Assembly: GCA_002723295.1 (NCBI GenBank)
Contig: PBNP01000024.1
Span: forward strand, 20,018 to 84,017
Direction: 5' to 3'
DNA from: Flavobacteriaceae bacterium
Lineage (GTDB): Bacteria > Bacteroidota > Bacteroidia > Flavobacteriales > Flavobacteriaceae
Length of the DNA: 64,000 nucleotides
How positions within the stretch are numbered: the first letter of the stretch is position 1; each line of letters begins with the position of its first letter. Position numbers and translations under genes: made by a program. The notes under the pieces are model-generated. The model was not told the DNA's origin. It did no database searches and saw only the letters and a list, made by a program, of their open reading frames with translations. Of this stretch, positions 1 through 64,000 are shown piece by piece.

Positions 1-21
1 TCTTTATATAATTTGGGTTGA

Positions 22-1437
22 TTATTCTGTTATTGGAATTCCAAAATAGAATTCTAGTACTTTCAGTTTAAAAATATAATCAAATTTAGCTCTAACTCGA
101 TCTGAAATTGATTGCTCATATCTTTGCTGAGCCTGAACATAATCAAAGGCATTCATAGCTCCAGCTTCATATCTATTTTGAGCAACATTGAAGGCATCTT
201 TTCTTGAAAATAGAGTTTTTTGAACTGCCTCATAAAATTTATAGGCTCCACGAGTATCATTAAACGCCTGATTAATAGTACTTTCTAAATTAAGTTTTTG
301 TTCTTCAAATGCATTTTTATTTCTTTCAAGATTAATCTTAGCTTTCTTTACAGAGTTTCTAGCAGAAAAACCATTAAAAATTGGAATATTTAGACTTAAT
401 CCATAATTGTGTCCTTCATTATTTCTTAGTTGCTCTGCAAAAGACAAATGGGGAGCAATTGTAGTTTCTTCTATAGACCTAACTACAGATTCTCCACTAG
501 AAAGCACATACCCTATAGGTATTTCAGTAAAATCTCCAGAGCCAATTAATCTGTTAGAATATCCTAAGCGATTTGAATAACTATAGAAAGCTCTTAAGGT
601 TGGTTTTAGCGTACCCTTAGCTAGCTCAACATCCTTCTCTGCAATATTGATATTAATAATTCCTAGCTTTATATCACTACGGAAAGTAAGTGCTTTTTCA
701 AAGATTGCTTTAGGATTTTTCTCTAATATTTGAGAAAATGGAATATCAAAATTTTGTTCTACTATATCAAAGTTTTGAAAATCTGTAATTTGTAATAATT
801 GAGCTAAACTTATTTGTGAAAGAGCAAGATTGTTTTCAGCCTGTATTATAGATTGCTCTTGAGCTGCTTTATTTGCCTCTAACTCAAAAATATCGCTATT
901 TGTTAATACACCAGCTTGTATTAATGAAGTAGTTCTGTTTAATTGCTCTATTGTTATAATTAGTTGACTCTTTTGTGCCTTAAGAAGTTCTTTATTAAAC
1001 AAAATTTGTAAATACCCATTAGCTACTAAAAGAAGAATATCATCAGTCATATCCTGTAATTGATATTGTCTAGCAAGGATACTAAGGTTAGCCCTATGTA
1101 GTTGATTTATATTTTGTAGCCCATTGTAAATATTCAAAGAAATATTTCCGCCCATGGATGAGAATTGTGTAGTCATATTTTCAATTAGCCCTGTTGTTAT
1201 ATTCTGGTTAAGTCCAACATTCCAAGAGTGGGAAGATTGGGCATTAATATTAGGTAAAAAATTTCCTATAGCACTTGATTTATCAATTGCAGCATTTTCT
1301 AATTCAAGTGTAGTTTGTTTAATTGATATGTTTTTATCTAAAGCCATTTTAACACATTCCTCCAAAGTCAATTTTTGTGACAAAACATAATTGCTAAGAC
1401 ATATAACCAATAAACCAAAAGTTAATTTTTTCCTCAT
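22..1437 (-). CDS. TolC-family outer membrane efflux protein
   Basis: Outer-membrane channel component of a tripartite exporter, expected to form a trimeric beta-barrel with a periplasmic alpha-helical tunnel. The 471-aa product has an N-terminal signal peptide ending near residue 20 (VLSQ), followed by the typical opening LTLEECVKMALDKN and two long helical OEP repeats (about residues 24-215 and 255-465) rich in Gln, Asn and Glu. The length is normal for TolC proteins. It starts at an ATG and lies 28 nt downstream of the adaptor gene, so it is probably the last gene of the exporter operon (adaptor, two permeases, ATPase). The exported substrate cannot be read from sequence. Family assignment is firm; its partnership with this particular pump is inferred from gene order. 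Confidence 0.93.
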   Translation of the reverse strand: MRKKLTFGLLVICLSNYVLSQKLTLEECVKMALDKNISIKQTTLELENAAIDKSSAIGNFLPNINAQSSHSWNVGLNQNITTGLIENMTTQFSSMGGNISLNIYNGLQNINQLHRANLSILARQYQLQDMTDDILLLVANGYLQILFNKELLKAQKSQLIITIEQLNRTTSLIQAGVLTNSDIFELEANKAAQEQSIIQAENNLALSQISLAQLLQITDFQNFDIVEQNFDIPFSQILEKNPKAIFEKALTFRSDIKLGIININIAEKDVELAKGTLKPTLRAFYSYSNRLGYSNRLIGSGDFTEIPIGYVLSSGESVVRSIEETTIAPHLSFAEQLRNNEGHNYGLSLNIPIFNGFSARNSVKKAKINLERNKNAFEEQKLNLESTINQAFNDTRGAYKFYEAVQKTLFSRKDAFNVAQNRYEAGAMNAFDYVQAQQRYEQSISDRVRAKFDYIFKLKVLEFYFGIPITE

Positions 1438-1465
1438 TTTATATTATTAAAAATTTTTATAAAGC

Positions 1466-2599
1466 CTATTTATCTTCATCAGACTCTTCTTCTTTATCAC
1501 CTATTTTTTTAGATTCTGTCTTGTTCCAGACTTTAATTTTATCCTCAATTGAAAGGCCAGAAATTATCTCAACATTTATTCCGTCAGAGATTCCAATTTT
1601 AATATCTCTTCGTTCAAATTTTTGATTATCTTCTTGAATTTCAACATAGGCTTCTTGTGTATCTTTATCAAACTGGAGTAAAGATTCAGAAATTACCATT
1701 ACATTTTCTTTTTTTTCTAAAACTATAGATGCATTAGCACTATATCCAGCCCTAACATTAATTGTGTCATTTAAAACTACATCTCCCTCAATTTTAAATT
1801 TCACCGCTCCTTGTTCTTCATTTCCTTTAGGTGCAATAAATTTTAATTTAGCCATAAATTCCTTGTCTTGTATTGCTCCCAAATTTATAGTTAAAGGCAT
1901 ATTAATGCTTAGTTTTCCAACTTCTGCTTCATCAACTTTTCCTTCAAAAATCATTTTGGATAAGTCAGCAATAGTTGCAATTGTAGTTCCTGCATTAAAA
2001 GTATTACTTTCAACAACCTGATCTCCTTCTTTAACAGGAATTTCTAGTATAGTTCCAGAAACAGATGCTCTAATATTTGTGTTTGCCATTGAAGATCCTC
2101 TTGCAGTTCCTTGAAGAATTACCTGAAGATCACTTTTTGCATTATTTAAATCCTGACTAGATTGTTTTAATCTAAGTGAAGCATTTTGGAATTCTTGTTC
2201 TGAAATGATATCTTTTTCATATAATGTCTTGTTCCTATTAAATTCAATTTTAGCATTTTCTAAAATAATTTTTAATGATGAAACCCTTCCCTTTGCACTA
2301 TTAAGGGAGCCTTCATTTGGAACAACTTTTACTTTTGCCAATAAGTCTCCTTCATTTACTTTATCTCCTTCTTCAACAAAAATCTCTTGAATTATTCCAG
2401 ATATTTGCGGTTTAATCTCAACTTCGTCCTCAGGAATTACCTTTCCAGTAACTACAGTTTTCTTTTCTATTGAACTAATAAATGGAGTTCCTATTTCAAA
2501 ATCAATTACAGATTTACTGTTGGTCTTTATAAAATAGGCTACAGCGAATAATCCTGCAAGTATAAATAGTGTAATTAATGTATATTTTAATGTTTTCAT
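1466..2599 (-). CDS. HlyD/MacA-like periplasmic adaptor protein
   Basis: Membrane-fusion (adaptor) protein linking an inner-membrane ABC permease to TolC. The 377-aa product has one N-terminal membrane anchor (about residues 6-24), a split lipoyl domain (IKPQISGIIQEIFVEEGD, about 60-80, and its return half near 175-200), an intervening alpha-hairpin coiled coil (about 100-165), and beta-barrel and membrane-proximal domains after about 210. The C terminus is highly charged (EEESDEDK). It lies 15 nt downstream of the first MacB-type permease and 28 nt upstream of tolC. The pairing with two MacB-like permeases and a LolD/MacB-type ATPase fits MacA-like efflux of a peptide, antibiotic or lipid-like substrate; the substrate itself is unknown. 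Confidence 0.92.
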   Translation of the reverse strand: MKTLKYTLITLFILAGLFAVAYFIKTNSKSVIDFEIGTPFISSIEKKTVVTGKVIPEDEVEIKPQISGIIQEIFVEEGDKVNEGDLLAKVKVVPNEGSLNSAKGRVSSLKIILENAKIEFNRNKTLYEKDIISEQEFQNASLRLKQSSQDLNNAKSDLQVILQGTARGSSMANTNIRASVSGTILEIPVKEGDQVVESNTFNAGTTIATIADLSKMIFEGKVDEAEVGKLSINMPLTINLGAIQDKEFMAKLKFIAPKGNEEQGAVKFKIEGDVVLNDTINVRAGYSANASIVLEKKENVMVISESLLQFDKDTQEAYVEIQEDNQKFERRDIKIGISDGINVEIISGLSIEDKIKVWNKTESKKIGDKEEESDEDK

Positions 2600-2614
2600 T
2601 TTTTTAATTTTTAA

Positions 2615-3892
2615 TTATTCTTCTCTTAATGCATCAATTGGTTTTATGCTAACTGCTCTTTGTGCTGGAATTAGACCAATTAATGTACCTAGAGTTACCA
2701 TTATTAATAATGCGCCGATAACAAATGAAATAGGAACAGTAGGATTGGTATAGGGAAAATCTTTTAAATCAACCGTGAAATAATTAATAGTTGCTAATAC
2801 AAAAGCTCCTAAAATAATTCCAAGAATTCCAGCCACTACAGTTAAAAAAACTGATTCCAATATTATTTGTGCTCTAACTTCACCTGGGGTAGCTCCTAAA
2901 GCTCTTCTTACACCTAATTCTCTAGTTCTTTCTTTTACAGATATTAACAGAATGTTTCCGATTCCAATTACACCAGCTATAATTGTAGCTATTCCTACTA
3001 TAAGTGATAAAAATGTCATCCCTCTTGCAAAACCTATGATGTTATTAAATACTTCACCTAAATTGAATGATCCAAATGCTCTTTTATCTATTGGAGAAAC
3101 CCTATGAATCATTTTTAATGTTTGTTTAATATCTTCTTCAACTTTAATAACATCTGCATTTTCATATGCTGCGATATTAAACCAGCCTACCTCATCCCCA
3201 GTATTATATAAAGTTTTAAAAGTGGTGAATGGAATAAATACATCAGAATCAGAATCAAAAGGACTGCCTTGTCTGAAAACCAAAATTCCTATTACCTTAA
3301 AATAAACATTATCAATTCTGATATACTCACCTATTGCATTCTCATTAGATTCAAAAAGGTCAGTAAATGTTCTCTCACCAATAACACAAACTTTACGATT
3401 GTTTTTTATATCCTCCTCATTAATAAATCTTCCGCCATCATATATTTGTTGAGTCGAAATTTTCCTAAATTCAGGAAAATCCCCATAAATAGCATAATTG
3501 CCCGAATTAGTTCCACGAACAATATTAGCTGGTGACCCCCCTGAAAAGCTTCCTCTAGAATTTCTAGGAACAATATATTTTATCTCAGGAACTCTTTTTC
3601 TTAATAAATCAACATCTTGAATTTTTAAAGTAGGTCTTCTACCAATTTTAAATCCGTCGTAAGGAACACTTGTAGATTGAGCCCAAACAAAAAGAGAGTT
3701 CATGGCTACATTTTCAAATGCTCTTTCAAAACCATTATCTAATCCCTTAGCTGCTCCTGAAAGTGTAATGTAAATGAAAATCCCCCATAAAACTCCTATA
3801 ATAGTAATAATAGTTCTAACTTTATTTTTTTGAATAGATCCAAAAATCTCTTGCCAAGTATCACGATCAAAAATTATTTTAAAACTATTCAT
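2615..3892 (-). CDS. MacB-like ABC transporter permease (copy 1)
   Basis: Inner-membrane permease of the MacB/FtsX type. The 425-aa product has one N-terminal transmembrane helix (about 21-43), a large periplasmic MacB_PCD domain (about 45-285) and three C-terminal helices forming the FtsX domain (about 290-420). The family motif VKERTRELGVRRALGATPGEV follows the second helix, and the C-terminal end IKPIDALREE is typical. The ATG overlaps the stop of the neighbouring permease by 8 nt, indicating translational coupling. It shares the opening RDTWQEIF with that neighbour, so the two are paralogues and probably form a heterodimer. Unlike E. coli MacB there is no fused ATPase; that is encoded separately at 5107-5808. 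Confidence 0.93.
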   Translation of the reverse strand: MNSFKIIFDRDTWQEIFGSIQKNKVRTIITIIGVLWGIFIYITLSGAAKGLDNGFERAFENVAMNSLFVWAQSTSVPYDGFKIGRRPTLKIQDVDLLRKRVPEIKYIVPRNSRGSFSGGSPANIVRGTNSGNYAIYGDFPEFRKISTQQIYDGGRFINEEDIKNNRKVCVIGERTFTDLFESNENAIGEYIRIDNVYFKVIGILVFRQGSPFDSDSDVFIPFTTFKTLYNTGDEVGWFNIAAYENADVIKVEEDIKQTLKMIHRVSPIDKRAFGSFNLGEVFNNIIGFARGMTFLSLIVGIATIIAGVIGIGNILLISVKERTRELGVRRALGATPGEVRAQIILESVFLTVVAGILGIILGAFVLATINYFTVDLKDFPYTNPTVPISFVIGALLIMVTLGTLIGLIPAQRAVSIKPIDALREE

Positions 3893-5114
3893 CTCTTAAT
3901 GCAACTATTGGTTTAATTGAAGCAGCACGTTTAGCTGGAATATATCCTGCTATTGCTCCAAAAATTATTAGTATAATTGTAGCAAAAATTGCAGTTGTAG
4001 TATCTATGTATGGGTTTTTTATAAAATAATCCTCTAGTTTTGTTCCTAATGCTTTTAGAAGAAAAATGGCAGCAATCATTCCAAAATAACCTGAAATTGT
4101 TGTAATAAAAATAGACTCTTGAAGTATCATGGAAATTACTGCTCTTGGTGTAGCTCCAAGAGCCTTTCTAATTCCAAGTTCCTTTGTCCTTTCCTTAACT
4201 ACAAAAACCATAATATTTGAAATACCAATAATTCCTGCAATTAATGTTCCTATTCCAACAAATGTTACAATAATTTGTAGAATACTTGCAAATTGCTGAT
4301 TTTCTTCCAAACGTTTAGACACATTTCTAATAAATACACCTTTGGAGTCTTTTGGGTCAATATCTTTTCTGTCTTTCATAAAAAGTCTAAGTTGTTTTTC
4401 AAATCCAATAGCCCCAGCATAACCTAACTCTGGTTTAAAGGCAACAATAATTTGATCAACTTTATCATTATTTTTCTCTATTAGCTGTCTAGTTGTATAG
4501 GGAATATATATAATTCTTTCTTCATTATCTCCTCCAGAATCTTGAAAAACTCCAACTACTTTGAAGGCAATATCTCCTATTTGAATAAATTGCCCTAAAG
4601 GTTCCTCTTTTTTAAATAAATCTGTAACCACAAGTCTTCCTATTACAGCATGCTTTGTTCTTTCTATTAAATCATTCTCATTTAAGTATCTCCCTTTCAT
4701 TATAACTGTTTTCTCAACAAATTGATGAGGAGGGGCAACTCCTCTAGTTGGGTAGTTGTTTGACTCACTTTTATACCTTGTATCTGCATATCTAGAAATT
4801 CTAGGGGTAATATATTCTAAGAAAAAGGGGAAGTTAAGTTTAATTGCTTCTATATCATTGTTATTGAACTCAATTTGACGATTTGATTTAAAGCCTCTAT
4901 ATGGTTTTGAAGTTTTTCCAGCAAATAAAAACATGGTGTTTGTAGCGTCATCCAAAAAAAATTCTTTAAATGTGTTTTTAAGACCATTTCCAAATCCAAA
5001 TAAAATTATGAATATAAAAATTCCCAAAGCCACTGTGAATCCTGATAAAAATGTCCGAAGTTTATTTTTCCCTATTGTTTCAAATATTTCCTGCCAAGTA
5101 TCTCTTTTATACAT
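3885..5114 (-). CDS. MacB-like ABC transporter permease (copy 2)
   Basis: Second MacB/FtsX-type permease, 409 aa. It has an N-terminal helix (about 22-45), a periplasmic MacB_PCD domain (about 48-275) and an FtsX domain with three helices. The coupling-helix motif VKERTKELGIRKALGATPRAV is clear and the C-terminal end IKPIVALRDE matches copy 1. It overlaps the ATPase gene upstream and copy 1 downstream by 8 nt each, so the three are tightly coupled. The likely complex is one copy-1 and one copy-2 permease with a dimer of the separate ATPase. In MacB-type systems ATP hydrolysis drives a mechanical movement of the periplasmic domains rather than transport through the membrane; that this applies here is inferred from homology. 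Confidence 0.93.
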   Translation of the reverse strand: MYKRDTWQEIFETIGKNKLRTFLSGFTVALGIFIFIILFGFGNGLKNTFKEFFLDDATNTMFLFAGKTSKPYRGFKSNRQIEFNNNDIEAIKLNFPFFLEYITPRISRYADTRYKSESNNYPTRGVAPPHQFVEKTVIMKGRYLNENDLIERTKHAVIGRLVVTDLFKKEEPLGQFIQIGDIAFKVVGVFQDSGGDNEERIIYIPYTTRQLIEKNNDKVDQIIVAFKPELGYAGAIGFEKQLRLFMKDRKDIDPKDSKGVFIRNVSKRLEENQQFASILQIIVTFVGIGTLIAGIIGISNIMVFVVKERTKELGIRKALGATPRAVISMILQESIFITTISGYFGMIAAIFLLKALGTKLEDYFIKNPYIDTTTAIFATIILIIFGAIAGYIPAKRAASIKPIVALRDE

Positions 5115-5808
5115 GTTTTAAAGCTTTGACTTGTTGTATTTTTTTATCTTCCACTATAATTCCATCCTTTAGCTTAACAACACGTTTACACATTTTTGCA
5201 ATGTCTCTTTCATGAGTAACTACTAAAATTGTTTTTCCTTCTTCATTTATTTTTTGAATTACATCCATGACTTCGTATGATGTTGTCGAATCTAAAGCGC
5301 CAGTAGGTTCATCAGCTAATAAAACTTTTGGCTGAGCGGCCATTGCTCTTGCTATTGCAACCCTTTGTTTTTGTCCTCCTGACAATTCACTTGGAAGATG
5401 CTTTGCCCACTCAGTTAGTCCTACTTTTTCAAGATATTCTAATCCTGACTTTTGACGTTCTTTACGCCCAACTCCTTGGTAATACAATGGCAGAGAAACA
5501 TTCTCTAAAGCATTCTTATAGTTGATTAAATTAAATGATTGAAAAACAAATCCTAAGAATTTGTTCCTGTATTTTGCAGCTTTGGTTTCATCTAAATCTT
5601 TTATCAAAACCCCATCAAGAGTATAGCTTCCTTTATCTAATAAATCTAACATCCCTATTATATTTAAAAGAGTAGATTTTCCTGATCCTGATGATCCCAT
5701 AATTGCGACCAATTCACCTTCATTCACGTTAAAGTCGATGCCTTTTAAAACATGTAAAGAGTTTGATCCCATTTTGTATGATTTATGAAGGTTTTTTATT
5801 TGTATCAT
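5107..5808 (-). CDS. ABC transporter ATP-binding protein (MacB/LolD type)
   Basis: Cytoplasmic ATPase of the exporter. In 233 aa it contains Walker A GSSGSGKST (38-46), a Q-loop (FVFQSFN, near 88), signature LSGGQKQR (about 142), Walker B VLLADEPTGALD and the switch histidine VVTHE, so all catalytic elements are intact. The arrangement matches the LolD/MacB/YknY subfamily. It lies 38 nt downstream of the small regulator and overlaps the copy-2 permease by 8 nt. A Bacteroidota-type -7 element (TAAATTTG on the minus strand, 5829-5836) sits 20 nt before the ATG, so the pump may also be transcribed from its own promoter; I could not find a convincing -33 element. Confidence 0.96.
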   Translation of the reverse strand: MIQIKNLHKSYKMGSNSLHVLKGIDFNVNEGELVAIMGSSGSGKSTLLNIIGMLDLLDKGSYTLDGVLIKDLDETKAAKYRNKFLGFVFQSFNLINYKNALENVSLPLYYQGVGRKERQKSGLEYLEKVGLTEWAKHLPSELSGGQKQRVAIARAMAAQPKVLLADEPTGALDSTTSYEVMDVIQKINEEGKTILVVTHERDIAKMCKRVVKLKDGIIVEDKKIQQVKALKHV

Positions 5809-5846
5809 AAGGAAAATTTAAAACTGTGCAAATTTAATTTTTTTTA

Positions 5847-6134
5847 CTATTTATGTTGTTTAAGTGATTCAAGATTTTTAAAAAAGTTTTCAAAGGCTTT
5901 TCTGCCATTAAAAGTTATTCTGCATTTGGTTAAGGGATAATTATTTTCAAAGGATTTTTTAATTTTTATATATCCAGCACCACTAAGTTTTTTTAACTGG
6001 ATACTTAAATTTCCTTTTGAAGCACCTGAAACTTCAATTAACTTTTTAAAATTGGTGTTTTCAACAGAAAATAAAAATGAAATTATTTTTAACCTTATAG
6101 GGTTAAAAAGTAATTTATCTAAATCTTTATTCAT
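5847..6134 (-). CDS. Small winged-helix transcriptional regulator
   Basis: DNA-binding regulator of the PadR/MarR-like winged-helix type (transcriptional regulator, HTH_34/ArsR-like fold), cytoplasmic. The ORF track begins at 6185, but the first 17 residues are hydrophobic and lie inside the upstream gene; the ATG at 6134 gives a 95-aa protein opening MNKDLDKLLFNPIRLKI, which fits this family and overlaps the upstream stop by only 8 nt. The helix-turn-helix is in KKLIEVSGASKGNLSIQLKK, followed by a wing YIKIKKSF. It probably controls the exporter operon just downstream and/or its own promoter; a 14-bp palindrome in the predicted promoter at 6727-6740 is a possible site. The ligand is unknown. 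Confidence 0.85.
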   Translation of the reverse strand: MNKDLDKLLFNPIRLKIISFLFSVENTNFKKLIEVSGASKGNLSIQLKKLSGAGYIKIKKSFENNYPLTKCRITFNGRKAFENFFKNLESLKQHK

Positions 6135-6705
6135 TTTTTTTATTGTAATAAAGACTAAACCCAGGAATAAGACAACCAAAAACAAGTGCTAAAATATTAA
6201 AGATAAAAATATTCAAGTCTGTAATTATATAAGTTAGAATATATAATATAAAAACTGATACGCCTCCTAAAGCCACAGGTTTTGATCTAATTATTAAACC
6301 TGTAGCTAGAACAGCTCCTCCAAGCAAAATAATTACATTTTGAATCATTGAATATGCCCCAGATTGAGAAACAAATGAAGTAACCATAAGAATACACCAA
6401 GAGAAAATAAATACTCCCCAAAGAATCTTTATTGCCCTACCTAAATAGGTTTCATAACCAACTTTTTTTGAAGCTCTGAAATTGTAATAAGATGTATAAC
6501 AGACTCCTAAAAGAGGAAAAATTGTCCAATATAAAAAAGCTGAATTTTCAAAATATTGAATAACTTCTGGAAACAAAAAATGAATTAAGCTCATTATAAT
6601 TATTAGGAACCCCCAAAAAATAAAATTGAACCCTAAAGGCCTTATACTTTCTTTGGTTTTAGAAATTGTGTTATTTATTAATCTAATTTGTTCTTCTGTA
6701 TTCAT
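6127..6705 (-). CDS. Multi-pass inner membrane protein of unknown function
   Basis: I do not recognise a named function. The 192-aa product begins with a short charged helix (MNTEEQIRLINNTISKTKES) followed by about five hydrophobic segments (roughly residues 24-44, 54-72, 88-108, 114-136 and 142-180). Its C-terminal tail YNKKNE is charged and cytoplasmic in a plausible topology. The stop overlaps the regulator start by 8 nt, a pairing often seen in Flavobacteriia where a membrane protein and a small winged-helix regulator are coupled, suggesting it either senses a membrane signal or is the regulator's partner. It is the first gene of the exporter transcription unit, behind the best-looking promoter in this stretch (6722-6752). 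Confidence 0.8.
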   Translation of the reverse strand: MNTEEQIRLINNTISKTKESIRPLGFNFIFWGFLIIIMSLIHFLFPEVIQYFENSAFLYWTIFPLLGVCYTSYYNFRASKKVGYETYLGRAIKILWGVFIFSWCILMVTSFVSQSGAYSMIQNVIILLGGAVLATGLIIRSKPVALGGVSVFILYILTYIITDLNIFIFNILALVFGCLIPGFSLYYNKKNE

Positions 6706-6721
6706 TTTAAAATAATTTTTA

Positions 6722-6752
6722 CAAATATAAACTAGTTTATTCTATAAACCAA
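6722..6752 (-). promoter_or_regulatory. Predicted Bacteroidota-type promoter with embedded palindrome
   Basis: On the minus strand TTG, 20 nt, then TATATTTG matches the Bacteroidota consensus (TTTG, about 19-20 nt, TAnnTTTG). It ends 17 nt before the ATG of the membrane-protein gene at 6705. The spacer overlaps a perfect 14-bp palindrome ATAAACTAGTTTAT (6727-6740), a plausible operator for the winged-helix regulator encoded in the same unit. The promoter match is seen in sequence; the operator role is inferred. Confidence 0.5.
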
Positions 6753-6765
6753 CTTTTTAAAAAAT

Positions 6766-6990
6766 TTATCTTTTATATATCTTGTAGATTCTCCATCCAA
6801 CTAAAGCAACTAATATATAAGGTATTGCCATCAAATAAACTATTCCATTATTAATGCCTTCTGCAGTTTGCTGACCTTCCTCTGATTCTAAAACAGCTCT
6901 ACACATAGAACATTGGGCATGAAGAAAATCAAAAGAAATTGTAACAATTATTGTAATTAATAATATTATTTTAATAGACTTAGATAACAT
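6766..6990 (-). CDS. Small periplasmic-facing CxxC membrane protein
   Basis: A 74-aa protein with an N-terminal signal-like hydrophobic stretch (about 6-22), then LHAQCSMCRAV with a CxxC pair, a short polar segment and one transmembrane helix (about 48-66) ending in a basic tail YKIYKR. If the signal is cleaved after HAQ, the CxxC lies at the extreme N terminus of the mature protein, outside the inner membrane. It overlaps the DUF420 gene by 11 nt and is the last gene of the cytochrome-oxidase assembly run, so a role in copper or thiol handling for the oxidase is reasonable but inferred. I know no experimentally characterised member. Confidence 0.82.
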   Translation of the reverse strand: MLSKSIKIILLITIIVTISFDFLHAQCSMCRAVLESEEGQQTAEGINNGIVYLMAIPYILVALVGWRIYKIYKR

Positions 6991-7522
6991 AGTATGGTGA
7001 TATCATTAAATAAACAATAACTCCCGTGATGGCTATATATAGCCATATTGGAAATGTTATTTTAGCAATTTTCTTATGATCTGCAAAAAGCTTTGATATT
7101 GCTCTAACATATGTGATTAAAACCATAGGAATGATACCAATGGACAAAACTATGTGAGTTATTAAAATAAAAAAATAAATATACCTAACTAAACCTTCTC
7201 CTCCATATGGGGTTGGAACAGTTGTCATGTGATAAGCCACATACATTAACAAAAAAACTACAGATAGAGCAATTGCCATTTTCATTAATTTTTCATGAAA
7301 ATCTATTTTCTTTTTTTTGATGGCAAAATATGCAATTATTAAAATAAAAGATGTTAAGGCATTTATACCAGCATATATAGGCGGTAAAAAATGAAGAGGT
7401 TTTGCATTTGGCAATCTAACGCCAAATAAAATTGCAACAGCTACTGGAACAGCAACAGAAACAACAATAATCCACTTTTTATATTTAAGTGTTTTGGATT
7501 CAGAATTTTGTGATTTTAACAT
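6980..7522 (-). CDS. DUF420 family membrane protein (oxidase-associated)
   Basis: A 180-aa integral membrane protein with five predicted helices (about 17-34, 45-67, 79-97, 110-135, 153-173) and conserved-looking histidines in the third and fourth helices (YHMTT, ITHIVLS). This matches DUF420, which in Bacillus includes the CtaM protein needed for aa3 oxidase maturation. It lies 6 nt downstream of the SCO gene and overlaps the CxxC small protein, inside the oxidase biogenesis operon. A role in cytochrome oxidase assembly is therefore well supported by family and context, though the exact step is not known for this lineage. Confidence 0.88.
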   Translation of the reverse strand: MLKSQNSESKTLKYKKWIIVVSVAVPVAVAILFGVRLPNAKPLHFLPPIYAGINALTSFILIIAYFAIKKKKIDFHEKLMKMAIALSVVFLLMYVAYHMTTVPTPYGGEGLVRYIYFFILITHIVLSIGIIPMVLITYVRAISKLFADHKKIAKITFPIWLYIAITGVIVYLMISPYYVI

Positions 7523-7528
7523 AATATA

Positions 7529-8227
7529 TTATTCATTTAATAATAGCGGGATGTCTTCTATGAGCATTTCTGTCCCTTCTTGTATATTAGAATCCTCTTG
7601 GTCAATTCCTAAGTAATATACTATAGGATTTCCATATGGGTCCAATCTTGATCTGATAAACCCTTGTTTGTCTATTAAAGCAAAATACCCTTGATGCTCA
7701 AAACCACCAGCAACCTCTGGGTTTATTGATGAAAATATATTAAACCCATTGTTAGATAAATCAAATACTGCTTCTTTTGTAGAAGTTAGAAAGTGCCAGT
7801 TTTTTGAAAACACTTCATATAGATTAGCATATTTTTTAAGGATGTTAGGTGTGTCATTTTCTGGATCAATAGTAAAAGATGCAATACCAAAATCGGCTCT
7901 TTCACCAAAGGCGGTTTCCAATCTCTTCATGTTTTTATTCATAATTGGACAAATACTTGGACATCTTGTGAAGAAAAACTCAACAATGTAAACTTTATTA
8001 TAAAAATCCTCATTAGAAATTAACAAACTGTCTTGGTTAGTCATTAAAAACGAAGGCACTTTTTTTGCTTCACCATTAATAGATATATATGATAAAGGTT
8101 TTGCTTTAGTTGATCTGTTGTTTTCTACTATTTTGGAGTTTTTAACCCTGTCTAAAATAGAAGGAACAATTATAATTGATAAAACTAAAATTATCACACC
8201 TAGAAAAAAGTAGTACCATTTTTTCAT
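7529..8227 (-). CDS. SCO1/SenC family copper chaperone
   Basis: Membrane-anchored thioredoxin-fold protein that delivers copper to, or reduces, the CuA centre of cytochrome oxidase subunit II. The 232-aa product has one N-terminal anchor (about 5-24) and the copper-binding TRCPSICP motif with cysteines at 89 and 93 (CxxxC). The distal histidine ligand is probably in FEHQGYFALID near residue 175. The spacing and length are normal for SCO proteins. It sits between a degenerate SCO-like gene (11 nt upstream) and DUF420 (6 nt downstream) in the oxidase operon, supporting the assignment. Confidence 0.93.
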   Translation of the reverse strand: MKKWYYFFLGVIILVLSIIIVPSILDRVKNSKIVENNRSTKAKPLSYISINGEAKKVPSFLMTNQDSLLISNEDFYNKVYIVEFFFTRCPSICPIMNKNMKRLETAFGERADFGIASFTIDPENDTPNILKKYANLYEVFSKNWHFLTSTKEAVFDLSNNGFNIFSSINPEVAGGFEHQGYFALIDKQGFIRSRLDPYGNPIVYYLGIDQEDSNIQEGTEMLIEDIPLLLNE

Positions 8228-8238
8228 AATTGAAACCT

Positions 8239-8889
8239 TTATCTAATTGAATATTTTTTTAAAGCTAAACGATATTCAGCTAGTATAACTTTTATATCAT
8301 CCTCCATCTTATTATTTATTTCAGCAACAGATCGTGCATCAAAACCATAAAGAGTTCCAATATCATCATCATCACGACCTCTTAGGTTCAAATTTCTATC
8401 AATAATAAAAGCATATGGTGAACTATTTTTAGAGTCTAAATTTAAAGGAGCGTTTAAACTTAAAAAGTGTTTATGAATTGCATTGACAGATCCTTTTAAG
8501 AATTTCCAATTTATTAGATCAGTTCCAACGCCAGATTTGAGTTCTTCTTTTAATCCCATGACTTCATCTTCTTGATCTTCGGTAATTAAAATTACAAATT
8601 GAAAATCTTTAAACTTGTAAAATCGTTTATAAATTTTTTGATTTAAATTAAAAGCTTCACCTTTTTTTAAAGAAATATCTGACCCCCAATAGCAAAGAAC
8701 TGTTATATGCCCTTTTAGACTTACATCTTTTCCGTTAAGTGAAGTAAAATCAGATACTTCAAACACGTTTGTAGTTAGAACTGGAAGTTTTGCAAAATTG
8801 TTCTTTCCTGATGCAAAAAACAAATAAATAAATACAGGAAAAATAAATAGCACCCCAAGAACAAGAATCTTTTCTGTTTCCTTTTTCAT
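8239..8889 (-). CDS. Membrane-anchored SCO/thioredoxin-like protein lacking the active-site motif
   Basis: A 216-aa protein with an N-terminal anchor (about 9-25) and a periplasmic domain whose layout resembles SCO or TlpA-like thioredoxin folds: a first core strand HITVLCYWGSD, a middle strand FQFVILITED, and a late strand YAFIIDRNLNLRGR. No CxxC or CxxxC is present where the active site should be (the segment reads WGSDISLKK); the only cysteine is in the strand before it. It lies between subunit IV and SCO, so it may be a structural partner in CuA or oxidase assembly. The fold assignment is by pattern only and could be wrong. Confidence 0.78.
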   Translation of the reverse strand: MKKETEKILVLGVLFIFPVFIYLFFASGKNNFAKLPVLTTNVFEVSDFTSLNGKDVSLKGHITVLCYWGSDISLKKGEAFNLNQKIYKRFYKFKDFQFVILITEDQEDEVMGLKEELKSGVGTDLINWKFLKGSVNAIHKHFLSLNAPLNLDSKNSSPYAFIIDRNLNLRGRDDDDIGTLYGFDARSVAEINNKMEDDIKVILAEYRLALKKYSIR

Positions 8890-8919
8890 ATAAAATTATA
8901 ACGCTTTATAGCTCAGTTT

Positions 8920-9303
8920 TTAAAAGTTCCAGCTTACAAATCCTCTCTCCATAATATCATAAATATAGTCTCCCTCTATTAATAAAATGAAAACCAAATA
9001 AGGTATAAGTATTATTAATGGTAAGATTATAGAGTTTTTCAATCCATCATTCTCATCACGAACATGCATAAAATCCCACGCTATATAATAGGCTTTGACA
9101 ATTGTTAAAAAAATAAAAATCCAATTGAGCAATTTCATTTTTAAAAAAGGAATCATTAATATTTGAGGCTTTGTAATTCCTAAAGCTACCTCAATTATTG
9201 TGACTATCGATAAAAAAATCAGTACCCCCCAAATTTTTTGTTCGTTAGACTTAAACTTTAGAAGTCCTTTAAAAATTGCGAGTTTTTGTGAATCGTGTCC
9301 CAT
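8920..9303 (-). CDS. Cytochrome c oxidase subunit IV-like protein
   Basis: Small accessory subunit of the heme-copper oxidase, 127 aa, with three transmembrane helices (about 24-42, 57-75, 90-110). The pattern of a short N-terminal polar region, a helix ending near KMKLLNWIFIF and the motif YIAWDFMHVRDE fits the Bacteroidota cytochrome C oxidase subunit IV family (COX4_pro/CtaF). It is 10 nt downstream of subunit III and 30 nt upstream of the SCO-like gene. Subunit IV is not catalytic but stabilises the complex. Assignment rests on topology, the helix motif and position in the operon. Confidence 0.87.
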   Translation of the reverse strand: MGHDSQKLAIFKGLLKFKSNEQKIWGVLIFLSIVTIIEVALGITKPQILMIPFLKMKLLNWIFIFLTIVKAYYIAWDFMHVRDENDGLKNSIILPLIILIPYLVFILLIEGDYIYDIMERGFVSWNF

Positions 9304-9313
9304 AATTTATAAA

Positions 9314-10294
9314 TTAAACCAAGTAAAAGAAAGTAAAAACAAAAACCCAGACTAAATCTACAAAATGCCAATATAAACCAACTTTTTCAATCATTTCATA
9401 ATGACCTCTTCTTTCATATGTTCCAAGCAAGACATTAAAAAAGATGATTATATTAATTATAACTCCTGAAAAAACATGAAAACCATGGAATCCAGTTATA
9501 AAAAAGAAAAAATTTGCAAAAAGTCTATTGCCATATTCATTTCTAATTAAATTTGCACCCCTAACAATAATTTCTGCATCTTGAATTTTATTTAAAGAAT
9601 CTTCTCTGTTAAGGATAGTCTTTTTGCCTTCTGAATTTATTAACTCTGTTCGAATTAATAAATCTGCGTTTTTTATAAAACCACTTTTAACTTCAGAAAG
9701 AGAAATTTCTGAAATAGATGATTCAGAAGTAAACCATATGCCAGAACTTTTTGTGTGAGTAGTTCTTTGTGTAGGAATTTCAATAGCAAAGTCGTCTATA
9801 GAAACTCGCTTTAAATCAGTATTTACAAATTGTAATATTTGACCTCCTCTGGTTTCTAATGCTCCATATTCTCCTTTTATGAAATTTTTCCACTCCCAGG
9901 CCTGTGAGCCAACAAAAATAGCCCCTCCAATTATAGTTAAAAGCATATAAAATGCAACTTTTGACTTATTCATATTATGGCCTGCATCGACAGCTAGAAC
10001 CATAGTTACTGAAGAAAAAATAAGTATAAATGTCATCAATGCAACATAATACATAGGAGCATCAACTCCATGAAGAAAAGGAAAATGAGTAAAAACCTCA
10101 TCAGCAATTGGCCATGAATTGATGTTTTTAAAACGTGAAAAAGCATAAGAAACAAGAAATCCAGAAAAAGTTAAAGCATCTGATACAATAAAAAACCACA
10201 TCATTAATTTTCCATAACTAGCTTTTAATGGTTTTTTAGCCCCCCCCCAAAGAAGTTCATCATTATTATCATTCTTACTTGCAATTACTTCCAT
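9314..10294 (-). CDS. ctaE: Cytochrome c oxidase subunit III, with long insertion
   Basis: Subunit III of the aa3 oxidase, an inner-membrane protein. The 326-aa product has the first helices (MMWFFIVSDALTFSGFLVSY, about 31-50), the motif GSQAWEWKNFI, and the C-terminal pair ITGFHGFHVFSGV and YWHFVDLVWVFVFTFFYL typical of COX3. Between GSQAWEW and FFFITGFHG lies an inserted soluble segment of about 105 residues (about 150-255) rich in Ser, Ile and Glu, which makes it longer than canonical subunit III. It is 36 nt downstream of a second, shorter subunit III paralogue and 10 nt upstream of subunit IV. Family identity is firm; the role of the insert is unknown. Confidence 0.93.
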   Translation of the reverse strand: MEVIASKNDNNDELLWGGAKKPLKASYGKLMMWFFIVSDALTFSGFLVSYAFSRFKNINSWPIADEVFTHFPFLHGVDAPMYYVALMTFILIFSSVTMVLAVDAGHNMNKSKVAFYMLLTIIGGAIFVGSQAWEWKNFIKGEYGALETRGGQILQFVNTDLKRVSIDDFAIEIPTQRTTHTKSSGIWFTSESSISEISLSEVKSGFIKNADLLIRTELINSEGKKTILNREDSLNKIQDAEIIVRGANLIRNEYGNRLFANFFFFITGFHGFHVFSGVIINIIIFFNVLLGTYERRGHYEMIEKVGLYWHFVDLVWVFVFTFFYLV

Positions 10295-10330
10295 AAATAT
10301 TTGAAATTAATTTTAGCAAATTTATTAATT

Positions 10331-10891
10331 CTAACGGTACAAAACCATAAATAAATACAAATAAAGCCAAAGAAAATCTAGGAAATGCCAAAAAATAACT
10401 CCAAGTTGAATACCAAGTTTATTTGACCCAATATATTTATTTGCTGAAATCTTATAAAAAACTTTAAGTAGCACAATTATTCCTGCAATTAAGTGAACTA
10501 AATGGACTATTACTAAAACATACAAAAAGGAGGTTGTAATTGAACTTTGAGCACCTGTAAAATAATATCCAGATTTTATAATTTCTTGAAACCCTTTAAA
10601 TTGATAGAAAACAAAAAGAAAAGCTAAAAAAATAGTTGTGGAAACAAGAATTAAAGATTTAGGCTTATTATTTTTTAAAACATAGTGTTTGGCTAAATGA
10701 AAAGTTAAACTGCTGATTAATAATAAAATTGTACTAATAGTAAATGCAAAAGGTATTTCAAATGAACTTAACCAATCTGATCTATAAGAGCTAACAACAT
10801 ATGCACTTGTTAATCCTGCAAAGGTCATTGTAATGCTTATCATGCCAATTAACAGCATCATTTTTTTTGAATTCTCTTGTTTTCTATTCAT
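10331..10891 (-). CDS. Heme-copper oxidase subunit III-like protein (second copy)
   Basis: A 186-aa, five-helix protein with the COX3 C-terminal signatures LVHLIAGIIVL and WHFLDFLWLYLYLF. It lacks the long insert of its neighbour and has shorter loops. Bacteroidota oxidase operons commonly carry two subunit III genes; one may occupy the position of subunit III and the other pack elsewhere in the supercomplex. It starts 4 nt after ctaB and is followed 36 nt later by ctaE, so it is co-transcribed with both. Assignment by motif and context; which of the two is the structural subunit III cannot be decided from sequence. Confidence 0.9.
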   Translation of the reverse strand: MNRKQENSKKMMLLIGMISITMTFAGLTSAYVVSSYRSDWLSSFEIPFAFTISTILLLISSLTFHLAKHYVLKNNKPKSLILVSTTIFLAFLFVFYQFKGFQEIIKSGYYFTGAQSSITTSFLYVLVIVHLVHLIAGIIVLLKVFYKISANKYIGSNKLGIQLGVIFWHFLDFLWLYLYLFMVLYR

Positions 10892-10895
10892 GATT

Positions 10896-11765
10896 TTAAA
10901 TTATAATAATTTTGTCCATAATATATATTATCTGAACAAATGTTATATAGAAAATACTAGCATACATTAAATTTTTTGCAGAAGAGTCATCTCTGTTTTT
11001 CATAAGTCTTATACCAAAAAACAAGAAGAATAAGCCTAATAAAAGTACTACTAATCCTCCCATAAAAGAAAGACTTAAACTTCCAGTGTAAGAACTTATA
11101 GGTAATAAGGATATTACTATTGTCCAAACAGAATAAAAAACTATCTGAAAAGCGGTAGCTGTATCTTTTTTTCCTGTTGGCAGCATTTTAAATCCAGCTT
11201 TTTTATAATCCTCATCAAGCATCCACCCAATAGCCCAAAAATGAGGAAACTGCCAAAAAAATTGAAACATAAATAAAACTCCTGGTTCTATTCCAAAATT
11301 TCCTGAATATGCAACCCAGCCTAACATATAAGGAATTGCTCCTGGAATTGCGCCAATAAAAACAGATAATGGAGTTAAAGATTTTAAAGGAGTATATCCA
11401 AAGACATATATTATAATTGCTATTGTTCCAAAAACAGCAGTTTTTAGATTAAGAAAATATAAAGATGTAACTCCAATAATAGTTAATAGAATCGCAATAA
11501 TAAGAGCTTGAATATAGGTCATCCTATTTGCTGGAAGTGGCCTATTTAAAGTTCTTTTCATTAGACTATCTTTATTTTTTTCTAATAATTGGTTGTATAC
11601 ATTTGAAGCCCCTACCATAGCATACCCTCCAATAAATAGAAGAAAAACTGAATTCCAATTAATTATTTCTGCAGCTAAAAAATATCCTGCAAGGGAAGAA
11701 AAAACTACACTTAAAGCTAGTCGCATTTTAGTTAGCTGAAAAAAATCACTAAGTGTTAGTTTCAA
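10896..11765 (-). CDS. ctaB: Protoheme IX farnesyltransferase (heme O synthase)
   Basis: Converts heme B to heme O by farnesyl transfer, the first step in making heme A for the oxidase; integral membrane enzyme of the UbiA family. The 289-aa product has about nine helices and the first prenyltransferase motif SNVYNQLLEKNKDSLMKRT (about 54-72), followed by RPLP and the second motif DEDYKKAGFKMLP. The start is TTG at 11765: an in-frame stop directly precedes it, and the conserved FFQLTKMRLALSVVFSSLAGY region begins at residue 8, so an internal ATG would delete part of it. A -7 element TATCTTTG lies 22 nt upstream. First gene of the oxidase-assembly unit. Confidence 0.95.
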   Translation of the reverse strand: MKLTLSDFFQLTKMRLALSVVFSSLAGYFLAAEIINWNSVFLLFIGGYAMVGASNVYNQLLEKNKDSLMKRTLNRPLPANRMTYIQALIIAILLTIIGVTSLYFLNLKTAVFGTIAIIIYVFGYTPLKSLTPLSVFIGAIPGAIPYMLGWVAYSGNFGIEPGVLFMFQFFWQFPHFWAIGWMLDEDYKKAGFKMLPTGKKDTATAFQIVFYSVWTIVISLLPISSYTGSLSLSFMGGLVVLLLGLFFLFFGIRLMKNRDDSSAKNLMYASIFYITFVQIIYIMDKIIII

Positions 11766-11787
11766 TTATTTTGAATTAAATCGTTTG

Positions 11788-11795
11788 CAAAGATA
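11788..11795 (-). promoter_or_regulatory. Predicted -7 element for the ctaB operon
   Basis: The minus strand reads TATCTTTG, an exact match to the Bacteroidota -7 consensus TAnnTTTG, 22 nt before the TTG start of ctaB and just after the tonB terminator. I see no clear TTTG at -33. This would give a leader of roughly 15 nt for the oxidase assembly operon. Confidence 0.4.
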
Positions 11796-11802
11796 GTTCA
11801 AC

Positions 11803-11830
11803 AAAAAATCCCGACTATAATTGTCGGGAT
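11803..11830 (-). terminator. Intrinsic terminator of tonB
   Basis: An 8-bp perfect stem ATCCCGAC / GTCGGGAT with a 7-nt loop begins 5 nt after the tonB stop. Read on the minus strand it is followed by a run of T (complement of AAAAAA at 11803-11808), the classic factor-independent layout. It separates tonB from the ctaB unit. Confidence 0.85.
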
Positions 11831-11835
11831 AAATT

Positions 11836-12543
11836 TTAGTTTAATTTAAAGGTTATTGGAATTGAAAAGGGAACTCGAACTGCTCTCCCCCTCTGTTTGC
11901 CAGGTGTCATTCTTGGTAGTTTAGCAATTATTCTCTCTGCTTCATTTTCTAAATTTTTATCTGGACCTCTCATTCTAATGCTTCCTATAGTTCCATCCTT
12001 ATTAATAATAAAGCTAACATAAACCCTTCCTTGAATACCCATTTCTTGAGCTATATCAGGGTATCTGAAGTTTTTTTTAATATGTTTATTTATTTGTTGT
12101 TGAAAACAACTGCGTCTTTCAGATTTTTTCACTCCTTCACAACCAGGATAAATTGGAACATCTTCAATAACAGCAAAAGGAACATCAACATCATCAAACT
12201 CATCCTCTATCTCAATGTCCTCAATTTCAACAATTTCTTCTTGATCAGTCTCTGTAGATTCAATAACTGTTTCTTCTACTTCCTCCTCATCTTCAACAAC
12301 TTCAATTACTTCTGGAGCAGGAGGTGGTGGAGGTGGAGGTGGTGGAGTCTTAATTTGTTCTGTTATAGGTATATCTTCATCATCATCATCATCAACACTT
12401 AAAGCTTCGTAATCATATGTTCTTGCATAAGTTTTCCATTCAATAGCTCGCCATGTAATTAGTAATATTAAGCTTAGGCCTATAACAAAAAATAATGAGC
12501 TATTTTTTGAAAGATCAGCTTTTGGATTTTTTTTGGGTTGCAT
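11836..12543 (-). CDS. tonB: TonB energy-transducing protein
   Basis: Inner-membrane protein that couples the proton gradient (through ExbBD) to TonB-dependent receptors such as the SusC at 38181. The 235-aa product has one N-terminal helix (about 17-33), a proline run of nine residues (TPPPPPPPPPAPE, about 66-78), an exceptionally acidic linker (about 79-120) and a C-terminal TonB domain (about 140-235) with YPGCEGVKKSERRSC, FRYPDIAQEMGIQGRVYVSF and VPFSIPITFKL. The acidic rather than Pro-Lys linker is common in Bacteroidota TonB. It is a single-gene unit closed by a strong terminator 5 nt after the stop. The two cysteines of the YPGC...C segment may pair in the periplasm. Confidence 0.93.
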   Translation of the reverse strand: MQPKKNPKADLSKNSSLFFVIGLSLILLITWRAIEWKTYARTYDYEALSVDDDDDEDIPITEQIKTPPPPPPPPPAPEVIEVVEDEEEVEETVIESTETDQEEIVEIEDIEIEDEFDDVDVPFAVIEDVPIYPGCEGVKKSERRSCFQQQINKHIKKNFRYPDIAQEMGIQGRVYVSFIINKDGTIGSIRMRGPDKNLENEAERIIAKLPRMTPGKQRGRAVRVPFSIPITFKLN

Positions 12544-12628
12544 GATTTAAGTGTTTAAAGATGCTAATCTAAAAAAAAATGTAAAAATAACCTCAATTAA
12601 ACAAGTATTGTTACCAGATTTATTTATT

Positions 12629-13012
12629 TTAATCATGATTAATTAATTTTTTATACCCACTAGAATCCAAAAGTTCATTTATTTCTTCTGGATTAGAAAT
12701 CTTTATTTTAATCATCCAACCATTAGTATATGGTTGACTATTAACTAGTTCTGGGTTCGATTCTAAGTCTTCATTCAAAGATTCTACAGTACCTGAAATG
12801 GGCATGAAAAGATCGGATACTGTCTTAACAGCTTCTACAGTCCCAAAAACCGCTTCTCTTTCTAATTTTTCACCTAGAGTTTCTATTTCTACGTAGACAA
12901 TGTCACCTAATTCACTCTGGGCAAAATGAGTTATTCCAACCGTAGCAGTCTCTCCATCTATAGAAACCCATTCATGATCTTTTGTATATTTTAAATTTTC
13001 CGGAATATTCAT
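12629..13012 (-). CDS. gcvH: Glycine cleavage system H protein
   Basis: Carrier protein of the glycine cleavage system; its lipoyl-lysine shuttles the aminomethyl group between the P, T and L proteins. The ORF track starts at 13033, but the ATG at 13012 gives the normal 127-aa protein opening MNIPENLKYTKDHEWV, which is where the family begins. The lipoylation site is K63 in TVEAVKTVSD, followed by the conserved LFMPISGTV. Residues ITHFAQSELGDIVYVE are also typical. It lies 50 nt downstream of sprA on the same strand. A possible -7 element TAAATTTG (13031-13038) precedes it. The other gcv genes are not in the window. Confidence 0.96.
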   Translation of the reverse strand: MNIPENLKYTKDHEWVSIDGETATVGITHFAQSELGDIVYVEIETLGEKLEREAVFGTVEAVKTVSDLFMPISGTVESLNEDLESNPELVNSQPYTNGWMIKIKISNPEEINELLDSSGYKKLINHD

Positions 13013-13062
13013 TAATATAATTTTTGAAAACAAATTTAATTGTTTAGTATTATTTTCATCAC

Positions 13063-16000
13063 TTAATTTCCAAAATTATATCTAATTGTTATACCAGATC
13101 GAATTGTAGTTTGAGGAAAAGCGGTAGATATTACAAATTCAGAAAAGTTGTGGTCATAAAATAATAAAGCAGTTAAATTTCTTGATAAAGAATAATCAGA
13201 ACTAAATTTTATTGAAAGTTGAGTTTGACCAGCTGTAACTTGATTATTATTATACTCTAAATTCCTTAATACAGTTAGATTTTTACGATAAGAAACATCA
13301 GCTTTTATATTTAAATCTCCGCTTAAAGATGATCTTTTTCCACCTATTCGTGTGACCATTCTAACATCTTTAACCCTATAACCTAAGCCTAAAATAAATT
13401 CATTTCCAGATGATTCAGTTAATAAACTATTATCAAGGCTTAATGATAAGGCTCTATCTTTTTTGAATTCAGCTAGAAACCTAAATGAATTTTTAAATTC
13501 AAGATCTAATCGGATTAGCGGATTAAATTGTTCAACTAAATTAATATTTGAATATATTTTTTCTGTTATAATATTTCCTGCACCATCTAATTTTTGAGGT
13601 AAAATAGGGTCAAAATCTAAGTTAGACTGAAAATTATTTAATGTAAAACTAGCTCTATATGCATGAGAAAGAGTAAATCTTTCAAACACCTTTTTAAATG
13701 ATGATAAATTACTTAGTCCTGTATACTTTAAATTCCAATTAGGCAAAGGTTTTCTATTTATTGGATTTAAATCAATTTTATTTGGGTCTATCCCTGAATA
13801 AGCAGATATAAATGCTCCTATCAAAACTAATTGATGGTTCTTTCCAAAACCATATGGAAATCCATCTGAATCTACTTCATTATTAGTAACTGAATTGATT
13901 TCAACTAATCTATTAGAAATAATGATTCTATTATTTCTAAATTTTTCAAAAATTGGATTGTTTACATCCTCCAATTTATCAAAAGCTGTCTTTATAAGAA
14001 TTGTTGAAGTTCCAAAATTTCCGTAAATATTAGGATTCAATGGAATATAATCTGAATTTTCCAATCTAAAGTTTTCAGATTTATTCTCGGAATAGTTTCT
14101 GTCAATATTTAAATCAACAACTAAATCTTTAAATGGAGACCATTGTGTAGAAATATTTAAACTGTAATTATGAATCTGATTGAAAGTCTGGTTAAAATTT
14201 GTGAAACTTGTTATCCATCCTTTTTTTGCAGATTCATATCTAATATCTGCCTGACTTCCAAAAGTAAAAGCTGTCGACGGCCTGTTTGTTCCAAAAAACC
14301 CTAAACTAGGTAAGAAGCCAGGTAAAACGGTTCCATTATTTTCAGAATAATTAAACTGTAAGCGTTTTATAGTATTTAGTAAATCAACTATACGTTTAAT
14401 CCTTTTTTTGTTTTTCTGTTTTCTAGATTCTTTTTTCTTGTCTTTAACAATATTATTACCTTGAATAGGCTTTTTATTATCATTTAAACCTAGGGTAGAA
14501 TATAGTTTTTGGAAAGATATTGCTCCTGAAAAAGTCTTGGTGTTAGCATTCTGGACAGTATTCACAATCCCTAGCTTTGATCCATCCTCCGACATAACTT
14601 CTGCTTGTCCTTCAGGCCCTCTTTGCCAACTAAAATCTCCAGTATAATTATAATTTGCATCAAGAAAACTTAAAAAAGGTATAAATCTAAATGGTAATTT
14701 ATAGTTTGCAGAAATAGATTGATTGTAATTATTTGCCTCACCAACATCCCATATATTATCCCATATAGCATTCTTTATTTTGTTTGATGCAGATGGGTCA
14801 AAATTTCTTATAATTCTATTATTATATGCGTTGAAACTAATTCTTAGAGACTTTGTGAGATTATGATTTATTCTATAATTCCAATCAAATAAAAAGTTCC
14901 GCTGTTCTAGATTTGGAAGACTTAATTGGTTAATTGCATCAATCCCTTCAGTATAAATTTCTCTAAATCTTTGTGTTCTAAAACTTCTATTAATATTTGT
15001 TGTAATTGACAAGCTACTTGGAATAGGGCTAAAGTTTAATTCTTTTAGCCATTGCCAATAATTCTTTTGGTTTAACTTCTTGATTTTGGAAAATGGTTTA
15101 ATTTCAAAAGAAGAAAAACTATATGAATAATTTACTGCAAGTAATAAGTCTAAATGTTTTTGATCTTCTATTTCATAATCATGATGTAACATTTCATTAT
15201 ATGCATAGGAAAAGTCAAAATTCTCTGGACTATAAATACGTTTTTTGTTTTCATTGAAACTTATTTTTCTAACCCCTATTAAACTTATACTTTTTCTCTT
15301 TGTATAATCAATTGCCTGACTTTTAATAGAATCTCTTTGAGAACTTCTTGTTGAAGTGTCTAATCTATCTTTCAATAGAATATCTTGGTAAAATGGATCA
15401 TATTCAGGCGTAATGTTTGTTTCTCCTAACCCTATATTTAATGGTAATATTATTCCCCATTTTTTTGGCAAAACTTTTCCTAAATTAAATTCGGAGACTA
15501 AATCAAATTGAGAAATTGCCTCTCTATTACTCTGGTTAGGTGATTGATCAATATTGCCAAATCCTATAGTAGAGAATTTTCCATTAGCTGAAAATGATCC
15601 TAAGTCAGTAATGTTTAAATCCATTGATCCCGTTGCAGCCCAGCCACCTTGTGATTCAATACCTGAAATACGGAGCTCATTAAACCAAACTTCACCAGAG
15701 AGTGTTTCTGACAAATTCTCTGATGGATTTTTAACTCCTATCATAATATTCCTTATAGTACCAAGAGAGGGGTTCCCTTTAACAACAAATTTATACTTCT
15801 TGATTCCTGGCAATTGACTAATTGGTTTAAATTCTTCAATTCTATTTAAGTTTTCATCAAAATATATTGCATCTCCAAAATTGTTGTATTGTAAAGATTT
15901 AGCTTTAAGTTTTGCTAAAAGATTCAGGGAAACCTCAATTGAATTACTCTCTGGTATCCAAACAGCTTCTGGACTAAATTTATTAGAAGTCTCAGAGTTA

Positions 16001-19000
16001 TATTCAGTAGGCTTAAGAGGTATTTCAATTTGATAATAATTGTCCTTATAATCAGTTCCTAGTCTAATGAATGCTACTATTCTATTATCAAATGATTCTG
16101 AAGAACCTTCGCCTGGAAGCTTTGGTTCTCCTGGAATTGATTCTGCATGAAGGAACATTCTGATCTTTTCATATTGCCTCATATCCAATTCTATATTTTT
16201 AAAAATTCCTCTATAATCCATAGGTTGCAAATCGAATACTCTAAATGAGAGTGATTGCTCATTTTGTCTAATTATAGTGTTATTATTATTAATCTGTTCG
16301 CGTTGGATTGAAGGTGGTAAAACGTAATTGATTGGTATCCTGTTTTCATTCTCAAGAATGTTAACTGTACTTATATCAACTCTTGTATTATTATTATCAA
16401 CAATTTTTTCATTTAGTGATTTATTAAATCTTCTCCAATCTCCCCTAACTAAGTCTAATGTTCCAAATCTAAAAACAACTGGCTGATCAAAGCCACTTAA
16501 AACCATTCTCATAAATCTCATTGACCTTAAATCTTGAATGTTATTTACTGCCTCAAAATAATCTGAAAAAGATGAAGATTGATAATATTCCTTTCTAATA
16601 GGAATTTTGAATTGAATCCAGCGTGTTGTTAAATCTTTTCCATTTGGTAAATTTATTTTCACATTTTCTCTTACATCTGTTATAAATGGATGATTTCCTA
16701 CGGTCATTGAGCTTGAAATTGGTACTCTATATTCAAAATAGCTGTCTATAGTATTCATGCTTTGATCACGATTTATGTCCTCAGTATCTGGTTCAGTTGT
16801 ATTCCCTCTTTCTGTATTTGAAAAAGCTATAGGGGAATTCCCTTCTGTCCCATTATAATTTTTGTATCTATCTAATATATTTCCTTCAGCAGAAACAAAA
16901 AATTGATAGTTATCCCCTGCAGGATCCTCTAAAGGTCCATTTGTATATATATTTCTTTCTTCAATATCATTCAAACCATCAAGGCCAACATCCTGTAAAA
17001 CTCTATCTTGCTCAATAGTATTAAAGGCATATAAAAGTGATTGAACAGCCGGAACTTGTCCCCAACTTGTATTATGAATTAGATTTCCATCATTAGATCC
17101 TGGAAGACCATTTTCATATTGTTTTCTTCCGTCTTTTAAAATATCTTCAGATATATTTCCTAAATGGAAAACTAATTGTCCCAATTGACCAGTATTACTC
17201 TCTATTTCAGAAAAAGTGTCTAAAAGCCAAAACTCTATAAACTCAACATTAGATTGCTCAAAATTTGTAGAGCTTAGTGGCCTAGTAATACTTGCCCAAT
17301 TTTGTTTTAAATCTAAATTAAATTCCTGATTACTAGAATTATTATAAGGTCCTTTTTCATCTGGATAATATGCCAAATCAAATGTAGATTGAACAGTAGT
17401 TGTGCCTTGAACTAAATCTTGTTCTGGAAATATTTCATTTATAAATATTCTTCTAGTTTTGTTTAAAGAAATATCGTTATTATTAATCCCTCCAGGTCTA
17501 CTTTCTGTATAAAAGACAGGATCTATTGAATACCAAGCTAATTTTGCTCTTCCAAATCCAGCACTTATATCATTATTTATTTTTTCCGATCCCTTGTAAT
17601 TTTTGAATGGAACGCTTCCTAATCTCCAGGAATTAAAACCTTTTATATCAATGTTTGTTTGAGCTCCTTCAAAATCATCAATATAAACATTTGTCTCTCC
17701 ATCTAACTTTGTGTTTCGAGGATTTCCAGAAATTAATGAAGCTACTTCTCCCCTAAAAGAAAGAATTGAAGGGATATCTGATTGAAGTGCTGGAATTTTA
17801 TTTATTAATCTATTAATAAAAGGCATTTCTGTTGAAAAATTAGTATTAAAACCAATCATCGTGTTATTAACTGGCTCAGTCCCATAATTGGCTTTTTGAG
17901 TTAATGGTCTTTCACTTAAATTCATTAAAGTTCCACCAACTGCAACATTTTCACTAATTTGATGATCAATATTTATTCCTGCAAAACGTCTATTTTGTTG
18001 ATTAAAAAAAGAGTTATTCTCAACTGAAATAGAAATTGGTACATTTGAAGCTTTAAGACTAGGATCCAAAATATTTACTCTTCCAATCTCATAATTTACT
18101 GTATAGTCTATCCCTTCTGATAATATCCTACCACCTGCATTTACTACAACTGATCCTCTTGGAATATTAAATGCCCCAACAGAAATCCCATCACTTTCAC
18201 TAGATGTATACCTTCCTTTTAATTGAAATTTGTTTTTCTCAGAATATTCAAATGCTGCAGCTTTTGTTAAAGAATACATTTCTTTAAATACATATTTCTT
18301 TTGATTTTCATTAAATGTTTGTTCTTGTTCATAATCCTCTAACGAATTAGAGATAAACAGTTTGAATAAAAATTCTCCAAAAGGCTCAACTTTAGGAAAA
18401 ATAATACGTCCAGAATTAGGTTCAATTGTAATTCCAGGTATATAGTCAAAAAAACCATCTCCATCTGGTACCGGGTCTTTATAAATGTTAAGCTTATCTA
18501 AGCCAAAAGTTCTAATAAGGGTCTGATTGTCAATACTTTCTGGCCAAATGCTTTCATCAATAGGATTCAAATAATTAATTGGAGATGGGTCTGTATATAA
18601 TATGTTTAACCTGAAATCTTCTTCTTCCAAATTAAAAGCACCTGTATTATATATATTTTTCATCATTAAATCCCATACTGGCTGTGTTACATCTGTCAAA
18701 TTACTTTTCAATAATTTAGTTACTAAGCTATTATTTTGAATATTAGATTCAGAATTTTCAGAACTAGACAATGTTGTACCTGGTAAACTTCCATTAGCAA
18801 ACTCACCAACTTGATAAACTTTTCCATTATAAGTATATTGGAAAGCAACCGCCAACACTTCATCATTACTTAGTCTTTGGTTTAATGATATATAACCTAA
18901 TTGAGGATGAAAATTATATTCATTTGAATTTAATTTTCTTGCACTTTCTAAAACAGCATAGTCTATACCTTCTTTAAAAAAGGCTTGCTGATTACCAAAG

Positions 19001-20442
19001 CCTTCCTGAACAGATGAAATATCTCTAATTTCATCTGTTAAGATTCCACCGTTATTAATATTTTGAGGATTTAAATTATTTGATTCATTGTCAGGTAAAA
19101 TTCCAGAAGAACTTGGAGTGAAAAAATTTTCGAGCTCATTCCCTAACTTTGTGTTTTCTGGTATAGCCTCCCCCAAATCTTGAAAAGCAATAATATTCCT
19201 AATATTTTGAATCTGAGATCCTCTGTTAGTAACCCAGACTTCAATTCTATTAATTTGAACATTAGAATTTATGTATGGAAAAGATTGAAGTGCATTATCA
19301 TATTGATCTCTAAAAAATTGACTCAAAAAATAGTGCCTATCTTCCTCATAGTCTAAGGCAAAAACTTCAAAATTTTGAATTTTCCCCCCACCCTGGGTTA
19401 CTATTTGCTGTGACTGAGATCGTTGTTCTGAAAACACACCAGTTACTTTTGTCTTTCCAAACTTCAAATCAGTTCGAACTCCAAATAAACTCTGTGCGCC
19501 CTGAATTAAATTACTATTTAAAGGCATACTTATATTACCTATATCAATATTTTGTAGTATTCCATCTTCAGTTACTTTTCCATCTAAAAAGTCAGCAACA
19601 TCATTACCCAATGCATTAGGATTATCTGAATATGTTTGACCTCTATTTCTAAGTTCTTGAATTTTTTGTTTAGCATCATCAATCTGCATTTTAGCTCCTA
19701 CAACTTGTTCTTCTAGATCTCCAAGACGATTTATTAATGAGTTTTGATTCCCTCTATTAATTTGTTCCGTAAATCTATATGCCTCTTCAATCTTTGGAGG
19801 ATTAAACTGAATTTTAATTAAGTTTTGAAAATCAAATGTTGATTCAGTATCATAATTTGCAGTCAATAGTAATCGTTCTCCAATTTCTCCTAAAAGACTT
19901 AAACTTATCCTTTGATCAAAATCAAATCCAAAATTACTTCTATTTTGAGGAGAAGCAGCAGGATTATCATTTTTTTGATATCTAACTCCTAAATCTATCC
20001 CTACAGAACCCTGGGGTTGAATATTTACAATATCACTTCCAAAAATAGACTGAAAATATTTGTTGTTAATATAAAGTTCCGGAAGAAGATTTTTTTGAGA
20101 TTCTTCTAATTCAGATAAACCTCCAACTCCACTTATCGATAATATCTTCTGTTTAAAATATTCCTTTAAACTTTCTGATAATAACCATTCTTCATACTCC
20201 TTAGGTGATAAAACTAAAGGAATGTCAATAGGATATTCTCCTATGGTTTCAGATAAATAATATTTATCGGTAATATAATCATAGGAGTACATTTTTTTAA
20301 TTATAGAAGAAATAGGAAGACTTAGTTTACCCAAATCTTGATTTGAAGATTCTTTATCTATTTGACCATAAGAATTCATACCCATTAATATTAGAAATAT
20401 AAGGGTATACCTAATAAAATTACTAAACAAACGTGTATTCAA
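13063..20442 (-). CDS. sprA: SprA, type IX secretion translocon / gliding motility protein
   Basis: Giant outer-membrane beta-barrel that forms the type IX secretion system translocon and is needed for gliding and protein secretion in Flavobacterium. At 2459 aa it is the usual size for SprA. It has a signal peptide (NFIRYTLIFLILMGMNSYGQ), an N-terminal region with SIGIDLG-type repeats (SVGIDLGVRYQKND near 145), many WFNELRISG-like strands (DVWFNELRISGIE segment near 1550) and a C-terminal outer-membrane strand ending TIRSGITIRYNFG. The start is TTG at 20442, two codons after the ruvA stop and in the same frame; choosing it keeps the positive n-region of the signal peptide. Substrates would carry type IX C-terminal signals, none of which I identified here. 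Confidence 0.95.
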   Translation of the reverse strand: MNTRLFSNFIRYTLIFLILMGMNSYGQIDKESSNQDLGKLSLPISSIIKKMYSYDYITDKYYLSETIGEYPIDIPLVLSPKEYEEWLLSESLKEYFKQKILSISGVGGLSELEESQKNLLPELYINNKYFQSIFGSDIVNIQPQGSVGIDLGVRYQKNDNPAASPQNRSNFGFDFDQRISLSLLGEIGERLLLTANYDTESTFDFQNLIKIQFNPPKIEEAYRFTEQINRGNQNSLINRLGDLEEQVVGAKMQIDDAKQKIQELRNRGQTYSDNPNALGNDVADFLDGKVTEDGILQNIDIGNISMPLNSNLIQGAQSLFGVRTDLKFGKTKVTGVFSEQRSQSQQIVTQGGGKIQNFEVFALDYEEDRHYFLSQFFRDQYDNALQSFPYINSNVQINRIEVWVTNRGSQIQNIRNIIAFQDLGEAIPENTKLGNELENFFTPSSSGILPDNESNNLNPQNINNGGILTDEIRDISSVQEGFGNQQAFFKEGIDYAVLESARKLNSNEYNFHPQLGYISLNQRLSNDEVLAVAFQYTYNGKVYQVGEFANGSLPGTTLSSSENSESNIQNNSLVTKLLKSNLTDVTQPVWDLMMKNIYNTGAFNLEEEDFRLNILYTDPSPINYLNPIDESIWPESIDNQTLIRTFGLDKLNIYKDPVPDGDGFFDYIPGITIEPNSGRIIFPKVEPFGEFLFKLFISNSLEDYEQEQTFNENQKKYVFKEMYSLTKAAAFEYSEKNKFQLKGRYTSSESDGISVGAFNIPRGSVVVNAGGRILSEGIDYTVNYEIGRVNILDPSLKASNVPISISVENNSFFNQQNRRFAGINIDHQISENVAVGGTLMNLSERPLTQKANYGTEPVNNTMIGFNTNFSTEMPFINRLINKIPALQSDIPSILSFRGEVASLISGNPRNTKLDGETNVYIDDFEGAQTNIDIKGFNSWRLGSVPFKNYKGSEKINNDISAGFGRAKLAWYSIDPVFYTESRPGGINNNDISLNKTRRIFINEIFPEQDLVQGTTTVQSTFDLAYYPDEKGPYNNSSNQEFNLDLKQNWASITRPLSSTNFEQSNVEFIEFWLLDTFSEIESNTGQLGQLVFHLGNISEDILKDGRKQYENGLPGSNDGNLIHNTSWGQVPAVQSLLYAFNTIEQDRVLQDVGLDGLNDIEERNIYTNGPLEDPAGDNYQFFVSAEGNILDRYKNYNGTEGNSPIAFSNTERGNTTEPDTEDINRDQSMNTIDSYFEYRVPISSSMTVGNHPFITDVRENVKINLPNGKDLTTRWIQFKIPIRKEYYQSSSFSDYFEAVNNIQDLRSMRFMRMVLSGFDQPVVFRFGTLDLVRGDWRRFNKSLNEKIVDNNNTRVDISTVNILENENRIPINYVLPPSIQREQINNNNTIIRQNEQSLSFRVFDLQPMDYRGIFKNIELDMRQYEKIRMFLHAESIPGEPKLPGEGSSESFDNRIVAFIRLGTDYKDNYYQIEIPLKPTEYNSETSNKFSPEAVWIPESNSIEVSLNLLAKLKAKSLQYNNFGDAIYFDENLNRIEEFKPISQLPGIKKYKFVVKGNPSLGTIRNIMIGVKNPSENLSETLSGEVWFNELRISGIESQGGWAATGSMDLNITDLGSFSANGKFSTIGFGNIDQSPNQSNREAISQFDLVSEFNLGKVLPKKWGIILPLNIGLGETNITPEYDPFYQDILLKDRLDTSTRSSQRDSIKSQAIDYTKRKSISLIGVRKISFNENKKRIYSPENFDFSYAYNEMLHHDYEIEDQKHLDLLLAVNYSYSFSSFEIKPFSKIKKLNQKNYWQWLKELNFSPIPSSLSITTNINRSFRTQRFREIYTEGIDAINQLSLPNLEQRNFLFDWNYRINHNLTKSLRISFNAYNNRIIRNFDPSASNKIKNAIWDNIWDVGEANNYNQSISANYKLPFRFIPFLSFLDANYNYTGDFSWQRGPEGQAEVMSEDGSKLGIVNTVQNANTKTFSGAISFQKLYSTLGLNDNKKPIQGNNIVKDKKKESRKQKNKKRIKRIVDLLNTIKRLQFNYSENNGTVLPGFLPSLGFFGTNRPSTAFTFGSQADIRYESAKKGWITSFTNFNQTFNQIHNYSLNISTQWSPFKDLVVDLNIDRNYSENKSENFRLENSDYIPLNPNIYGNFGTSTILIKTAFDKLEDVNNPIFEKFRNNRIIISNRLVEINSVTNNEVDSDGFPYGFGKNHQLVLIGAFISAYSGIDPNKIDLNPINRKPLPNWNLKYTGLSNLSSFKKVFERFTLSHAYRASFTLNNFQSNLDFDPILPQKLDGAGNIITEKIYSNINLVEQFNPLIRLDLEFKNSFRFLAEFKKDRALSLSLDNSLLTESSGNEFILGLGYRVKDVRMVTRIGGKRSSLSGDLNIKADVSYRKNLTVLRNLEYNNNQVTAGQTQLSIKFSSDYSLSRNLTALLFYDHNFSEFVISTAFPQTTIRSGITIRYNFGN

Positions 20443-20448
20443 ACGCGT

Positions 20449-21030
20449 TTATAATTTATTCAAGGCCAGCTTAATTAATTCTTCTATTGAAGTCTCAGAA
20501 TGACTTTGAATTAGGTTATCAATAACTTTTTCAGAATTTCTTCGATTGTATCCAAGAACCTCTAAAGCTGATAACGTTTCTTCTTTAGTTGTATTGTTTG
20601 ATTTTTGATGAATTTGTTCAATTCCATAAAGGTTATTTACCTTGTCTTTTAATTCAATTATTAAACGTTGTGAAGTTTTTAACCCAATCCCTTTGACTCC
20701 TTTAATCCTATTAAAATCTTCATCTAATATTGCTCTCTTAACTTCTTCTGGAGTTAAAGAAGAAAGCATTGTTCTTGCTATACTAGTGCCTATGCCAGAT
20801 ACACTAATTAATAATCTAAAAACTGATCGTTCTAATTCAGTTGCAAAACCAAATAAAACATGGGCATCTTCACGAATTTGCAAATGAGTAAATAATTTAA
20901 TTTTTTCTTCATCCTTAATTTGGCCAAAAGTATATAATGAAATGTTAACCTCATAGCCAACTCCTTGACAATCTATCACCAAATGAGTTGGGGTTTTTTC
21001 AACCAAAGCTCCTTTTAATTGAGTTATCAT
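20449..21030 (-). CDS. ruvA: Holliday junction branch migration protein RuvA
   Basis: DNA-binding subunit of the RuvAB branch migration complex; it binds four-way junctions as a tetramer and loads RuvB (encoded apart at 42226). The 193-aa product has the OB fold (GYEVNISLYTF, HLQIREDAHVLFGF), paired helix-hairpin-helix motifs (LISVSGIGTSIARTML and IKGVKGIGLKTSQRLI) and a C-terminal UBA-like domain III (about 150-193) that contacts RuvB. The ATG overlaps the maeB stop as TAATG, so the two are translationally coupled. Its own stop is followed by two codons and then the sprA start in the same frame. Confidence 0.97.
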   Translation of the reverse strand: MITQLKGALVEKTPTHLVIDCQGVGYEVNISLYTFGQIKDEEKIKLFTHLQIREDAHVLFGFATELERSVFRLLISVSGIGTSIARTMLSSLTPEEVKRAILDEDFNRIKGVKGIGLKTSQRLIIELKDKVNNLYGIEQIHQKSNNTTKEETLSALEVLGYNRRNSEKVIDNLIQSHSETSIEELIKLALNKL

Positions 21031-23300
21031 TATTTTTTTCTTTTTTGTTGAGCATCAACAGCTGCAACAGCAGCCATATTAACTATTTCCTGAACTGAGG
21101 CGCCTAATTGTAATATATGAACTGGAGCACTCAATCCCATTAAAATGGGGCCTATTGATAAAACACTGTTTAATTCTTTCATTAATTTATAGGTGATATT
21201 CGCAGAATCGAGATTGGGAAAAATTAATGTATTTACATTTTTATTAGATAATCTAGAAAAAGGAAACCGAGTTTTTAATAATTTCTTATTTAAAGCAAAA
21301 TCAGATTGCACAGGTCCATCTACATCTATTTCAGGGTAATGGCGATGGAGTATATTAATTGCATCTGTTATTTTTTTTGCCTCAATAAATTCTGATGATC
21401 CATAATTTGAATAGGATAATAAAGCTAGAACTGGATTTAAACCAAACATTTTTACTGTTTGAGAAGTCATTTGAGCAATAATGGCAAGTTCTTTAGCAGT
21501 AGGATTTACATTAATTGATGTATCTGATAAAAATATAGGTCCTCTTTGAGTAATCATTAAGTTTGTTGCTGCTACTCGGCTTACTCCTTTTTCAGGTCCA
21601 ATTACTTCTAAAATTGGCTTTATAACCGCAGGATAATTTCTTGAATAGCCCGAAATTAAAGCATCAGCATCTCCGTTTTTTATCATCATGGCTCCAAAGT
21701 AATTTCTTTCTCTTAACAATCTTTCAGTATCATATAGGGTCTTTCCTTTTCTTTTTTGACTTTTCCAAAAAGCTTCAGCGTATTTTTTTCTGATTTTACT
21801 TTGATTAATAGATTTAGGATCAATTATCTTAAGTTGTTCATCAAAATCTATGGTCTTCATCAAATCTTTAATAACAGGTTCATGACCAAGTAAAACTGGT
21901 ATTGCAATCTTTTCTTCAAAAACAATTTGTGCAGCCTTGAGTACATCAAGATGATCTGCTTCGGCAAAAACTAAATGCTTAATTGAACGCTTAGCTCTAT
22001 TATGTAATAATCTAACAATTTTTTGGTCATTCCCAAGTCTTGAAGCCAACTCTTCTTTATAATTTTTCCAATCTTCTATGGGTTCTTTAGCAACTCCAGA
22101 TTCCATTGCAGCTTTAGCAACTGCAGGAGGAATTTCAGAAATTAATCTTGGATCAAAAGGCTTAGGTATAATGTAATCCTTCCCAAATGAAAGTCTAGTC
22201 TCATCATAAGCGATATTAACTTGTTCAGGAACTGGTTGTTTTGCTAAATCAGCTAAAGCTTTAACTGCTGCCATTTTCATCTCTTCATTAATTTTTGTTG
22301 CACGCACATCTAAAGCTCCTCTAAATATAAACGGAAAACCCAGAACGTTATTTACCTGATTAGGATGATCTGAACGACCAGTTGCCATTATAATATCTTC
22401 TCTAACTGAACATGCAAGATCATATTTTATTTCTGGATCAGGATTAGCCATTGCAAAAACAATAGGATTGTTAGCCATACTTTTTAGCATTTTTTTAGTT
22501 AAAATATTACCTTGTGAAAGACCAATAAAAACATCTGCATTTACTATAGCATCCTCTAAAGTGTTATAATCTAAATCAGTACAGAATTCAGATTTTTCTT
22601 TACTTAATTTTTTTCTGTTATTTTTAATGACACCCTTACTGTCAATCATTATAATATTCTTCCTTTTTGCTCCAAAAGACTTATAAAGTCGAGCACATGA
22701 AATTGCAGCTGCACCAGCACCAGAAATAACAATTATAACATTTTGTATTTTTTTTTCTGCTAATTCTAAAGCATTAATTAGTGCTGCTGAAGAAATAATC
22801 GCAGTCCCATGTTGGTCATCATGCATAACTGGAATTTTAACTTCCTTTTTTAATCTCCTTTCTATTTCAAATGCTTCAGGCGCTTTAATATCTTCCAAAT
22901 TTATACCTCCAAAAGTTGGGGAAATTGCTTTAACTGCTGAAACAAATGATTCAATATCAGTTGCATCAACTTCTATATCAAAAACATCAATGTCTGCAAA
23001 AATTTTGAAAAGAAGTCCTTTTCCTTCCATAACTGGTTTTGAAGCTTCAGGGCCAATATCACCCAATCCAAGAACAGCAGATCCATTTGAAATTACAGCA
23101 ACTAAATTCCCTTTATTTGTGTATTTATAAACATTGTCAATTTCCTTCTCAATTTCTTGACAAGGGATTGCAACTCCCGGAGAATAGGCTAGAGCTAGAT
23201 CTCTTTGAGTATTATAAGCTTTTGTTGGCACTGTGGCAATTTTGCCAGGTTTTGGCTTAGCATGATAAATTAAAGCTGCACGACGATCCTTTTGAGACAT
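21030..23300 (-). CDS. maeB: NADP-dependent malic enzyme with phosphotransacetylase-like domain
   Basis: Oxidative decarboxylation of malate to pyruvate with NADP reduction, cytoplasmic, giving pyruvate and NADPH. The 756-aa product joins a malic enzyme half (about 1-420: LAYSPGVAIPC, ISNGSAVLGLGDIGPEASKP, MHDDQHGTAIISSAALINAL, NAD-binding ISGAGAAAISCARLY) to a phosphotransacetylase-like half (about 425-756: LVFAEADHLDVLKAA, FGAMMIKNGDADALISG, FLSDTSINVNPTAKELA). This two-domain form is MaeB; the C-terminal domain is regulatory, not an active Pta. The gene overlaps ruvA by 1 nt. A -7-like TACATTTG (23316-23323) lies 15 nt before the ATG, suggesting a promoter there. Confidence 0.97.
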   Translation of the reverse strand: MSQKDRRAALIYHAKPKPGKIATVPTKAYNTQRDLALAYSPGVAIPCQEIEKEIDNVYKYTNKGNLVAVISNGSAVLGLGDIGPEASKPVMEGKGLLFKIFADIDVFDIEVDATDIESFVSAVKAISPTFGGINLEDIKAPEAFEIERRLKKEVKIPVMHDDQHGTAIISSAALINALELAEKKIQNVIIVISGAGAAAISCARLYKSFGAKRKNIIMIDSKGVIKNNRKKLSKEKSEFCTDLDYNTLEDAIVNADVFIGLSQGNILTKKMLKSMANNPIVFAMANPDPEIKYDLACSVREDIIMATGRSDHPNQVNNVLGFPFIFRGALDVRATKINEEMKMAAVKALADLAKQPVPEQVNIAYDETRLSFGKDYIIPKPFDPRLISEIPPAVAKAAMESGVAKEPIEDWKNYKEELASRLGNDQKIVRLLHNRAKRSIKHLVFAEADHLDVLKAAQIVFEEKIAIPVLLGHEPVIKDLMKTIDFDEQLKIIDPKSINQSKIRKKYAEAFWKSQKRKGKTLYDTERLLRERNYFGAMMIKNGDADALISGYSRNYPAVIKPILEVIGPEKGVSRVAATNLMITQRGPIFLSDTSINVNPTAKELAIIAQMTSQTVKMFGLNPVLALLSYSNYGSSEFIEAKKITDAINILHRHYPEIDVDGPVQSDFALNKKLLKTRFPFSRLSNKNVNTLIFPNLDSANITYKLMKELNSVLSIGPILMGLSAPVHILQLGASVQEIVNMAAVAAVDAQQKRKK

Positions 23301-23392
23301 GTTTAAGGTTTATAACAAATGTAATATAAAAGCAGTGAATCCTAATTTTAATGAATAAAATCTTATATGTAAGGTCTTTCTTATATTTTCCC

Positions 23393-24736
23393 CTACCTAT
23401 TTTGACTTACAAATAATGAAAAAATACCCCCGGTAATTAATAGTACTCCTGCTAACCTTATAATATTAATCGGGTTTTGACCTAGGAGGTCATAGACAAA
23501 AAACTGAACACTAAAAATTTGAATAATCATTGGGATTACAATAAACATATTAAAAATACCCATATAAACCCCTGTTTTGTCTTTAGGTATGGATTCAGCT
23601 AACATTTGATATGGCATTGCCATCATACTTGCCCATGTTATTCCCATTCCAAAAGAAAACAAATAAATCTCTTCAATTCTAAAATTCCCTAAAGAAAACA
23701 AAATATCATTATAATTTAAATATGGCATAATTAATAAACTTATACCTCCAATTAATAAACTAATAAAGTGCAAATACTTTGGTCCAAATTTTCTTGCAAT
23801 AGGAATTAAAGCAAACGCTATTGAAAAACAAATTATATTATAAGTTCCATTAATATTGCCCGTTAAAAGTTGAGCTTGATTAAAAAAGGTAGAGCTTTCA
23901 TCAAGAGTATTAAAAAGTGATAAAGATAAAGCAGAGGTTAAGTACTGCCAATAACAAAACATTGCAAACCATGGAAAGAACATAACAGGAATAAGCTGAA
24001 TCATAGGCTTAGGCATTTTCTTAATTGCATGGACTATTTCATTAGTTATTCTTTTAATTAAACTCCCTTTGGATTTTTGTAATTTGATTTGAGCAATTTC
24101 TTCTTCTGTTGGGGGATATTCAGAAGTTGTAAGAACCGTAATTAATATTGTAATAATTGATGCCGCCGCACCAATACTAAAAGCCCAATATGTATAAACA
24201 GGTATACCATTTTCCATCTTATCTGTTAAAGCTAATATTCCAAAAGCAACCAAAATGGCAGGGGTGAAATTTGCCAATGTAGTTCCTAATCCAGTAAAGA
24301 AACTTTGCATTAAAAACCCTAATGAATATTGTTTTTCATTTAATTTATCAGAAATAAATGCACGATAAGGCTCTAGGGCAATATTGTTCGCTGCATCTAA
24401 AATCCAAAGTAACCCTGCTGCCATCCATATTGAACTTGAATAAGGCATTGCAATAAGTGCTATACTTGCAATTATTGCACCTATTAAAAAGAATGGTTTT
24501 CTCCTTCCAAATTTTGGATGCCAAGTTCCATCAGAGATTGCGCCAACAATTGGTTGAACTATAAGTCCAGTAACCGGTCCTGCTAACCAAAGAATTGGGA
24601 GTTCTCCTTCAGATGCGCCAAGGTATCTGTATATAGCACTCATATTACTTTGTTGCAATCCAAAACTAAACTGGACCCCAAAGAATCCAAAATTCATTGT
24701 AAGAATTTGCCAAAAATTTAACCGCTTTTTTACCAT
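23393..24736 (-). CDS. MFS transporter of the GPH/SLC45 sugar-permease type
   Basis: Twelve-helix inner-membrane transporter, 447 aa, probably a proton- or sodium-coupled sugar carrier. It opens MVKKRLNFWQILTMNFGFFGVQFSFGLQQ and has the loop 2-3 motif GRRKPFFLIGA and LDAANNIALEPYRAFI, which resemble the SLC45/sucrose-maltose permease group found in Bacteroidota glycan loci. The second half carries the matching loop with FGMGITWASMMAMPYQ. It starts 9 nt after the haloperoxidase-like gene, so it belongs to that operon. The substrate is inferred as a sugar or related small product released or imported by the SusCD/FG-GAP system; this is not proven by sequence. Confidence 0.85.
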   Translation of the reverse strand: MVKKRLNFWQILTMNFGFFGVQFSFGLQQSNMSAIYRYLGASEGELPILWLAGPVTGLIVQPIVGAISDGTWHPKFGRRKPFFLIGAIIASIALIAMPYSSSIWMAAGLLWILDAANNIALEPYRAFISDKLNEKQYSLGFLMQSFFTGLGTTLANFTPAILVAFGILALTDKMENGIPVYTYWAFSIGAAASIITILITVLTTSEYPPTEEEIAQIKLQKSKGSLIKRITNEIVHAIKKMPKPMIQLIPVMFFPWFAMFCYWQYLTSALSLSLFNTLDESSTFFNQAQLLTGNINGTYNIICFSIAFALIPIARKFGPKYLHFISLLIGGISLLIMPYLNYNDILFSLGNFRIEEIYLFSFGMGITWASMMAMPYQMLAESIPKDKTGVYMGIFNMFIVIPMIIQIFSVQFFVYDLLGQNPINIIRLAGVLLITGGIFSLFVSQNR

Positions 24737-24745
24737 TATTAAAGC

Positions 24746-26107
24746 CTATTTATTAGATGAAATGGCAAGTTCTGATTTATTTGATTTTGTAGATATTTTA
24801 TTAACAATATATTTGCCAATTTTATCTCCCTGTAAAACTCCCTCTTCAATTGCCATCATGTAATGAATTCCTCCATACAATCTAGAAATAGCTGCTTCTT
24901 CTGAAGCTCCAATAAAAGAATCAAATTTACGGTCAGAAAGTCCATATTTTCTTTCTGTTGTATCAATAAAAGCAAATTTTTCACCATAAATTGAAGTCAA
25001 GGTTATTGCTGCTGCTCTTGAAATTACAGAATGTCCACTTGTATATTCGGGAAATGGTGGTGTTTGAAGTTTTGGGAGCCATTCTTCATCATAGTATTTA
25101 TTTATAATGGTTTCAGGTCTAACAACTATTGTCTTCCATTTTTCATCCCAACAGCTAATAAAAGCATCAAAAAGGGCAATTGATACATTAGCATATGCGT
25201 TTATTGTCATTGCAAAATCACTTTTTGTCTGCCGTGTTGCAACACCAGTTATTCCAATCCAATGACCTCCAGGAGTTATTTTTTTTGTAGCAAACATTGC
25301 ATGTCCTCTATGATGAGTTACATAGGGATTGCAATCCCAAAATTTTGCCATTTCTAATTGTTCATCAGTAAGTGAGTTCCCATATTGATAAACTTCCTTA
25401 AGTTGCATCTGAAATGGACTTCCTTCTTTTAAATTAAATTCTAAAGGGGGTTTAGCAGGAAACATATCTGCAGACTCTAAAACAAGAGTTCTTATTTTGT
25501 TCCAATGTGGCTCAATACCATCCATATAATCAGGAGGAGTTGGTTTCCAATATTTTTCTGGCTCTAAAATTGTGTACTTAGGAAAAGTACGTGTTTGGTC
25601 ATAATTATCATTTTTTGCCCATTCAATAATATGATTTGCTACAGTCTTTGCATATTGTCTTGAAGCCTTTCTAACTTTAGATGGAACATTAAAATTATCT
25701 AACTTTTCTTCAAAGTAAGCTTCAAATTCATCATACTTGTCTTCAGAAAAAATCAAAGTGCGTCCAACTATATTAAAAGAATAAATTGCAGCTAAGTTTA
25801 AATTAATATTTTCATTATAAGGTTTTTTTATTTGATTAAGATCCTTTAATTGACCACTTAATGACAAATATTCTAAAGGGTCTGAAAAACGAATTATTTC
25901 GTATGCAGCAATGGAGGGATAAACATAAACCCTAGAGGCTACAGGTGGAGAAAAAATGTCATATACAACTATATCTGTTAAATTTTGCATTGACATTTGG
26001 AAAAGCTCAGGATTTTCAATTTTTTCAATATAATCATCATTTACAGAACATCCAATACAAATTAAAAATGGGAAGAAAAAAAATTTTAAAAGTGTATTCT
26101 TTTTCAT
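24746..26107 (-). CDS. Vanadium-dependent haloperoxidase / PAP2-superfamily lipoprotein
   Basis: The 453-aa product is a predicted lipoprotein (signal ending LICIGC, C20) with the active-site pattern shared by vanadium haloperoxidases and PAP2 phosphatases: KWKTIVVRP (KxxxxxxRP), YTSGHS (the P/TSGH motif) and SRLYGGIH (SRxxxxxH). The spacing (about 330, 355 and 420) and the roughly 400-residue helical domain match the bacterial vanadium-dependent haloperoxidase family more than short PAP2 phosphatases. Whether it oxidises halides, hydrolyses phosphate, or neither is not decidable here. It lies 6 nt downstream of the FG-GAP gene and 9 nt upstream of the MFS gene. Likely outer-membrane or periplasm-facing. 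Confidence 0.87.
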   Translation of the reverse strand: MKKNTLLKFFFFPFLICIGCSVNDDYIEKIENPELFQMSMQNLTDIVVYDIFSPPVASRVYVYPSIAAYEIIRFSDPLEYLSLSGQLKDLNQIKKPYNENINLNLAAIYSFNIVGRTLIFSEDKYDEFEAYFEEKLDNFNVPSKVRKASRQYAKTVANHIIEWAKNDNYDQTRTFPKYTILEPEKYWKPTPPDYMDGIEPHWNKIRTLVLESADMFPAKPPLEFNLKEGSPFQMQLKEVYQYGNSLTDEQLEMAKFWDCNPYVTHHRGHAMFATKKITPGGHWIGITGVATRQTKSDFAMTINAYANVSIALFDAFISCWDEKWKTIVVRPETIINKYYDEEWLPKLQTPPFPEYTSGHSVISRAAAITLTSIYGEKFAFIDTTERKYGLSDRKFDSFIGASEEAAISRLYGGIHYMMAIEEGVLQGDKIGKYIVNKISTKSNKSELAISSNK

Positions 26108-26113
26108 TATTAA

Positions 26114-29100
26114 TTACTTTGACAAAATATATATATAGTCATTATTTGTAATAAAATATAACTTATTTTTATATTCAACTAGTCTTCTAACATTAAGTTT
26201 AGCGGGTAAAGGTAAGAACTCTTTGTGAACTATTTTATTTTCTTGAAAATTTTTAAAATTTATTATTCCTCCTGGATTTGCTGTTTGACTACCTAATTCT
26301 GTTACAAATTTTTCTGAATTGCCAACATAAAATAATTCTTTAGTTTCACTATTCCAATGAAAATCTTGAATAATACTCCATTGAGCTTCTTGAGGCAAAG
26401 GATATGATGAAAAATCAGTTTCATTATTAATAAAAAGCATAGATCTTAAATCTGTAATCTTTTTAACTTCTAGCACTTTACTTTCTTTAAAACCAGTTAA
26501 ATCAAATATGTTTTTAACCTTGGCAAATTTTTTGTATTTACTAAATTTTTTCTTAATCATAGGCATTTGAGATCCTAAATTATCTTTAGAATTAAACGGT
26601 CTATAATTTCCAAAATAATTATAAAAAATTATTGGATCTGATTGTTCGTTATTATCAAAATCATCAATGTATAAATAAACTGGCTTCTTGTTTTCTGGTT
26701 GCCATTTAAAGTTTTGCCCTGCATTTCCTGCTAAAATATCTAACCTACCATCATTATTTATATCAGCTAATTCAATTGAATTCCATAACCCTGATATATT
26801 TTCAGCCCCTTTTAACTTGGAGGCAACAAATTTTCCTTCATCATTTTGATTAATTACAATTATAGAAGTCTAATCACCTACAATTATCAATTCTTTTTGG
26901 GTGTCTGAATCAATATTTCCCCATTTAGCATCTGTAATCATTCCCAAACGAGCTTGAACAATTGGCTCAAAATTTCCATCCTTATTATTTCTTATTATAA
27001 AACTATTTGGGCTCAATCCATAACCGCCAGGAATGGATCTACTTCCTACAAAAAGATCATCAAATCCATCATTATCAATATCATGAGCAGCTACAACACT
27101 ACCATTTGTAGAAGGCAACGACACATCTAGTCTTGAAAAGTTGCCTTTCCCATCATTTATATAAATTCTATCCATCATATATTCTTCGTCATTTTCCTTA
27201 TAATCATTTCCTCCACTTACTACATAAATATCTGGATCACCATCATTATCAGCATCAAAAGATGTTGCAGAAACATCTTCAAATTTTTGATCAATTCTAA
27301 AATCTTTAATGTCACCTAAGTCAAATCCATTATTTTCATTTCCAAACAAAATTTGAGATGGTCTATATCTTGCTCCTCCTATAAAAATGTCTAGAAAATT
27401 ATCATTATTGAAGTCTTCTAAAATAAAAGCTGGTCCTTCCGAGGATAATAATTCTGGGACTAATTTTTCTCTTTCATAATCATAATATTTATTTTCTTCA
27501 TGCTTATAAGGTAAAACTGATAATTTATAATCATTACTCTCCTTCTTAGAAATTTTACTTTCTTTTGGATTAGCAATAGTTCTAATTATTTTAATTCTTT
27601 TTTCAAAGGGAGGTTTAACTGTTTGATTAATCCCATCAGGCCATCTAACCAATATAGAATCAACGCTATTTTGACCTAAACCAAAATGTAGTTTAGAGGT
27701 TGACGAAGATAAAAACCCTCTTGTCGTAATTGCTTCTTGAACTGAAATCTCTCCATTATTTTTAAATACTAAAACCCTAGAACCTTTTATAATGCTAGCA
27801 TTTAATTCAACTGTTAAGCTGTTATTTTCTTTTGAAGTTTTGTTTTCTAAAATAGTAGCTAAAGCATTTATGTTATTTAGAATTAAATCTAAATCTCCAT
27901 CATTATCTAAATCACTATATGCCGATCCATTAGTGTATGATGGTTGCCCAATGAAAGATTCCTGAATTGATCCAAAATCAAGTTTTCCATTATTTTTAAA
28001 AAGCATATTTGAAATTTTCAGTTCTGGCATTTGTTTAATTAATTCTTTTTTCATCTCGTTTTGTTTAGTTAAAACAAAACTGCTATAGTTACTATTACTT
28101 AAATAATTTATATAGTCCAAGTCATTTGGTCTTTTAGCAATTCCATTAGAAATAAAAATATCATTCTTGCCATCATTATCAAAATCTTGTAGAAGAACAG
28201 ACCAACTCCAGTCTGTGGCATAAGTTTTTGTCAATAATCCAACTTCAGAATAATCACCATAAGCTCTTTTTAAATAAAGATTATTTCTAGAATATTGAGG
28301 CTCAAATCCAAAATCACTCTTTATTCGTGTTAGTTTATCTGAGTCCTCTCCACCTGATTTTAAAGCTATTTCAGAATCAAATGGCATCATGTCCGTTGTA
28401 AAAATATCTAAGTTTCCATCATTATTTAAATCTGCTATATCAACCCCCATTGTGAATCTTGAACAATATGTAAAATATTCACTAAAGGATTCTGTGAATG
28501 TTTTGTCTTTATTGTTTATATATAAATAATCATTTTCATGAAAATCATTCCCAACATAAATGTCCAACCAACCATCATTATTTATATCGGTAGTTGTTAT
28601 TGCAAGACCATACCCTAATGGGCTATTGTATATTCCAGATTTCTCAGTTACCTCAACAAACTTGTTTATTCCTTCATTTAATAAATTCTCATAAAACCTA
28701 TCACCTGAAATTGAGTCCTTTTCTATACGTTTTTTAATTGTACCATAACTGCGAACTGAATGAACTGAATGATTCATTAAATACATATCTAAATCTCCAT
28801 CATTATCATAATCAAGAAAAGTTGATTGAGTAGAAAATCCTGAAAAATCTAATCCATACTCTTTAGACATTTCTGTAAATGTTAAATCTCCATTATTAAT
28901 AAATAGTAAGTTATTAGTCGTTTTGTTGTAAAAATCTTCAACTGCTCCTTTCATGGGAAGTTTGCTTATATAAATATCGAGGTGTCCATCATTATTTACA
29001 TCTTCCATAGAAACTCCATTTGACCAAGAAGGTGATAAATCTAAATTTGCCTCCTCTGTAATATCTCTAAATCTAAAATCTCCCATATTTAAATATAGAC

Positions 29101-29362
29101 GATCAGCTTTTTGATTGGCTGTAAAAAATATATCATCTAGTCCATCATTATTAATATCCCCTACAGCTACTCCTCCTCCATTATAATAGTATAGGTACTC
29201 AATTATATTTAAATAAGGTTTATATTCCAATTCATTAATAAAATCAATTCCTATTAAATTATTGTCTAAAGCTTCAAATTTTATTTTATGTGAGTCCTTT
29301 TTGTGTGGACTTTCACACATTATGAAAAAGAATACAATTAATATAAAGGGTAATCTATTCAT
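26114..29362 (-). pseudogene. FG-GAP/ASPIC-UnbV repeat lipoprotein interrupted by one in-frame TAG
   Basis: Two track ORFs (26870-29362, 830 aa; 26114-26566, 150 aa) are one gene of 1083 codons broken by a single amber codon. I translated the gap: after ELIIVGD comes TAG (26870-26872), then TSIIVINQNDEGKF and on in the same frame, without another stop, into the second ORF. The two paralogues read IIVGEW and LIVGEF at this spot, so the TAG sits where Trp is expected, as from TGG. The reconstructed 1082-aa protein matches the paralogues in length (1093, 1081). It has a lipobox (FFIMC, C16), many Ca-binding FG-GAP loops such as DINNDGLDDI, and an ASPIC/UnbV domain. As sequenced, translation would end at residue 830, losing the last FG-GAP block. 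Read-through or a sequence error are alternatives. Confidence 0.88.
26870..26872 (-). other. In-frame TAG interrupting the FG-GAP gene
   Basis: The codon is TAG on the minus strand (CTA on plus). The distance to the following ORF start is a multiple of three (306 nt), and the intervening 101 codons contain no other stop and align in content with the paralogues (for example LWNSIELADINNDGRLDI). TAG is a normal stop elsewhere in this window (for instance the ends of the permease at 3885, actD at 48060 and queG at 41294), so code reassignment is unlikely. Confidence 0.9.
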
Positions 29363-29366
29363 CCAA

Positions 29367-32300
29367 TTATTCTTTAATGATAAAATGAGCTAGTGTGTCT
29401 TTATTTCTAGCTACCCAGATATTTTTTTTATCTACAACAATTGACCTAACTTCTCCTTTTAAGTTAAATCCTTTCCCATTGGGATAAAATTTTAACTCAT
29501 TTGGTGTGTTTTCCAAATAAATTCCATAACTAGCATCATATATTCCAAATTCAGGTTTAACATTATATAAATTACCTCCCATTAATAAATCTAAGTCTCC
29601 ATCTTTATCTGCATCTAGATGAGCTATAGAGTATATGGGGCTAAACTGAACTTGTATAGGTAATTTAATTTGGCTAAAATTAAAATTTCCTTCATTTTTT
29701 AAAGCAATAGTTGATAAGTAATTGACCTGACATTTATAGGAGTTGTTTATTGATTCAATTGAGAATATTGAATTTAAATCGGCATTTTTAAAAGATTTAA
29801 AGTTTGGAAATTTTTTCTTTAAACTTTTCATTTGATCAATTAAATTATGTCTCAAAGCATAAGGATATTCTTTACCATTATCAGCAGTAAAAAACAAAAC
29901 TCCTTCGCCTCTACCATTATTGTCAAAATCATTGTAATAACAAGTTATAGGCATGCTTTCTGATGCTTTAAATCTACTGTTTGTTCCGTGATTACCAATA
30001 ACTATGTCCATATCCTTATCACCATCTATATCAAATAGATCTATAACATTCCACCAGCCATACTTATCGTTCCATTTATTATCGATTAATTTAAATTCAC
30101 CATTTTTGTTTTCAAAAAAATTAACACCCATAAACTCTCCAACAATTAACAGATCTGGGTCTTTATCATTATCGAAATCCATAAAAACTGCATCAGTTAT
30201 CATACCAATATCTATTAATTCAGGTGATAATATATGTGTCATATCTGCAAAATTTCCAAATCCATCATTTACCAGAAGATATCCTGATCCAGGTAGTCCA
30301 TATTTTCCAATTTTTGATCTTTCTCCAACAAACAAATCTATATCTCCATCGGAATCAATATCAGAAAAAGCAACTGATTCTGAACTAATTTTAGAGTCCT
30401 TAGAAGGTAATAATTGATTGCTCTTGGTAAAAATTCCAGTACCATCATTAATAAGTAAAACATCATATAAAGACAAAGTATATATTGAGTTTTCTACGCC
30501 TCCAGAAGTAAAATAAATATCTAAATCACCATCATTGTCTGCATCAAAAATTGCACTTTCAATATGTTCAATATCTTTTATTGATTCTAAAAGCTTTTCG
30601 TTTTTCTTATCACTGGTATATCCAAAATCATTTGAAAATAAAATTTGCGATGGAATCCCTTTTGCACCTGGAAAAACTATATCATTTTTTCCATCTGAAT
30701 TTAAATCAGCCAAACTAATCTTTGGCCCTTGTGTACTTAACATATGATAATTCAATCGCTCTCTATGAAAATCTACAAAAATATTTTCCTTGTGAATTGG
30801 ATAATTTTTATTTTCAACTTTTTCAAAAAGCAAGATTTCAGAATATATATTCTCTTCTACATTTTTTTTTGAATCTGAAACATTAAAAACATGTTTTTTA
30901 TTTACTGTTAAATCTTTAAATACAGTAACTTCTCCTAAAGGCCAAGTTATTCTTAAGTCTACACTTTCTTCATTCCCAACACCAATTGTTGGAAGTAAAT
31001 CCATACTTGATTGAAATCCTCTAACAGGTTGAAGCTCATGGAACAGTTTCATATTAGATGTAGTTATTTCAATCTTAGCTCCTATTGCATTAGGATTTTG
31101 TTCTGAACCCTTTAAAGAAATTTTTATGTAATTATTCCCCAAAATTTCTGATTTATTTTTAAAAACAAACAAAGGCATATTTACATTATTAACTACCAAA
31201 TCGAGATCACCATCATTGTCTAAATCTCCATATGCCGAGCCATTAGAAAAGCTTGGTATATTTAATCCTGATTGATCATAATTCTTAAATCCTAAACCAC
31301 CAATATTCTTATATGAATGATTAGGAACCATATTAGATGGAATTATATCAATAAGTCTTTTATAATCTACCTGATTATTCTTAACTATTGACTTAACAAC
31401 TTCTTCACTTGCTACATATTGAAGATAATCTTGATCTGTTAAATCTTGATAAATTCCATTGGCTATAAATAGGTCCTTATAGCCATCATTATCCATATCA
31501 AAAAATAATGCTCCCCAACTCCAATCTGAAGCCTCTACACCAGCCCAACGACCAATCTCACTAAATGAGTTATTTCCATTGTTAAGGTGTAACATGTTTC
31601 TAGTAAATTGATGGTGATATCCATTTTTTACAACATACTGATATTTATTCCAGTCTTCAAAAGTTGTAACTGATTTAAGTCTTTGATAATCAGAAGGCAA
31701 CATTTCTGTAACAAAAATGTCATTCAATCCATCATTATTCAAATCAGCCATATCTGCTCCCATTGAAGCCCCACTAATTGAATGCATTTGATCTGTTAAT
31801 ACTTCTTTAAAAGTTCCATCTTTTTGATTAATGTAAAGATAATCTCTTTCAAAAAAGTCATTAGAAACAAATATGTCTTCCCAGTTATCGCCATCTACAT
31901 CTCCAACACTTACCCCTAATCCAAACCCTATTACACTCCCGTAAATCCCAGCTTTTTGACTAATATCAAAGAACTTACCATTTCTATTCTCCATTAATTT
32001 ATCTCCCCCTAATGAATCTCGTTTTGGGCGCTCATTTCTTCTAAGATCAAAACTTCCAATTGCTTGATAGGAATTGTTTAAAAGATATGCATCTAAATCT
32101 CCATCTTTGTCATAATCAAAAAAAGTTACATGAGTAGAAAAGCCTTTGTCAGCTAAACCATAAGTTTCTGCCCTCTCCGTGAATGTTAAGTCTCCATTAT
32201 TTATGAACAATTCATTTTGTTTATTATCTCCTTTAACATCTCCAGAATTACAAACGTATATATCTAAAAAACCATCAGCATTAATATCAACCATAGTAAC

Positions 32301-32648
32301 ACCAGTAGCCCAAGCTTTTTCTCCACTAACGCCAGCTTTTATAGTAATATCTTGAAAAGTAAAATTTCCAAGATTTAGATATAGCTTATTATGTTTTTGA
32401 TTAGCAGTTAAATAGATATCTAGAAGTCCATCATTATTTATATCTCCCAAGGACACACCTCCTCCATTGTAATAATTCCTATACTTGTATACATTAAAAT
32501 CATTATTAAAGGTTAAGTCATTGGAAAATTTGATTCCAATCTTTTCTAAATCTTGAAGCTCAAAAAGTGTAGTTGATTCTTTTTCAGTACAACTAAAAAA
32601 TATAAAAATACTGAATGAAACTAAGAGACATTGTTTGATAAAATTCAT
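29367..32648 (-). CDS. FG-GAP/VCBS repeat lipoprotein with ASPIC/UnbV domain (1093 aa)
   Basis: Large surface lipoprotein (lipobox FFSC, C20) built of two FG-GAP beta-propeller regions separated by an ASPIC/UnbV domain. The first propeller (about 55-500) has repeated Ca-binding loops such as DINNDGLLDI, DINADGFLDI, DYDKDGDLDA and DLDNDGDLDL; the UnbV-like part (about 530-610) carries ELQPVRGFQSS and IGVGNEESVDLRITWP; the second propeller (about 660-1060) includes DFDNDKDPDLL and DADKDGDLDLL. Such proteins (CRTAC1-like family) occur near SusCD systems in marine Bacteroidota, but no function is established. It is 4 nt upstream of the broken paralogue and overlaps the upstream 200-aa lipoprotein gene by 4 nt (ATGA). 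Confidence 0.92.
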   Translation of the reverse strand: MNFIKQCLLVSFSIFIFFSCTEKESTTLFELQDLEKIGIKFSNDLTFNNDFNVYKYRNYYNGGGVSLGDINNDGLLDIYLTANQKHNKLYLNLGNFTFQDITIKAGVSGEKAWATGVTMVDINADGFLDIYVCNSGDVKGDNKQNELFINNGDLTFTERAETYGLADKGFSTHVTFFDYDKDGDLDAYLLNNSYQAIGSFDLRRNERPKRDSLGGDKLMENRNGKFFDISQKAGIYGSVIGFGLGVSVGDVDGDNWEDIFVSNDFFERDYLYINQKDGTFKEVLTDQMHSISGASMGADMADLNNDGLNDIFVTEMLPSDYQRLKSVTTFEDWNKYQYVVKNGYHHQFTRNMLHLNNGNNSFSEIGRWAGVEASDWSWGALFFDMDNDGYKDLFIANGIYQDLTDQDYLQYVASEEVVKSIVKNNQVDYKRLIDIIPSNMVPNHSYKNIGGLGFKNYDQSGLNIPSFSNGSAYGDLDNDGDLDLVVNNVNMPLFVFKNKSEILGNNYIKISLKGSEQNPNAIGAKIEITTSNMKLFHELQPVRGFQSSMDLLPTIGVGNEESVDLRITWPLGEVTVFKDLTVNKKHVFNVSDSKKNVEENIYSEILLFEKVENKNYPIHKENIFVDFHRERLNYHMLSTQGPKISLADLNSDGKNDIVFPGAKGIPSQILFSNDFGYTSDKKNEKLLESIKDIEHIESAIFDADNDGDLDIYFTSGGVENSIYTLSLYDVLLINDGTGIFTKSNQLLPSKDSKISSESVAFSDIDSDGDIDLFVGERSKIGKYGLPGSGYLLVNDGFGNFADMTHILSPELIDIGMITDAVFMDFDNDKDPDLLIVGEFMGVNFFENKNGEFKLIDNKWNDKYGWWNVIDLFDIDGDKDMDIVIGNHGTNSRFKASESMPITCYYNDFDNNGRGEGVLFFTADNGKEYPYALRHNLIDQMKSLKKKFPNFKSFKNADLNSIFSIESINNSYKCQVNYLSTIALKNEGNFNFSQIKLPIQVQFSPIYSIAHLDADKDGDLDLLMGGNLYNVKPEFGIYDASYGIYLENTPNELKFYPNGKGFNLKGEVRSIVVDKKNIWVARNKDTLAHFIIKE

Positions 32649-33247
32649 TGCTTTTTAAACTTCGAATTTAAATCCTCTATTAATATCTCAACATATCTGA
32701 TACTATAAACATATGCAGTAATTTGACGATTTCCATCAATTTTAACCATAACTGGAAGTCCATTAATTTCTTTATTGATTTCAAAAAATGAATTACCAGG
32801 AAATAATTGGTCCATAATATTCATTCCTTCTTCCAACAAAGAGTCTTTTTGTAGTTCTTTTACCCAAGGAGACCATCCAAGATATGATATTCTCATTTTC
32901 ATTCCAGTTAAAATTCTTCTGTCATCAAAAATTCCATAAAATAAAAGTTCCATTCTGCTTTTTTTGGGATTGTATATTGGTGATATAGAATCAAGAACGT
33001 GACGAACAAATTGATTCCCTGAGCCCTGATTTACAAGTTTTTTCCTGTTTAATTCCCAACAGTCCTTATAAAATTTTTGTTGAGATTGACCTATTTCCAT
33101 ACCAAAAATTAAATCTGTATAATTTTTATTTAATGACATCTCTTTTCTTACAGTTCTATCATATTCTGATAAACATGAAGACAAAAAAATGAAAATAAAT
33201 AAGTAAAGAGATGTTTTAATTGATTTTATGAAATTTGACTGAATCAT
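32645..33247 (-). CDS. Lipoprotein of unknown family, 200 aa
   Basis: I do not recognise this family. The product has a signal peptide with lipobox FLSSC (C25), then a mixed alpha/beta region containing FGMEIGQSQQKFYKDCWELN, SRMELLFYGIFDDRRILTGM and MRISYLGWSPWVKEL, and ends KFKKQ. It looks like a compact, globular, surface or periplasm-facing domain. Its ATG overlaps the upstream FG-GAP gene by 32 nt, and its TGA overlaps the downstream FG-GAP start by 4 nt, so it is embedded between two giant FG-GAP genes and probably made in fixed ratio with them. A role as partner or chaperone of these proteins is inferred only from that position. Confidence 0.8.
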   Translation of the reverse strand: MIQSNFIKSIKTSLYLFIFIFLSSCLSEYDRTVRKEMSLNKNYTDLIFGMEIGQSQQKFYKDCWELNRKKLVNQGSGNQFVRHVLDSISPIYNPKKSRMELLFYGIFDDRRILTGMKMRISYLGWSPWVKELQKDSLLEEGMNIMDQLFPGNSFFEINKEINGLPVMVKIDGNRQITAYVYSIRYVEILIEDLNSKFKKQ

Positions 33248-36200
33248 TATTTATAGAAAAAATTAAATATTTTTTGTTTTCTTTTCTTAGAAACTCCATT
33301 TTACGAATTTGACCTTTAATCCCTAGACTTTTAGGAATAGTATTAAAAAATTTATTTTCGTTAAAACTAATAGGCAGCATCCAACCTTTTGATGCATCAT
33401 AACTTCCAAATTGAGGTTTGACCAAAAATTGATTTCCGCCCAAATATAAGGACTTTTGATTGGTTTTAAGATCATCTTTAATTAGTATACTATATATTGG
33501 ACTATACTGAATTTCATCAGGAAGAATATGTTGTATAAATTTATTTTCCTCAGAGACAAATAAACTTGTTTTTAATTCATGTAATTCAAAAATTGAAGAT
33601 TCGATAAGCTGAGATTTATCAATTATTTCATCTATTGATTTTTTAGCATAATCTTTGTAAAAGACAATATTTTTTTTGAGATAAGGCAATTGATCAATTA
33701 ACTCGTCCTTATCCAATGCAGGATAGAATTTGCCGTCAATCTTATAGCACAAAATTTGTTCCTCACTTCCATTTTTATCAAAATCGTTAAGATACATTCT
33801 CATGTTTTCTTTAAGAAAAGAATTTGTTCCATGATTACCTGCAATAAAATCAATTATCCCGTCATTATTTGCGTCTACCAACTCAATAGTATTCCAAAGC
33901 CCAGAAGTCTTTTCAAGGCCATAATCTTTTGTTTTGTTTTCAAAAACGCCTTTATTATTAATTAAAATAGTAATTGGCATCCATTCCCCAACTATGATTA
34001 AATCAGGCCATTGATCATTATTTATATCATGAAACTTGGCGTCTGTAATCATTCCTATGTTTTGCAACTCATTTTGAAAAATATTTTTAAAAGTATTATT
34101 CCCTTTGTTTAACATTATAAACCCATCTCCTTTTTTACCATAAGTTTTAAGATTATATCTTTCTCCTATAAAAATATCATTGAATCCGTCTAAGTTTATG
34201 TCTGCAACAGCAATTGCATTACTTGAAAAATTTCTTGGAAACTCCAATCCTTGAGGTTGTTTTTTAAAATTTCCATTTCCTTCATTAATATAATATCTAT
34301 CATTTAGCGAAAAACTAATTTCAGAAAAGGCCTTACCGCCACTTGCAACAATTAAATCTAAATCACCATCTTGATCACCATCAAAAAAAAGAGCATTGGT
34401 GTCTTCTGAGGCCATATCTTTATCAAATGGGGTTTCTTGCCTTTGATAATCTCCTTTTTTCGTAGAAACAAATAAAACTCCCTTTTGGTTTTTTCCGCCT
34501 CCTATATATACATCATCAATTTGATCATTGTTTAAATCTGCTACTGCCATAGCAGGGCCTTCATTATGATTCATTTGGGTTAAAAGCCTTTCACGGTTAA
34601 ATTCAATAAACTCATTTTCAATATGTTTGAATTCAAATAGTTTTGGGTTTTTAACTACTGATATATTACTTGCTTTATTATCTATTTTTATTCCAAAAGT
34701 TTTATTTAAGTTAATTAGCTTATTAGTAACTAAATTTTGATATAAGTGTTTGTCTCCATTGGGCCAAATAACAATTATGCTGTCTATCTGCTTCTTGTCT
34801 CCAACTCCAAAGTGTATGCGATGACTTATAGATGATTGAAACCCTCTTGAAGGAAATACCTCACTCATTGATTTCAAATCTTTATCGTAAAGAATGATTT
34901 TTGAACCAATGGCTTTAGTGTTTAATTTATCTCCATTTAATGATAGCTGTATACTTCTATTTTTTAATGTATCTACATTATTTCTATATATAAAGACAGG
35001 CATATTTACATTATTAACAACTAAATCCATATCCCCATCATTATCTAAATCTGCATAAGAATTTCCATTGCTAAAACTTGGTTTATCTAGACCCCATTTA
35101 GTTGTCATATTTTGGAAATTAAATCCACCATTATTTTTGTATGCAAAATTGGGAACAGCAGCAGAAGGCATTATATCAATTAAACTTTTTATTACCTTTT
35201 TCTTTTGCTCCATTAATATCCTCACCTGTTCTTCATTTGCCATATAGGCTAAATAATCTCTGTCTAATAAGTCTTTGTTTATTCCATTTGCAATAAAAAT
35301 ATCTCTTAACCCATCGTTATCCATATCAAATAGAAGAGAAGCCCAGCTCCATTCAGTAGCTGCTACTCCACTTTTTCTTCCAATTTCAAAAAAACCAGCA
35401 TTACCCATATTTCTCTGTAAAACATTTCGAGGATATTGCCTAGAATAACCATTGGATTCCATTAATTTAAATTTATCCCATGAATCATATATTGCCTTTG
35501 TTTTCTTTCTCTCCAAAGATGCTGGCAACATTTCTGTAACTAGTAAATCAGAATTTAAATCATTGTCTAAATCTGCAGTGTCTGCCCCCATTGAGCCCAT
35601 AGACAAGGCTTCAAAATATTTATCAGAAGCTTCAATGAAAGTTCCTGATTTAGAATTTATATACAAATAATCTTTTTCAAAAAAATCATTTGAAATAAAC
35701 AAATCCGGCCATAGATCATTGTTAAAATCACTAACTGTTATTCCTAACCCAAAGCCTATTGCGCTATTAAACATTCCAACTTTTTCTGTTACATCTTCAA
35801 AATATCCATTTACATTTTCAAGAAATTTATTCCCATTATTATTTGGGTCAGGAATATTTCGTTGGTCTTTTATAATGTCATATCCTCCAACTGAGCGAAT
35901 TGAATTATTAAGAATATATACATCCAAATCACCATCTTTATCATAATCTAAAAAAGCGGCATGAACGGATAGTCCTTTAATATCAAGTCCATATAATTTA
36001 GAACTTTCTTTAAAGGTTAAATCACCCTGATTTATAAAAAGCTCATTATGTCTATTTTGACCTTCAGGTTTTCCTGACTTACATACATAAATATCTAATA
36101 AGCCATCTCCATTAATATCTACAAATGTAGCACCTGTAGACCAAATATTTGGACATGCTACTCCAGCTTTATCTGTTATGTCCTCGAACTCCCAGTTACC

Positions 36201-36461
36201 TTTGTTTAGATATAATTTGTTGTCTACAATATTACCTGTTAAATAAATATCAATTAAATTATCATTATTAATATCTCCTAGCGCAACTCCAGCCCCATTA
36301 TAAAAATTTCTATATGTATAAGGATTAAACTCTTCAGTATACCTTAATGTGTTTTCAAATGAAATTCCAGTTGATTCTCCCATTAATTCAAAAAGTTTCG
36401 GGTTATTATTTCTACAACCTAAAATCATCAAAACAGAAAAAGATAAAACTTTAAATTTCAT
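33216..36461 (-). CDS. FG-GAP/VCBS repeat lipoprotein with ASPIC/UnbV domain (1081 aa)
   Basis: Third giant FG-GAP paralogue, first gene of its run. Lipobox MILGC (C16) is followed by YRNFYNGAGVALGDINNDNLIDI, the same opening as its two paralogues. Ca-binding loops recur through the first propeller (DINGDGLLDI, DYDKDGDLDV, DLDNDGDMDL), then an ASPIC/UnbV segment (EVFPSRGFQSS, IHFGVGDKKQIDSIIVIWP, about 530-600), then a second propeller (DLNNDQIDDV, DGDQDGDLDL, DINLDGFNDI, DANNDGIIDF). The ATG is only 7 nt downstream of a -7 element TATCTTTG, so the transcript would have almost no leader. A strong terminator separates it from susD upstream. Function unknown; ligand binding or scaffolding at the cell surface is the usual guess. 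Confidence 0.92.
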   Translation of the reverse strand: MKFKVLSFSVLMILGCRNNNPKLFELMGESTGISFENTLRYTEEFNPYTYRNFYNGAGVALGDINNDNLIDIYLTGNIVDNKLYLNKGNWEFEDITDKAGVACPNIWSTGATFVDINGDGLLDIYVCKSGKPEGQNRHNELFINQGDLTFKESSKLYGLDIKGLSVHAAFLDYDKDGDLDVYILNNSIRSVGGYDIIKDQRNIPDPNNNGNKFLENVNGYFEDVTEKVGMFNSAIGFGLGITVSDFNNDLWPDLFISNDFFEKDYLYINSKSGTFIEASDKYFEALSMGSMGADTADLDNDLNSDLLVTEMLPASLERKKTKAIYDSWDKFKLMESNGYSRQYPRNVLQRNMGNAGFFEIGRKSGVAATEWSWASLLFDMDNDGLRDIFIANGINKDLLDRDYLAYMANEEQVRILMEQKKKVIKSLIDIMPSAAVPNFAYKNNGGFNFQNMTTKWGLDKPSFSNGNSYADLDNDGDMDLVVNNVNMPVFIYRNNVDTLKNRSIQLSLNGDKLNTKAIGSKIILYDKDLKSMSEVFPSRGFQSSISHRIHFGVGDKKQIDSIIVIWPNGDKHLYQNLVTNKLINLNKTFGIKIDNKASNISVVKNPKLFEFKHIENEFIEFNRERLLTQMNHNEGPAMAVADLNNDQIDDVYIGGGKNQKGVLFVSTKKGDYQRQETPFDKDMASEDTNALFFDGDQDGDLDLIVASGGKAFSEISFSLNDRYYINEGNGNFKKQPQGLEFPRNFSSNAIAVADINLDGFNDIFIGERYNLKTYGKKGDGFIMLNKGNNTFKNIFQNELQNIGMITDAKFHDINNDQWPDLIIVGEWMPITILINNKGVFENKTKDYGLEKTSGLWNTIELVDANNDGIIDFIAGNHGTNSFLKENMRMYLNDFDKNGSEEQILCYKIDGKFYPALDKDELIDQLPYLKKNIVFYKDYAKKSIDEIIDKSQLIESSIFELHELKTSLFVSEENKFIQHILPDEIQYSPIYSILIKDDLKTNQKSLYLGGNQFLVKPQFGSYDASKGWMLPISFNENKFFNTIPKSLGIKGQIRKMEFLRKENKKYLIFSINNDSVKFHKIN

Positions 36462-36468
36462 ATTTAAA

Positions 36469-36476
36469 CAAAGATA
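36469..36476 (-). promoter_or_regulatory. Predicted -7 element of the FG-GAP operon
   Basis: TATCTTTG on the minus strand matches TAnnTTTG and ends 7 nt before the ATG of the first FG-GAP gene, directly after the susD terminator stem. No TTTG is visible at the right -33 distance; the upstream DNA is the terminator hairpin itself. If used, transcription of the FG-GAP/haloperoxidase/MFS run begins here, independent of susCD. Confidence 0.4.
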
Positions 36477-36509
36477 AAAAGGCTGCTCAAATTATTGAGC
36501 AGCCTTTTT
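36476..36509 (-). terminator. Strong bidirectional terminator after susD
   Basis: A perfect 15-bp inverted repeat AAAAAGGCTGCTCAA / TTGAGCAGCCTTTTT with a 4-nt loop lies 29 nt after the susD stop. The GC-rich core and flanking T run on either strand make it an intrinsic terminator in both directions. It should stop most susCD transcripts before the FG-GAP genes. Confidence 0.92.
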
Positions 36510-36538
36510 AAAAACCTTATTTGATTTTCAACTATACC

Positions 36539-38161
36539 TTAGTACCCTGTGTTTTGAGTATATCCGGTAGAGGATTGAAGTATATCAAACGGAATCGGGT
36601 AAAGAGCTTTGTGAGCAGGAGAAGCTGATTTTTCCCACCAAGTACCACTCGAATATATTCCCCAACGTATTAAATCAGTACGACGTGATGATTCTTGGAA
36701 CATCTCACGTCCACGTTCTGCCAAAAACTCATCAGATGTCATAGAGCTATAAGTACCAACACCAGCACGAGTACGTAATTGATTAACTACACTAAGAGCA
36801 GTTGCATCACTCCAGTTATTCTGGCGATATCTAGCCTCTGCATACATTAACATAACATCTCCATATCTTACAATTGGGAAGTCATTATTTTGGTCAGGGC
36901 GTCCAAATTGTTGGAAACTAAACTTTCCAAGACGTGCTCCGCCTTCACGGAACGCATTGGGCTCTAACTCATTAATAAATGGTGTGTAATTTAACACAAT
37001 TCCTCCTGGATCATCAGCAGCAAAATCATTCAAAGCACTTCCGCCATAATCTTTTTGAGGTCCCTGAATAAAATTATTTGCTCTACGTAGATCGTTAGTA
37101 TCATATGAATTATAGAATTCTTCTAATGTAGCATAACCATTCCATGGCTGAGCTTCAAAATTCCAAGTAAGCTGACTAGAATAGTGTAAAGTCATCTTTG
37201 CAAAATTCATACCTCCAGCAGTTGCCTCATCATAATTCACAGAGAATATATGCTCTATATTATTATCATTATTAGGCGCAAAAACAGCAGCATAACCTTC
37301 TAGATTATCTGGGTCCTCAGCTACTGCAGGACGTTTAGCAAGGTTTGAAACGCTACAACCCACACCACAAAGCTGATACTGTCCAGAATCCATGATAATT
37401 TGAGCTGCATATTCAGCTTTTTGATATATAGCCATATCCTCTGCACCCAAGTAAGTCTTGTGGTTTAGATAAAGCTTCGTCAAAAATCCTAAAGCAGCGT
37501 ATCGATTTACACGATAAACGCTAGATGTCGCATTAAGTCCACTACCATCAAATGTAGTAGTTGCTGTTATCCCAGAAGTACCAAGAGCAGTTAATAATTC
37601 AGACTCAATAAAAGCGTATAATTCCGCTTGTGAAGCCTGAGCACCTGTAGCAGACTCTGTAACAATCTTAACTCTTCCATAAAGATCTAGAAGTCTCCAA
37701 TAAAAATAAGCGCGTAAAGCTCTAAGTTGCATAGTTTCCTCTGCAGTAAGATTTTTTGTGGCATCTCCCAAATCGTTATTAATTTGCTGAATGGCGTTAT
37801 ATTGACCATTCCAAGTATTACCAATAATACCATTAGTAGGGTCATATGTGTGACGGTGCATTTGAACTAACACTCCGCCATCATACCAGTCACCACCTTT
37901 GGCAGCAATACACATTTCATCAGAAGGCAAACCTTGGATACTAAAGTAGCCAAAGTGATTAGCCGTACCTGAACCACGCAATCCGGCATAAGATCCAGCA
38001 AGCGCGTCACCACCTCCACCAGCAGCACCACCAACAGCAGGGGCTGTAACATCAAAAGTCTGATTAAGCTCTCCGACTAATTCTTCTTCTAAGTCAGTAC
38101 AAGAAAAAATTAGCGCTGAAACCGATGTTGCTAGGAGCAATTTGTTTAAAATATTTTTCAT
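36539..38161 (-). CDS. susD: SusD/RagB family outer-membrane lipoprotein
   Basis: Surface glycan- or nutrient-binding lid protein that works with SusC. The 540-aa product has a lipobox (ALIFSC, C21), the helical TPR-like core (TMQLRALRAYFYWRLLDLYG, about 140-160) and the SusD C-terminal signatures YGDVMLMYAEARYRQNN (about 430-446) and ERGREMFQESSRRTDLIRWG near the end. A glycine/alanine-rich segment (VGGAAGGGGDALAGSYAG, about 43-60) follows the lipobox. It is 19 nt downstream of susC and closed by a strong terminator. The symbol is used in the family sense; the substrate is unknown. The susCD pair looks less AT-rich than the FG-GAP genes, which may reflect high expression. Confidence 0.95.
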   Translation of the reverse strand: MKNILNKLLLATSVSALIFSCTDLEEELVGELNQTFDVTAPAVGGAAGGGGDALAGSYAGLRGSGTANHFGYFSIQGLPSDEMCIAAKGGDWYDGGVLVQMHRHTYDPTNGIIGNTWNGQYNAIQQINNDLGDATKNLTAEETMQLRALRAYFYWRLLDLYGRVKIVTESATGAQASQAELYAFIESELLTALGTSGITATTTFDGSGLNATSSVYRVNRYAALGFLTKLYLNHKTYLGAEDMAIYQKAEYAAQIIMDSGQYQLCGVGCSVSNLAKRPAVAEDPDNLEGYAAVFAPNNDNNIEHIFSVNYDEATAGGMNFAKMTLHYSSQLTWNFEAQPWNGYATLEEFYNSYDTNDLRRANNFIQGPQKDYGGSALNDFAADDPGGIVLNYTPFINELEPNAFREGGARLGKFSFQQFGRPDQNNDFPIVRYGDVMLMYAEARYRQNNWSDATALSVVNQLRTRAGVGTYSSMTSDEFLAERGREMFQESSRRTDLIRWGIYSSGTWWEKSASPAHKALYPIPFDILQSSTGYTQNTGY

Positions 38162-38180
38162 AATTTCTTAAGTTTTAAAA

Positions 38181-41159
38181 TTAAAATTTAATATTCACGC
38201 CTAGAGTAAACGACCTAGAAGCATAGTAACTTCTACGACGATCAACCCCAAGAGATAAAACATCATATAATCCTCCATTATCCTCACCAATGTCAACCAA
38301 TGATGGCTCTGGATCTAGACCTGTGTAACTTGTAAACACTAATGGATTTTGTGCATTAAGTGAAATCTGAAGTCCATCAATACCATTTAGGTTACTTACA
38401 TCCATATCACGAGTTACTGTTAAGTTGTCTAACTTAAAGAAGTCCGCTTTTTCAACATACAATGAGCTAAATCTTGCTGTAGTCAATCCAGCAGGGGCCA
38501 AAGATGTATTAACAAAGTTGTATGAACTCTGTGTTGAGATTCTAGGCTCATAGAAAGCTCGGAATGTGTTTACTAAACTATGACCGAAAGCACCTCTAAA
38601 AAATGCATTTACTGACCATTTACCAAACGTCATTTGATTAGTCCAACCTACTTCTAAATCAGGAGTACCATTACCAAGAACAGTAAAATCAACATCTTCA
38701 TTTAAAGCTTGATCTTGACCAACAGTTATAACTCCATCTCCATTTATATCTTCAAATTGAGGATCTCCATTAGCATCAACACCGTTAAAGATTGGGCCAA
38801 ATATCGTACCAATCTCAGTTCCTACCTTAACTCTTATCGTTGCTGTACTATTTTGTCCAGGAGCACCTAAATTTGCTCTCATCTCAGCATCTCTAATATA
38901 CTCATCTAGAGTAGTTTCATAGCTAGATAAAACAATACCGGTATTATAATTATCAGAAACTTGATAGTTTAAGGCCATTTCAACACCGTTAGTTTTTAAT
39001 TTACCAGCATTTTGGTACTGCGAACCTGATGGGTAATTGGCTGGGTCTACATCAACTTGTAAAATAAAGTCATTAATTTCTCTAGTGTAGATGTCTAAAG
39101 TTGCATCAAGCTTTCCTTTTCTCCATTCTATACCAAAATTAGTTTCTGCTTTTTCTTCCCATTTAAGATCTGGATTACCATCACGAGCTGCATTTAGACC
39201 ATCATTACCTCCATCAAGATTAAGTGTAGTAGATCCTCCAGCTTGTCCGCCACCATATTCAAAATCATATGCATTAGAAGACAATCCATTAGGGCCAGGA
39301 AGTGCACCAGTTACACCGTAACCAACTCGCACTTTAAACTTATCAGCACCTAAATTTAAATACTTGTTTAAATCAACACCAATTCCAGCAGCTGGAAAAA
39401 CACCCCATTGATTCTCAGATCCTAATTTAGTTGATCCTTCACGACGAACAGAGGCATTAAGGAAAATTCCATTGTCAATAGTATAGTTCATTCTACCAAA
39501 GAATGCTACAATTCTATCATCTGGAGATGCGTTAGAGTCAGCACCAATAAAACCAGCATTTAATAAATCCTGAGAGTGCTCAACTGCATCAATAAAACTT
39601 ACACCTGAATTTGATTCATCAGGAAAATCTCCCAAGGTAAATGAATGGTCATTAAAGTTTTGCTGTTGCCATGAATAACCAGCTGTAACAACTAATTCAT
39701 TATCTCCTAATTGAGTGTTATAGCGCGCATACATCTCTGATAACTTAAAGCTATAAGTTTGATCATAAAAGTTTGCAGAACCAGAACGAATCGGAGAAGC
39801 AGCATTCCCACCACGAAGTAAAGTAGTAGGGTTATAAAGTTTATTAGAATATTTACTTACCTGACTTGCTGCATTTAAATTAAGGCTAAGATTGTCATTA
39901 AATGCATAAGCAGCATTTACACTGTAATTTAATTCAGTTTTATCTCCTTGATTAATTTGTTGTTTTGCAATAGAAACAGGGTTGTAACTATCAAATAATC
40001 CTAAGGTTTCAAAAAATCCACCATACTGTGGGCCATTAAAAACACCATCGTAATCTGCAGCATAAACTGGAGCAGTTGGGTTATATAGCACAGCATATTT
40101 CATGGATTCCATGTCACCATTATTTTGTTTTCTACTTGTAAAAGCAGTATTCACCGTAATTGAAAGTTTATCATTTAGTGCTTTAGTAGAAAAATTCAAA
40201 CGAGTATTGAACTGCGAAAAATCTGAACTTATAAGTATTCCTTGTATATCTCTAAAGTTAGCAGCAATACGATAACTGGTATTACCTGAACCTCCAGATG
40301 CAGAAATATTATGAATTCGAGAAACCGCTTGACGAGTTACCTCTTCAGCCCAATTAGTAGCTGAACCTAAATCAGTACCTCCTGCAGCAACAAATTCTGT
40401 TGGATTCATAACATCTACTGTATTAAATGCTTCTGAAACACCTAATTGTCCAGTATAGTTAAGAGTCATTTTTCCCTCAGAACCTGTCTTTGTTGTTACT
40501 AAAATAACACCTGCAGATCCTCGTGAACCATAAATTGCAGAAGCAGAACCATCTTTAAGTACGTTAATAGTTTGAATATCAGCAGGGTCAACATTAGCTA
40601 AAGAAGCACCGATAACTCCATCGATAACGACTAAAGGCTGAACGTTTGCACCAACTGTTGAAATACCTCTCAGACGAATTACTGCTGCAGCGTTTGGATC
40701 ACCACCCCGGTTATAAACCTGGAGTCCTGCGACCTTACCCTGTAAAAGTTGTGAAGCATCAGAGATATTACCCTGATTGAAGTCTTCAGCATCAACTTTT
40801 ACAACAGCTGCTGTAATTTCTTTTTCCCGTTGAGAACCATAACCTGTAACTACCACTTCCTCTAATTCACTATCCAGAGCCAGTGAGACATTTATTTGAT
40901 CTTGATTTCCAACAGAAATTTCTTGAGTAGCAAATCCAACAAAGGAAATTACCAACACGTCAGATGATGAAGCCTGAATACTATAGTTTCCATCAAAATC
41001 AGTACTAGTACCTACATCACTACCCTTTACTTGAACCGTTGCTCCTGGCAGCGGGCCATCTTCACTCGAAACAGTACCATTCACTGTTTGAGCATACATC
41101 ACTACACCAGCTAGTAAAAACAAGAGTGTAAGTAATGAAGTCTTGAAATTGTTTTTCAT
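38181..41159 (-). CDS. susC: SusC/RagA family TonB-dependent receptor
   Basis: Outer-membrane beta-barrel that imports a bound ligand using TonB energy. The 992-aa product has a signal peptide (AGVVMYAQ, to about 23), a carboxypeptidase-regulatory-like domain (VNGTVSSEDGPLPGATVQVKG, about 25-100), a plug domain (EEVVVTGYGSQREKEITAAV to VILVTTKTGSEG, about 100-230) and a C-terminal barrel ending FTLGVNIKF. It lacks an N-terminal STN domain, so no anti-sigma signalling is expected. The gene is followed 19 nt later by susD. The 134-nt upstream region has no clear consensus promoter; TATAATTG near 41210 is one mismatch from the -7 pattern. Ligand unknown. Confidence 0.96.
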   Translation of the reverse strand: MKNNFKTSLLTLLFLLAGVVMYAQTVNGTVSSEDGPLPGATVQVKGSDVGTSTDFDGNYSIQASSSDVLVISFVGFATQEISVGNQDQINVSLALDSELEEVVVTGYGSQREKEITAAVVKVDAEDFNQGNISDASQLLQGKVAGLQVYNRGGDPNAAAVIRLRGISTVGANVQPLVVIDGVIGASLANVDPADIQTINVLKDGSASAIYGSRGSAGVILVTTKTGSEGKMTLNYTGQLGVSEAFNTVDVMNPTEFVAAGGTDLGSATNWAEEVTRQAVSRIHNISASGGSGNTSYRIAANFRDIQGILISSDFSQFNTRLNFSTKALNDKLSITVNTAFTSRKQNNGDMESMKYAVLYNPTAPVYAADYDGVFNGPQYGGFFETLGLFDSYNPVSIAKQQINQGDKTELNYSVNAAYAFNDNLSLNLNAASQVSKYSNKLYNPTTLLRGGNAASPIRSGSANFYDQTYSFKLSEMYARYNTQLGDNELVVTAGYSWQQQNFNDHSFTLGDFPDESNSGVSFIDAVEHSQDLLNAGFIGADSNASPDDRIVAFFGRMNYTIDNGIFLNASVRREGSTKLGSENQWGVFPAAGIGVDLNKYLNLGADKFKVRVGYGVTGALPGPNGLSSNAYDFEYGGGQAGGSTTLNLDGGNDGLNAARDGNPDLKWEEKAETNFGIEWRKGKLDATLDIYTREINDFILQVDVDPANYPSGSQYQNAGKLKTNGVEMALNYQVSDNYNTGIVLSSYETTLDEYIRDAEMRANLGAPGQNSTATIRVKVGTEIGTIFGPIFNGVDANGDPQFEDINGDGVITVGQDQALNEDVDFTVLGNGTPDLEVGWTNQMTFGKWSVNAFFRGAFGHSLVNTFRAFYEPRISTQSSYNFVNTSLAPAGLTTARFSSLYVEKADFFKLDNLTVTRDMDVSNLNGIDGLQISLNAQNPLVFTSYTGLDPEPSLVDIGEDNGGLYDVLSLGVDRRRSYYASRSFTLGVNIKF

Positions 41160-41293
41160 TCTTGATTAGTTTTTGTTAAATTTTTGATTTAATTAAATCT
41201 ATAGGGGACAATTATACGAATTTTCTGACTTTTAACATAATTTTCACATATAAATATTACCGTATTATTCTTTAAAATAATTGAGTTAAAATT

Positions 41294-42229
41294 CTAGCTT
41301 TTTACTTTTTCCTTTAAAAAGGATATGTTTCTAACTAGTCCATCATATTTGGTCCGCTTAATAGCACTGTTTTTAAATACTTTATTAAAAGTTTCTTTTG
41401 TTAATTCCTCCCATTCTTTTTTCCCCATATTCAAAATTTGATTATTAGCGTTAAATGCAGGTTCAAGATGGGGTTTGGAAAATCTATTCCAAGGGCACAC
41501 ATCCTGACATATGTCACAGCCAAACATCCAGTTATCCATTTTTCCTGAAAAATCTTTTGGGATTTCAGATTTTAACTCAATAGTTAGGTAAGAAATGCAT
41601 TTACTGCCATCTAATTTATATGGTTCAATTATTGCTTCAGTTGGACAAGCATCAATGCATGCAGTACAAGATCCACAATGATCAGTAACTGGTGGGTCTG
41701 GATATAAATCTAAGTCAATTATTAGTTCTGCTAAAAAATAATACGACCCCACTTCCTTAGTAATTACATTTGTATTTTTTCCTACCCATCCCAATCCAGA
41801 TTTTTTTGCCCATGCCCTCTCTAATATCGGTGCTGAATCAACAAAAACACGACCTTCTACATTTCCAATATTTTGTTTAATTTCTAATAATAATTTTCTA
41901 AGTTTTTCTTTTATAATAAAATGATAATCTTTTCCAAAAGCATATTTAGAAATCTTTGGCGCTTTTGGATCTTTCTGATTCTCTTTTGTATAATAATTAT
42001 AACTCAAAGAAACAACGCTTTTTGCTCCTGGCACAAGCTTTCTTGGATCTAAGCGTTTATCAAAATTTCTCTCCATGTAGCTCATTGAACCATGCATACC
42101 TTGATTTAACCATTTTTCAAGTCTTGGAGCTTCTTCTTCTAAAAATTCAGCTTTGGCAATTCTACATGACAAAAATCCAATTTTTTTGGCAATATTCTTG
42201 ATTAATTTAGAGTGTTTTTCAGAATTCAA
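41294..42229 (-). CDS. queG: Epoxyqueuosine reductase
   Basis: Last step of queuosine synthesis: cobalamin-dependent reduction of epoxyqueuosine to queuosine in tRNA, cytoplasmic. The 311-aa product has the N-terminal QueG domain ([49 protein letters not shown]), the catalytic-loop region [26 protein letters not shown], and two 4Fe-4S motifs [12 protein letters not shown] (about 186-197) and [11 protein letters not shown] (about 239-249). The start is TTG at 42229, overlapping the ruvB TGA as TTGA; the conserved N terminus begins right there, so no later start fits. The HEAT-repeat C-terminal extension of long QueG forms is absent, as in other Bacteroidota. Confidence 0.95.
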
Positions 42230-43245
42230 AATAATCCTTTTTGATTATTTTTTACTATCCCAAGATGTTTATATGCTTTAGCTGTAACTTCTCTCCCTCT
42301 AGGAGTTCTAACTAAAAATCCTTGTTGGATTAAAAAAGGCTCATAAACTTCTTCAATTGTTTCTCCATTTTCAGCAACCGCAGTTGCTAAAGTTGAAATC
42401 CCAACAGGACCACCTTTAAACTTTTCAATCAAAGTAGTAAGTATTTTGTTGTCCATTTCATCAAGACCGTAATCATCAACATTAAGTGATTTTAATGCAT
42501 ATTTAGTTATTTTAATATTTATTTTTCCATCACCTTTTATTTGTGCAAAATCTCTAATTCTTCTCAACAAACCGTTTGCAATCCTTGGAGTTCCTCTGCT
42601 CCTGCTTGCAATTTCTATTGCTGAAGGTTGATCTATTGATACTTGTAATATTTTTGCGCTTCTTTCAATTATAGTTGAAATAAGCTCTGTAGAATAATAC
42701 TCTAAACGATTACCAATTCCAAAACGTGCTCTCATTGGGGCTGTTAAAAGTCCAGATCTTGTAGTGGCTCCAACTAATGTAAATGGATTTAGTTTTATTT
42801 GGACTGTTCGAGCATTTGGCCCACTTTCAATCATAATATCAATTTTGTAATCTTCCATAGCAGAATAAAGATATTCCTCAATAATTGGACTTAATCGATG
42901 AATTTCATCAATAAATAGTATATCTCTAGGTTGAAGATTAGTTAATAATCCAGCTAAATCTCCAGGTTTATCCAATACAGGCCCTGAAGTCATTTTGATA
43001 TTTGCATTTAGTTCATTAGCTAAAATATATGCAAGTGTTGTCTTTCCTAAACCAGGAGGTCCATGAAATAATGTATGATCCAAAGCTTCATCTCTCTCAT
43101 TTGCCGCAGCAACAAAAATTTTTAAATTATCTATAATACTGCTTTGTCCAGCAAAATCATCAAATGATAAAGGACGTAAAGCTCGATCGAAATCTTGCTC
43201 TTCTGATGTGAATTTGTCACCAGTTGGATCTAAATTTTCATTCAT
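42226..43245 (-). CDS. ruvB: Holliday junction branch migration helicase RuvB
   Basis: Hexameric AAA+ motor of the RuvAB complex that drives branch migration. In 339 aa it has the N-terminal [11 protein letters not shown] segment, Walker [10 protein letters not shown] (about 63-71), Walker [10 protein letters not shown] (about 115-123), sensor 1 [18 protein letters not shown], and the C-terminal winged-helix ([17 protein letters not shown]). All are typical. The stop overlaps queG by 4 nt. It lies 42 nt downstream of coxA on the same strand; a -7-like TACCTTTG (43250-43257) lies only 4 nt before the ATG, so its own promoter would give a nearly leaderless transcript. Read-through from the cox operon is equally possible. 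Confidence 0.97.
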
Positions 43246-43287
43246 TAAACAAAGGTATCAAAATTAGATGTCTATAAAATAAACTAA

Positions 43288-45078
43288 CTAATGCTGTAAT
43301 TCTTCTTCTCCCTTTTTAAGAGGAATATTCTGGGGAACAAAATCTTTATCATATCCGGGTTTTGAATAATCATATGCCCATCTATGAACATGGGGTATTT
43401 CTCCATGCCAATTTCCATGGAAATGTTCAATTGGAGCTGTCCATTCTAATGTGTTTGAATTCCAGGGATTTTGAACTGTTTTTTTACCATAGAAAATACT
43501 ATGAATAAAATTGTAAAGAAAAACCAATTGAGCTGCTCCTGCTATAAGTGCAAAAATTGTAATAATCACATTTATATCTGCTAAATCATCAAAAATGGGA
43601 AAAGCTGTGTTTGTATAATATCTTCTTGGCAAGCCAGCCATTCCAATAAAATGCATTGGAAAAAAAACTCCATATGCACAAATTGCCGTAACCCAAAAAT
43701 GAATATACCCAAGGTTTTTGTTCATCATACGCTTGAACATTTTTGGAAACCAATGATAAACACCAGCAAAAAGGCCATAAAGAGCAGAAATACCCATAAC
43801 TAAATGGAAGTGAGCAACAACAAAATATGTGTCATGAACATTTATATCTAAAGTGCTATCTCCCAAAATAACACCAGTTAATCCTCCAGATATAAATGTC
43901 GAAACAAGTGCTATGGAAAAAAGCATTGCTGGATTTAATTGTAAATTTCCTTTCCAAAGTGTAGTAATATAATTAAATGCTTTAACTGCAGATGGAATAG
44001 CAATTAATAAAGTTGTAAAAGTAAATACGGATCCTAAAAACGGATTCATTCCAGAAATAAACATGTGGTGACCCCAAACAATAGTTGATAAAAATGCTAT
44101 TGCTAATATCGATGCCACCATTGCACGATATCCAAAAATTGGTTTTCGCGCATTTGTTGCAAGAACTTCAGAAGTAATTCCAAGTGCAGGAAGAATAACA
44201 ATATAAACTTCAGGGTGACCTAAAAACCAAAAAAGATGTTCAAACAATACAGGAGATCCTCCTTGATAATGTAATACCTCTCCTTGTATAAAAATGTCAG
44301 AAAGGAAAAAAGAAGTTCCAAAACTTCTGTCCATAATTAATAATAGAGCTGCTGATAATAAAACTGGAAAAGACACAATTCCAATAATTGCTGTAACAAA
44401 AAAAGCCCATATTGTAAGTGGTAAACGACTCATCGTCATCCCTTTAGTTCTAAGGTTAATAACGGTAACCACATAATTCAACGCAGCTAATAAAGAAGAG
44501 GCAATAAAAACTGCCATAGAAACCAACCAAAGAGTCATTCCAGCCCCAGATCCTGGTTGAGCTTGTGGAAGAGCAGATAAAGGTGGGTATACTGTCCATC
44601 CAGCAGCAGCAGGACCAGCCTCAACAAATAAAGATATAGTCATTATAAGTGATGATATAAAAAATAACCAATATGAAAACATATTTAAAAGCCCAGAAGC
44701 CATATCCCTAGCGCCAATTTGTAATGGTATTAGTAGATTAGAAAATGTCCCGCTTAAACCTGCTGTTAAAACAAAAAATACCATTATAGTTCCATGAATA
44801 GTAATTAGAGCTAGATAAACATTTGGATCCATTACCCCATCAGGAGCCCATTTTCCAAGAAGTAATTCAAGAAATCCAAAAGGTTTTTCAGGCCAGGCTA
44901 ATTGAAGACGAAAGATTAAGGACATTGCTATTCCAATAAAACCCATAAACAAACCTGTAATAAGGTATTGTTTTGCAATCATCTTATGATCTTGACTAAA
45001 GATATACTTTGTTATAAAAGTTTCTTTATGATGGTGTCCGTGATCTTCATCGTGTGTATGGTCTAGTTCATTTGACAT
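43288..45078 (-). CDS. coxA: Cytochrome c oxidase subunit I (aa3 type)
   Basis: Catalytic subunit carrying heme a, heme a3 and CuB; reduces oxygen to water and pumps protons. The 596-aa product has about 12 helices, the first heme a ligand region ITIHGTIMVFFVL, the GHPEVY motif of A1-type oxidases (H of CuB with cross-linked Tyr, and the D-channel Glu), CuB ligands WGHHMF, and heme ligands HDTYFVVAHFHLVMG. The N terminus is histidine-rich (DHTHDEDHGHHH), as in many flavobacterial homologues. It lies 18 nt after coxB at the end of the act-cox operon. Confidence 0.97.
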   Translation of the reverse strand: MSNELDHTHDEDHGHHHKETFITKYIFSQDHKMIAKQYLITGLFMGFIGIAMSLIFRLQLAWPEKPFGFLELLLGKWAPDGVMDPNVYLALITIHGTIMVFFVLTAGLSGTFSNLLIPLQIGARDMASGLLNMFSYWLFFISSLIMTISLFVEAGPAAAGWTVYPPLSALPQAQPGSGAGMTLWLVSMAVFIASSLLAALNYVVTVINLRTKGMTMSRLPLTIWAFFVTAIIGIVSFPVLLSAALLLIMDRSFGTSFFLSDIFIQGEVLHYQGGSPVLFEHLFWFLGHPEVYIVILPALGITSEVLATNARKPIFGYRAMVASILAIAFLSTIVWGHHMFISGMNPFLGSVFTFTTLLIAIPSAVKAFNYITTLWKGNLQLNPAMLFSIALVSTFISGGLTGVILGDSTLDINVHDTYFVVAHFHLVMGISALYGLFAGVYHWFPKMFKRMMNKNLGYIHFWVTAICAYGVFFPMHFIGMAGLPRRYYTNTAFPIFDDLADINVIITIFALIAGAAQLVFLYNFIHSIFYGKKTVQNPWNSNTLEWTAPIEHFHGNWHGEIPHVHRWAYDYSKPGYDKDFVPQNIPLKKGEEELQH

Positions 45079-45096
45079 ATTGGTAATATATTAATT

Positions 45097-46161
45097 TTAT
45101 TGAATAAATTGAGAAAAAGTTTGTTGATTAGAGAGCCAACTATTAAAATCCTCTTGTGTTTCTACAACTATCTTCATTTGCATATTATAATGTGATACAC
45201 CACAAATCTTATTACAAATTAAGACATAATCAAAAACATATGGGTCCAAAGGCTCTTCACCATTTAATATTAATTCTTCACTATTTCTTTTCCTAATTTC
45301 ATTAATTTTTCTAACCTTGGAAATTACATCTGGATCCATTCTTATTTCTTCAGTTGTCTTTATGGGAGTAAATGCAAATTCAGTTATCATTCCAGGGACA
45401 CAATTCATTTGAGCTCTAAAATGAGGCATGTATGCTGAATGAAGGACATCTTGAGATCGCATTTTAAAAATAATCTCCTTCCCAACAGGAAGATGCAGTT
45501 CTTGAGTAACTATGTCATCCAAACCATTAGGATCAGTAATATCTATTCCAACTAAATTTTTTCCTTCAAAATCTTGCAAAAATCTAACATTTGCATCTCC
45601 TAAAACATTATCCTTTCCAGCATATCTAGCTTTCCAATTAAATTGCTGAGCATAAAGTTCAACTACAATTGCATCTTCATTTTCCTCAATGGTCATTATG
45701 TCAGTCCAAGTGTATAATCCATACAAAATTAGTCCAGCAAGTACAATAGTTGGAATTATTGTCCATACTGCTTCAAGTCTATCATTGTCAGCTAAAAAGT
45801 ATGCTTTACGAGATTTTTTACCTCTGTACTTATATCCAAAATAATGCAATAATGCTTGAGTTATAGTTTGAACAAAGAAAATAATAGCAAATGTTAACCA
45901 CATCAAGTTATCATAAAGAGCTCCATGGTCAGATGATGCCTCAGGAAGAAGAACATCTCCCCATCTCCAAAATGAAAAAATAGTTAAAATGTATATGAAT
46001 ATTAAAAAAGCAAATAAAAGAACACCTTGTGTTTGATTATCCTGATCATTGGCAACTTGAGTTTCCTCTTTTTTTGGTTGTGATAATTCTAAAATTTTTG
46101 TAAGCTGCCAAATTGAAATTGTTACAAGTATAAGTAGGATTAATGATAATAATAAAGTCAT
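45097..46161 (-). CDS. coxB: Cytochrome c oxidase subunit II
   Basis: Subunit carrying the CuA centre that receives electrons from cytochrome c. The 354-aa product has an N-terminal helix (about 2-20), two further helix regions (about 45-65, 90-112) and another near 135-150, then a cupredoxin domain. The CuA motif is CNKICGVSHYNM (C316, C320, H324, M327), with the upstream ligand in VLHSAYMPHF. The residue that is Glu in mitochondrial CuA is Lys here, but that position binds copper only by its backbone. No cytochrome c domain is fused. It lies between actF (24 nt) and coxA (18 nt). Copper delivery is expected from the SCO protein at 7529. Confidence 0.96.
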   Translation of the reverse strand: MTLLLSLILLILVTISIWQLTKILELSQPKKEETQVANDQDNQTQGVLLFAFLIFIYILTIFSFWRWGDVLLPEASSDHGALYDNLMWLTFAIIFFVQTITQALLHYFGYKYRGKKSRKAYFLADNDRLEAVWTIIPTIVLAGLILYGLYTWTDIMTIEENEDAIVVELYAQQFNWKARYAGKDNVLGDANVRFLQDFEGKNLVGIDITDPNGLDDIVTQELHLPVGKEIIFKMRSQDVLHSAYMPHFRAQMNCVPGMITEFAFTPIKTTEEIRMDPDVISKVRKINEIRKRNSEELILNGEEPLDPYVFDYVLICNKICGVSHYNMQMKIVVETQEDFNSWLSNQQTFSQFIQ

Positions 46162-46185
46162 ATATTTTCTTTTACTTGATAATTA

Positions 46186-47499
46186 TTAATAATGAAACTT
46201 TTTACTTTCCTTTAAAAATGGATCTCCAGATGCTAATAATGGGACTTTTGATATAGATTTAAAAACAACCAAAATAAACAGTCCTAGAAAAAATATAAAT
46301 CCACTGATCTCAGGTACTCCAATAGACCATTGGTCTCCTACAGCTGAAGGCATTATCATATTAAAGACATCTATATAATGTCCTAAAACAATTACAATAC
46401 CAGTCATCACAATTATATAATTTACTCTCTTATAATCTCTGCTCATTAAAATTAATAGAGGAAAAATAAAGTTCATTATCAACATGCTCCAAAATGGGAT
46501 AGTATAATCTTCTATTCTGGTAATAAAATAAGTTACTTCTTCCGGAATATTTGAATACCAAATCAACATAAATTGAGAAAACCATAAATAAGTCCAGAAT
46601 ACTGAAACTCCAAACATAAACAATCCTAAATTATGTATATGATTTTCATTTACAAAATCCAAATATCCTTCATGTTTTAAATAAATAGCAATTAAAGCAA
46701 TCACAGTAATTCCCGTTACGAACATACTTGCAAAAACATACCAGCCAAATAAAGTACTAAACCAATGAGGATCAATTGACATTATCCAATCCCAAGACAT
46801 CATTGACTCAGTAACAATATAAAAAACAAGAAACCCTGCAGATATTCTAAAGTTTAATATGTGATTTTTTATGTTATTGGCTTTATCTTGAAGAAGTGAT
46901 AGTTTTCTAGAAAAATATTGATAAGTGTTCCATCCAAGAATATAAATGCCTGCTCTTATGAAAAAGGAAGTTGAATTTAAATAACCGGACTTATTTTTAA
47001 TTAATTGATCATTTTGAACAACTTCTGGATCCATCCAAATAAAAAGATGATTAAAATGTAAGCTTGAAAAAATTAAAATAGTTAATACTATTAATGTTCC
47101 AGGCAGCAAATATCCTGTAATTCCTTCCATGACCCTATATAAAACGATGGGCCATCCTGCTTGAGAAGCTCTTTGTATGGCATAAAAAGCTAAAACCCCT
47201 AGAGATATTAGCATGAAAAATAAGGCTGCTACATACAAGGCTGCCCATGGTTTATTTTGAAGTTTATGTAATAAATGTTCTCCATGATCAATCTCATGAC
47301 CATCCGAATCATGACTTAAATCTTTGTTTTCATTACCATGATTACCACCATGATTACCACCATGATTAGAATCAGCGACCATTAGTTGAGCTTCTTCAAT
47401 AGTAGATGGGATATTTAAAAAACTATAGGTTAATCCTAAAACTCCTAAGAGCATTAAAAGCATTGAAAAATTCCTAATCTTGTTTGAAAATATATACAT
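46186..47499 (-). CDS. actF: Alternative complex III subunit ActF
   Basis: Membrane subunit of the quinol:cytochrome c oxidoreductase (alternative complex III), PsrC/NrfD-related. The 437-aa product has about ten helices and, between the first two, an extracytoplasmic histidine-rich loop (NHGGNHGGNHGNENKDLSHDSDG segment, about 43-75) with eight histidines in 35 residues. Motifs such as WAALYVAALFF, ESMMSWDWIMSIDPHWFSTLFGWYVF and FWTYLWFSQFMLIWYSNIPEE are typical of ActF. It lies 7 nt after actE and 24 nt before coxB. The histidine-rich loop is encoded by a short repeated CCACCATGATTA-type stretch and may be variable in length. Confidence 0.94.
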   Translation of the reverse strand: MYIFSNKIRNFSMLLMLLGVLGLTYSFLNIPSTIEEAQLMVADSNHGGNHGGNHGNENKDLSHDSDGHEIDHGEHLLHKLQNKPWAALYVAALFFMLISLGVLAFYAIQRASQAGWPIVLYRVMEGITGYLLPGTLIVLTILIFSSLHFNHLFIWMDPEVVQNDQLIKNKSGYLNSTSFFIRAGIYILGWNTYQYFSRKLSLLQDKANNIKNHILNFRISAGFLVFYIVTESMMSWDWIMSIDPHWFSTLFGWYVFASMFVTGITVIALIAIYLKHEGYLDFVNENHIHNLGLFMFGVSVFWTYLWFSQFMLIWYSNIPEEVTYFITRIEDYTIPFWSMLIMNFIFPLLILMSRDYKRVNYIIVMTGIVIVLGHYIDVFNMIMPSAVGDQWSIGVPEISGFIFFLGLFILVVFKSISKVPLLASGDPFLKESKKFHY

Positions 47500-47506
47500 G
47501 TTAGTT

Positions 47507-48067
47507 TTATTTTTTTGTCAACTCCAATCTTAAGTTTATTACATGTTGTGTAATTTGCCATCTTTCTTTTTCATCAATTTGCCCAGCGTGAGATCCCATT
47601 GCATTTCTGCCATGCATTAAAACATGATAAATGCTTCCAGGAGTTATATCTCTATCTTTATAACTTGGTATTCCTAAAAACTTCTCTCTTGTCATTAATA
47701 TTCCTTGGCCATCTCCTTTTGATCCATGACATACTGCACAGTAAATTCCGTAAAGTTCTTTGCCTTTTGACAAATTCGTTTCATTAATTTCAAAAGGGGA
47801 GGTTAAATTACTTTTAGCCATTTGATAGCCCTCTTCAGTATTTGGAAATTCATATGGACTCCAGCCCCTAGCAATTGTATTTTCAACAGGAAGCTGAGCT
47901 TCAATTCCATTAACAAATGCATCACTTTCCGAGTAAGTTTCATAACCTACAGACTCATACATGTTGGGAAAGAATTGATAATTTGGCTTAGAAGGGCTTG
48001 AACAAGATTGAACAAGGATTATAAGGCTAATTAAAGTTATAATTAATATGTTATTAATTCTATTCAT
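47507..48067 (-). CDS. actE: Alternative complex III subunit ActE (monoheme cytochrome c lipoprotein)
   Basis: Periplasmic monoheme cytochrome c subunit that passes electrons from alternative complex III to the oxidase. The track begins at 48076 with TTG; the ATG three codons on (48067) gives MNRINNILIITLISL, a better start with an 8-nt overlap on actD. The 186-aa product has a lipobox (LVQSC, C22), the heme c motif CAVCHG (about 112-117) and a C-terminal methionine ligand candidate in LMHGRNAMGSHAG. It is a lipoprotein, in line with ActE of Flavobacterium. Lies between actD and actF. Confidence 0.95.
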   Translation of the reverse strand: MNRINNILIITLISLIILVQSCSSPSKPNYQFFPNMYESVGYETYSESDAFVNGIEAQLPVENTIARGWSPYEFPNTEEGYQMAKSNLTSPFEINETNLSKGKELYGIYCAVCHGSKGDGQGILMTREKFLGIPSYKDRDITPGSIYHVLMHGRNAMGSHAGQIDEKERWQITQHVINLRLELTKK

Positions 48068-48587
48068 TTTTTTCAATTACTTTGATATCAATAGCTCCTG
48101 TAGTCTTAATTAACTTGATTAATTGCTTTTCGTTTTTTCCAACTAAAACTTCCATCAAGAATTTGTCATCTGTAGTTAATGGATTGGGATTTTCTGCTTC
48201 TTTAAAAGGCCACAATTTACTTCGCATGTAAAAGGTAATGACCATCAAGTGAGCGGCAAAAAAAACTGTCATCTCAAACATAACAGGGACAAACGCTGGC
48301 ATATTTTCTATATATGAAAAACTTGGTTTTCCTCCAATATTTTGGGGCCAATCTTCTATCATCATATAATTCATCATTAAAATCGAAATTAAAAATCCGA
48401 TACATCCATATATAAATGAAGTTATGGCAATCTTTGTTTCTTTTAGCCCTAACTCTTTATCAAGACCATGAACTGGAAAGGGAGTATAAACCTCTTCTAT
48501 ATGATGTTTATTAGCACGAATATCCCTTACTGCTTTAATCAAAACATCATCATCATCATATAATGCGTGAATTACTTTATCGCTCAT
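48060..48587 (-). CDS. actD: Alternative complex III subunit ActD (DUF3341)
   Basis: Membrane subunit with two helices (about 58-80 and 100-125) and a cytoplasmic N-terminal segment, DUF3341 family. The 175-aa product includes the family-typical TPFPVHGLDKELGLKETKI and ITFYMRSKLWPFKEAENPNPLTTDDKF. ActD is an anchoring subunit of the act complex without cofactors. It overlaps actC by 4 nt (ATGA) and actE by 8 nt, showing translational coupling. Confidence 0.95.
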   Translation of the reverse strand: MSDKVIHALYDDDDVLIKAVRDIRANKHHIEEVYTPFPVHGLDKELGLKETKIAITSFIYGCIGFLISILMMNYMMIEDWPQNIGGKPSFSYIENMPAFVPVMFEMTVFFAAHLMVITFYMRSKLWPFKEAENPNPLTTDDKFLMEVLVGKNEKQLIKLIKTTGAIDIKVIEKNE

Positions 48588-49969
48588 GATTTGTCTCTTA
48601 ATTTTTTATAATTTTCTCCAGAAGTTTTCAAGATTGTTTTAACTTCAGCTTGAGCAATAACAGGAAAAGTACGAGCATAAAGCAGAAATAAAACAAAGAA
48701 AAAACCTATTGTTCCGATAAAAACTCCACTATCTACAAAAGTAGGTGAAAACATGGTCCATGAAGATGGAAGATAATCTCTATGAAGAGAAGTTACAATT
48801 ATAACAAACCTTTCAAACCACATGCCAGTATTAACAACAATTGAGATAATAAATGAAAATATTATACTAGTTCTTAATTTTTTTATCCACATAAACTGAG
48901 GTGAAAAAACATTACAAGTCATCATAGACCAATATGCCCACCAATATGGACCAGTTGCTCGATTTAAAAAAGCATATTGCTCATATTCTACTCCAGAATA
49001 CCACGCTATAAATAATTCTGTAATATATGCAACTCCAACTATAGATCCTGTTATCATAATTACAATATTCATAAGTTCAATATGTTGAACTGTAATGTAG
49101 TTCTCCAAATGACAAACCTTACGTGTAATAATCAAAAGGGTTTGAACCATTGCAAAACCAGAAAAAATTGCTCCAGCAACGAAATATGGAGGAAATATGG
49201 TGGTATGCCATCCTGGAATCACAGAGGTTGCAAAGTCAAATGAAACAATAGTATGAACTGATAAGACAAGAGGTGTTGCAAGTCCGGCAAGAACTAAAGA
49301 AACTTCTTCAAATCTCTGCCAATCTTTTGCTCGACCTGTCCAACCAAAACTTAAAAGTGAATAAATTTTCTTCTGAAAAGGTTTAACTGCTCTATCTCTA
49401 ATCATTGCAAAATCTGGTAATAATCCAGTCCACCAAAAAACAAGAGAAACGGATAGATAAGTTGAAATTGCAAAAACATCCCATAATAAGGGAGAATTGA
49501 AATTTACCCACATTGATCCATATTGATTTGGAAAAGGTAGTACCCAATATCCAAGCCATGGTCTGCCCATATGAATTATAGGGAAAAGACCTGCTTGAAT
49601 AACTGAAAAAATTGTCATGGCTTCTGCAGATCTATTAATTGCCATTCTCCATCTTTGTCTAAACAAAAGTAAAACAGCTGAAATTAGAGTTCCTGCATGG
49701 CCTATTCCAACCCACCAAACAAAATTCGTTATATCCCATGCCCATCCAACAGTTTTATTTAAACCCCAAACACCTATTCCTGTAGAAATAGTATAAATTA
49801 TACATCCTACTCCCCATAAAAAAGCAAATAAAGCTATACTAAAAACAATCCACCATTGTTTATTTGCCTTTCCTTCGACTGGTGCAGCAATATCAACAGA
49901 AACATCATGATATGATTTATTGCCTGTTACAAGCGGTTTTCTTATAGGGGCTTCATAATGAGATGACAT
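48584..49969 (-). CDS. actC: Alternative complex III subunit ActC (NrfD family)
   Basis: Main membrane subunit of alternative complex III, NrfD/PsrC family, thought to hold the quinol-binding site with ActB. The 461-aa product has about ten helices; recognisable stretches are NFVWWVGIGHAGTLISAVLLL (about 88-108), IHMGRPWLGYW and NFNSPLLWDVFAIS. His and Asp residues near the periplasmic side of the helical bundle are typical of the menaquinol site, though the exact contact residues are not decidable here. It is 14 nt downstream of actB and overlaps actD by 4 nt. Confidence 0.95.
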   Translation of the reverse strand: MSSHYEAPIRKPLVTGNKSYHDVSVDIAAPVEGKANKQWWIVFSIALFAFLWGVGCIIYTISTGIGVWGLNKTVGWAWDITNFVWWVGIGHAGTLISAVLLLFRQRWRMAINRSAEAMTIFSVIQAGLFPIIHMGRPWLGYWVLPFPNQYGSMWVNFNSPLLWDVFAISTYLSVSLVFWWTGLLPDFAMIRDRAVKPFQKKIYSLLSFGWTGRAKDWQRFEEVSLVLAGLATPLVLSVHTIVSFDFATSVIPGWHTTIFPPYFVAGAIFSGFAMVQTLLIITRKVCHLENYITVQHIELMNIVIMITGSIVGVAYITELFIAWYSGVEYEQYAFLNRATGPYWWAYWSMMTCNVFSPQFMWIKKLRTSIIFSFIISIVVNTGMWFERFVIIVTSLHRDYLPSSWTMFSPTFVDSGVFIGTIGFFFVLFLLYARTFPVIAQAEVKTILKTSGENYKKLRDKS

Positions 49970-49983
49970 AAATAATACTTTTA

Positions 49984-52900
49984 TTAATCCTTATTTCTAA
50001 TTTTTAATTGATACATTACATTGGGTTTTGTACCAACACTTTCTAACAAATGATACATTCTATTGTTTTCTTTTAATTTGGAAACCTTACTGTTTTTATC
50101 ATTAACATCCCCAAATACCATTGCGCCGGTAGCACATGCATCTGAGCAGGCACAACTCCATTCACTTTCACTAACTTCACGACCCTCTAGTTTTGCATCT
50201 AAAATGGTTTTTTGAGTCATCTGTATACAAAATGAACATTTTTCCATAACACCTCTAGATCTTACAACTACATCAGGATTCAATACCATGCGTCCTAAAT
50301 CATCATTCATATGATAATCAAACTCATCATTATTACTATAAAGAAACCAATTAAATCTTCTAACCTTATAAGGGCAATTATTTGCACAATATCTAGTCCC
50401 AACACATCGATTATATGCCATATGATTTTGTCCTTGTCTTCCATGTGAAGTAGCAGCTACTGGACAAACTGTTTCGCAAGGAGCATGATTACAATGTTGA
50501 CACATTACAGGTTGAAAAACAACTTGAGGATTTTCTGATGCTCTTTCCATTTGACTAAGAGTAGTTAACGATTCTCCCAAACCGGAAATATCATTCTTAA
50601 TTTTTCCGTCAGCTTCAAATGATTCTTCAGATGAATAATATCTATCAATTCTAAGCCAATGCATATCTCTAGATTTTCTAATTTCTTCTTTTCCCACAAC
50701 GGGAACATTATTTTCAACATGACATGCTATTACGCAAGCCCCACAACCTGTACATGAATTTAAATCAATCGAAAGATTAAAGTGATGCCCAATTGAACTA
50801 TCAAAAGATTGCCACATGTCAACTTCTGGAGAAGTTACTTCCGTTTCTATATGATTTTTAGAAACTTTAGGTACAGGATTCCAATACTCTTTATCCTTAG
50901 TATTAAAAATTTCAAGTGTGGTTTCTTTTACAATATCTCCTCTCCCCATAAGGGTATTATGTAATTGAATACATGCAAATTCATGAAATTCAATTGACGG
51001 CTTAATAGAAATTTGTTGAACATTTTCTTGATTAAAATATAATTCATATGCATTTACACCTACCTGCATTTCTTCTTTTAACCCTAATCTTTTGCCATAA
51101 CCAAATGCTAACCCAACAGTGCCTTTAGCTTGTCCAGGTTGAATCAAAACAGGAACCTTAAGCTCATTTTTTCCAATAGAAATCAATGCATAATTTCCAT
51201 TTAATGCACCATTTGCAACATTAATATTTTTGAGACCTAGATTAGAAGCATCTGATTTTGATATAGTTAAATAATTATCCCAAGAAACCCTTGTTATTGG
51301 ATCTGGAAATTCTTGAAGCCATGGATTATTAGCTTGTTGTCCATCTCCCATTCCAGCTTTAGAATAAAGGATCAAATTCATCCCTTCATGTTTTGAGCCT
51401 GCTAGTTTAAATGCTTTTTCATTCAGGTCCAATTGTTTTATTTCATTAAAAGATTTTGATGAAGGTAAAATAATGCCTCCATCATGAATAGCTTTTTTAA
51501 ATGATGCCCCAGCTAAAATATTTGAAATCCAATATTTTTTTATATAATCATAGTAATCTAATTCTTCATCTAAAAGATTAATTAAAATATCCTGAAATTG
51601 GAGTGTGTCAAATAGAGGACGAATTGTTGGTTGAGCAATTAAAAAATGTCCAGATTTAAATTCAAAATCACCCCATGATTCCAAATAATGATTTAAAGCA
51701 CCAACATATTGAGATGCTGATGCCGTTTCATTCATTTTAGTTGAAAAAGTTGCAGAAAAATCTAATTTTTTTATTGCCTCGGCTAAACCTGAACCATTAG
51801 CTAGATTATTAACTGGGTTTACTCCTACAGATATTAATCCTCCTATTTTATCTTGCTTAAGGTTATCTATAACCTCCAGCAATTCCTTTGTGTTTCCTTG
51901 ACGTATTAGTTTAGGGTTTTTTGGATCAAAAGCTTCACTTTTGATTAGAGAATTAATTGCAAGAACCAATTCTTGCACAGAAACATCTTGAATTCCAGAA
52001 ACAATTACGGCTTTGCTTTTTGATGACCTAATCATTTTAATTGCTAAAGAAGCTGCTTGATGTATTTTAGGTTCTAATTCAACATCTATTGAGTAATTGG
52101 TCAATTCTGCATATATAAATGCTAATATTTTTTTTACAACAGCTGGAGAAGCAGGTATTCTTTTATCTGCATTTGCTCCAGATAAAGTCATGTTGGCTTC
52201 AAATTGCATATGATATGACATCTTAAACTTCTCTCCATTATCCTTTTTTGGAATTCGTGTGCTTGAATACCCAACATCATAACCACCTCCTTGCCAATCT
52301 CCTAAAATATCTGCATCCAATGAAATAATTGTTTCAGCTTTAGAAAAATCATAATCCGCTAATGCTCTAAACCCATATGCGTTTTCAAAAGCATCTAATG
52401 ATGAGGATTCTGAAATAGTATCATAAATAACATGTTTAATGTTTGAATATTTATCTTTGAGTTTGTCTATAAGTTCTTGAGTTGTTGGACTTGCAAAGGT
52501 TTGAGTTAATATTACTAAGGATTTATTTTCATCTAAAAGTTTGTTTATTTTGTCTTTAATTCCTTCCATAAATTCGGTCCAACTAATTTTGGATTGATTT
52601 AATTTAGGCCCTTGCAATCGCATACTATCATAAAGTGAAAGAACTGATGCCTGAACCCTACCATTTGGAGAACCTAAAACCCGAGCATCAGGATTATTTT
52701 TAATTTTAATTGGTCGTCCCTCTCTGGTTTTAACCAATACAGAAGCAAAATCATATCCATCAGCAATTGCTGTAGCATAATAATTAGCAATTCCAGGACG
52801 AATTTGTTCAGGTTGAACGACATATGGAACAGATTTAATTACAGGGCCTTCACAACCAGCAAGAGCTGCAGCTGCAGTTGAAAATCCAGCATATTTTAAA

Positions 52901-53061
52901 AAGTCTCTTCTGGATGTCGAATCATTTTTAATATTTAAATCATTATTATTGAAATCTAAAGGAAGTTTCTCTGAGAATTCATTTTGCTCAAGTTTTTGAA
53001 TCATTGGATTACTTGGGTCTAATTGATCGTTATTTTTCCAATAAATTTTATTTGATGACAT
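49984..53061 (-). CDS. actB: Alternative complex III subunit ActB (iron-sulfur, molybdopterin-oxidoreductase-like)
   Basis: Large periplasmic subunit of the act complex. The 1025-aa product joins a catalytically empty molybdopterin-oxidoreductase-like domain (about 80-740) to a ferredoxin-like domain with four cysteine sets: CTGCGACVIACHVENN, CQHCNHAPCETVCPVA, CVGTRYCANNCPYKVRR and CSFCIQMTQ...CACSDAC (about 770-985), expected to bind three 4Fe-4S and one 3Fe-4S cluster as in Flavobacterium ActB. A Tat-type sequence SRRDFLKYAGF (50-60) is followed by LAGC (67-70), suggesting Tat export and perhaps lipidation. It is 26 nt downstream of actA and 14 nt upstream of actC. Confidence 0.96.
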   Translation of the reverse strand: MSSNKIYWKNNDQLDPSNPMIQKLEQNEFSEKLPLDFNNNDLNIKNDSTSRRDFLKYAGFSTAAAALAGCEGPVIKSVPYVVQPEQIRPGIANYYATAIADGYDFASVLVKTREGRPIKIKNNPDARVLGSPNGRVQASVLSLYDSMRLQGPKLNQSKISWTEFMEGIKDKINKLLDENKSLVILTQTFASPTTQELIDKLKDKYSNIKHVIYDTISESSSLDAFENAYGFRALADYDFSKAETIISLDADILGDWQGGGYDVGYSSTRIPKKDNGEKFKMSYHMQFEANMTLSGANADKRIPASPAVVKKILAFIYAELTNYSIDVELEPKIHQAASLAIKMIRSSKSKAVIVSGIQDVSVQELVLAINSLIKSEAFDPKNPKLIRQGNTKELLEVIDNLKQDKIGGLISVGVNPVNNLANGSGLAEAIKKLDFSATFSTKMNETASASQYVGALNHYLESWGDFEFKSGHFLIAQPTIRPLFDTLQFQDILINLLDEELDYYDYIKKYWISNILAGASFKKAIHDGGIILPSSKSFNEIKQLDLNEKAFKLAGSKHEGMNLILYSKAGMGDGQQANNPWLQEFPDPITRVSWDNYLTISKSDASNLGLKNINVANGALNGNYALISIGKNELKVPVLIQPGQAKGTVGLAFGYGKRLGLKEEMQVGVNAYELYFNQENVQQISIKPSIEFHEFACIQLHNTLMGRGDIVKETTLEIFNTKDKEYWNPVPKVSKNHIETEVTSPEVDMWQSFDSSIGHHFNLSIDLNSCTGCGACVIACHVENNVPVVGKEEIRKSRDMHWLRIDRYYSSEESFEADGKIKNDISGLGESLTTLSQMERASENPQVVFQPVMCQHCNHAPCETVCPVAATSHGRQGQNHMAYNRCVGTRYCANNCPYKVRRFNWFLYSNNDEFDYHMNDDLGRMVLNPDVVVRSRGVMEKCSFCIQMTQKTILDAKLEGREVSESEWSCACSDACATGAMVFGDVNDKNSKVSKLKENNRMYHLLESVGTKPNVMYQLKIRNKD

Positions 53062-53087
53062 AAACTATAGATTACTTTTTTATTTTA

Positions 53088-54392
53088 TTAATAATGACAT
53101 TTTCCACATTCTAAACCTCCCATTTGAGCTACAGTAAGTTTTTCAACCCCATATTTTTTTGATAATTCTTTATGAATTTTTGCATAATACTCATTGTTTT
53201 CAACTTTGATATTAGACTCCTTATGACAATTGATACACCATCCCATAGTTAAAGGCGAATATTGATACATAACTTCCATTTCTTCTACAGGCCCATGACA
53301 TTTTTGACATTGAATTTTACCAACTTCAACATGTTGGGCATGATTAAAATAAACAAAATCTGGCAAGTTATGAATTCTAACCCATTTAACCGGCTGAGTT
53401 TCACCTGTATAAACCTGATTTTCTTCATCCCATCCAACTGCATTATATAATTTTTTTATTTCATTTGTGTAAAATTCTTTAGTGTATCCACTTGCAATAT
53501 CTTCTTCTCCATTATATTCAGAAATATTTTGATGACAGTTCATGCAAATATTCAATGAAGGAATTCCTGAATGTTTAGAAACTCGAGCAGAAGAGTGACA
53601 ATATTTACAATCAATTTGATTTGCTCCTGAATGAATTTTATGAGAGAAATGAATTGGCTGAATTGGCATATATCCTTGGTCAATTCCTAGCTGCATTAAA
53701 TATCCATAAACATAATACGCACTGCTAAGCAAAAGAAATATAGCGCTCAAAAAAACCAAAAATTGATTGTTTACAAAAGCCTTCCAAATTGGTGTTTTTG
53801 TTACTTTTTTTTCTGGAATTAACTCGACTCCACTTGCTACCGCGATTCTAACTAAAGTTCTTCTTACTAATATTAACATTATTATTAGAAGAAGAAATAC
53901 GAAAGCAAGGGCCGTTAAGATAATGTTATTACTTATACTTGATGAATTATTCCCTGCTGGTGTGGTTTGTTGTGCCGTCGAAACAACTGCTGGTGGATTG
54001 TACTCAGTGTAAGCAATAATATTATCAATATCTTGATCACTAAGCTGAGGGAATATATTCATTGGGCTTTTATTATACTCTTCCCAAATTGCAATTGCTT
54101 GCTCATCTCCAGATTTAATCATAGCTGGACTATTTTTTATCCAACTATATAGCCACTCTTTATCATATTTTGCAGAAACACCCTTAAGTGCAGGACCGAC
54201 TGATTTTTTATTTATTTTATGACATGCAGCACAATTTGCATTAAAAAGTTTTTTCCCTAGCATTGGGTCTGCTTCTTGTGCTAATATTGATTGAGAAATT
54301 AATATTGAGATTGAAGCAAAGAATATTAATGAAATAACAAAGACGTTTGATTTAATCTTTTTAGTTACAAATATATGATATGCTCTTTGCAA
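53088..54392 (-). CDS. actA: Alternative complex III subunit ActA (multiheme cytochrome c with extra N-terminal heme domain)
   Basis: Multiheme cytochrome c of alternative complex III. The 434-aa product has six CxxCH motifs: CAACH in an N-terminal class I cytochrome domain (about 55-130), then CKYCH, CMNCH, CQKCH, CINCH and CGKCH in the canonical pentaheme part, with one helix between them (about 160-180) and another near 210. ActA of other phyla is normally pentaheme; the N-terminal class I domain is a fusion seen in Bacteroidota. The start is TTG at 54392; an in-frame TAG lies four codons upstream and no ATG precedes the signal sequence. A -7 element at 54414-54421 supports this as the first gene of the act-cox operon. 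Confidence 0.93.
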   Translation of the reverse strand: MQRAYHIFVTKKIKSNVFVISLIFFASISILISQSILAQEADPMLGKKLFNANCAACHKINKKSVGPALKGVSAKYDKEWLYSWIKNSPAMIKSGDEQAIAIWEEYNKSPMNIFPQLSDQDIDNIIAYTEYNPPAVVSTAQQTTPAGNNSSSISNNIILTALAFVFLLLIIMLILVRRTLVRIAVASGVELIPEKKVTKTPIWKAFVNNQFLVFLSAIFLLLSSAYYVYGYLMQLGIDQGYMPIQPIHFSHKIHSGANQIDCKYCHSSARVSKHSGIPSLNICMNCHQNISEYNGEEDIASGYTKEFYTNEIKKLYNAVGWDEENQVYTGETQPVKWVRIHNLPDFVYFNHAQHVEVGKIQCQKCHGPVEEMEVMYQYSPLTMGWCINCHKESNIKVENNEYYAKIHKELSKKYGVEKLTVAQMGGLECGKCHY

Positions 54393-54413
54393 AATATTGT
54401 TCTAAATCTTGTG

Positions 54414-54446
54414 CAAAAATAAGACAGTTGAACCTTATGCTAAAAG
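54414..54446 (-). promoter_or_regulatory. Predicted act-cox operon promoter with inverted repeat
   Basis: On the minus strand TATTTTTG (54414-54421) matches TAnnTTTG, with TTTT about 20 nt upstream near the -33 position (54442-54445). It ends 21 nt before the actA TTG start. A 6-bp inverted repeat AACCTT/AAGGTT (54431-54449) overlaps the -33 region and could be an operator or chance in AT-rich DNA. The rest of the 166-nt divergent spacer to the SPOR gene shows nothing else I can name. Confidence 0.4.
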
Positions 54447-54558
54447 GTTTTTTGTTGTAAAAATATAATTTATATTCATTCTAAATTAGCTATGTCTTTT
54501 TTATTTTTTTCTTGTAACAAAATTCATTTTTTTGTTCATTTGTTATTTATAAAATTAT

Positions 54559-54936
54559 ATGAGAGCTATAACAATACTTTTTGTGCTATTAATGTTTTTT
54601 GAATCCTCTTGGTCTCAGGAGGGAGTTTTAAGTATTGAGCAAGATAGCTTAATGTCAAAACTTTTATCTCTTAAAATCAATGCAAACAATCAAGTTTATG
54701 AGGATCAATACTACAATATTCAACTTTTTTATGGCTCGTATGACAAAGCTTTAAATGTAAAAAAACACATAACTAATAAATTTCCTAAAGAAAAGATTAA
54801 TCTTTCTTTTGAAACTCCAAATTATAAAGTTCAAATGGGGCCTTATAGAGATAAGATAAAGTCTATAAGCCTTTTAAAAAAAATTAAAAAGATATATCCT
54901 GCGGCTTTCCTTATAGAACCTAAGGCAATTTTATAA
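54559..54936 (+). CDS. SPOR domain-containing exported protein
   Basis: A 125-aa protein with a signal peptide ([11 protein letters not shown], to about 20) and a C-terminal SPOR domain (about 50-122) with [14 protein letters not shown], the basic stretch [12 protein letters not shown] and [19 protein letters not shown] domains bind denuded peptidoglycan glycan strands, often at division sites. It is one of only two clear plus-strand genes in the window. It is divergent from actA and its stop overlaps the infB stop by 6 nt (convergent). This placement beside infB and the act cluster is a recurring arrangement in Flavobacteriia. Function beyond peptidoglycan binding is not known. Confidence 0.88.
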
Positions 54937-57666
54937 TTTCTTTTTTACAGCAACTTCATTATAAAATTCTAAGACATCTTCAGTTTTAATATCGTTATAA
55001 TTTTTTATCTGAATTCCACAATCAAAACCTTTAGAAACCTCCTTAACATCTTCTTTAAATCTTTTGAGTGACAATAATTCTCCAACATATAAAACTACCC
55101 CTTCTCTAATTACTCTTACACCAGAATTTCTTAAAATTTTTCCTGAAGTAACCATACATCCAGCAATAGTTCCAACTTTTGAAATCTTAAATGTTTCTCT
55201 TACATCAGCATTTCCTGTTATTTCCTCTCTCATTTCAGGAGACAACATACCCTCCATTGCATCCTTAACGTCATTGATTGCATCATAAATAATTGAATAT
55301 GATCTGATGTCAATTTCTTCCTTATCAGCAATAGTTCTAGCATTTCCAAGTGGACGGACATTAAAACCTATTACTATAGCATCAGAAGCAGATGCAAGCA
55401 AAACATCCGATTCAGTTATAGCGCCAACTCCCTTATGAACTATATTGACTTGTATTTCCTCAGTTGACAATTTTTGTAATGAATCTGTAAGTGCCTCAAC
55501 AGATCCATCTACGTCTCCTTTAAGTATAATATTTAATTCTTTGAACTCACCTAAGGCAATTCTACGTCCAATTTCATCTAACGTAATATGTCTTTGAGTT
55601 CTAACGTTTTGTTCCCTTAGTAGTTGAGTTCTTTTTGCTGCAATTTGTTTTGCTTCTCGCTCATCCTTTATAACATTAAAATTATCACCTGCTTGTGGAG
55701 CTCCATCTAGTCCTAAAATTGAAACAGGAGTAGAAGGGGCAGCATACTCAAGTGGATTCCCTCTTTCATTAAACATTGCTTTAACCTTACCACTTTGCTT
55801 TCCTGCAAGCAAATAATCTCCAACTTTTAAAGTACCATTTTGCACAAGAAGCGTTGAAACATAACCTCTCCCTTTGTCCAAAAATGCTTCAACTACTGTA
55901 CCCTTAGCTCTACGATTATCATCTGCTTTAAGTTCGAGTAGTTCTGCCTCTAAAAGAATTTTTTCAAGTAATTCTGAAATACCAGTTCCTTTTATTGCTG
56001 AAACATCTTGCGATTGAACTTTTCCACCCCATTCCTCAACCATTAAATTCATATTTGCTAAAGATTCCTTTATTTTATCAGGGTTCGAGGTTTCTTTATC
56101 CACTTTATTAATAGCAAAAACAATAGGAACAGATGCGGCCTGAGCATGGCTTATTGCCTCTTTTGTTTGAGGCATAATATCATCATCTGCTGCAATTACA
56201 ATAACAGCTATATCAGTTACTTGGGCACCACGAGCACGCATTGCAGTGAATGCCTCATGACCAGGCGTGTCTAGAAAGGTTATTTTTTGCCCGTCTTTCA
56301 ATTCAACTGAATAAGCTCCTATATGTTGAGTAATTCCACCTGATTCACCAGCTATAACATTTTCTTCACGAATATAGTCAAGCAAAGAAGTTTTTCCATG
56401 ATCAACATGGCCCATAACTGTAACAATTGGAGCTCTTGGGTTTAAATTTTCATAATTTTCTCCATCATCCTGATCAATATTTTCTTCTAAATCAGTTTTA
56501 ACAAACTCAACCTGGTAACCAAATTCATCAGCAACAATACTTAACGTTTCTGCATCTAATCTTTGGTTCATTGTAACCATTATACCTAAAGTCATACAAG
56601 CAGAAATTATTTCAGTTGAACTCACCTCCATTAAGGTTGCAACTTCACCAACCGTAATAAATTCAGTGACCTTAATTATTTTACTCTGAGCTTCTTGCTC
56701 AGCTTGTTCGTCTTCAGATTTTTGACGATGCTGAGATCTTTTATCCCTACGATATTTTGCAGCTTTAGATTTGGAAGACTTGCCTTGAAGTTTTTCTAAA
56801 GTTTCTCTAATTTGCTTTTGCACCTCTTCATCTGAAGGCTCAATTTTACTAGGCTCAGATTGCTTTAAGTTTTTCTTCCCCTTTTTATTTGTAGGTAGAT
56901 TTTGATTTTTTGAAAATTGGCTAGGACTTTCTTTATTTATTCTTTTTCTCTTTTTCTTTCTAGCATCTTCAATATTCTTTTCTTTTTCATTTACTTGATC
57001 CAAATTAATAGTTTCACCTGTCTTTTTTGGACCACTTAACTTTTTATAGTTAGTCTCTATTTTTAAATCTTCTTTTAAATTCTGATCTTTAGAGTTGTTT
57101 TTATCACTTAATACTTTTTTTTGATTTTTATCACTTTCATTTTTAGAAAAGTCTTTGTTTTTATCAACTATATTAATAGAGGCTTCTTCTTTTTCAAGAT
57201 TGGTCTTTTTATCAGGTGTTAAACTTTTATCTTTGGAATCTTCTTTACTTAAAACATTTTTATCTAAACCTGAAGTTTTACTTTTTAATTCTAATTCTTG
57301 AGATTCTTTTTCAAGTGATATCTTTCCAACTTGCTTGGGTTTTTGAATTGAGATATTACTAGCTTTTATGATTTCTTGATTAGTTTGATGATTGCTTATT
57401 TTCTCTTTCTCTTTCTTTTCTTGAATTAAGCGAATTTGCTCTTTCTCTTTCTTTTTTTCCTCACTAATTTCAGCAGAAGCATCTTTTTTTGATTTATCAG
57501 TTTCAAATTCATCTAATAGAATTTTATATGTTTCATTAGATATTTTTGTTGTTGGCCTAGCCTCAATTTCAAATCCTTGAGAAGACAAATACTCCACAGC
57601 TCTATCTAAAGAGATATTAAGTTCTCTTAGGGCTTTATTTAACCTTATGCTTTGTTGATCTGCCAT
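54931..57666 (-). CDS. infB: Translation initiation factor IF-2
   Basis: GTPase that places initiator tRNA on the 30S subunit and promotes subunit joining. The 911-aa product has a long Lys/Glu/Ser-rich low-complexity region (about 70-330), IF-2 N-terminal domain motifs ([26 protein letters not shown] at the start; [26 protein letters not shown] near 340), the G domain with GHVDHGKTS (about 420), DTPGHEAF and NKVDK, and domains II-IV ending [12 protein letters not shown]. All G motifs are intact. It lies 45 nt downstream of nusA, the common nusA-infB pair; its stop overlaps that of the SPOR gene. Confidence 0.97.
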
Positions 57667-57711
57667 AGATTTTTCTAATTGTTGTTTTGTAAAAACACTT
57701 TTTTAAGATGG

Positions 57712-58944
57712 TTATTCTTCGAATTCCTCTTTTAAAATTTTAATCACATCATCTATTGTCTCTTCTTCAAGGTCAGTTCGTTTTAATAAATCTTCTGGAG
57801 TTAATTCTAATATGCTTTTTGCAGTATCTAAGCCAACTTTTTTAAATTCTTCAATTACCCACTCCTCTATTTCATCTCCAAACTCTTTTAGCTCAACATC
57901 TTCTTCCATTCCTTCTCTATATACATCAATCTCATATCCTGTTAATTTTCCTGCTAATCTTATATTAAAACCTCCTTTACCAATTGCCTTAGAGACTTCA
58001 TCAGAATTCAAAAACACCTGAACTCTTTTAAGCTCTTCATCAATTTTTAATGAATTAACCTTAGCTGGACTTAATGATCTTGTTATATACAACTGTAAAT
58101 TATTTGTATAATTTATTACATCTATATTTTCATTTCCTAGTTCTCTAACAATTCCATGTATTCTAGAGCCCTTCATTCCAACACATGCGCCAACAGGATC
58201 AATCCTATCATCATATGAGTCCACAGCTACTTTTGCTTTTTCTCCAGGAATTCTCACAGCCTTCTTTATAGTAATTAGTCCATCAAAAACTTCTGGAATT
58301 TCTTGTTCAAATAATTTTTCTAAAAAAACCGGAGAAGTTCTTGATAAAATTATTCTAGGCTTGTTCCCTCTCAGTTCAACTGAATCAATAACCCCTCTAA
58401 CACTATCACCTTTTCTAAAAAAATCATTTGGAATTTGACGATCTTTAGGTAATATAATTTCATTTCCATCATCATCCAATAAAATCACTTCCCTTATTCT
58501 TATATGATGAACTTCTGCAGAATATAATTCTCCAACCCTATCTTTAAATTGATTAAAGATATTAGTGCTATCGTGTTCAAAAATTTTTGAAACAAGGTTT
58601 TGACGTAATGTTTGTATTGTCCTTCGTCCCAAGTCAACTAATTTAACTTCTTCTGAAACATCCTCGCCTACTTCAAAGTCAGCTTCAATCTTTCTTGCTT
58701 CATCAAGTTCAATTTCTTGATTTGGATCTTCAACTTCACCATTATTAACTACAATTCTATTTCTCCATATTTCTAAATCTCCCTTATCAGGATTAATAAT
58801 TATATCAAAATTATCATCCGACCCATATTTTCTTTTCAAAGTATTTCTAAAAACCTCTTCCAGGATTACCATCAAGGTAACTCTGTCAATTAACTTTTCA
58901 TCCTTAAAATCAGAAAAGGATTCAATTAATGCCAAATTTTCCAT
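57712..58944 (-). CDS. nusA: Transcription termination/antitermination factor NusA
   Basis: RNA polymerase-binding factor for pausing, termination and antitermination. The track starts at a TTG at 58950 (MIMENLAL); the ATG at 58944 gives the natural opening MENLALIESFSDFKDEKLIDR and a 410-aa protein. It has the N-terminal domain (about 1-130), S1 domain (about 135-200, RKGDSVRGVIDSVEL), KH1 (VDSYDDRIDPVGACVGMKGSRIHGI, about 245-270), KH2 (VSKAIGKGGFNIRLAGKLTG, about 320-340) and a short acidic C terminus with a helix-hairpin-helix-like end. rimP, usually upstream, is absent here; the upstream neighbours are a terminator, a tiny ORF and tRNA-Gln. Confidence 0.96.
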   Translation of the reverse strand: MENLALIESFSDFKDEKLIDRVTLMVILEEVFRNTLKRKYGSDDNFDIIINPDKGDLEIWRNRIVVNNGEVEDPNQEIELDEARKIEADFEVGEDVSEEVKLVDLGRRTIQTLRQNLVSKIFEHDSTNIFNQFKDRVGELYSAEVHHIRIREVILLDDDGNEIILPKDRQIPNDFFRKGDSVRGVIDSVELRGNKPRIILSRTSPVFLEKLFEQEIPEVFDGLITIKKAVRIPGEKAKVAVDSYDDRIDPVGACVGMKGSRIHGIVRELGNENIDVINYTNNLQLYITRSLSPAKVNSLKIDEELKRVQVFLNSDEVSKAIGKGGFNIRLAGKLTGYEIDVYREGMEEDVELKEFGDEIEEWVIEEFKKVGLDTAKSILELTPEDLLKRTDLEEETIDDVIKILKEEFEE

Positions 58945-59055
58945 AATCAAATATTTAAATTTTCATTACAAGTTTTTCCCCAGTTATATAAATAACTTTA
59001 AAATCTCTTTTTGTAACAATTGCTTTTTGCTTAGAATTTTTTTTAAAATCAATTT

Positions 59056-59082
59056 AAAAAAAAAGGGGACCATTAGGTCGCC
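59056..59082 (-). terminator. Probable intrinsic terminator upstream of nusA
   Basis: On the minus strand GGCGACC, loop TAAT, GGTCCCC (one internal mismatch; three further A-T pairs extend it outwards) is followed by nine T. It would end transcription coming from tRNA-Gln and the 27-codon ORF, about 110 nt before nusA, so nusA needs its own promoter in 58945-59055. I see no clear TAnnTTTG there. Confidence 0.65.
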
Positions 59083-59179
59083 TTTCGTAAATTCCGTTTT
59101 GCTCTGCGAATATAGCCTTTTTTATTAAATTGACAAAAGACAGTACTCCATCTCTAATCTATATAAGTAGGATTTAGGC

Positions 59180-59263
59180 TTAAATACGTTCTTTTATTTC
59201 AATTATAATTGCTATTATTAAACAAACTGCAACAGTTGCTATAACAATTCCACCGACTCCCAT
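59180..59263 (-). CDS. Possible 27-aa single-helix membrane peptide
   Basis: An ORF too short for the track: ATG at 59263, TAA at 59180-59182, product MGVGGIVIATVAVCLIIAII and then IEIKERI. It is a single strongly hydrophobic helix of about 20 residues with a charged C-terminal end EIKERI, the layout of small membrane proteins. It starts 22 nt downstream of the tRNA-Gln 3' end and lies before a terminator. I recognise no family. Such a composition can arise by chance in AT-rich DNA, though this stretch uses GGA GTC GGT GGA at the start and is less AT-rich than the surroundings. Confidence 0.45.
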   Translation of the reverse strand: MGVGGIVIATVAVCLIIAIIIEIKERI

Positions 59264-59284
59264 AATCTTTTAAATTAATTATTG

Positions 59285-59357
59285 TTGGCCCACTAGGGCT
59301 CGAACCTAGACTCTTCTGAACCAAAATCAGACGTGTTACCAGTTACACCATGGGCCA
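59285..59357 (-). tRNA. tRNA-Gln (anticodon UUG)
   Basis: The minus strand folds into a full cloverleaf of 73 nt. The acceptor stem is TGGCCCA/TGGGCCA (7 perfect pairs, with the U1-A72 pair typical of tRNA-Gln), the D stem GTGT/ACAC, the anticodon stem TCTGA/TCAGA with loop TTTTGGT (anticodon TTG), and the T stem CTAGG/CCTAG with TTCGAGC. The discriminator base is A and CCA is not encoded. It reads CAA, and CAG by wobble. Confidence 0.97.
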
Positions 59358-59478
59358 CTAAGGCGAGCAAATTTAATTTAAAATTCTTGTTTTTGAAATT
59401 GATTTAAATTTTTTATTTAAATAAAATGGTTAAACTATATTTTATTAATATGTATTTTCGCTGAAGAAGAAGTAATAA

Positions 59479-62400
59479 ATGGAAAGCGAAAGATTTATCC
59501 TTTGCAAAAAAACCTTCGGCTTAGGAGTATTTTTAATTGCACTAATTACATATTGTTTAACGGTTGAACCAACTGCTAGCTATTGGGATGCTGGAGAATA
59601 TATCTCTACTTCAGCCAAATTACAAATAGGTCATCCCCCTGGAGCTCCTTTATACCAAATGTTAGGAGCATTTTTTTCATTGTTTGCTGCAAGTGCAGAA
59701 AAAATTGCACTCATGGTTAACCTAATGTCGGTTTTTTCTAGTGCATTTACAATTTTATTTTTGTTTTTAACAATTACAATTCTATTTGAAAAGATCTATG
59801 TTTTTAAAGACCCTAATAACTATAATGAACTTTTTTGTTTTTTTGGAAGTGCTGCCTGCGGTTCACTTGCTTTGTGTTTTTCTGATAGTTTCTGGTTTAA
59901 TGCTGTTGAAGCTGAAGTTTATGCAATGGCTACATTGCTTCTTTCAGTCTTATTTTATTTAGGTTTAAAATGGGAAAAGGATATGGGCAAGCCTAGAGGT
60001 GATAGATGGTTATTATTAATTTCTTTTATTATAGGTCTTTCTTTTGGTGTGCACTTCATGGGTCTTCTAACTATCCCCGCATTAGGGATGTTATATTATT
60101 TTAAGAATTATCAAAAAATAACATTAAAAGGTTTTTTAATTGCGAATACTCTCTCAATTGCAATCTTGCTTTTCATATTTAAATTATTATTGCCTCTTAC
60201 TTTAGCTTTCTTTGGTAATACAGAGGTATACATAGTAAACACTTTTGGTTTGCCTTTTAATAGTGGAACCATATTAGCTGGTTTAGTTATTATTAGTCTA
60301 TTTTATTTTTCACTTGGATATACCAGAAAAAAAAATTGGGTTAATATTAATACTGGCTTACTTTGCGTGCTTTTTGTTCTATTAGGATTTTCATCATGGA
60401 TTATGATTCCCATTAGAGCGAATGCAAATACGGTTATAAATGAAAACTCTCCTTCTGATGCTAGATTATTATTAGCTTATTATAATTTAGAGCAGTACCC
60501 TGAGACTAAATTATTTTATGGTCCATTTTTTTCTGATATGTATGTTGGTCAAGATGATGATAATCCATACAAAGATGACAAACCAAAATATGAAAGAAAT
60601 GAAAAAACAGGAAAGTATATAATTGTTAATCATTGGGAAAATGCTAGAATAAATGCTAATCAAAAACAGAGTGGATTTTTACCAAGACTATGGAGTACTG
60701 AACATGCTGCAAACTATATGAACTTTACCAAACCACTAAATTTTAGAATTTCCTCTGAATATTCATCTAATGAAAGACTTGTTGAAAGAATAAATGAATT
60801 TAAAAGTGATATTGAAGATGGTCTCGTTTCTGGTGATGAATATCATACTTTTTTTAAGACTTTTGGTAGATTTCTGGACATAGAAAAGCCTTCTTTTTTA
60901 AGCAATTTGCAATTTCTTTTTGAGTATCAAATTGGTTATATGTATTGGCGTTATTTTATGTGGAATTTTGTTGGAAGACAAAATGATATAGCCGGAGATT
61001 ATAGTGTTTTAAATGGAAATTGGATAAGTGGATTTTCTTTTTTAGATGAAATAAGATTAGGTAATCAAAATCAGTTGGATATGGACGCTTTAAATAACAA
61101 AGCAAGAAACACCTATTACTTTTTTCCATTAATTTTTGGAATTATTGGATTGATTTACTTGTACCAAAAGGATCCAAAAAAATTCTGGGTGCTTTTACTA
61201 TTTTTTCTATTTACTGGTATTGCATTAAAAATTTATTTGAATGAACGTCCATTTGAGCCAAGAGAACGTGATTATGCACTTGTCGGATCTTTCTATGTTT
61301 TTTGTATTTGGATTGCTATGGGAGTTCTATCATTAATTGATAGGTCTTTTAGTAATTACAAAACAAAAGCTTTAGGCCCAATAATTACATTATTAGGTAT
61401 ATTATTGACTCCTATACTAATGGGTTATCAAAATTGGGATGATCATGATAGGTCTAACAGATATACTGCTCAATCAATTGCAAAATCATATTTGTCTTCG
61501 ATTACAAAGGATGTTGGTGCTATAATTTTTACTATAGGAGATAATGACACATTTGCATTATGGTATGCACAAGAAATTGAAGGGTTCAGAACAGATGTTA
61601 GAACTATAAACACAAGTCTTTTAGCCACAGATTGGTATATTGATCAAACAAAAAGGAAAACTTATAAAAGCAATCCAGTAAAATCTCAATTAAAACATAG
61701 TCTTTATGCTTATGGTGTAAGGGATTATATTAAACATGAATCTTTGTCAGATTCATTAAGATGGGATATAAAAGATTTTATAAACTGGGTTGCAAGTGAT
61801 GATGATAGAACAAAATATAAAAATTTAATTCTCCAATCGGGAGGCAATCCTAATAATTATCCAAAAAGTACTCAGGAAATGGTCTTTTATCCTACTAATA
61901 AAATTCGAGTCTCAGTTGACAAAGAAAATGTTATAAAAAGTGGAATTGTTAAAGATGAAGATATAGATGAAATAGTTCCATATATTGATATTGATTTACC
62001 TAAATCTGGTATAACAAAAAATCAGCTATTGATGCTTGATATTTTGGCTAATAACAATTGGAAAAGACCAATTTATTTTACAGGCGGAAGTTTTGATGCC
62101 TCAGAATATATATGGATGAAAGAATATCTTCAATTAGATGGTTTAGTTTATAAGCTAGTGCCTATTAAAACCCCTATAAGTAAGAATAATCCATATTTAT
62201 TAGGTCGTATTGATAGTGATTTGATGTATAATATTGTGAAACAATGGACCTGGGGTAATTCAGATCATCCTTCGATATATCATGACCCTGAAACAAGAAA
62301 AAATAGTATTAGCTTCAGGAGTAATTTAGCTAGATTAGCTGAACAATTAATTAAAGAAGGGGGAGATGAAAAGGCTAAAGAAGTTATTGACCTTGCATTG

Positions 62401-63006
62401 AAAAAAATGCCCATAGACAAATATGGATATTACAGTCTTCTTGTTCCATTTATTGATAGCTACTATGAAATTGGAGAGAAAGAATTAGCGAAAAAATTGA
62501 TATTTGATATTTCTAAAAAATACTCAGATAGACTTAATTACTTTTCTTCCTTGAAAGCAAATTTACAATATGATCTTGGTGAAGAAATAATTACTGAAAT
62601 AGAAAGGTATAGAACTCTTATTGAAGCACTTTTAGTAAATAATGATTATTTAATTTTTGAAAGTCAATTAGATAAATTTATGACTTCTATAAAACCATTT
62701 GTGTTTTTATATGGTGAATATGATTTTTACACTGTTTTATCAGATGTAGTTGAAGGCTATTATATAATTGACAAAGACACAAAAGCTCAAGAATTAGCCA
62801 GAAAGATTACAGATCCCTATAAAAAAAGGTTAAATGTTCTAGCTAATCTTCCAAGTGAAGGTAAAATTAGATATGCTGAACAAATAAAATCTGAAATTTT
62901 AAATTTTCGCTTTTTTGTTGAGATAATATATACAAATGACGAAAGTGATTTTGCAGAAAAAATTAAAAGTGAATATGAAGGTTTAGCTGAAAAGTTTATT
63001 GAATAA
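59479..63006 (+). CDS. DUF2723 membrane protein (GT-C / TMEM260-related)
   Basis: Large membrane protein, 1175 aa, with about a dozen helices in the first 670 residues and a soluble C-terminal half containing TPR-like repeats (LARLAEQLIKEGGDEKAKEVIDLALKKMP, about 950-980). The N-terminal motif SYWDAGEYISTSAKLQIGHPPGAP (about 35-58) carries the conserved acidic residues of the first external loop of the DUF2723 family. DUF2723 is related to eukaryotic TMEM260 and to GT-C protein mannosyltransferases, so it is likely a lipid-linked sugar transferase acting on exported proteins; the substrate is not known. The gene is alone on the plus strand, convergent with the thioredoxin gene by 2 nt. Confidence 0.88.
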   Translation: MESERFILCKKTFGLGVFLIALITYCLTVEPTASYWDAGEYISTSAKLQIGHPPGAPLYQMLGAFFSLFAASAEKIALMVNLMSVFSSAFTILFLFLTITILFEKIYVFKDPNNYNELFCFFGSAACGSLALCFSDSFWFNAVEAEVYAMATLLLSVLFYLGLKWEKDMGKPRGDRWLLLISFIIGLSFGVHFMGLLTIPALGMLYYFKNYQKITLKGFLIANTLSIAILLFIFKLLLPLTLAFFGNTEVYIVNTFGLPFNSGTILAGLVIISLFYFSLGYTRKKNWVNINTGLLCVLFVLLGFSSWIMIPIRANANTVINENSPSDARLLLAYYNLEQYPETKLFYGPFFSDMYVGQDDDNPYKDDKPKYERNEKTGKYIIVNHWENARINANQKQSGFLPRLWSTEHAANYMNFTKPLNFRISSEYSSNERLVERINEFKSDIEDGLVSGDEYHTFFKTFGRFLDIEKPSFLSNLQFLFEYQIGYMYWRYFMWNFVGRQNDIAGDYSVLNGNWISGFSFLDEIRLGNQNQLDMDALNNKARNTYYFFPLIFGIIGLIYLYQKDPKKFWVLLLFFLFTGIALKIYLNERPFEPRERDYALVGSFYVFCIWIAMGVLSLIDRSFSNYKTKALGPIITLLGILLTPILMGYQNWDDHDRSNRYTAQSIAKSYLSSITKDVGAIIFTIGDNDTFALWYAQEIEGFRTDVRTINTSLLATDWYIDQTKRKTYKSNPVKSQLKHSLYAYGVRDYIKHESLSDSLRWDIKDFINWVASDDDRTKYKNLILQSGGNPNNYPKSTQEMVFYPTNKIRVSVDKENVIKSGIVKDEDIDEIVPYIDIDLPKSGITKNQLLMLDILANNNWKRPIYFTGGSFDASEYIWMKEYLQLDGLVYKLVPIKTPISKNNPYLLGRIDSDLMYNIVKQWTWGNSDHPSIYHDPETRKNSISFRSNLARLAEQLIKEGGDEKAKEVIDLALKKMPIDKYGYYSLLVPFIDSYYEIGEKELAKKLIFDISKKYSDRLNYFSSLKANLQYDLGEEIITEIERYRTLIEALLVNNDYLIFESQLDKFMTSIKPFVFLYGEYDFYTVLSDVVEGYYIIDKDTKAQELARKITDPYKKRLNVLANLPSEGKIRYAEQIKSEILNFRFFVEIIYTNDESDFAEKIKSEYEGLAEKFIE

Positions 63007-63008
63007 TC

Positions 63009-63308
63009 CTAAACTACATGATCCTTGATAAGGCCTATCAATGTGTTTGCATCTTGTTCACCGCTTTGTCTCCAAAGCATTTCACCATCCTTATAAATCA
63101 TTAGTGTTGGAAGCACTTTAACCCTTAGAGCCTCAGCTAGTTTTTCATTCTTCTCAGCATTAATTTTAATTACCTTAGCACTATCTCCCATGGCAGCTGC
63201 AACATCTTTTAATACAGGGTGCATTAAAGATGAAACATTGTCTAGCTCATTATAAAAAACTAACAATAAAGGATTTTTATCATCTATTAGTTGGCCAAAC
63301 TTAGACAT
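63009..63308 (-). CDS. Thioredoxin-like protein without cysteines
   Basis: A 99-aa thioredoxin-fold protein, cytoplasmic by its lack of a signal. The layout is that of thioredoxin: a first core strand (LLLVFYNELDN, about 14-24), the cis-proline region VKVLPTLMIYKDG (about 64-76) and a C-terminal helix. The WCxxC site is replaced by NVSSLM and there is no cysteine anywhere in the protein, so disulfide exchange is impossible. It may act as a chaperone or scaffolding protein, as proposed for other redox-dead thioredoxins. A promoter of Bacteroidota type lies upstream (63337-63366). Confidence 0.9.
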   Translation of the reverse strand: MSKFGQLIDDKNPLLLVFYNELDNVSSLMHPVLKDVAAAMGDSAKVIKINAEKNEKLAEALRVKVLPTLMIYKDGEMLWRQSGEQDANTLIGLIKDHVV

Positions 63309-63336
63309 CTTTTAATTTGTTTTAAGTTAGGGTCTG

Positions 63337-63366
63337 CAAAGTTAGCTTTTTTTCATTAAATCCCAA
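63337..63366 (-). promoter_or_regulatory. Predicted promoter of the thioredoxin-like gene
   Basis: Minus strand TTG, 19 nt, TAACTTTG: a good match to the TTTG/TAnnTTTG pattern. It ends 28 nt before the ATG at 63308, and its -33 part begins directly after the stop of the metallophosphoesterase gene. The match is seen in sequence; activity is inferred. Confidence 0.5.
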
Positions 63367-63368
63367 TA

Positions 63369-64000
63369 TTATGCTTTTTTAAGGGTAATTACTGTAATTT
63401 CAGGCCACATACCAACTCTGCCTGGATATGCTAAATATCCAAACCCTCTATTTACATTTAGATACTGCTTTGCTTTTTTATAAAGACCTGCAAATTGGGG
63501 ATATCGCCACTTGATTGGACTCCATTTTATAATTCCAGGTATTTCAATCCCAAATTGCATGCCATGTGTATGACCACTTAATGTTAGTTGAAAAAAGTAC
63601 TTATGAGGTATAACTTCAGCTTCCCAATGTGAAGGATCATGAGTCATTAATATTTTAAAATCTTTAGCGGTTACACCATTTAATGCTTTGTTAAGATTTC
63701 CAGCTTTTTTAAATCGTCCTACACCCCAATTCTCTACTCCAATTATTGCTATTCGACTATTTCCTCTTTTTATAAAATCATTTTCATTGAGTAATAATTT
63801 AAAACCAATTTCTTTTTGCAACTTTTTTAAATTTTCAAAATTATTTATTTTATCCTTTTCACTCTTCCAATCCATATAATCTCCATAATCATGATTACCT
63901 AAAACAGAATACACCCCGTTTTTCGCTTTTAGTTTTGATAGCAATTTTTTCCAAGGATATAATTCTTCAGAAGTGTTGTTTACAATATCACCTGTAAATA
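63369..64000 (-). CDS. Metallophosphoesterase, partial (5' end beyond the window)
   Basis: Calcineurin-like metallophosphoesterase, probably membrane-associated. The track ORF opens at 63944 from a TTG, but the frame stays open to the window edge and adds TGDIVNNTSEELYPWKKL, so the real start is past 64000 on this strand. Motifs seen are GDIVNN, GNHDYGD, the histidine-bearing MTHDPSHWEAE and LSGHTHGMQFG, which together supply the two-metal site. The C terminus (NRGFGYLAYPGRVGMWPEITVITLKKA) matches the YkuE-like/UDP-2,3-diacylglucosamine-hydrolase-like subgroup of membrane metallophosphoesterases. The N-terminal membrane segments expected in this subgroup are not visible here. Confidence 0.92.
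   Translation of the reverse strand, partial: FTGDIVNNTSEELYPWKKLLSKLKAKNGVYSVLGNHDYGDYMDWKSEKDKINNFENLKKLQKEIGFKLLLNENDFIKRGNSRIAIIGVENWGVGRFKKAGNLNKALNGVTAKDFKILMTHDPSHWEAEVIPHKYFFQLTLSGHTHGMQFGIEIPGIIKWSPIKWRYPQFAGLYKKAKQYLNVNRGFGYLAYPGRVGMWPEITVITLKKA

Follow-up and report, generated by a model that had tools for sequence, protein, structure and literature searches.

A widely conserved SusCD gene cluster with FG-GAP/UnbV lipoproteins and a vanadium-haloperoxidase-type enzyme, most likely importing glucose-containing sugars

Introduction

Marine Bacteroidota commonly carry FG-GAP/UnbV proteins and vanadium haloperoxidases, to which no role is known to have been assigned. Two described systems are among the closest points of comparison for a locus containing both. 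In the alpha-glucan locus of Flavobacterium IR1, susC, susD and susE are accompanied by lacI, malY, bPGM, GH65, GH97, GH13 and GDPD (PMC9131120). Arenibacter sp. C-21 carries at least five homologues of the iodoperoxidase of Zobellia (PMC5064120). A literature search for FG-GAP, SusD and haloperoxidase together, or for UnbV with SusD, returned no report, and an Arenibacter genome note was the sole match of a broader search.

The present analysis concerns one locus in a 64,000-nucleotide stretch of Flavobacteriaceae DNA, referred to below as the window. The locus is a marine bacterium's version of a gene cluster that is conserved widely and most likely imports glucose-containing sugars; in relatives the cluster is linked to a sugar sensor and to enzymes that degrade starch and maltose.

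Gene content and organization

The initial annotation listed SusC, SusD, FG-GAP/UnbV lipoproteins, a 200-aa lipoprotein, a haloperoxidase-like lipoprotein and an SLC45-like MFS transporter. All eight genes are present, and all lie on the minus strand, in the order given below.

38181 to 41159, minus strand: SusC, TonB-dependent outer-membrane importer, 992 aa (TIGR04056, PDB match)
36539 to 38161, minus strand: SusD, ligand-binding surface lipoprotein, 540 aa (PF07980 and PF14322)
36475 to 36510, minus strand: 16-pair terminator-like hairpin in the susD/FGA gap, probable attenuator
33216 to 36461, minus strand: FGA, FG-GAP/UnbV beta-propeller lipoprotein, 1081 aa (PF13517, PF07593)
32645 to 33247, minus strand: LP200, 200-aa lipoprotein (family alignment), marker of the locus type
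29367 to 32648, minus strand: FGB, FG-GAP/UnbV lipoprotein, 1093 aa (PF13517, PF07593)
26114 to 29362, minus strand: FGC, third FG-GAP/UnbV gene, interrupted by TAG (ORFs of 830 and 150 aa)
24746 to 26107, minus strand: vHPO, vanadium-haloperoxidase-type lipoprotein, 453 aa (PAP2; 4CIT match)
23393 to 24736, minus strand: MFS, SLC45/sucrose-symporter-like transporter, 447 aa (PF07690; SUC1 match)

The genes are tightly packed. Measured from ORF ends, SusC and SusD are separated by 19 nt and SusD and FGA by 77 nt, while FGA overlaps LP200 by 32 nt and LP200 overlaps FGB by 4 nt. The remaining gaps are 4 nt (FGB/FGC), 6 nt (FGC/vHPO) and 9 nt (vHPO/MFS). The adjacent SusC and SusD genes are the pair by which a Sus-like uptake locus is recognized, and a Pfam domain search found no glycan-active enzyme in the window locus.

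SusC scores 582 bits against TIGR04056 (cut-off 368), and its nearest PDB chain is the SusC homologue 8aa4 (E=3.5e-80), part of the dextran system. SusD bears the acidic export signal CTDLEEE at its lipid cysteine, and the signal is kept in relatives (on average three of five residues acidic). An acidic stretch directly behind the lipid cysteine is the lipoprotein export signal for surface exposure (PMC5080379). A consistent signal of this kind was not seen in FGA, FGB, FGC, LP200 or vHPO. Export-signal support for the description of the locus as a surface system is thus confined to SusD. The terminator placed between SusD and the FG-GAP genes was located as the hairpin listed above, 14 nt ahead of the FGA start. 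A strong hairpin occurs in all 22 relatives with a readable susD/FGA gap, and the element is a probable attenuator.

The claim of three intact FG-GAP proteins of about 1080 aa stands for FGA and FGB but not for FGC, which is split by an in-frame TAG at 26870-26872. Since 21 of 21 relatives keep Trp at this position, the TAG reflects either a nonsense mutation or an assembly error, the genome being metagenome-assembled. LP200, described earlier as being of unknown family, indeed has no Pfam or NCBIfam match. Its AF2 model is confident (pLDDT 90.3) and finds no fold match in the PDB at E<=0.001; weak matches are to DUF4309, DcrB and PsbP-like proteins. LP200 represents an undescribed lipoprotein family, for which a family alignment was built, and marks this locus type.

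The haloperoxidase active-site motifs reported for vHPO were borne out. The protein matches 4CIT, the Zobellia iodoperoxidase, over its full length (phmmer E=4.5e-140, about 50% identical), and all vanadate-site residues checked in the alignment (K, R, S, G, H, R, H) are kept. D322 is retained in 83 of 86 homologues and Y263 in 79 of 86. The argument from iodide residues combines this alignment with residue assignments that we assume. On this alignment, vHPO belongs to the Zobellia iodoperoxidase family, and it is predicted to oxidize iodide with H2O2.

The SLC45-like assignment of the MFS transporter also stands: its closest match is the plant sucrose transporter SUC1 (8bb6, E=4.6e-19), and it matches SLC45A4 as well (E=7e-6). 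Against TIGR01301, the sucrose/H+ symporter subfamily, it scores 96 bits, below the curated cut-off of 511 bits, and it is therefore related to that subfamily without being a member.

Conservation and regulatory context

LP200 occurs in 36 of 301 Flavobacteriaceae genomes, every one of which also has vHPO. The two genes lie within 21 kb of each other in 31 of the 36, and in the remaining five they are on split contigs. The order SusC-SusD-FGA-LP200-FGB-FGC(-vHPO) is fixed within the family and is also kept in another family. The neighbourhood comparison supports the view of these genes as one conserved SusCD/FG-GAP/vHPO unit, and the condition named earlier as refuting it, a lack of joint conservation, clearly does not hold. 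Chance grouping is ruled out because the genes are conserved together across dozens of genomes. By this comparison, the SusCD/FG-GAP/LP200/vHPO block is a genuine unit of old origin.

Genes found next to the block in relatives include LacI, GH65, beta-phosphoglucomutase, GH13, GH97 or GH32. A divergent LacI gene stands beside SusC in many of them, including two genomes that share the window's site (G100 and G140), where it is the only LacI in the genome. The LacI-type palindrome CGAAANCGNTTTCG was found at 25 sites against 0.1 expected, 20 of them before SusC, at a distance of about 100 nt, and five before GH13, GH97 or sugar-MFS genes. Operator sequences of the block are thus common to some neighbouring glycoside-enzyme genes. 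The sequence CGAAACCGTTTTCG is a candidate target of the LacI protein. In 21 of 26 larger genomes, against 0.55 expected, a GH65 gene closest to maltose phosphorylase 1h54 is found no more than about 40 kb from vHPO. In eight of the nine small relatives that have GH65, it lies away from the block.

The enzymes beside the block differ among relatives (GH13, GH97, GH32, xylose genes), and arabinan or mannan enzymes occur in some related vHPO loci. Therefore, the ligand may differ between lineages. In three loci outside the family (G404, G436 and G574), sugar genes are absent beside the block.

No LacI operator was found in the window, even at two mismatches, neither LacI nor GH65 was found in the window genome as assembled (69%), and no bPGM was found linked to the window locus, as it is in LacI-type alpha-glucan loci. 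Both the operator and the LacI gene next to susC are gone from the window species, and expression is consequently probably no longer under this repressor. The earlier argument that the locus is not an ordinary polysaccharide locus, having no glycoside hydrolase, is not supported, as it holds for the reduced window genome only; in relatives the block adjoins GH65, GH13, GH97 or GH32.

Proposed function and alternatives

The locus is probably a Sus-type uptake system from a LacI-controlled lineage, and its likely ligands are small alpha-glucosides, namely maltodextrin, maltose or sucrose-like sugars. This ligand class is inferred because relatives show LacI at SusC, the palindromes and the maltose phosphorylase linkage; the nearness of the MFS transporter to SUC1 and of SusC to 8aa4, and the matching gene set of the Flavobacterium IR1 locus, also speak for it. 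Points against it are the lack of LacI and GH65 in the assembled 69% of the window genome, the varying enzymes beside the block, the several small genomes that keep vHPO without SusCD/FG-GAP, and the loci outside the family that have no sugar genes next to them. SusC-SusD would bring the ligand across the outer membrane. The three FG-GAP/UnbV lipoproteins and LP200 take the SusE/SusF position and are probably ligand-holding parts of an envelope complex, presumably made in smaller amounts because the hairpin would attenuate transcription past susD. The SLC45-like transporter would then take the sugar into the cell, and vHPO would act as an envelope-anchored enzyme of iodoperoxidase type, oxidizing iodide with H2O2 and co-expressed with sugar uptake.

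In a first alternative, the locus is an iodine or halogen system: vHPO would make hypoiodous acid in the envelope, SusCD and calcium-binding FG-GAP propellers would capture and import an iodinated species, and the neighbouring sugar genes would supply reducing power or H2O2. Such a role fits vHPO as the most constant FG-GAP companion, present in all LP200 genomes and in 20 of 20 other vHPO loci. It also fits the iodine uptake of Arenibacter C-21, which needs either glucose, oxygen and calcium together or an H2O2 source (PMC5064120). However, LacI control, shared operators and the GH65/GH13/GH97/SLC45 linkage indicate sugar, and the neighbourhoods examined show no further recognized iodine gene, which leaves this alternative unlikely. 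It is similarly doubtful that the two functions are joined in a sugar-regulated iodine system, in which a sugar-sensing LacI-type repressor of marine Bacteroidota would switch on SusCD, calcium-binding FG-GAP propellers, LP200 and the iodoperoxidase together as a single envelope machine. Iodide oxidation would then be restricted to times of growth on glucosides. If true, this would be the genetic basis for Arenibacter's glucose- and calcium-dependent iodine uptake, and the FG-GAP/LP200 set would represent a novel type of outer-membrane complex.

Two separate modules, sugar uptake and a general-purpose vHPO (H2O2 removal, defence or signal quenching) travelling beside it, are an equally improbable arrangement. 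Four small genomes (L006, L009, L013 and L017) lack SusCD/FG-GAP but have vHPO flanked by LacI and maeB; two others (L012 and L016) retain just vHPO-MFS. In the four, the rule applied here found no palindrome between LacI and vHPO, which gives no support to direct LacI control of vHPO alone. One small genome with vHPO but without the block has no UnbV whatsoever, and symporter or xylose genes separate FGC from vHPO in some larger genomes. Against such independence stand the complete co-occurrence of LP200 and vHPO, the order kept across families and the 4-9 nt spacing in the window. Very improbable is a PAP2-fold phosphatase that dephosphorylates a sugar phosphate or a phosphorylated glycan ahead of uptake, a reading close to the dephosphorylation suggested earlier: Pfam gives PAP2 only, and PAP2 acid phosphatases and vanadium haloperoxidases have an active-site motif in common, but the full-length 4CIT match, the retained D322 and Y263, a nearest characterized enzyme that is an iodoperoxidase and not a phosphatase, and a neighbourhood in which no phosphate-specific gene was seen all argue otherwise.

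With alpha-glucoside uptake as the preferred explanation, FG-GAP/UnbV proteins, vHPO and the LP200 family are now tied to one conserved sugar-uptake locus of LacI ancestry, with a likely ligand class named and a near-identical copy of the Zobellia iodoperoxidase placed in a sister version. An enzyme family known for iodide oxidation beside sugar uptake makes a sugar-iodine link directly testable, including the question of why this enzyme type accompanies sugar uptake.

Comparison with known systems

By both sequence (E=1.2e-13) and fold (E=6.9e-24), the best PDB match of FGA is CRTAC1 (cartilage acidic protein 1), with which it shares an FG-GAP propeller and a UnbV/ASPIC domain. However, CRTAC1 is eukaryotic, and no more than roughly half the length of the bacterial protein is matched. 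Arenibacter sp. C-21 is likewise a member of the Flavobacteriaceae with Zobellia-enzyme homologues and glucose-dependent iodine uptake, but no gene locus was assigned there, and its tie to the window locus is an inference (PMC5064120).

VIPO1 of Zobellia galactanivorans (PDB 4CIT, 4USZ) is a full-length homologue of vHPO with the catalytic site kept, and its 98%-identical copy in one relative (G001) also stands behind three FG-GAP genes. That locus is nevertheless a sister type, with a SusC of about 30% identity, no LP200 and SusCD some 20 kb away.

Compared with the Flavobacterium IR1 locus (PMC9131120), the window copy is without LacI, the operator and all glycoside enzymes, whereas the larger relatives share with it SusCD, a LacI-family regulator, an SLC45/malY-like MFS transporter, bPGM, GH65 and GH13. 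The locus type differs from IR1 in that the place of SusE is held by three FG-GAP/UnbV proteins and LP200, and in that vHPO is added.

Gene content of the locus

The locus is a run of eight genes on one strand, and its features are arranged as follows.

41294, flank: queG
23393-41159, minus strand: SusC, SusD, FGA, LP200, FGB, FGC, vHPO and MFS transporter, in this order (FGA, FGB and FGC, FG-GAP/UnbV lipoproteins; LP200, 200-aa lipoprotein; vHPO, vanadium-haloperoxidase-type lipoprotein)
36475-36510: 16-pair hairpin with a T tract, between SusD and FGA
29362 to 26114, minus strand: reading frame of FGC
26870-26872: in-frame TAG of FGC
23300, flank: end of the malic enzyme gene (maeB)

From FGA to the MFS gene, the junctions are either overlaps (32 and 4 nt) or gaps of 4, 6 and 9 nt. 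The locus description in the initial annotation is borne out except for the intactness of FGC, whose frame is open apart from the TAG. Tryptophan occupies this position in 21/21 aligned relatives. The TAG could be either a genuine nonsense mutation or an error in the genome, which is metagenome-assembled, 69% complete and divided into 35 contigs. All three UnbV genes of the assembled genome, as well as its sole PF07980 SusD, fall within the locus. The genome is incomplete, so absences from it carry little weight. Three full SusC genes are present; by inspection, the other two are paired with SusD-like proteins missed by PF07980. Another contig of the assembly (C35, L199) encodes an ABC-transporter ATPase and an 833-aa GH13 protein unlike Flavobacteriaceae in appearance, and is possibly contamination.

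The hairpin resembles an intrinsic terminator, but 14 nt separate its end from the start of FGA. A strong hairpin of differing sequence occupies the same gap in all 22 relatives where the gap is readable. Because so little room for a promoter is left between hairpin and FGA, read-through is inferred, which would yield more SusCD than FG-GAP and vHPO protein.

The AlphaFold2 model of LP200 is confident (pLDDT 90.3) and has no PDB fold match at E<=0.001. The FGA model is moderate (pLDDT 76, pTM 0.56); its best match is CRTAC1 (E=6.9e-24), which is also the best by sequence. An acidic surface-export signal of lipoproteins has been described (PMC5080379), and SusD alone shows a clear signal of this type, with none that is consistent in the FG-GAP proteins, LP200 or vHPO.

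Conservation of the gene block

The initial annotation treated these genes as one system, a reading that a lack of joint conservation would have overturned. It withstands this check: both their order and their co-occurrence are kept across relatives. Gene labels in relatives were assigned by BLAST against a small reference set, with Pfam/NCBIfam confirmation on representatives. A profile search (A1) for LP200 in 301 Flavobacteriaceae genomes gave 36 matches. vHPO, present in 133 of the 301, occurs in 36/36 LP200 genomes (hypergeometric P=8e-15, uncorrected for kinship; because of relatedness among the genomes, P values are indicative only). The two genes lie within 21 kb of each other in 31 of the 36 and on separate contigs in the remaining 5. 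In regions from 23 LP200 genomes, the order SusC-SusD-FGA-LP200-FGB-FGC is found wherever the contig permits, with vHPO immediately after FGC or a few genes off; in one region (G035) the run stops at FGB, and in three further loci (L033, L034, L048) SusC-SusD-FGA-LP200 is divergent from vHPO. A wider-class search found the same order, with vHPO last, in four genomes of another family (G637, G404, G436, G574), G637 having one additional gene ahead of vHPO. In G633, from the same search, the block and a LacI regulator are present, and vHPO was not in the region read. Separately, four genes lie between FGC and vHPO in L121 and L122 (G283, G066); they resemble planctomycete-type DUF1553/DUF1501 cytochrome and sulfatase-like proteins.

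Twenty vHPO loci lacking LP200 were read at 20 kb, 4 of them previously glimpsed as short flanks. FG-GAP genes adjoin vHPO or lie a few genes off in 20/20. The majority of these loci represent a sister type, in which SusC shows about 30% identity. Immediately after vHPO, nearly all sister-type loci carry a single-anchor protein of about 297 aa (L154:10647-11537 and equivalents) that, by eye, looks like a GyrI-type effector-binding domain.

The haloperoxidase

vHPO aligns over its full length with 4CIT, the solved vanadium iodoperoxidase of Zobellia galactanivorans (E=4.5e-140). The equivalents of K324, R331, S358, G359, H360 and R410 are invariant in 86 homologues, H416 is present in all 85 that extend that far, and D322 and Y263 are kept in 83/86 and 79/86, respectively. 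Y263, D322 and S358 are residues linked with iodide activity.

The vHPO of G001 is 98% identical to 4CIT, and this genome is therefore probably a Zobellia. Its vHPO gene immediately follows three FG-GAP/UnbV genes, and within about 30 kb LacI, beta-phosphoglucomutase (bPGM), GH65 and GH13 genes are divergent from a SusC-SusD pair. This arrangement places the best-studied enzyme of the family in a sister version of the locus.

Regulation

In many relatives, a LacI-family regulator gene is divergent from SusC. G100 and G140, which share the queG-maeB site of the window, each have a single detected LacI, the one divergent from SusC. The palindrome CGAAANCGNTTTCG, which resembles LacI-family sites of the typical kind, was counted 25 times across 1.4 Mb of retrieved sequence, against 0.1 expected under a first-order Markov model. 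All 25 sites precede a gene start: 20 lie upstream of SusC of both types, mostly at 100-117 nt, and the other five upstream of GH13 alpha-glucosidase (three), GH97 (one) and a sugar-MFS/GH32 operon (one). The motif was first spotted in G100 and G140, after which all regions were scanned; sites in these two genomes are therefore non-independent evidence, while those elsewhere are independent, allowing for kinship.

No LacI gene lies beside the window locus or turned up in the assembled portion of the genome, and no CGAAANCGNTTTCG-type site occurs in the window. Most likely, the species has lost LacI/operator control. In G053, of the same genus, the single LacI shares a contig with this SusC, from which an inserted second SusC-SusD-FG-GAP-GH20 cassette separates it (L223:1451-12502). 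The sole LacI of G274, at a contig end, fits a G053-like arrangement. Among small relatives, divergent LacI genes (L006:8049-9062, L009:8647-9660, L013:1358-2371, L017:8727-9740), 85-87% identical to that of G100, adjoin vHPO in a queG-maeB interval from which SusCD/FG-GAP genes are absent; the palindrome was not seen in their LacI-vHPO gaps.

Sugar genes around the locus in relatives

Alongside LacI, genes for bPGM (equivalog TIGR01990), GH65 and a GH13 lipoprotein are present in many relatives. GH65 scores best against maltose phosphorylase 1h54 (759 bits, versus 426 for kojibiose phosphorylase). In 21 of 26 larger genomes, about 40 kb or less separates vHPO from the best GH65 copy (random placement would give 0.55 genomes). 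GH65 is near in only 1 of 9 small genomes having it; the linkage is thus a larger-genome feature. Some relatives have GH97 or oligo-1,6-glucosidase-like GH13 and an SLC45-like MFS after vHPO, others GH32 and fructokinase in front, and several xylose isomerase, xylulokinase and a sodium symporter between modules. Judged by inspection, two related vHPO loci have the look of mannan- and arabinan-type loci instead; the sugar handled may therefore differ. The L168 vHPO locus contains SusCD, one FG-GAP gene and genes resembling GH51 and GH43 arabinan enzymes, a content suggesting that the FG-GAP/vHPO pair could serve loci for different sugars.

Proposed function and comparison with known systems

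The best-supported reading of the sequence data is Sus-type alpha-glucoside uptake with LacI-controlled ancestry. The FG-GAP/UnbV proteins and LP200 would stand in for SusE/F-like lipoproteins, and the SLC45-like MFS would serve the inner membrane. In known proteins, FG-GAP repeats are calcium-binding, which makes a likeness to iodine uptake in Arenibacter C-21 suggestive for the role of vHPO. That uptake requires either glucose, oxygen and calcium together or a source of H2O2, and the Zobellia enzyme has five or more homologues in this strain (PMC5064120). The published alpha-glucan locus of Flavobacterium IR1 comprises lacI, malY, bPGM, GH65, GH97, GH13 and GDPD around susCDE (PMC9131120). 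The larger relatives share much of this gene set but differ in that SusE is replaced.
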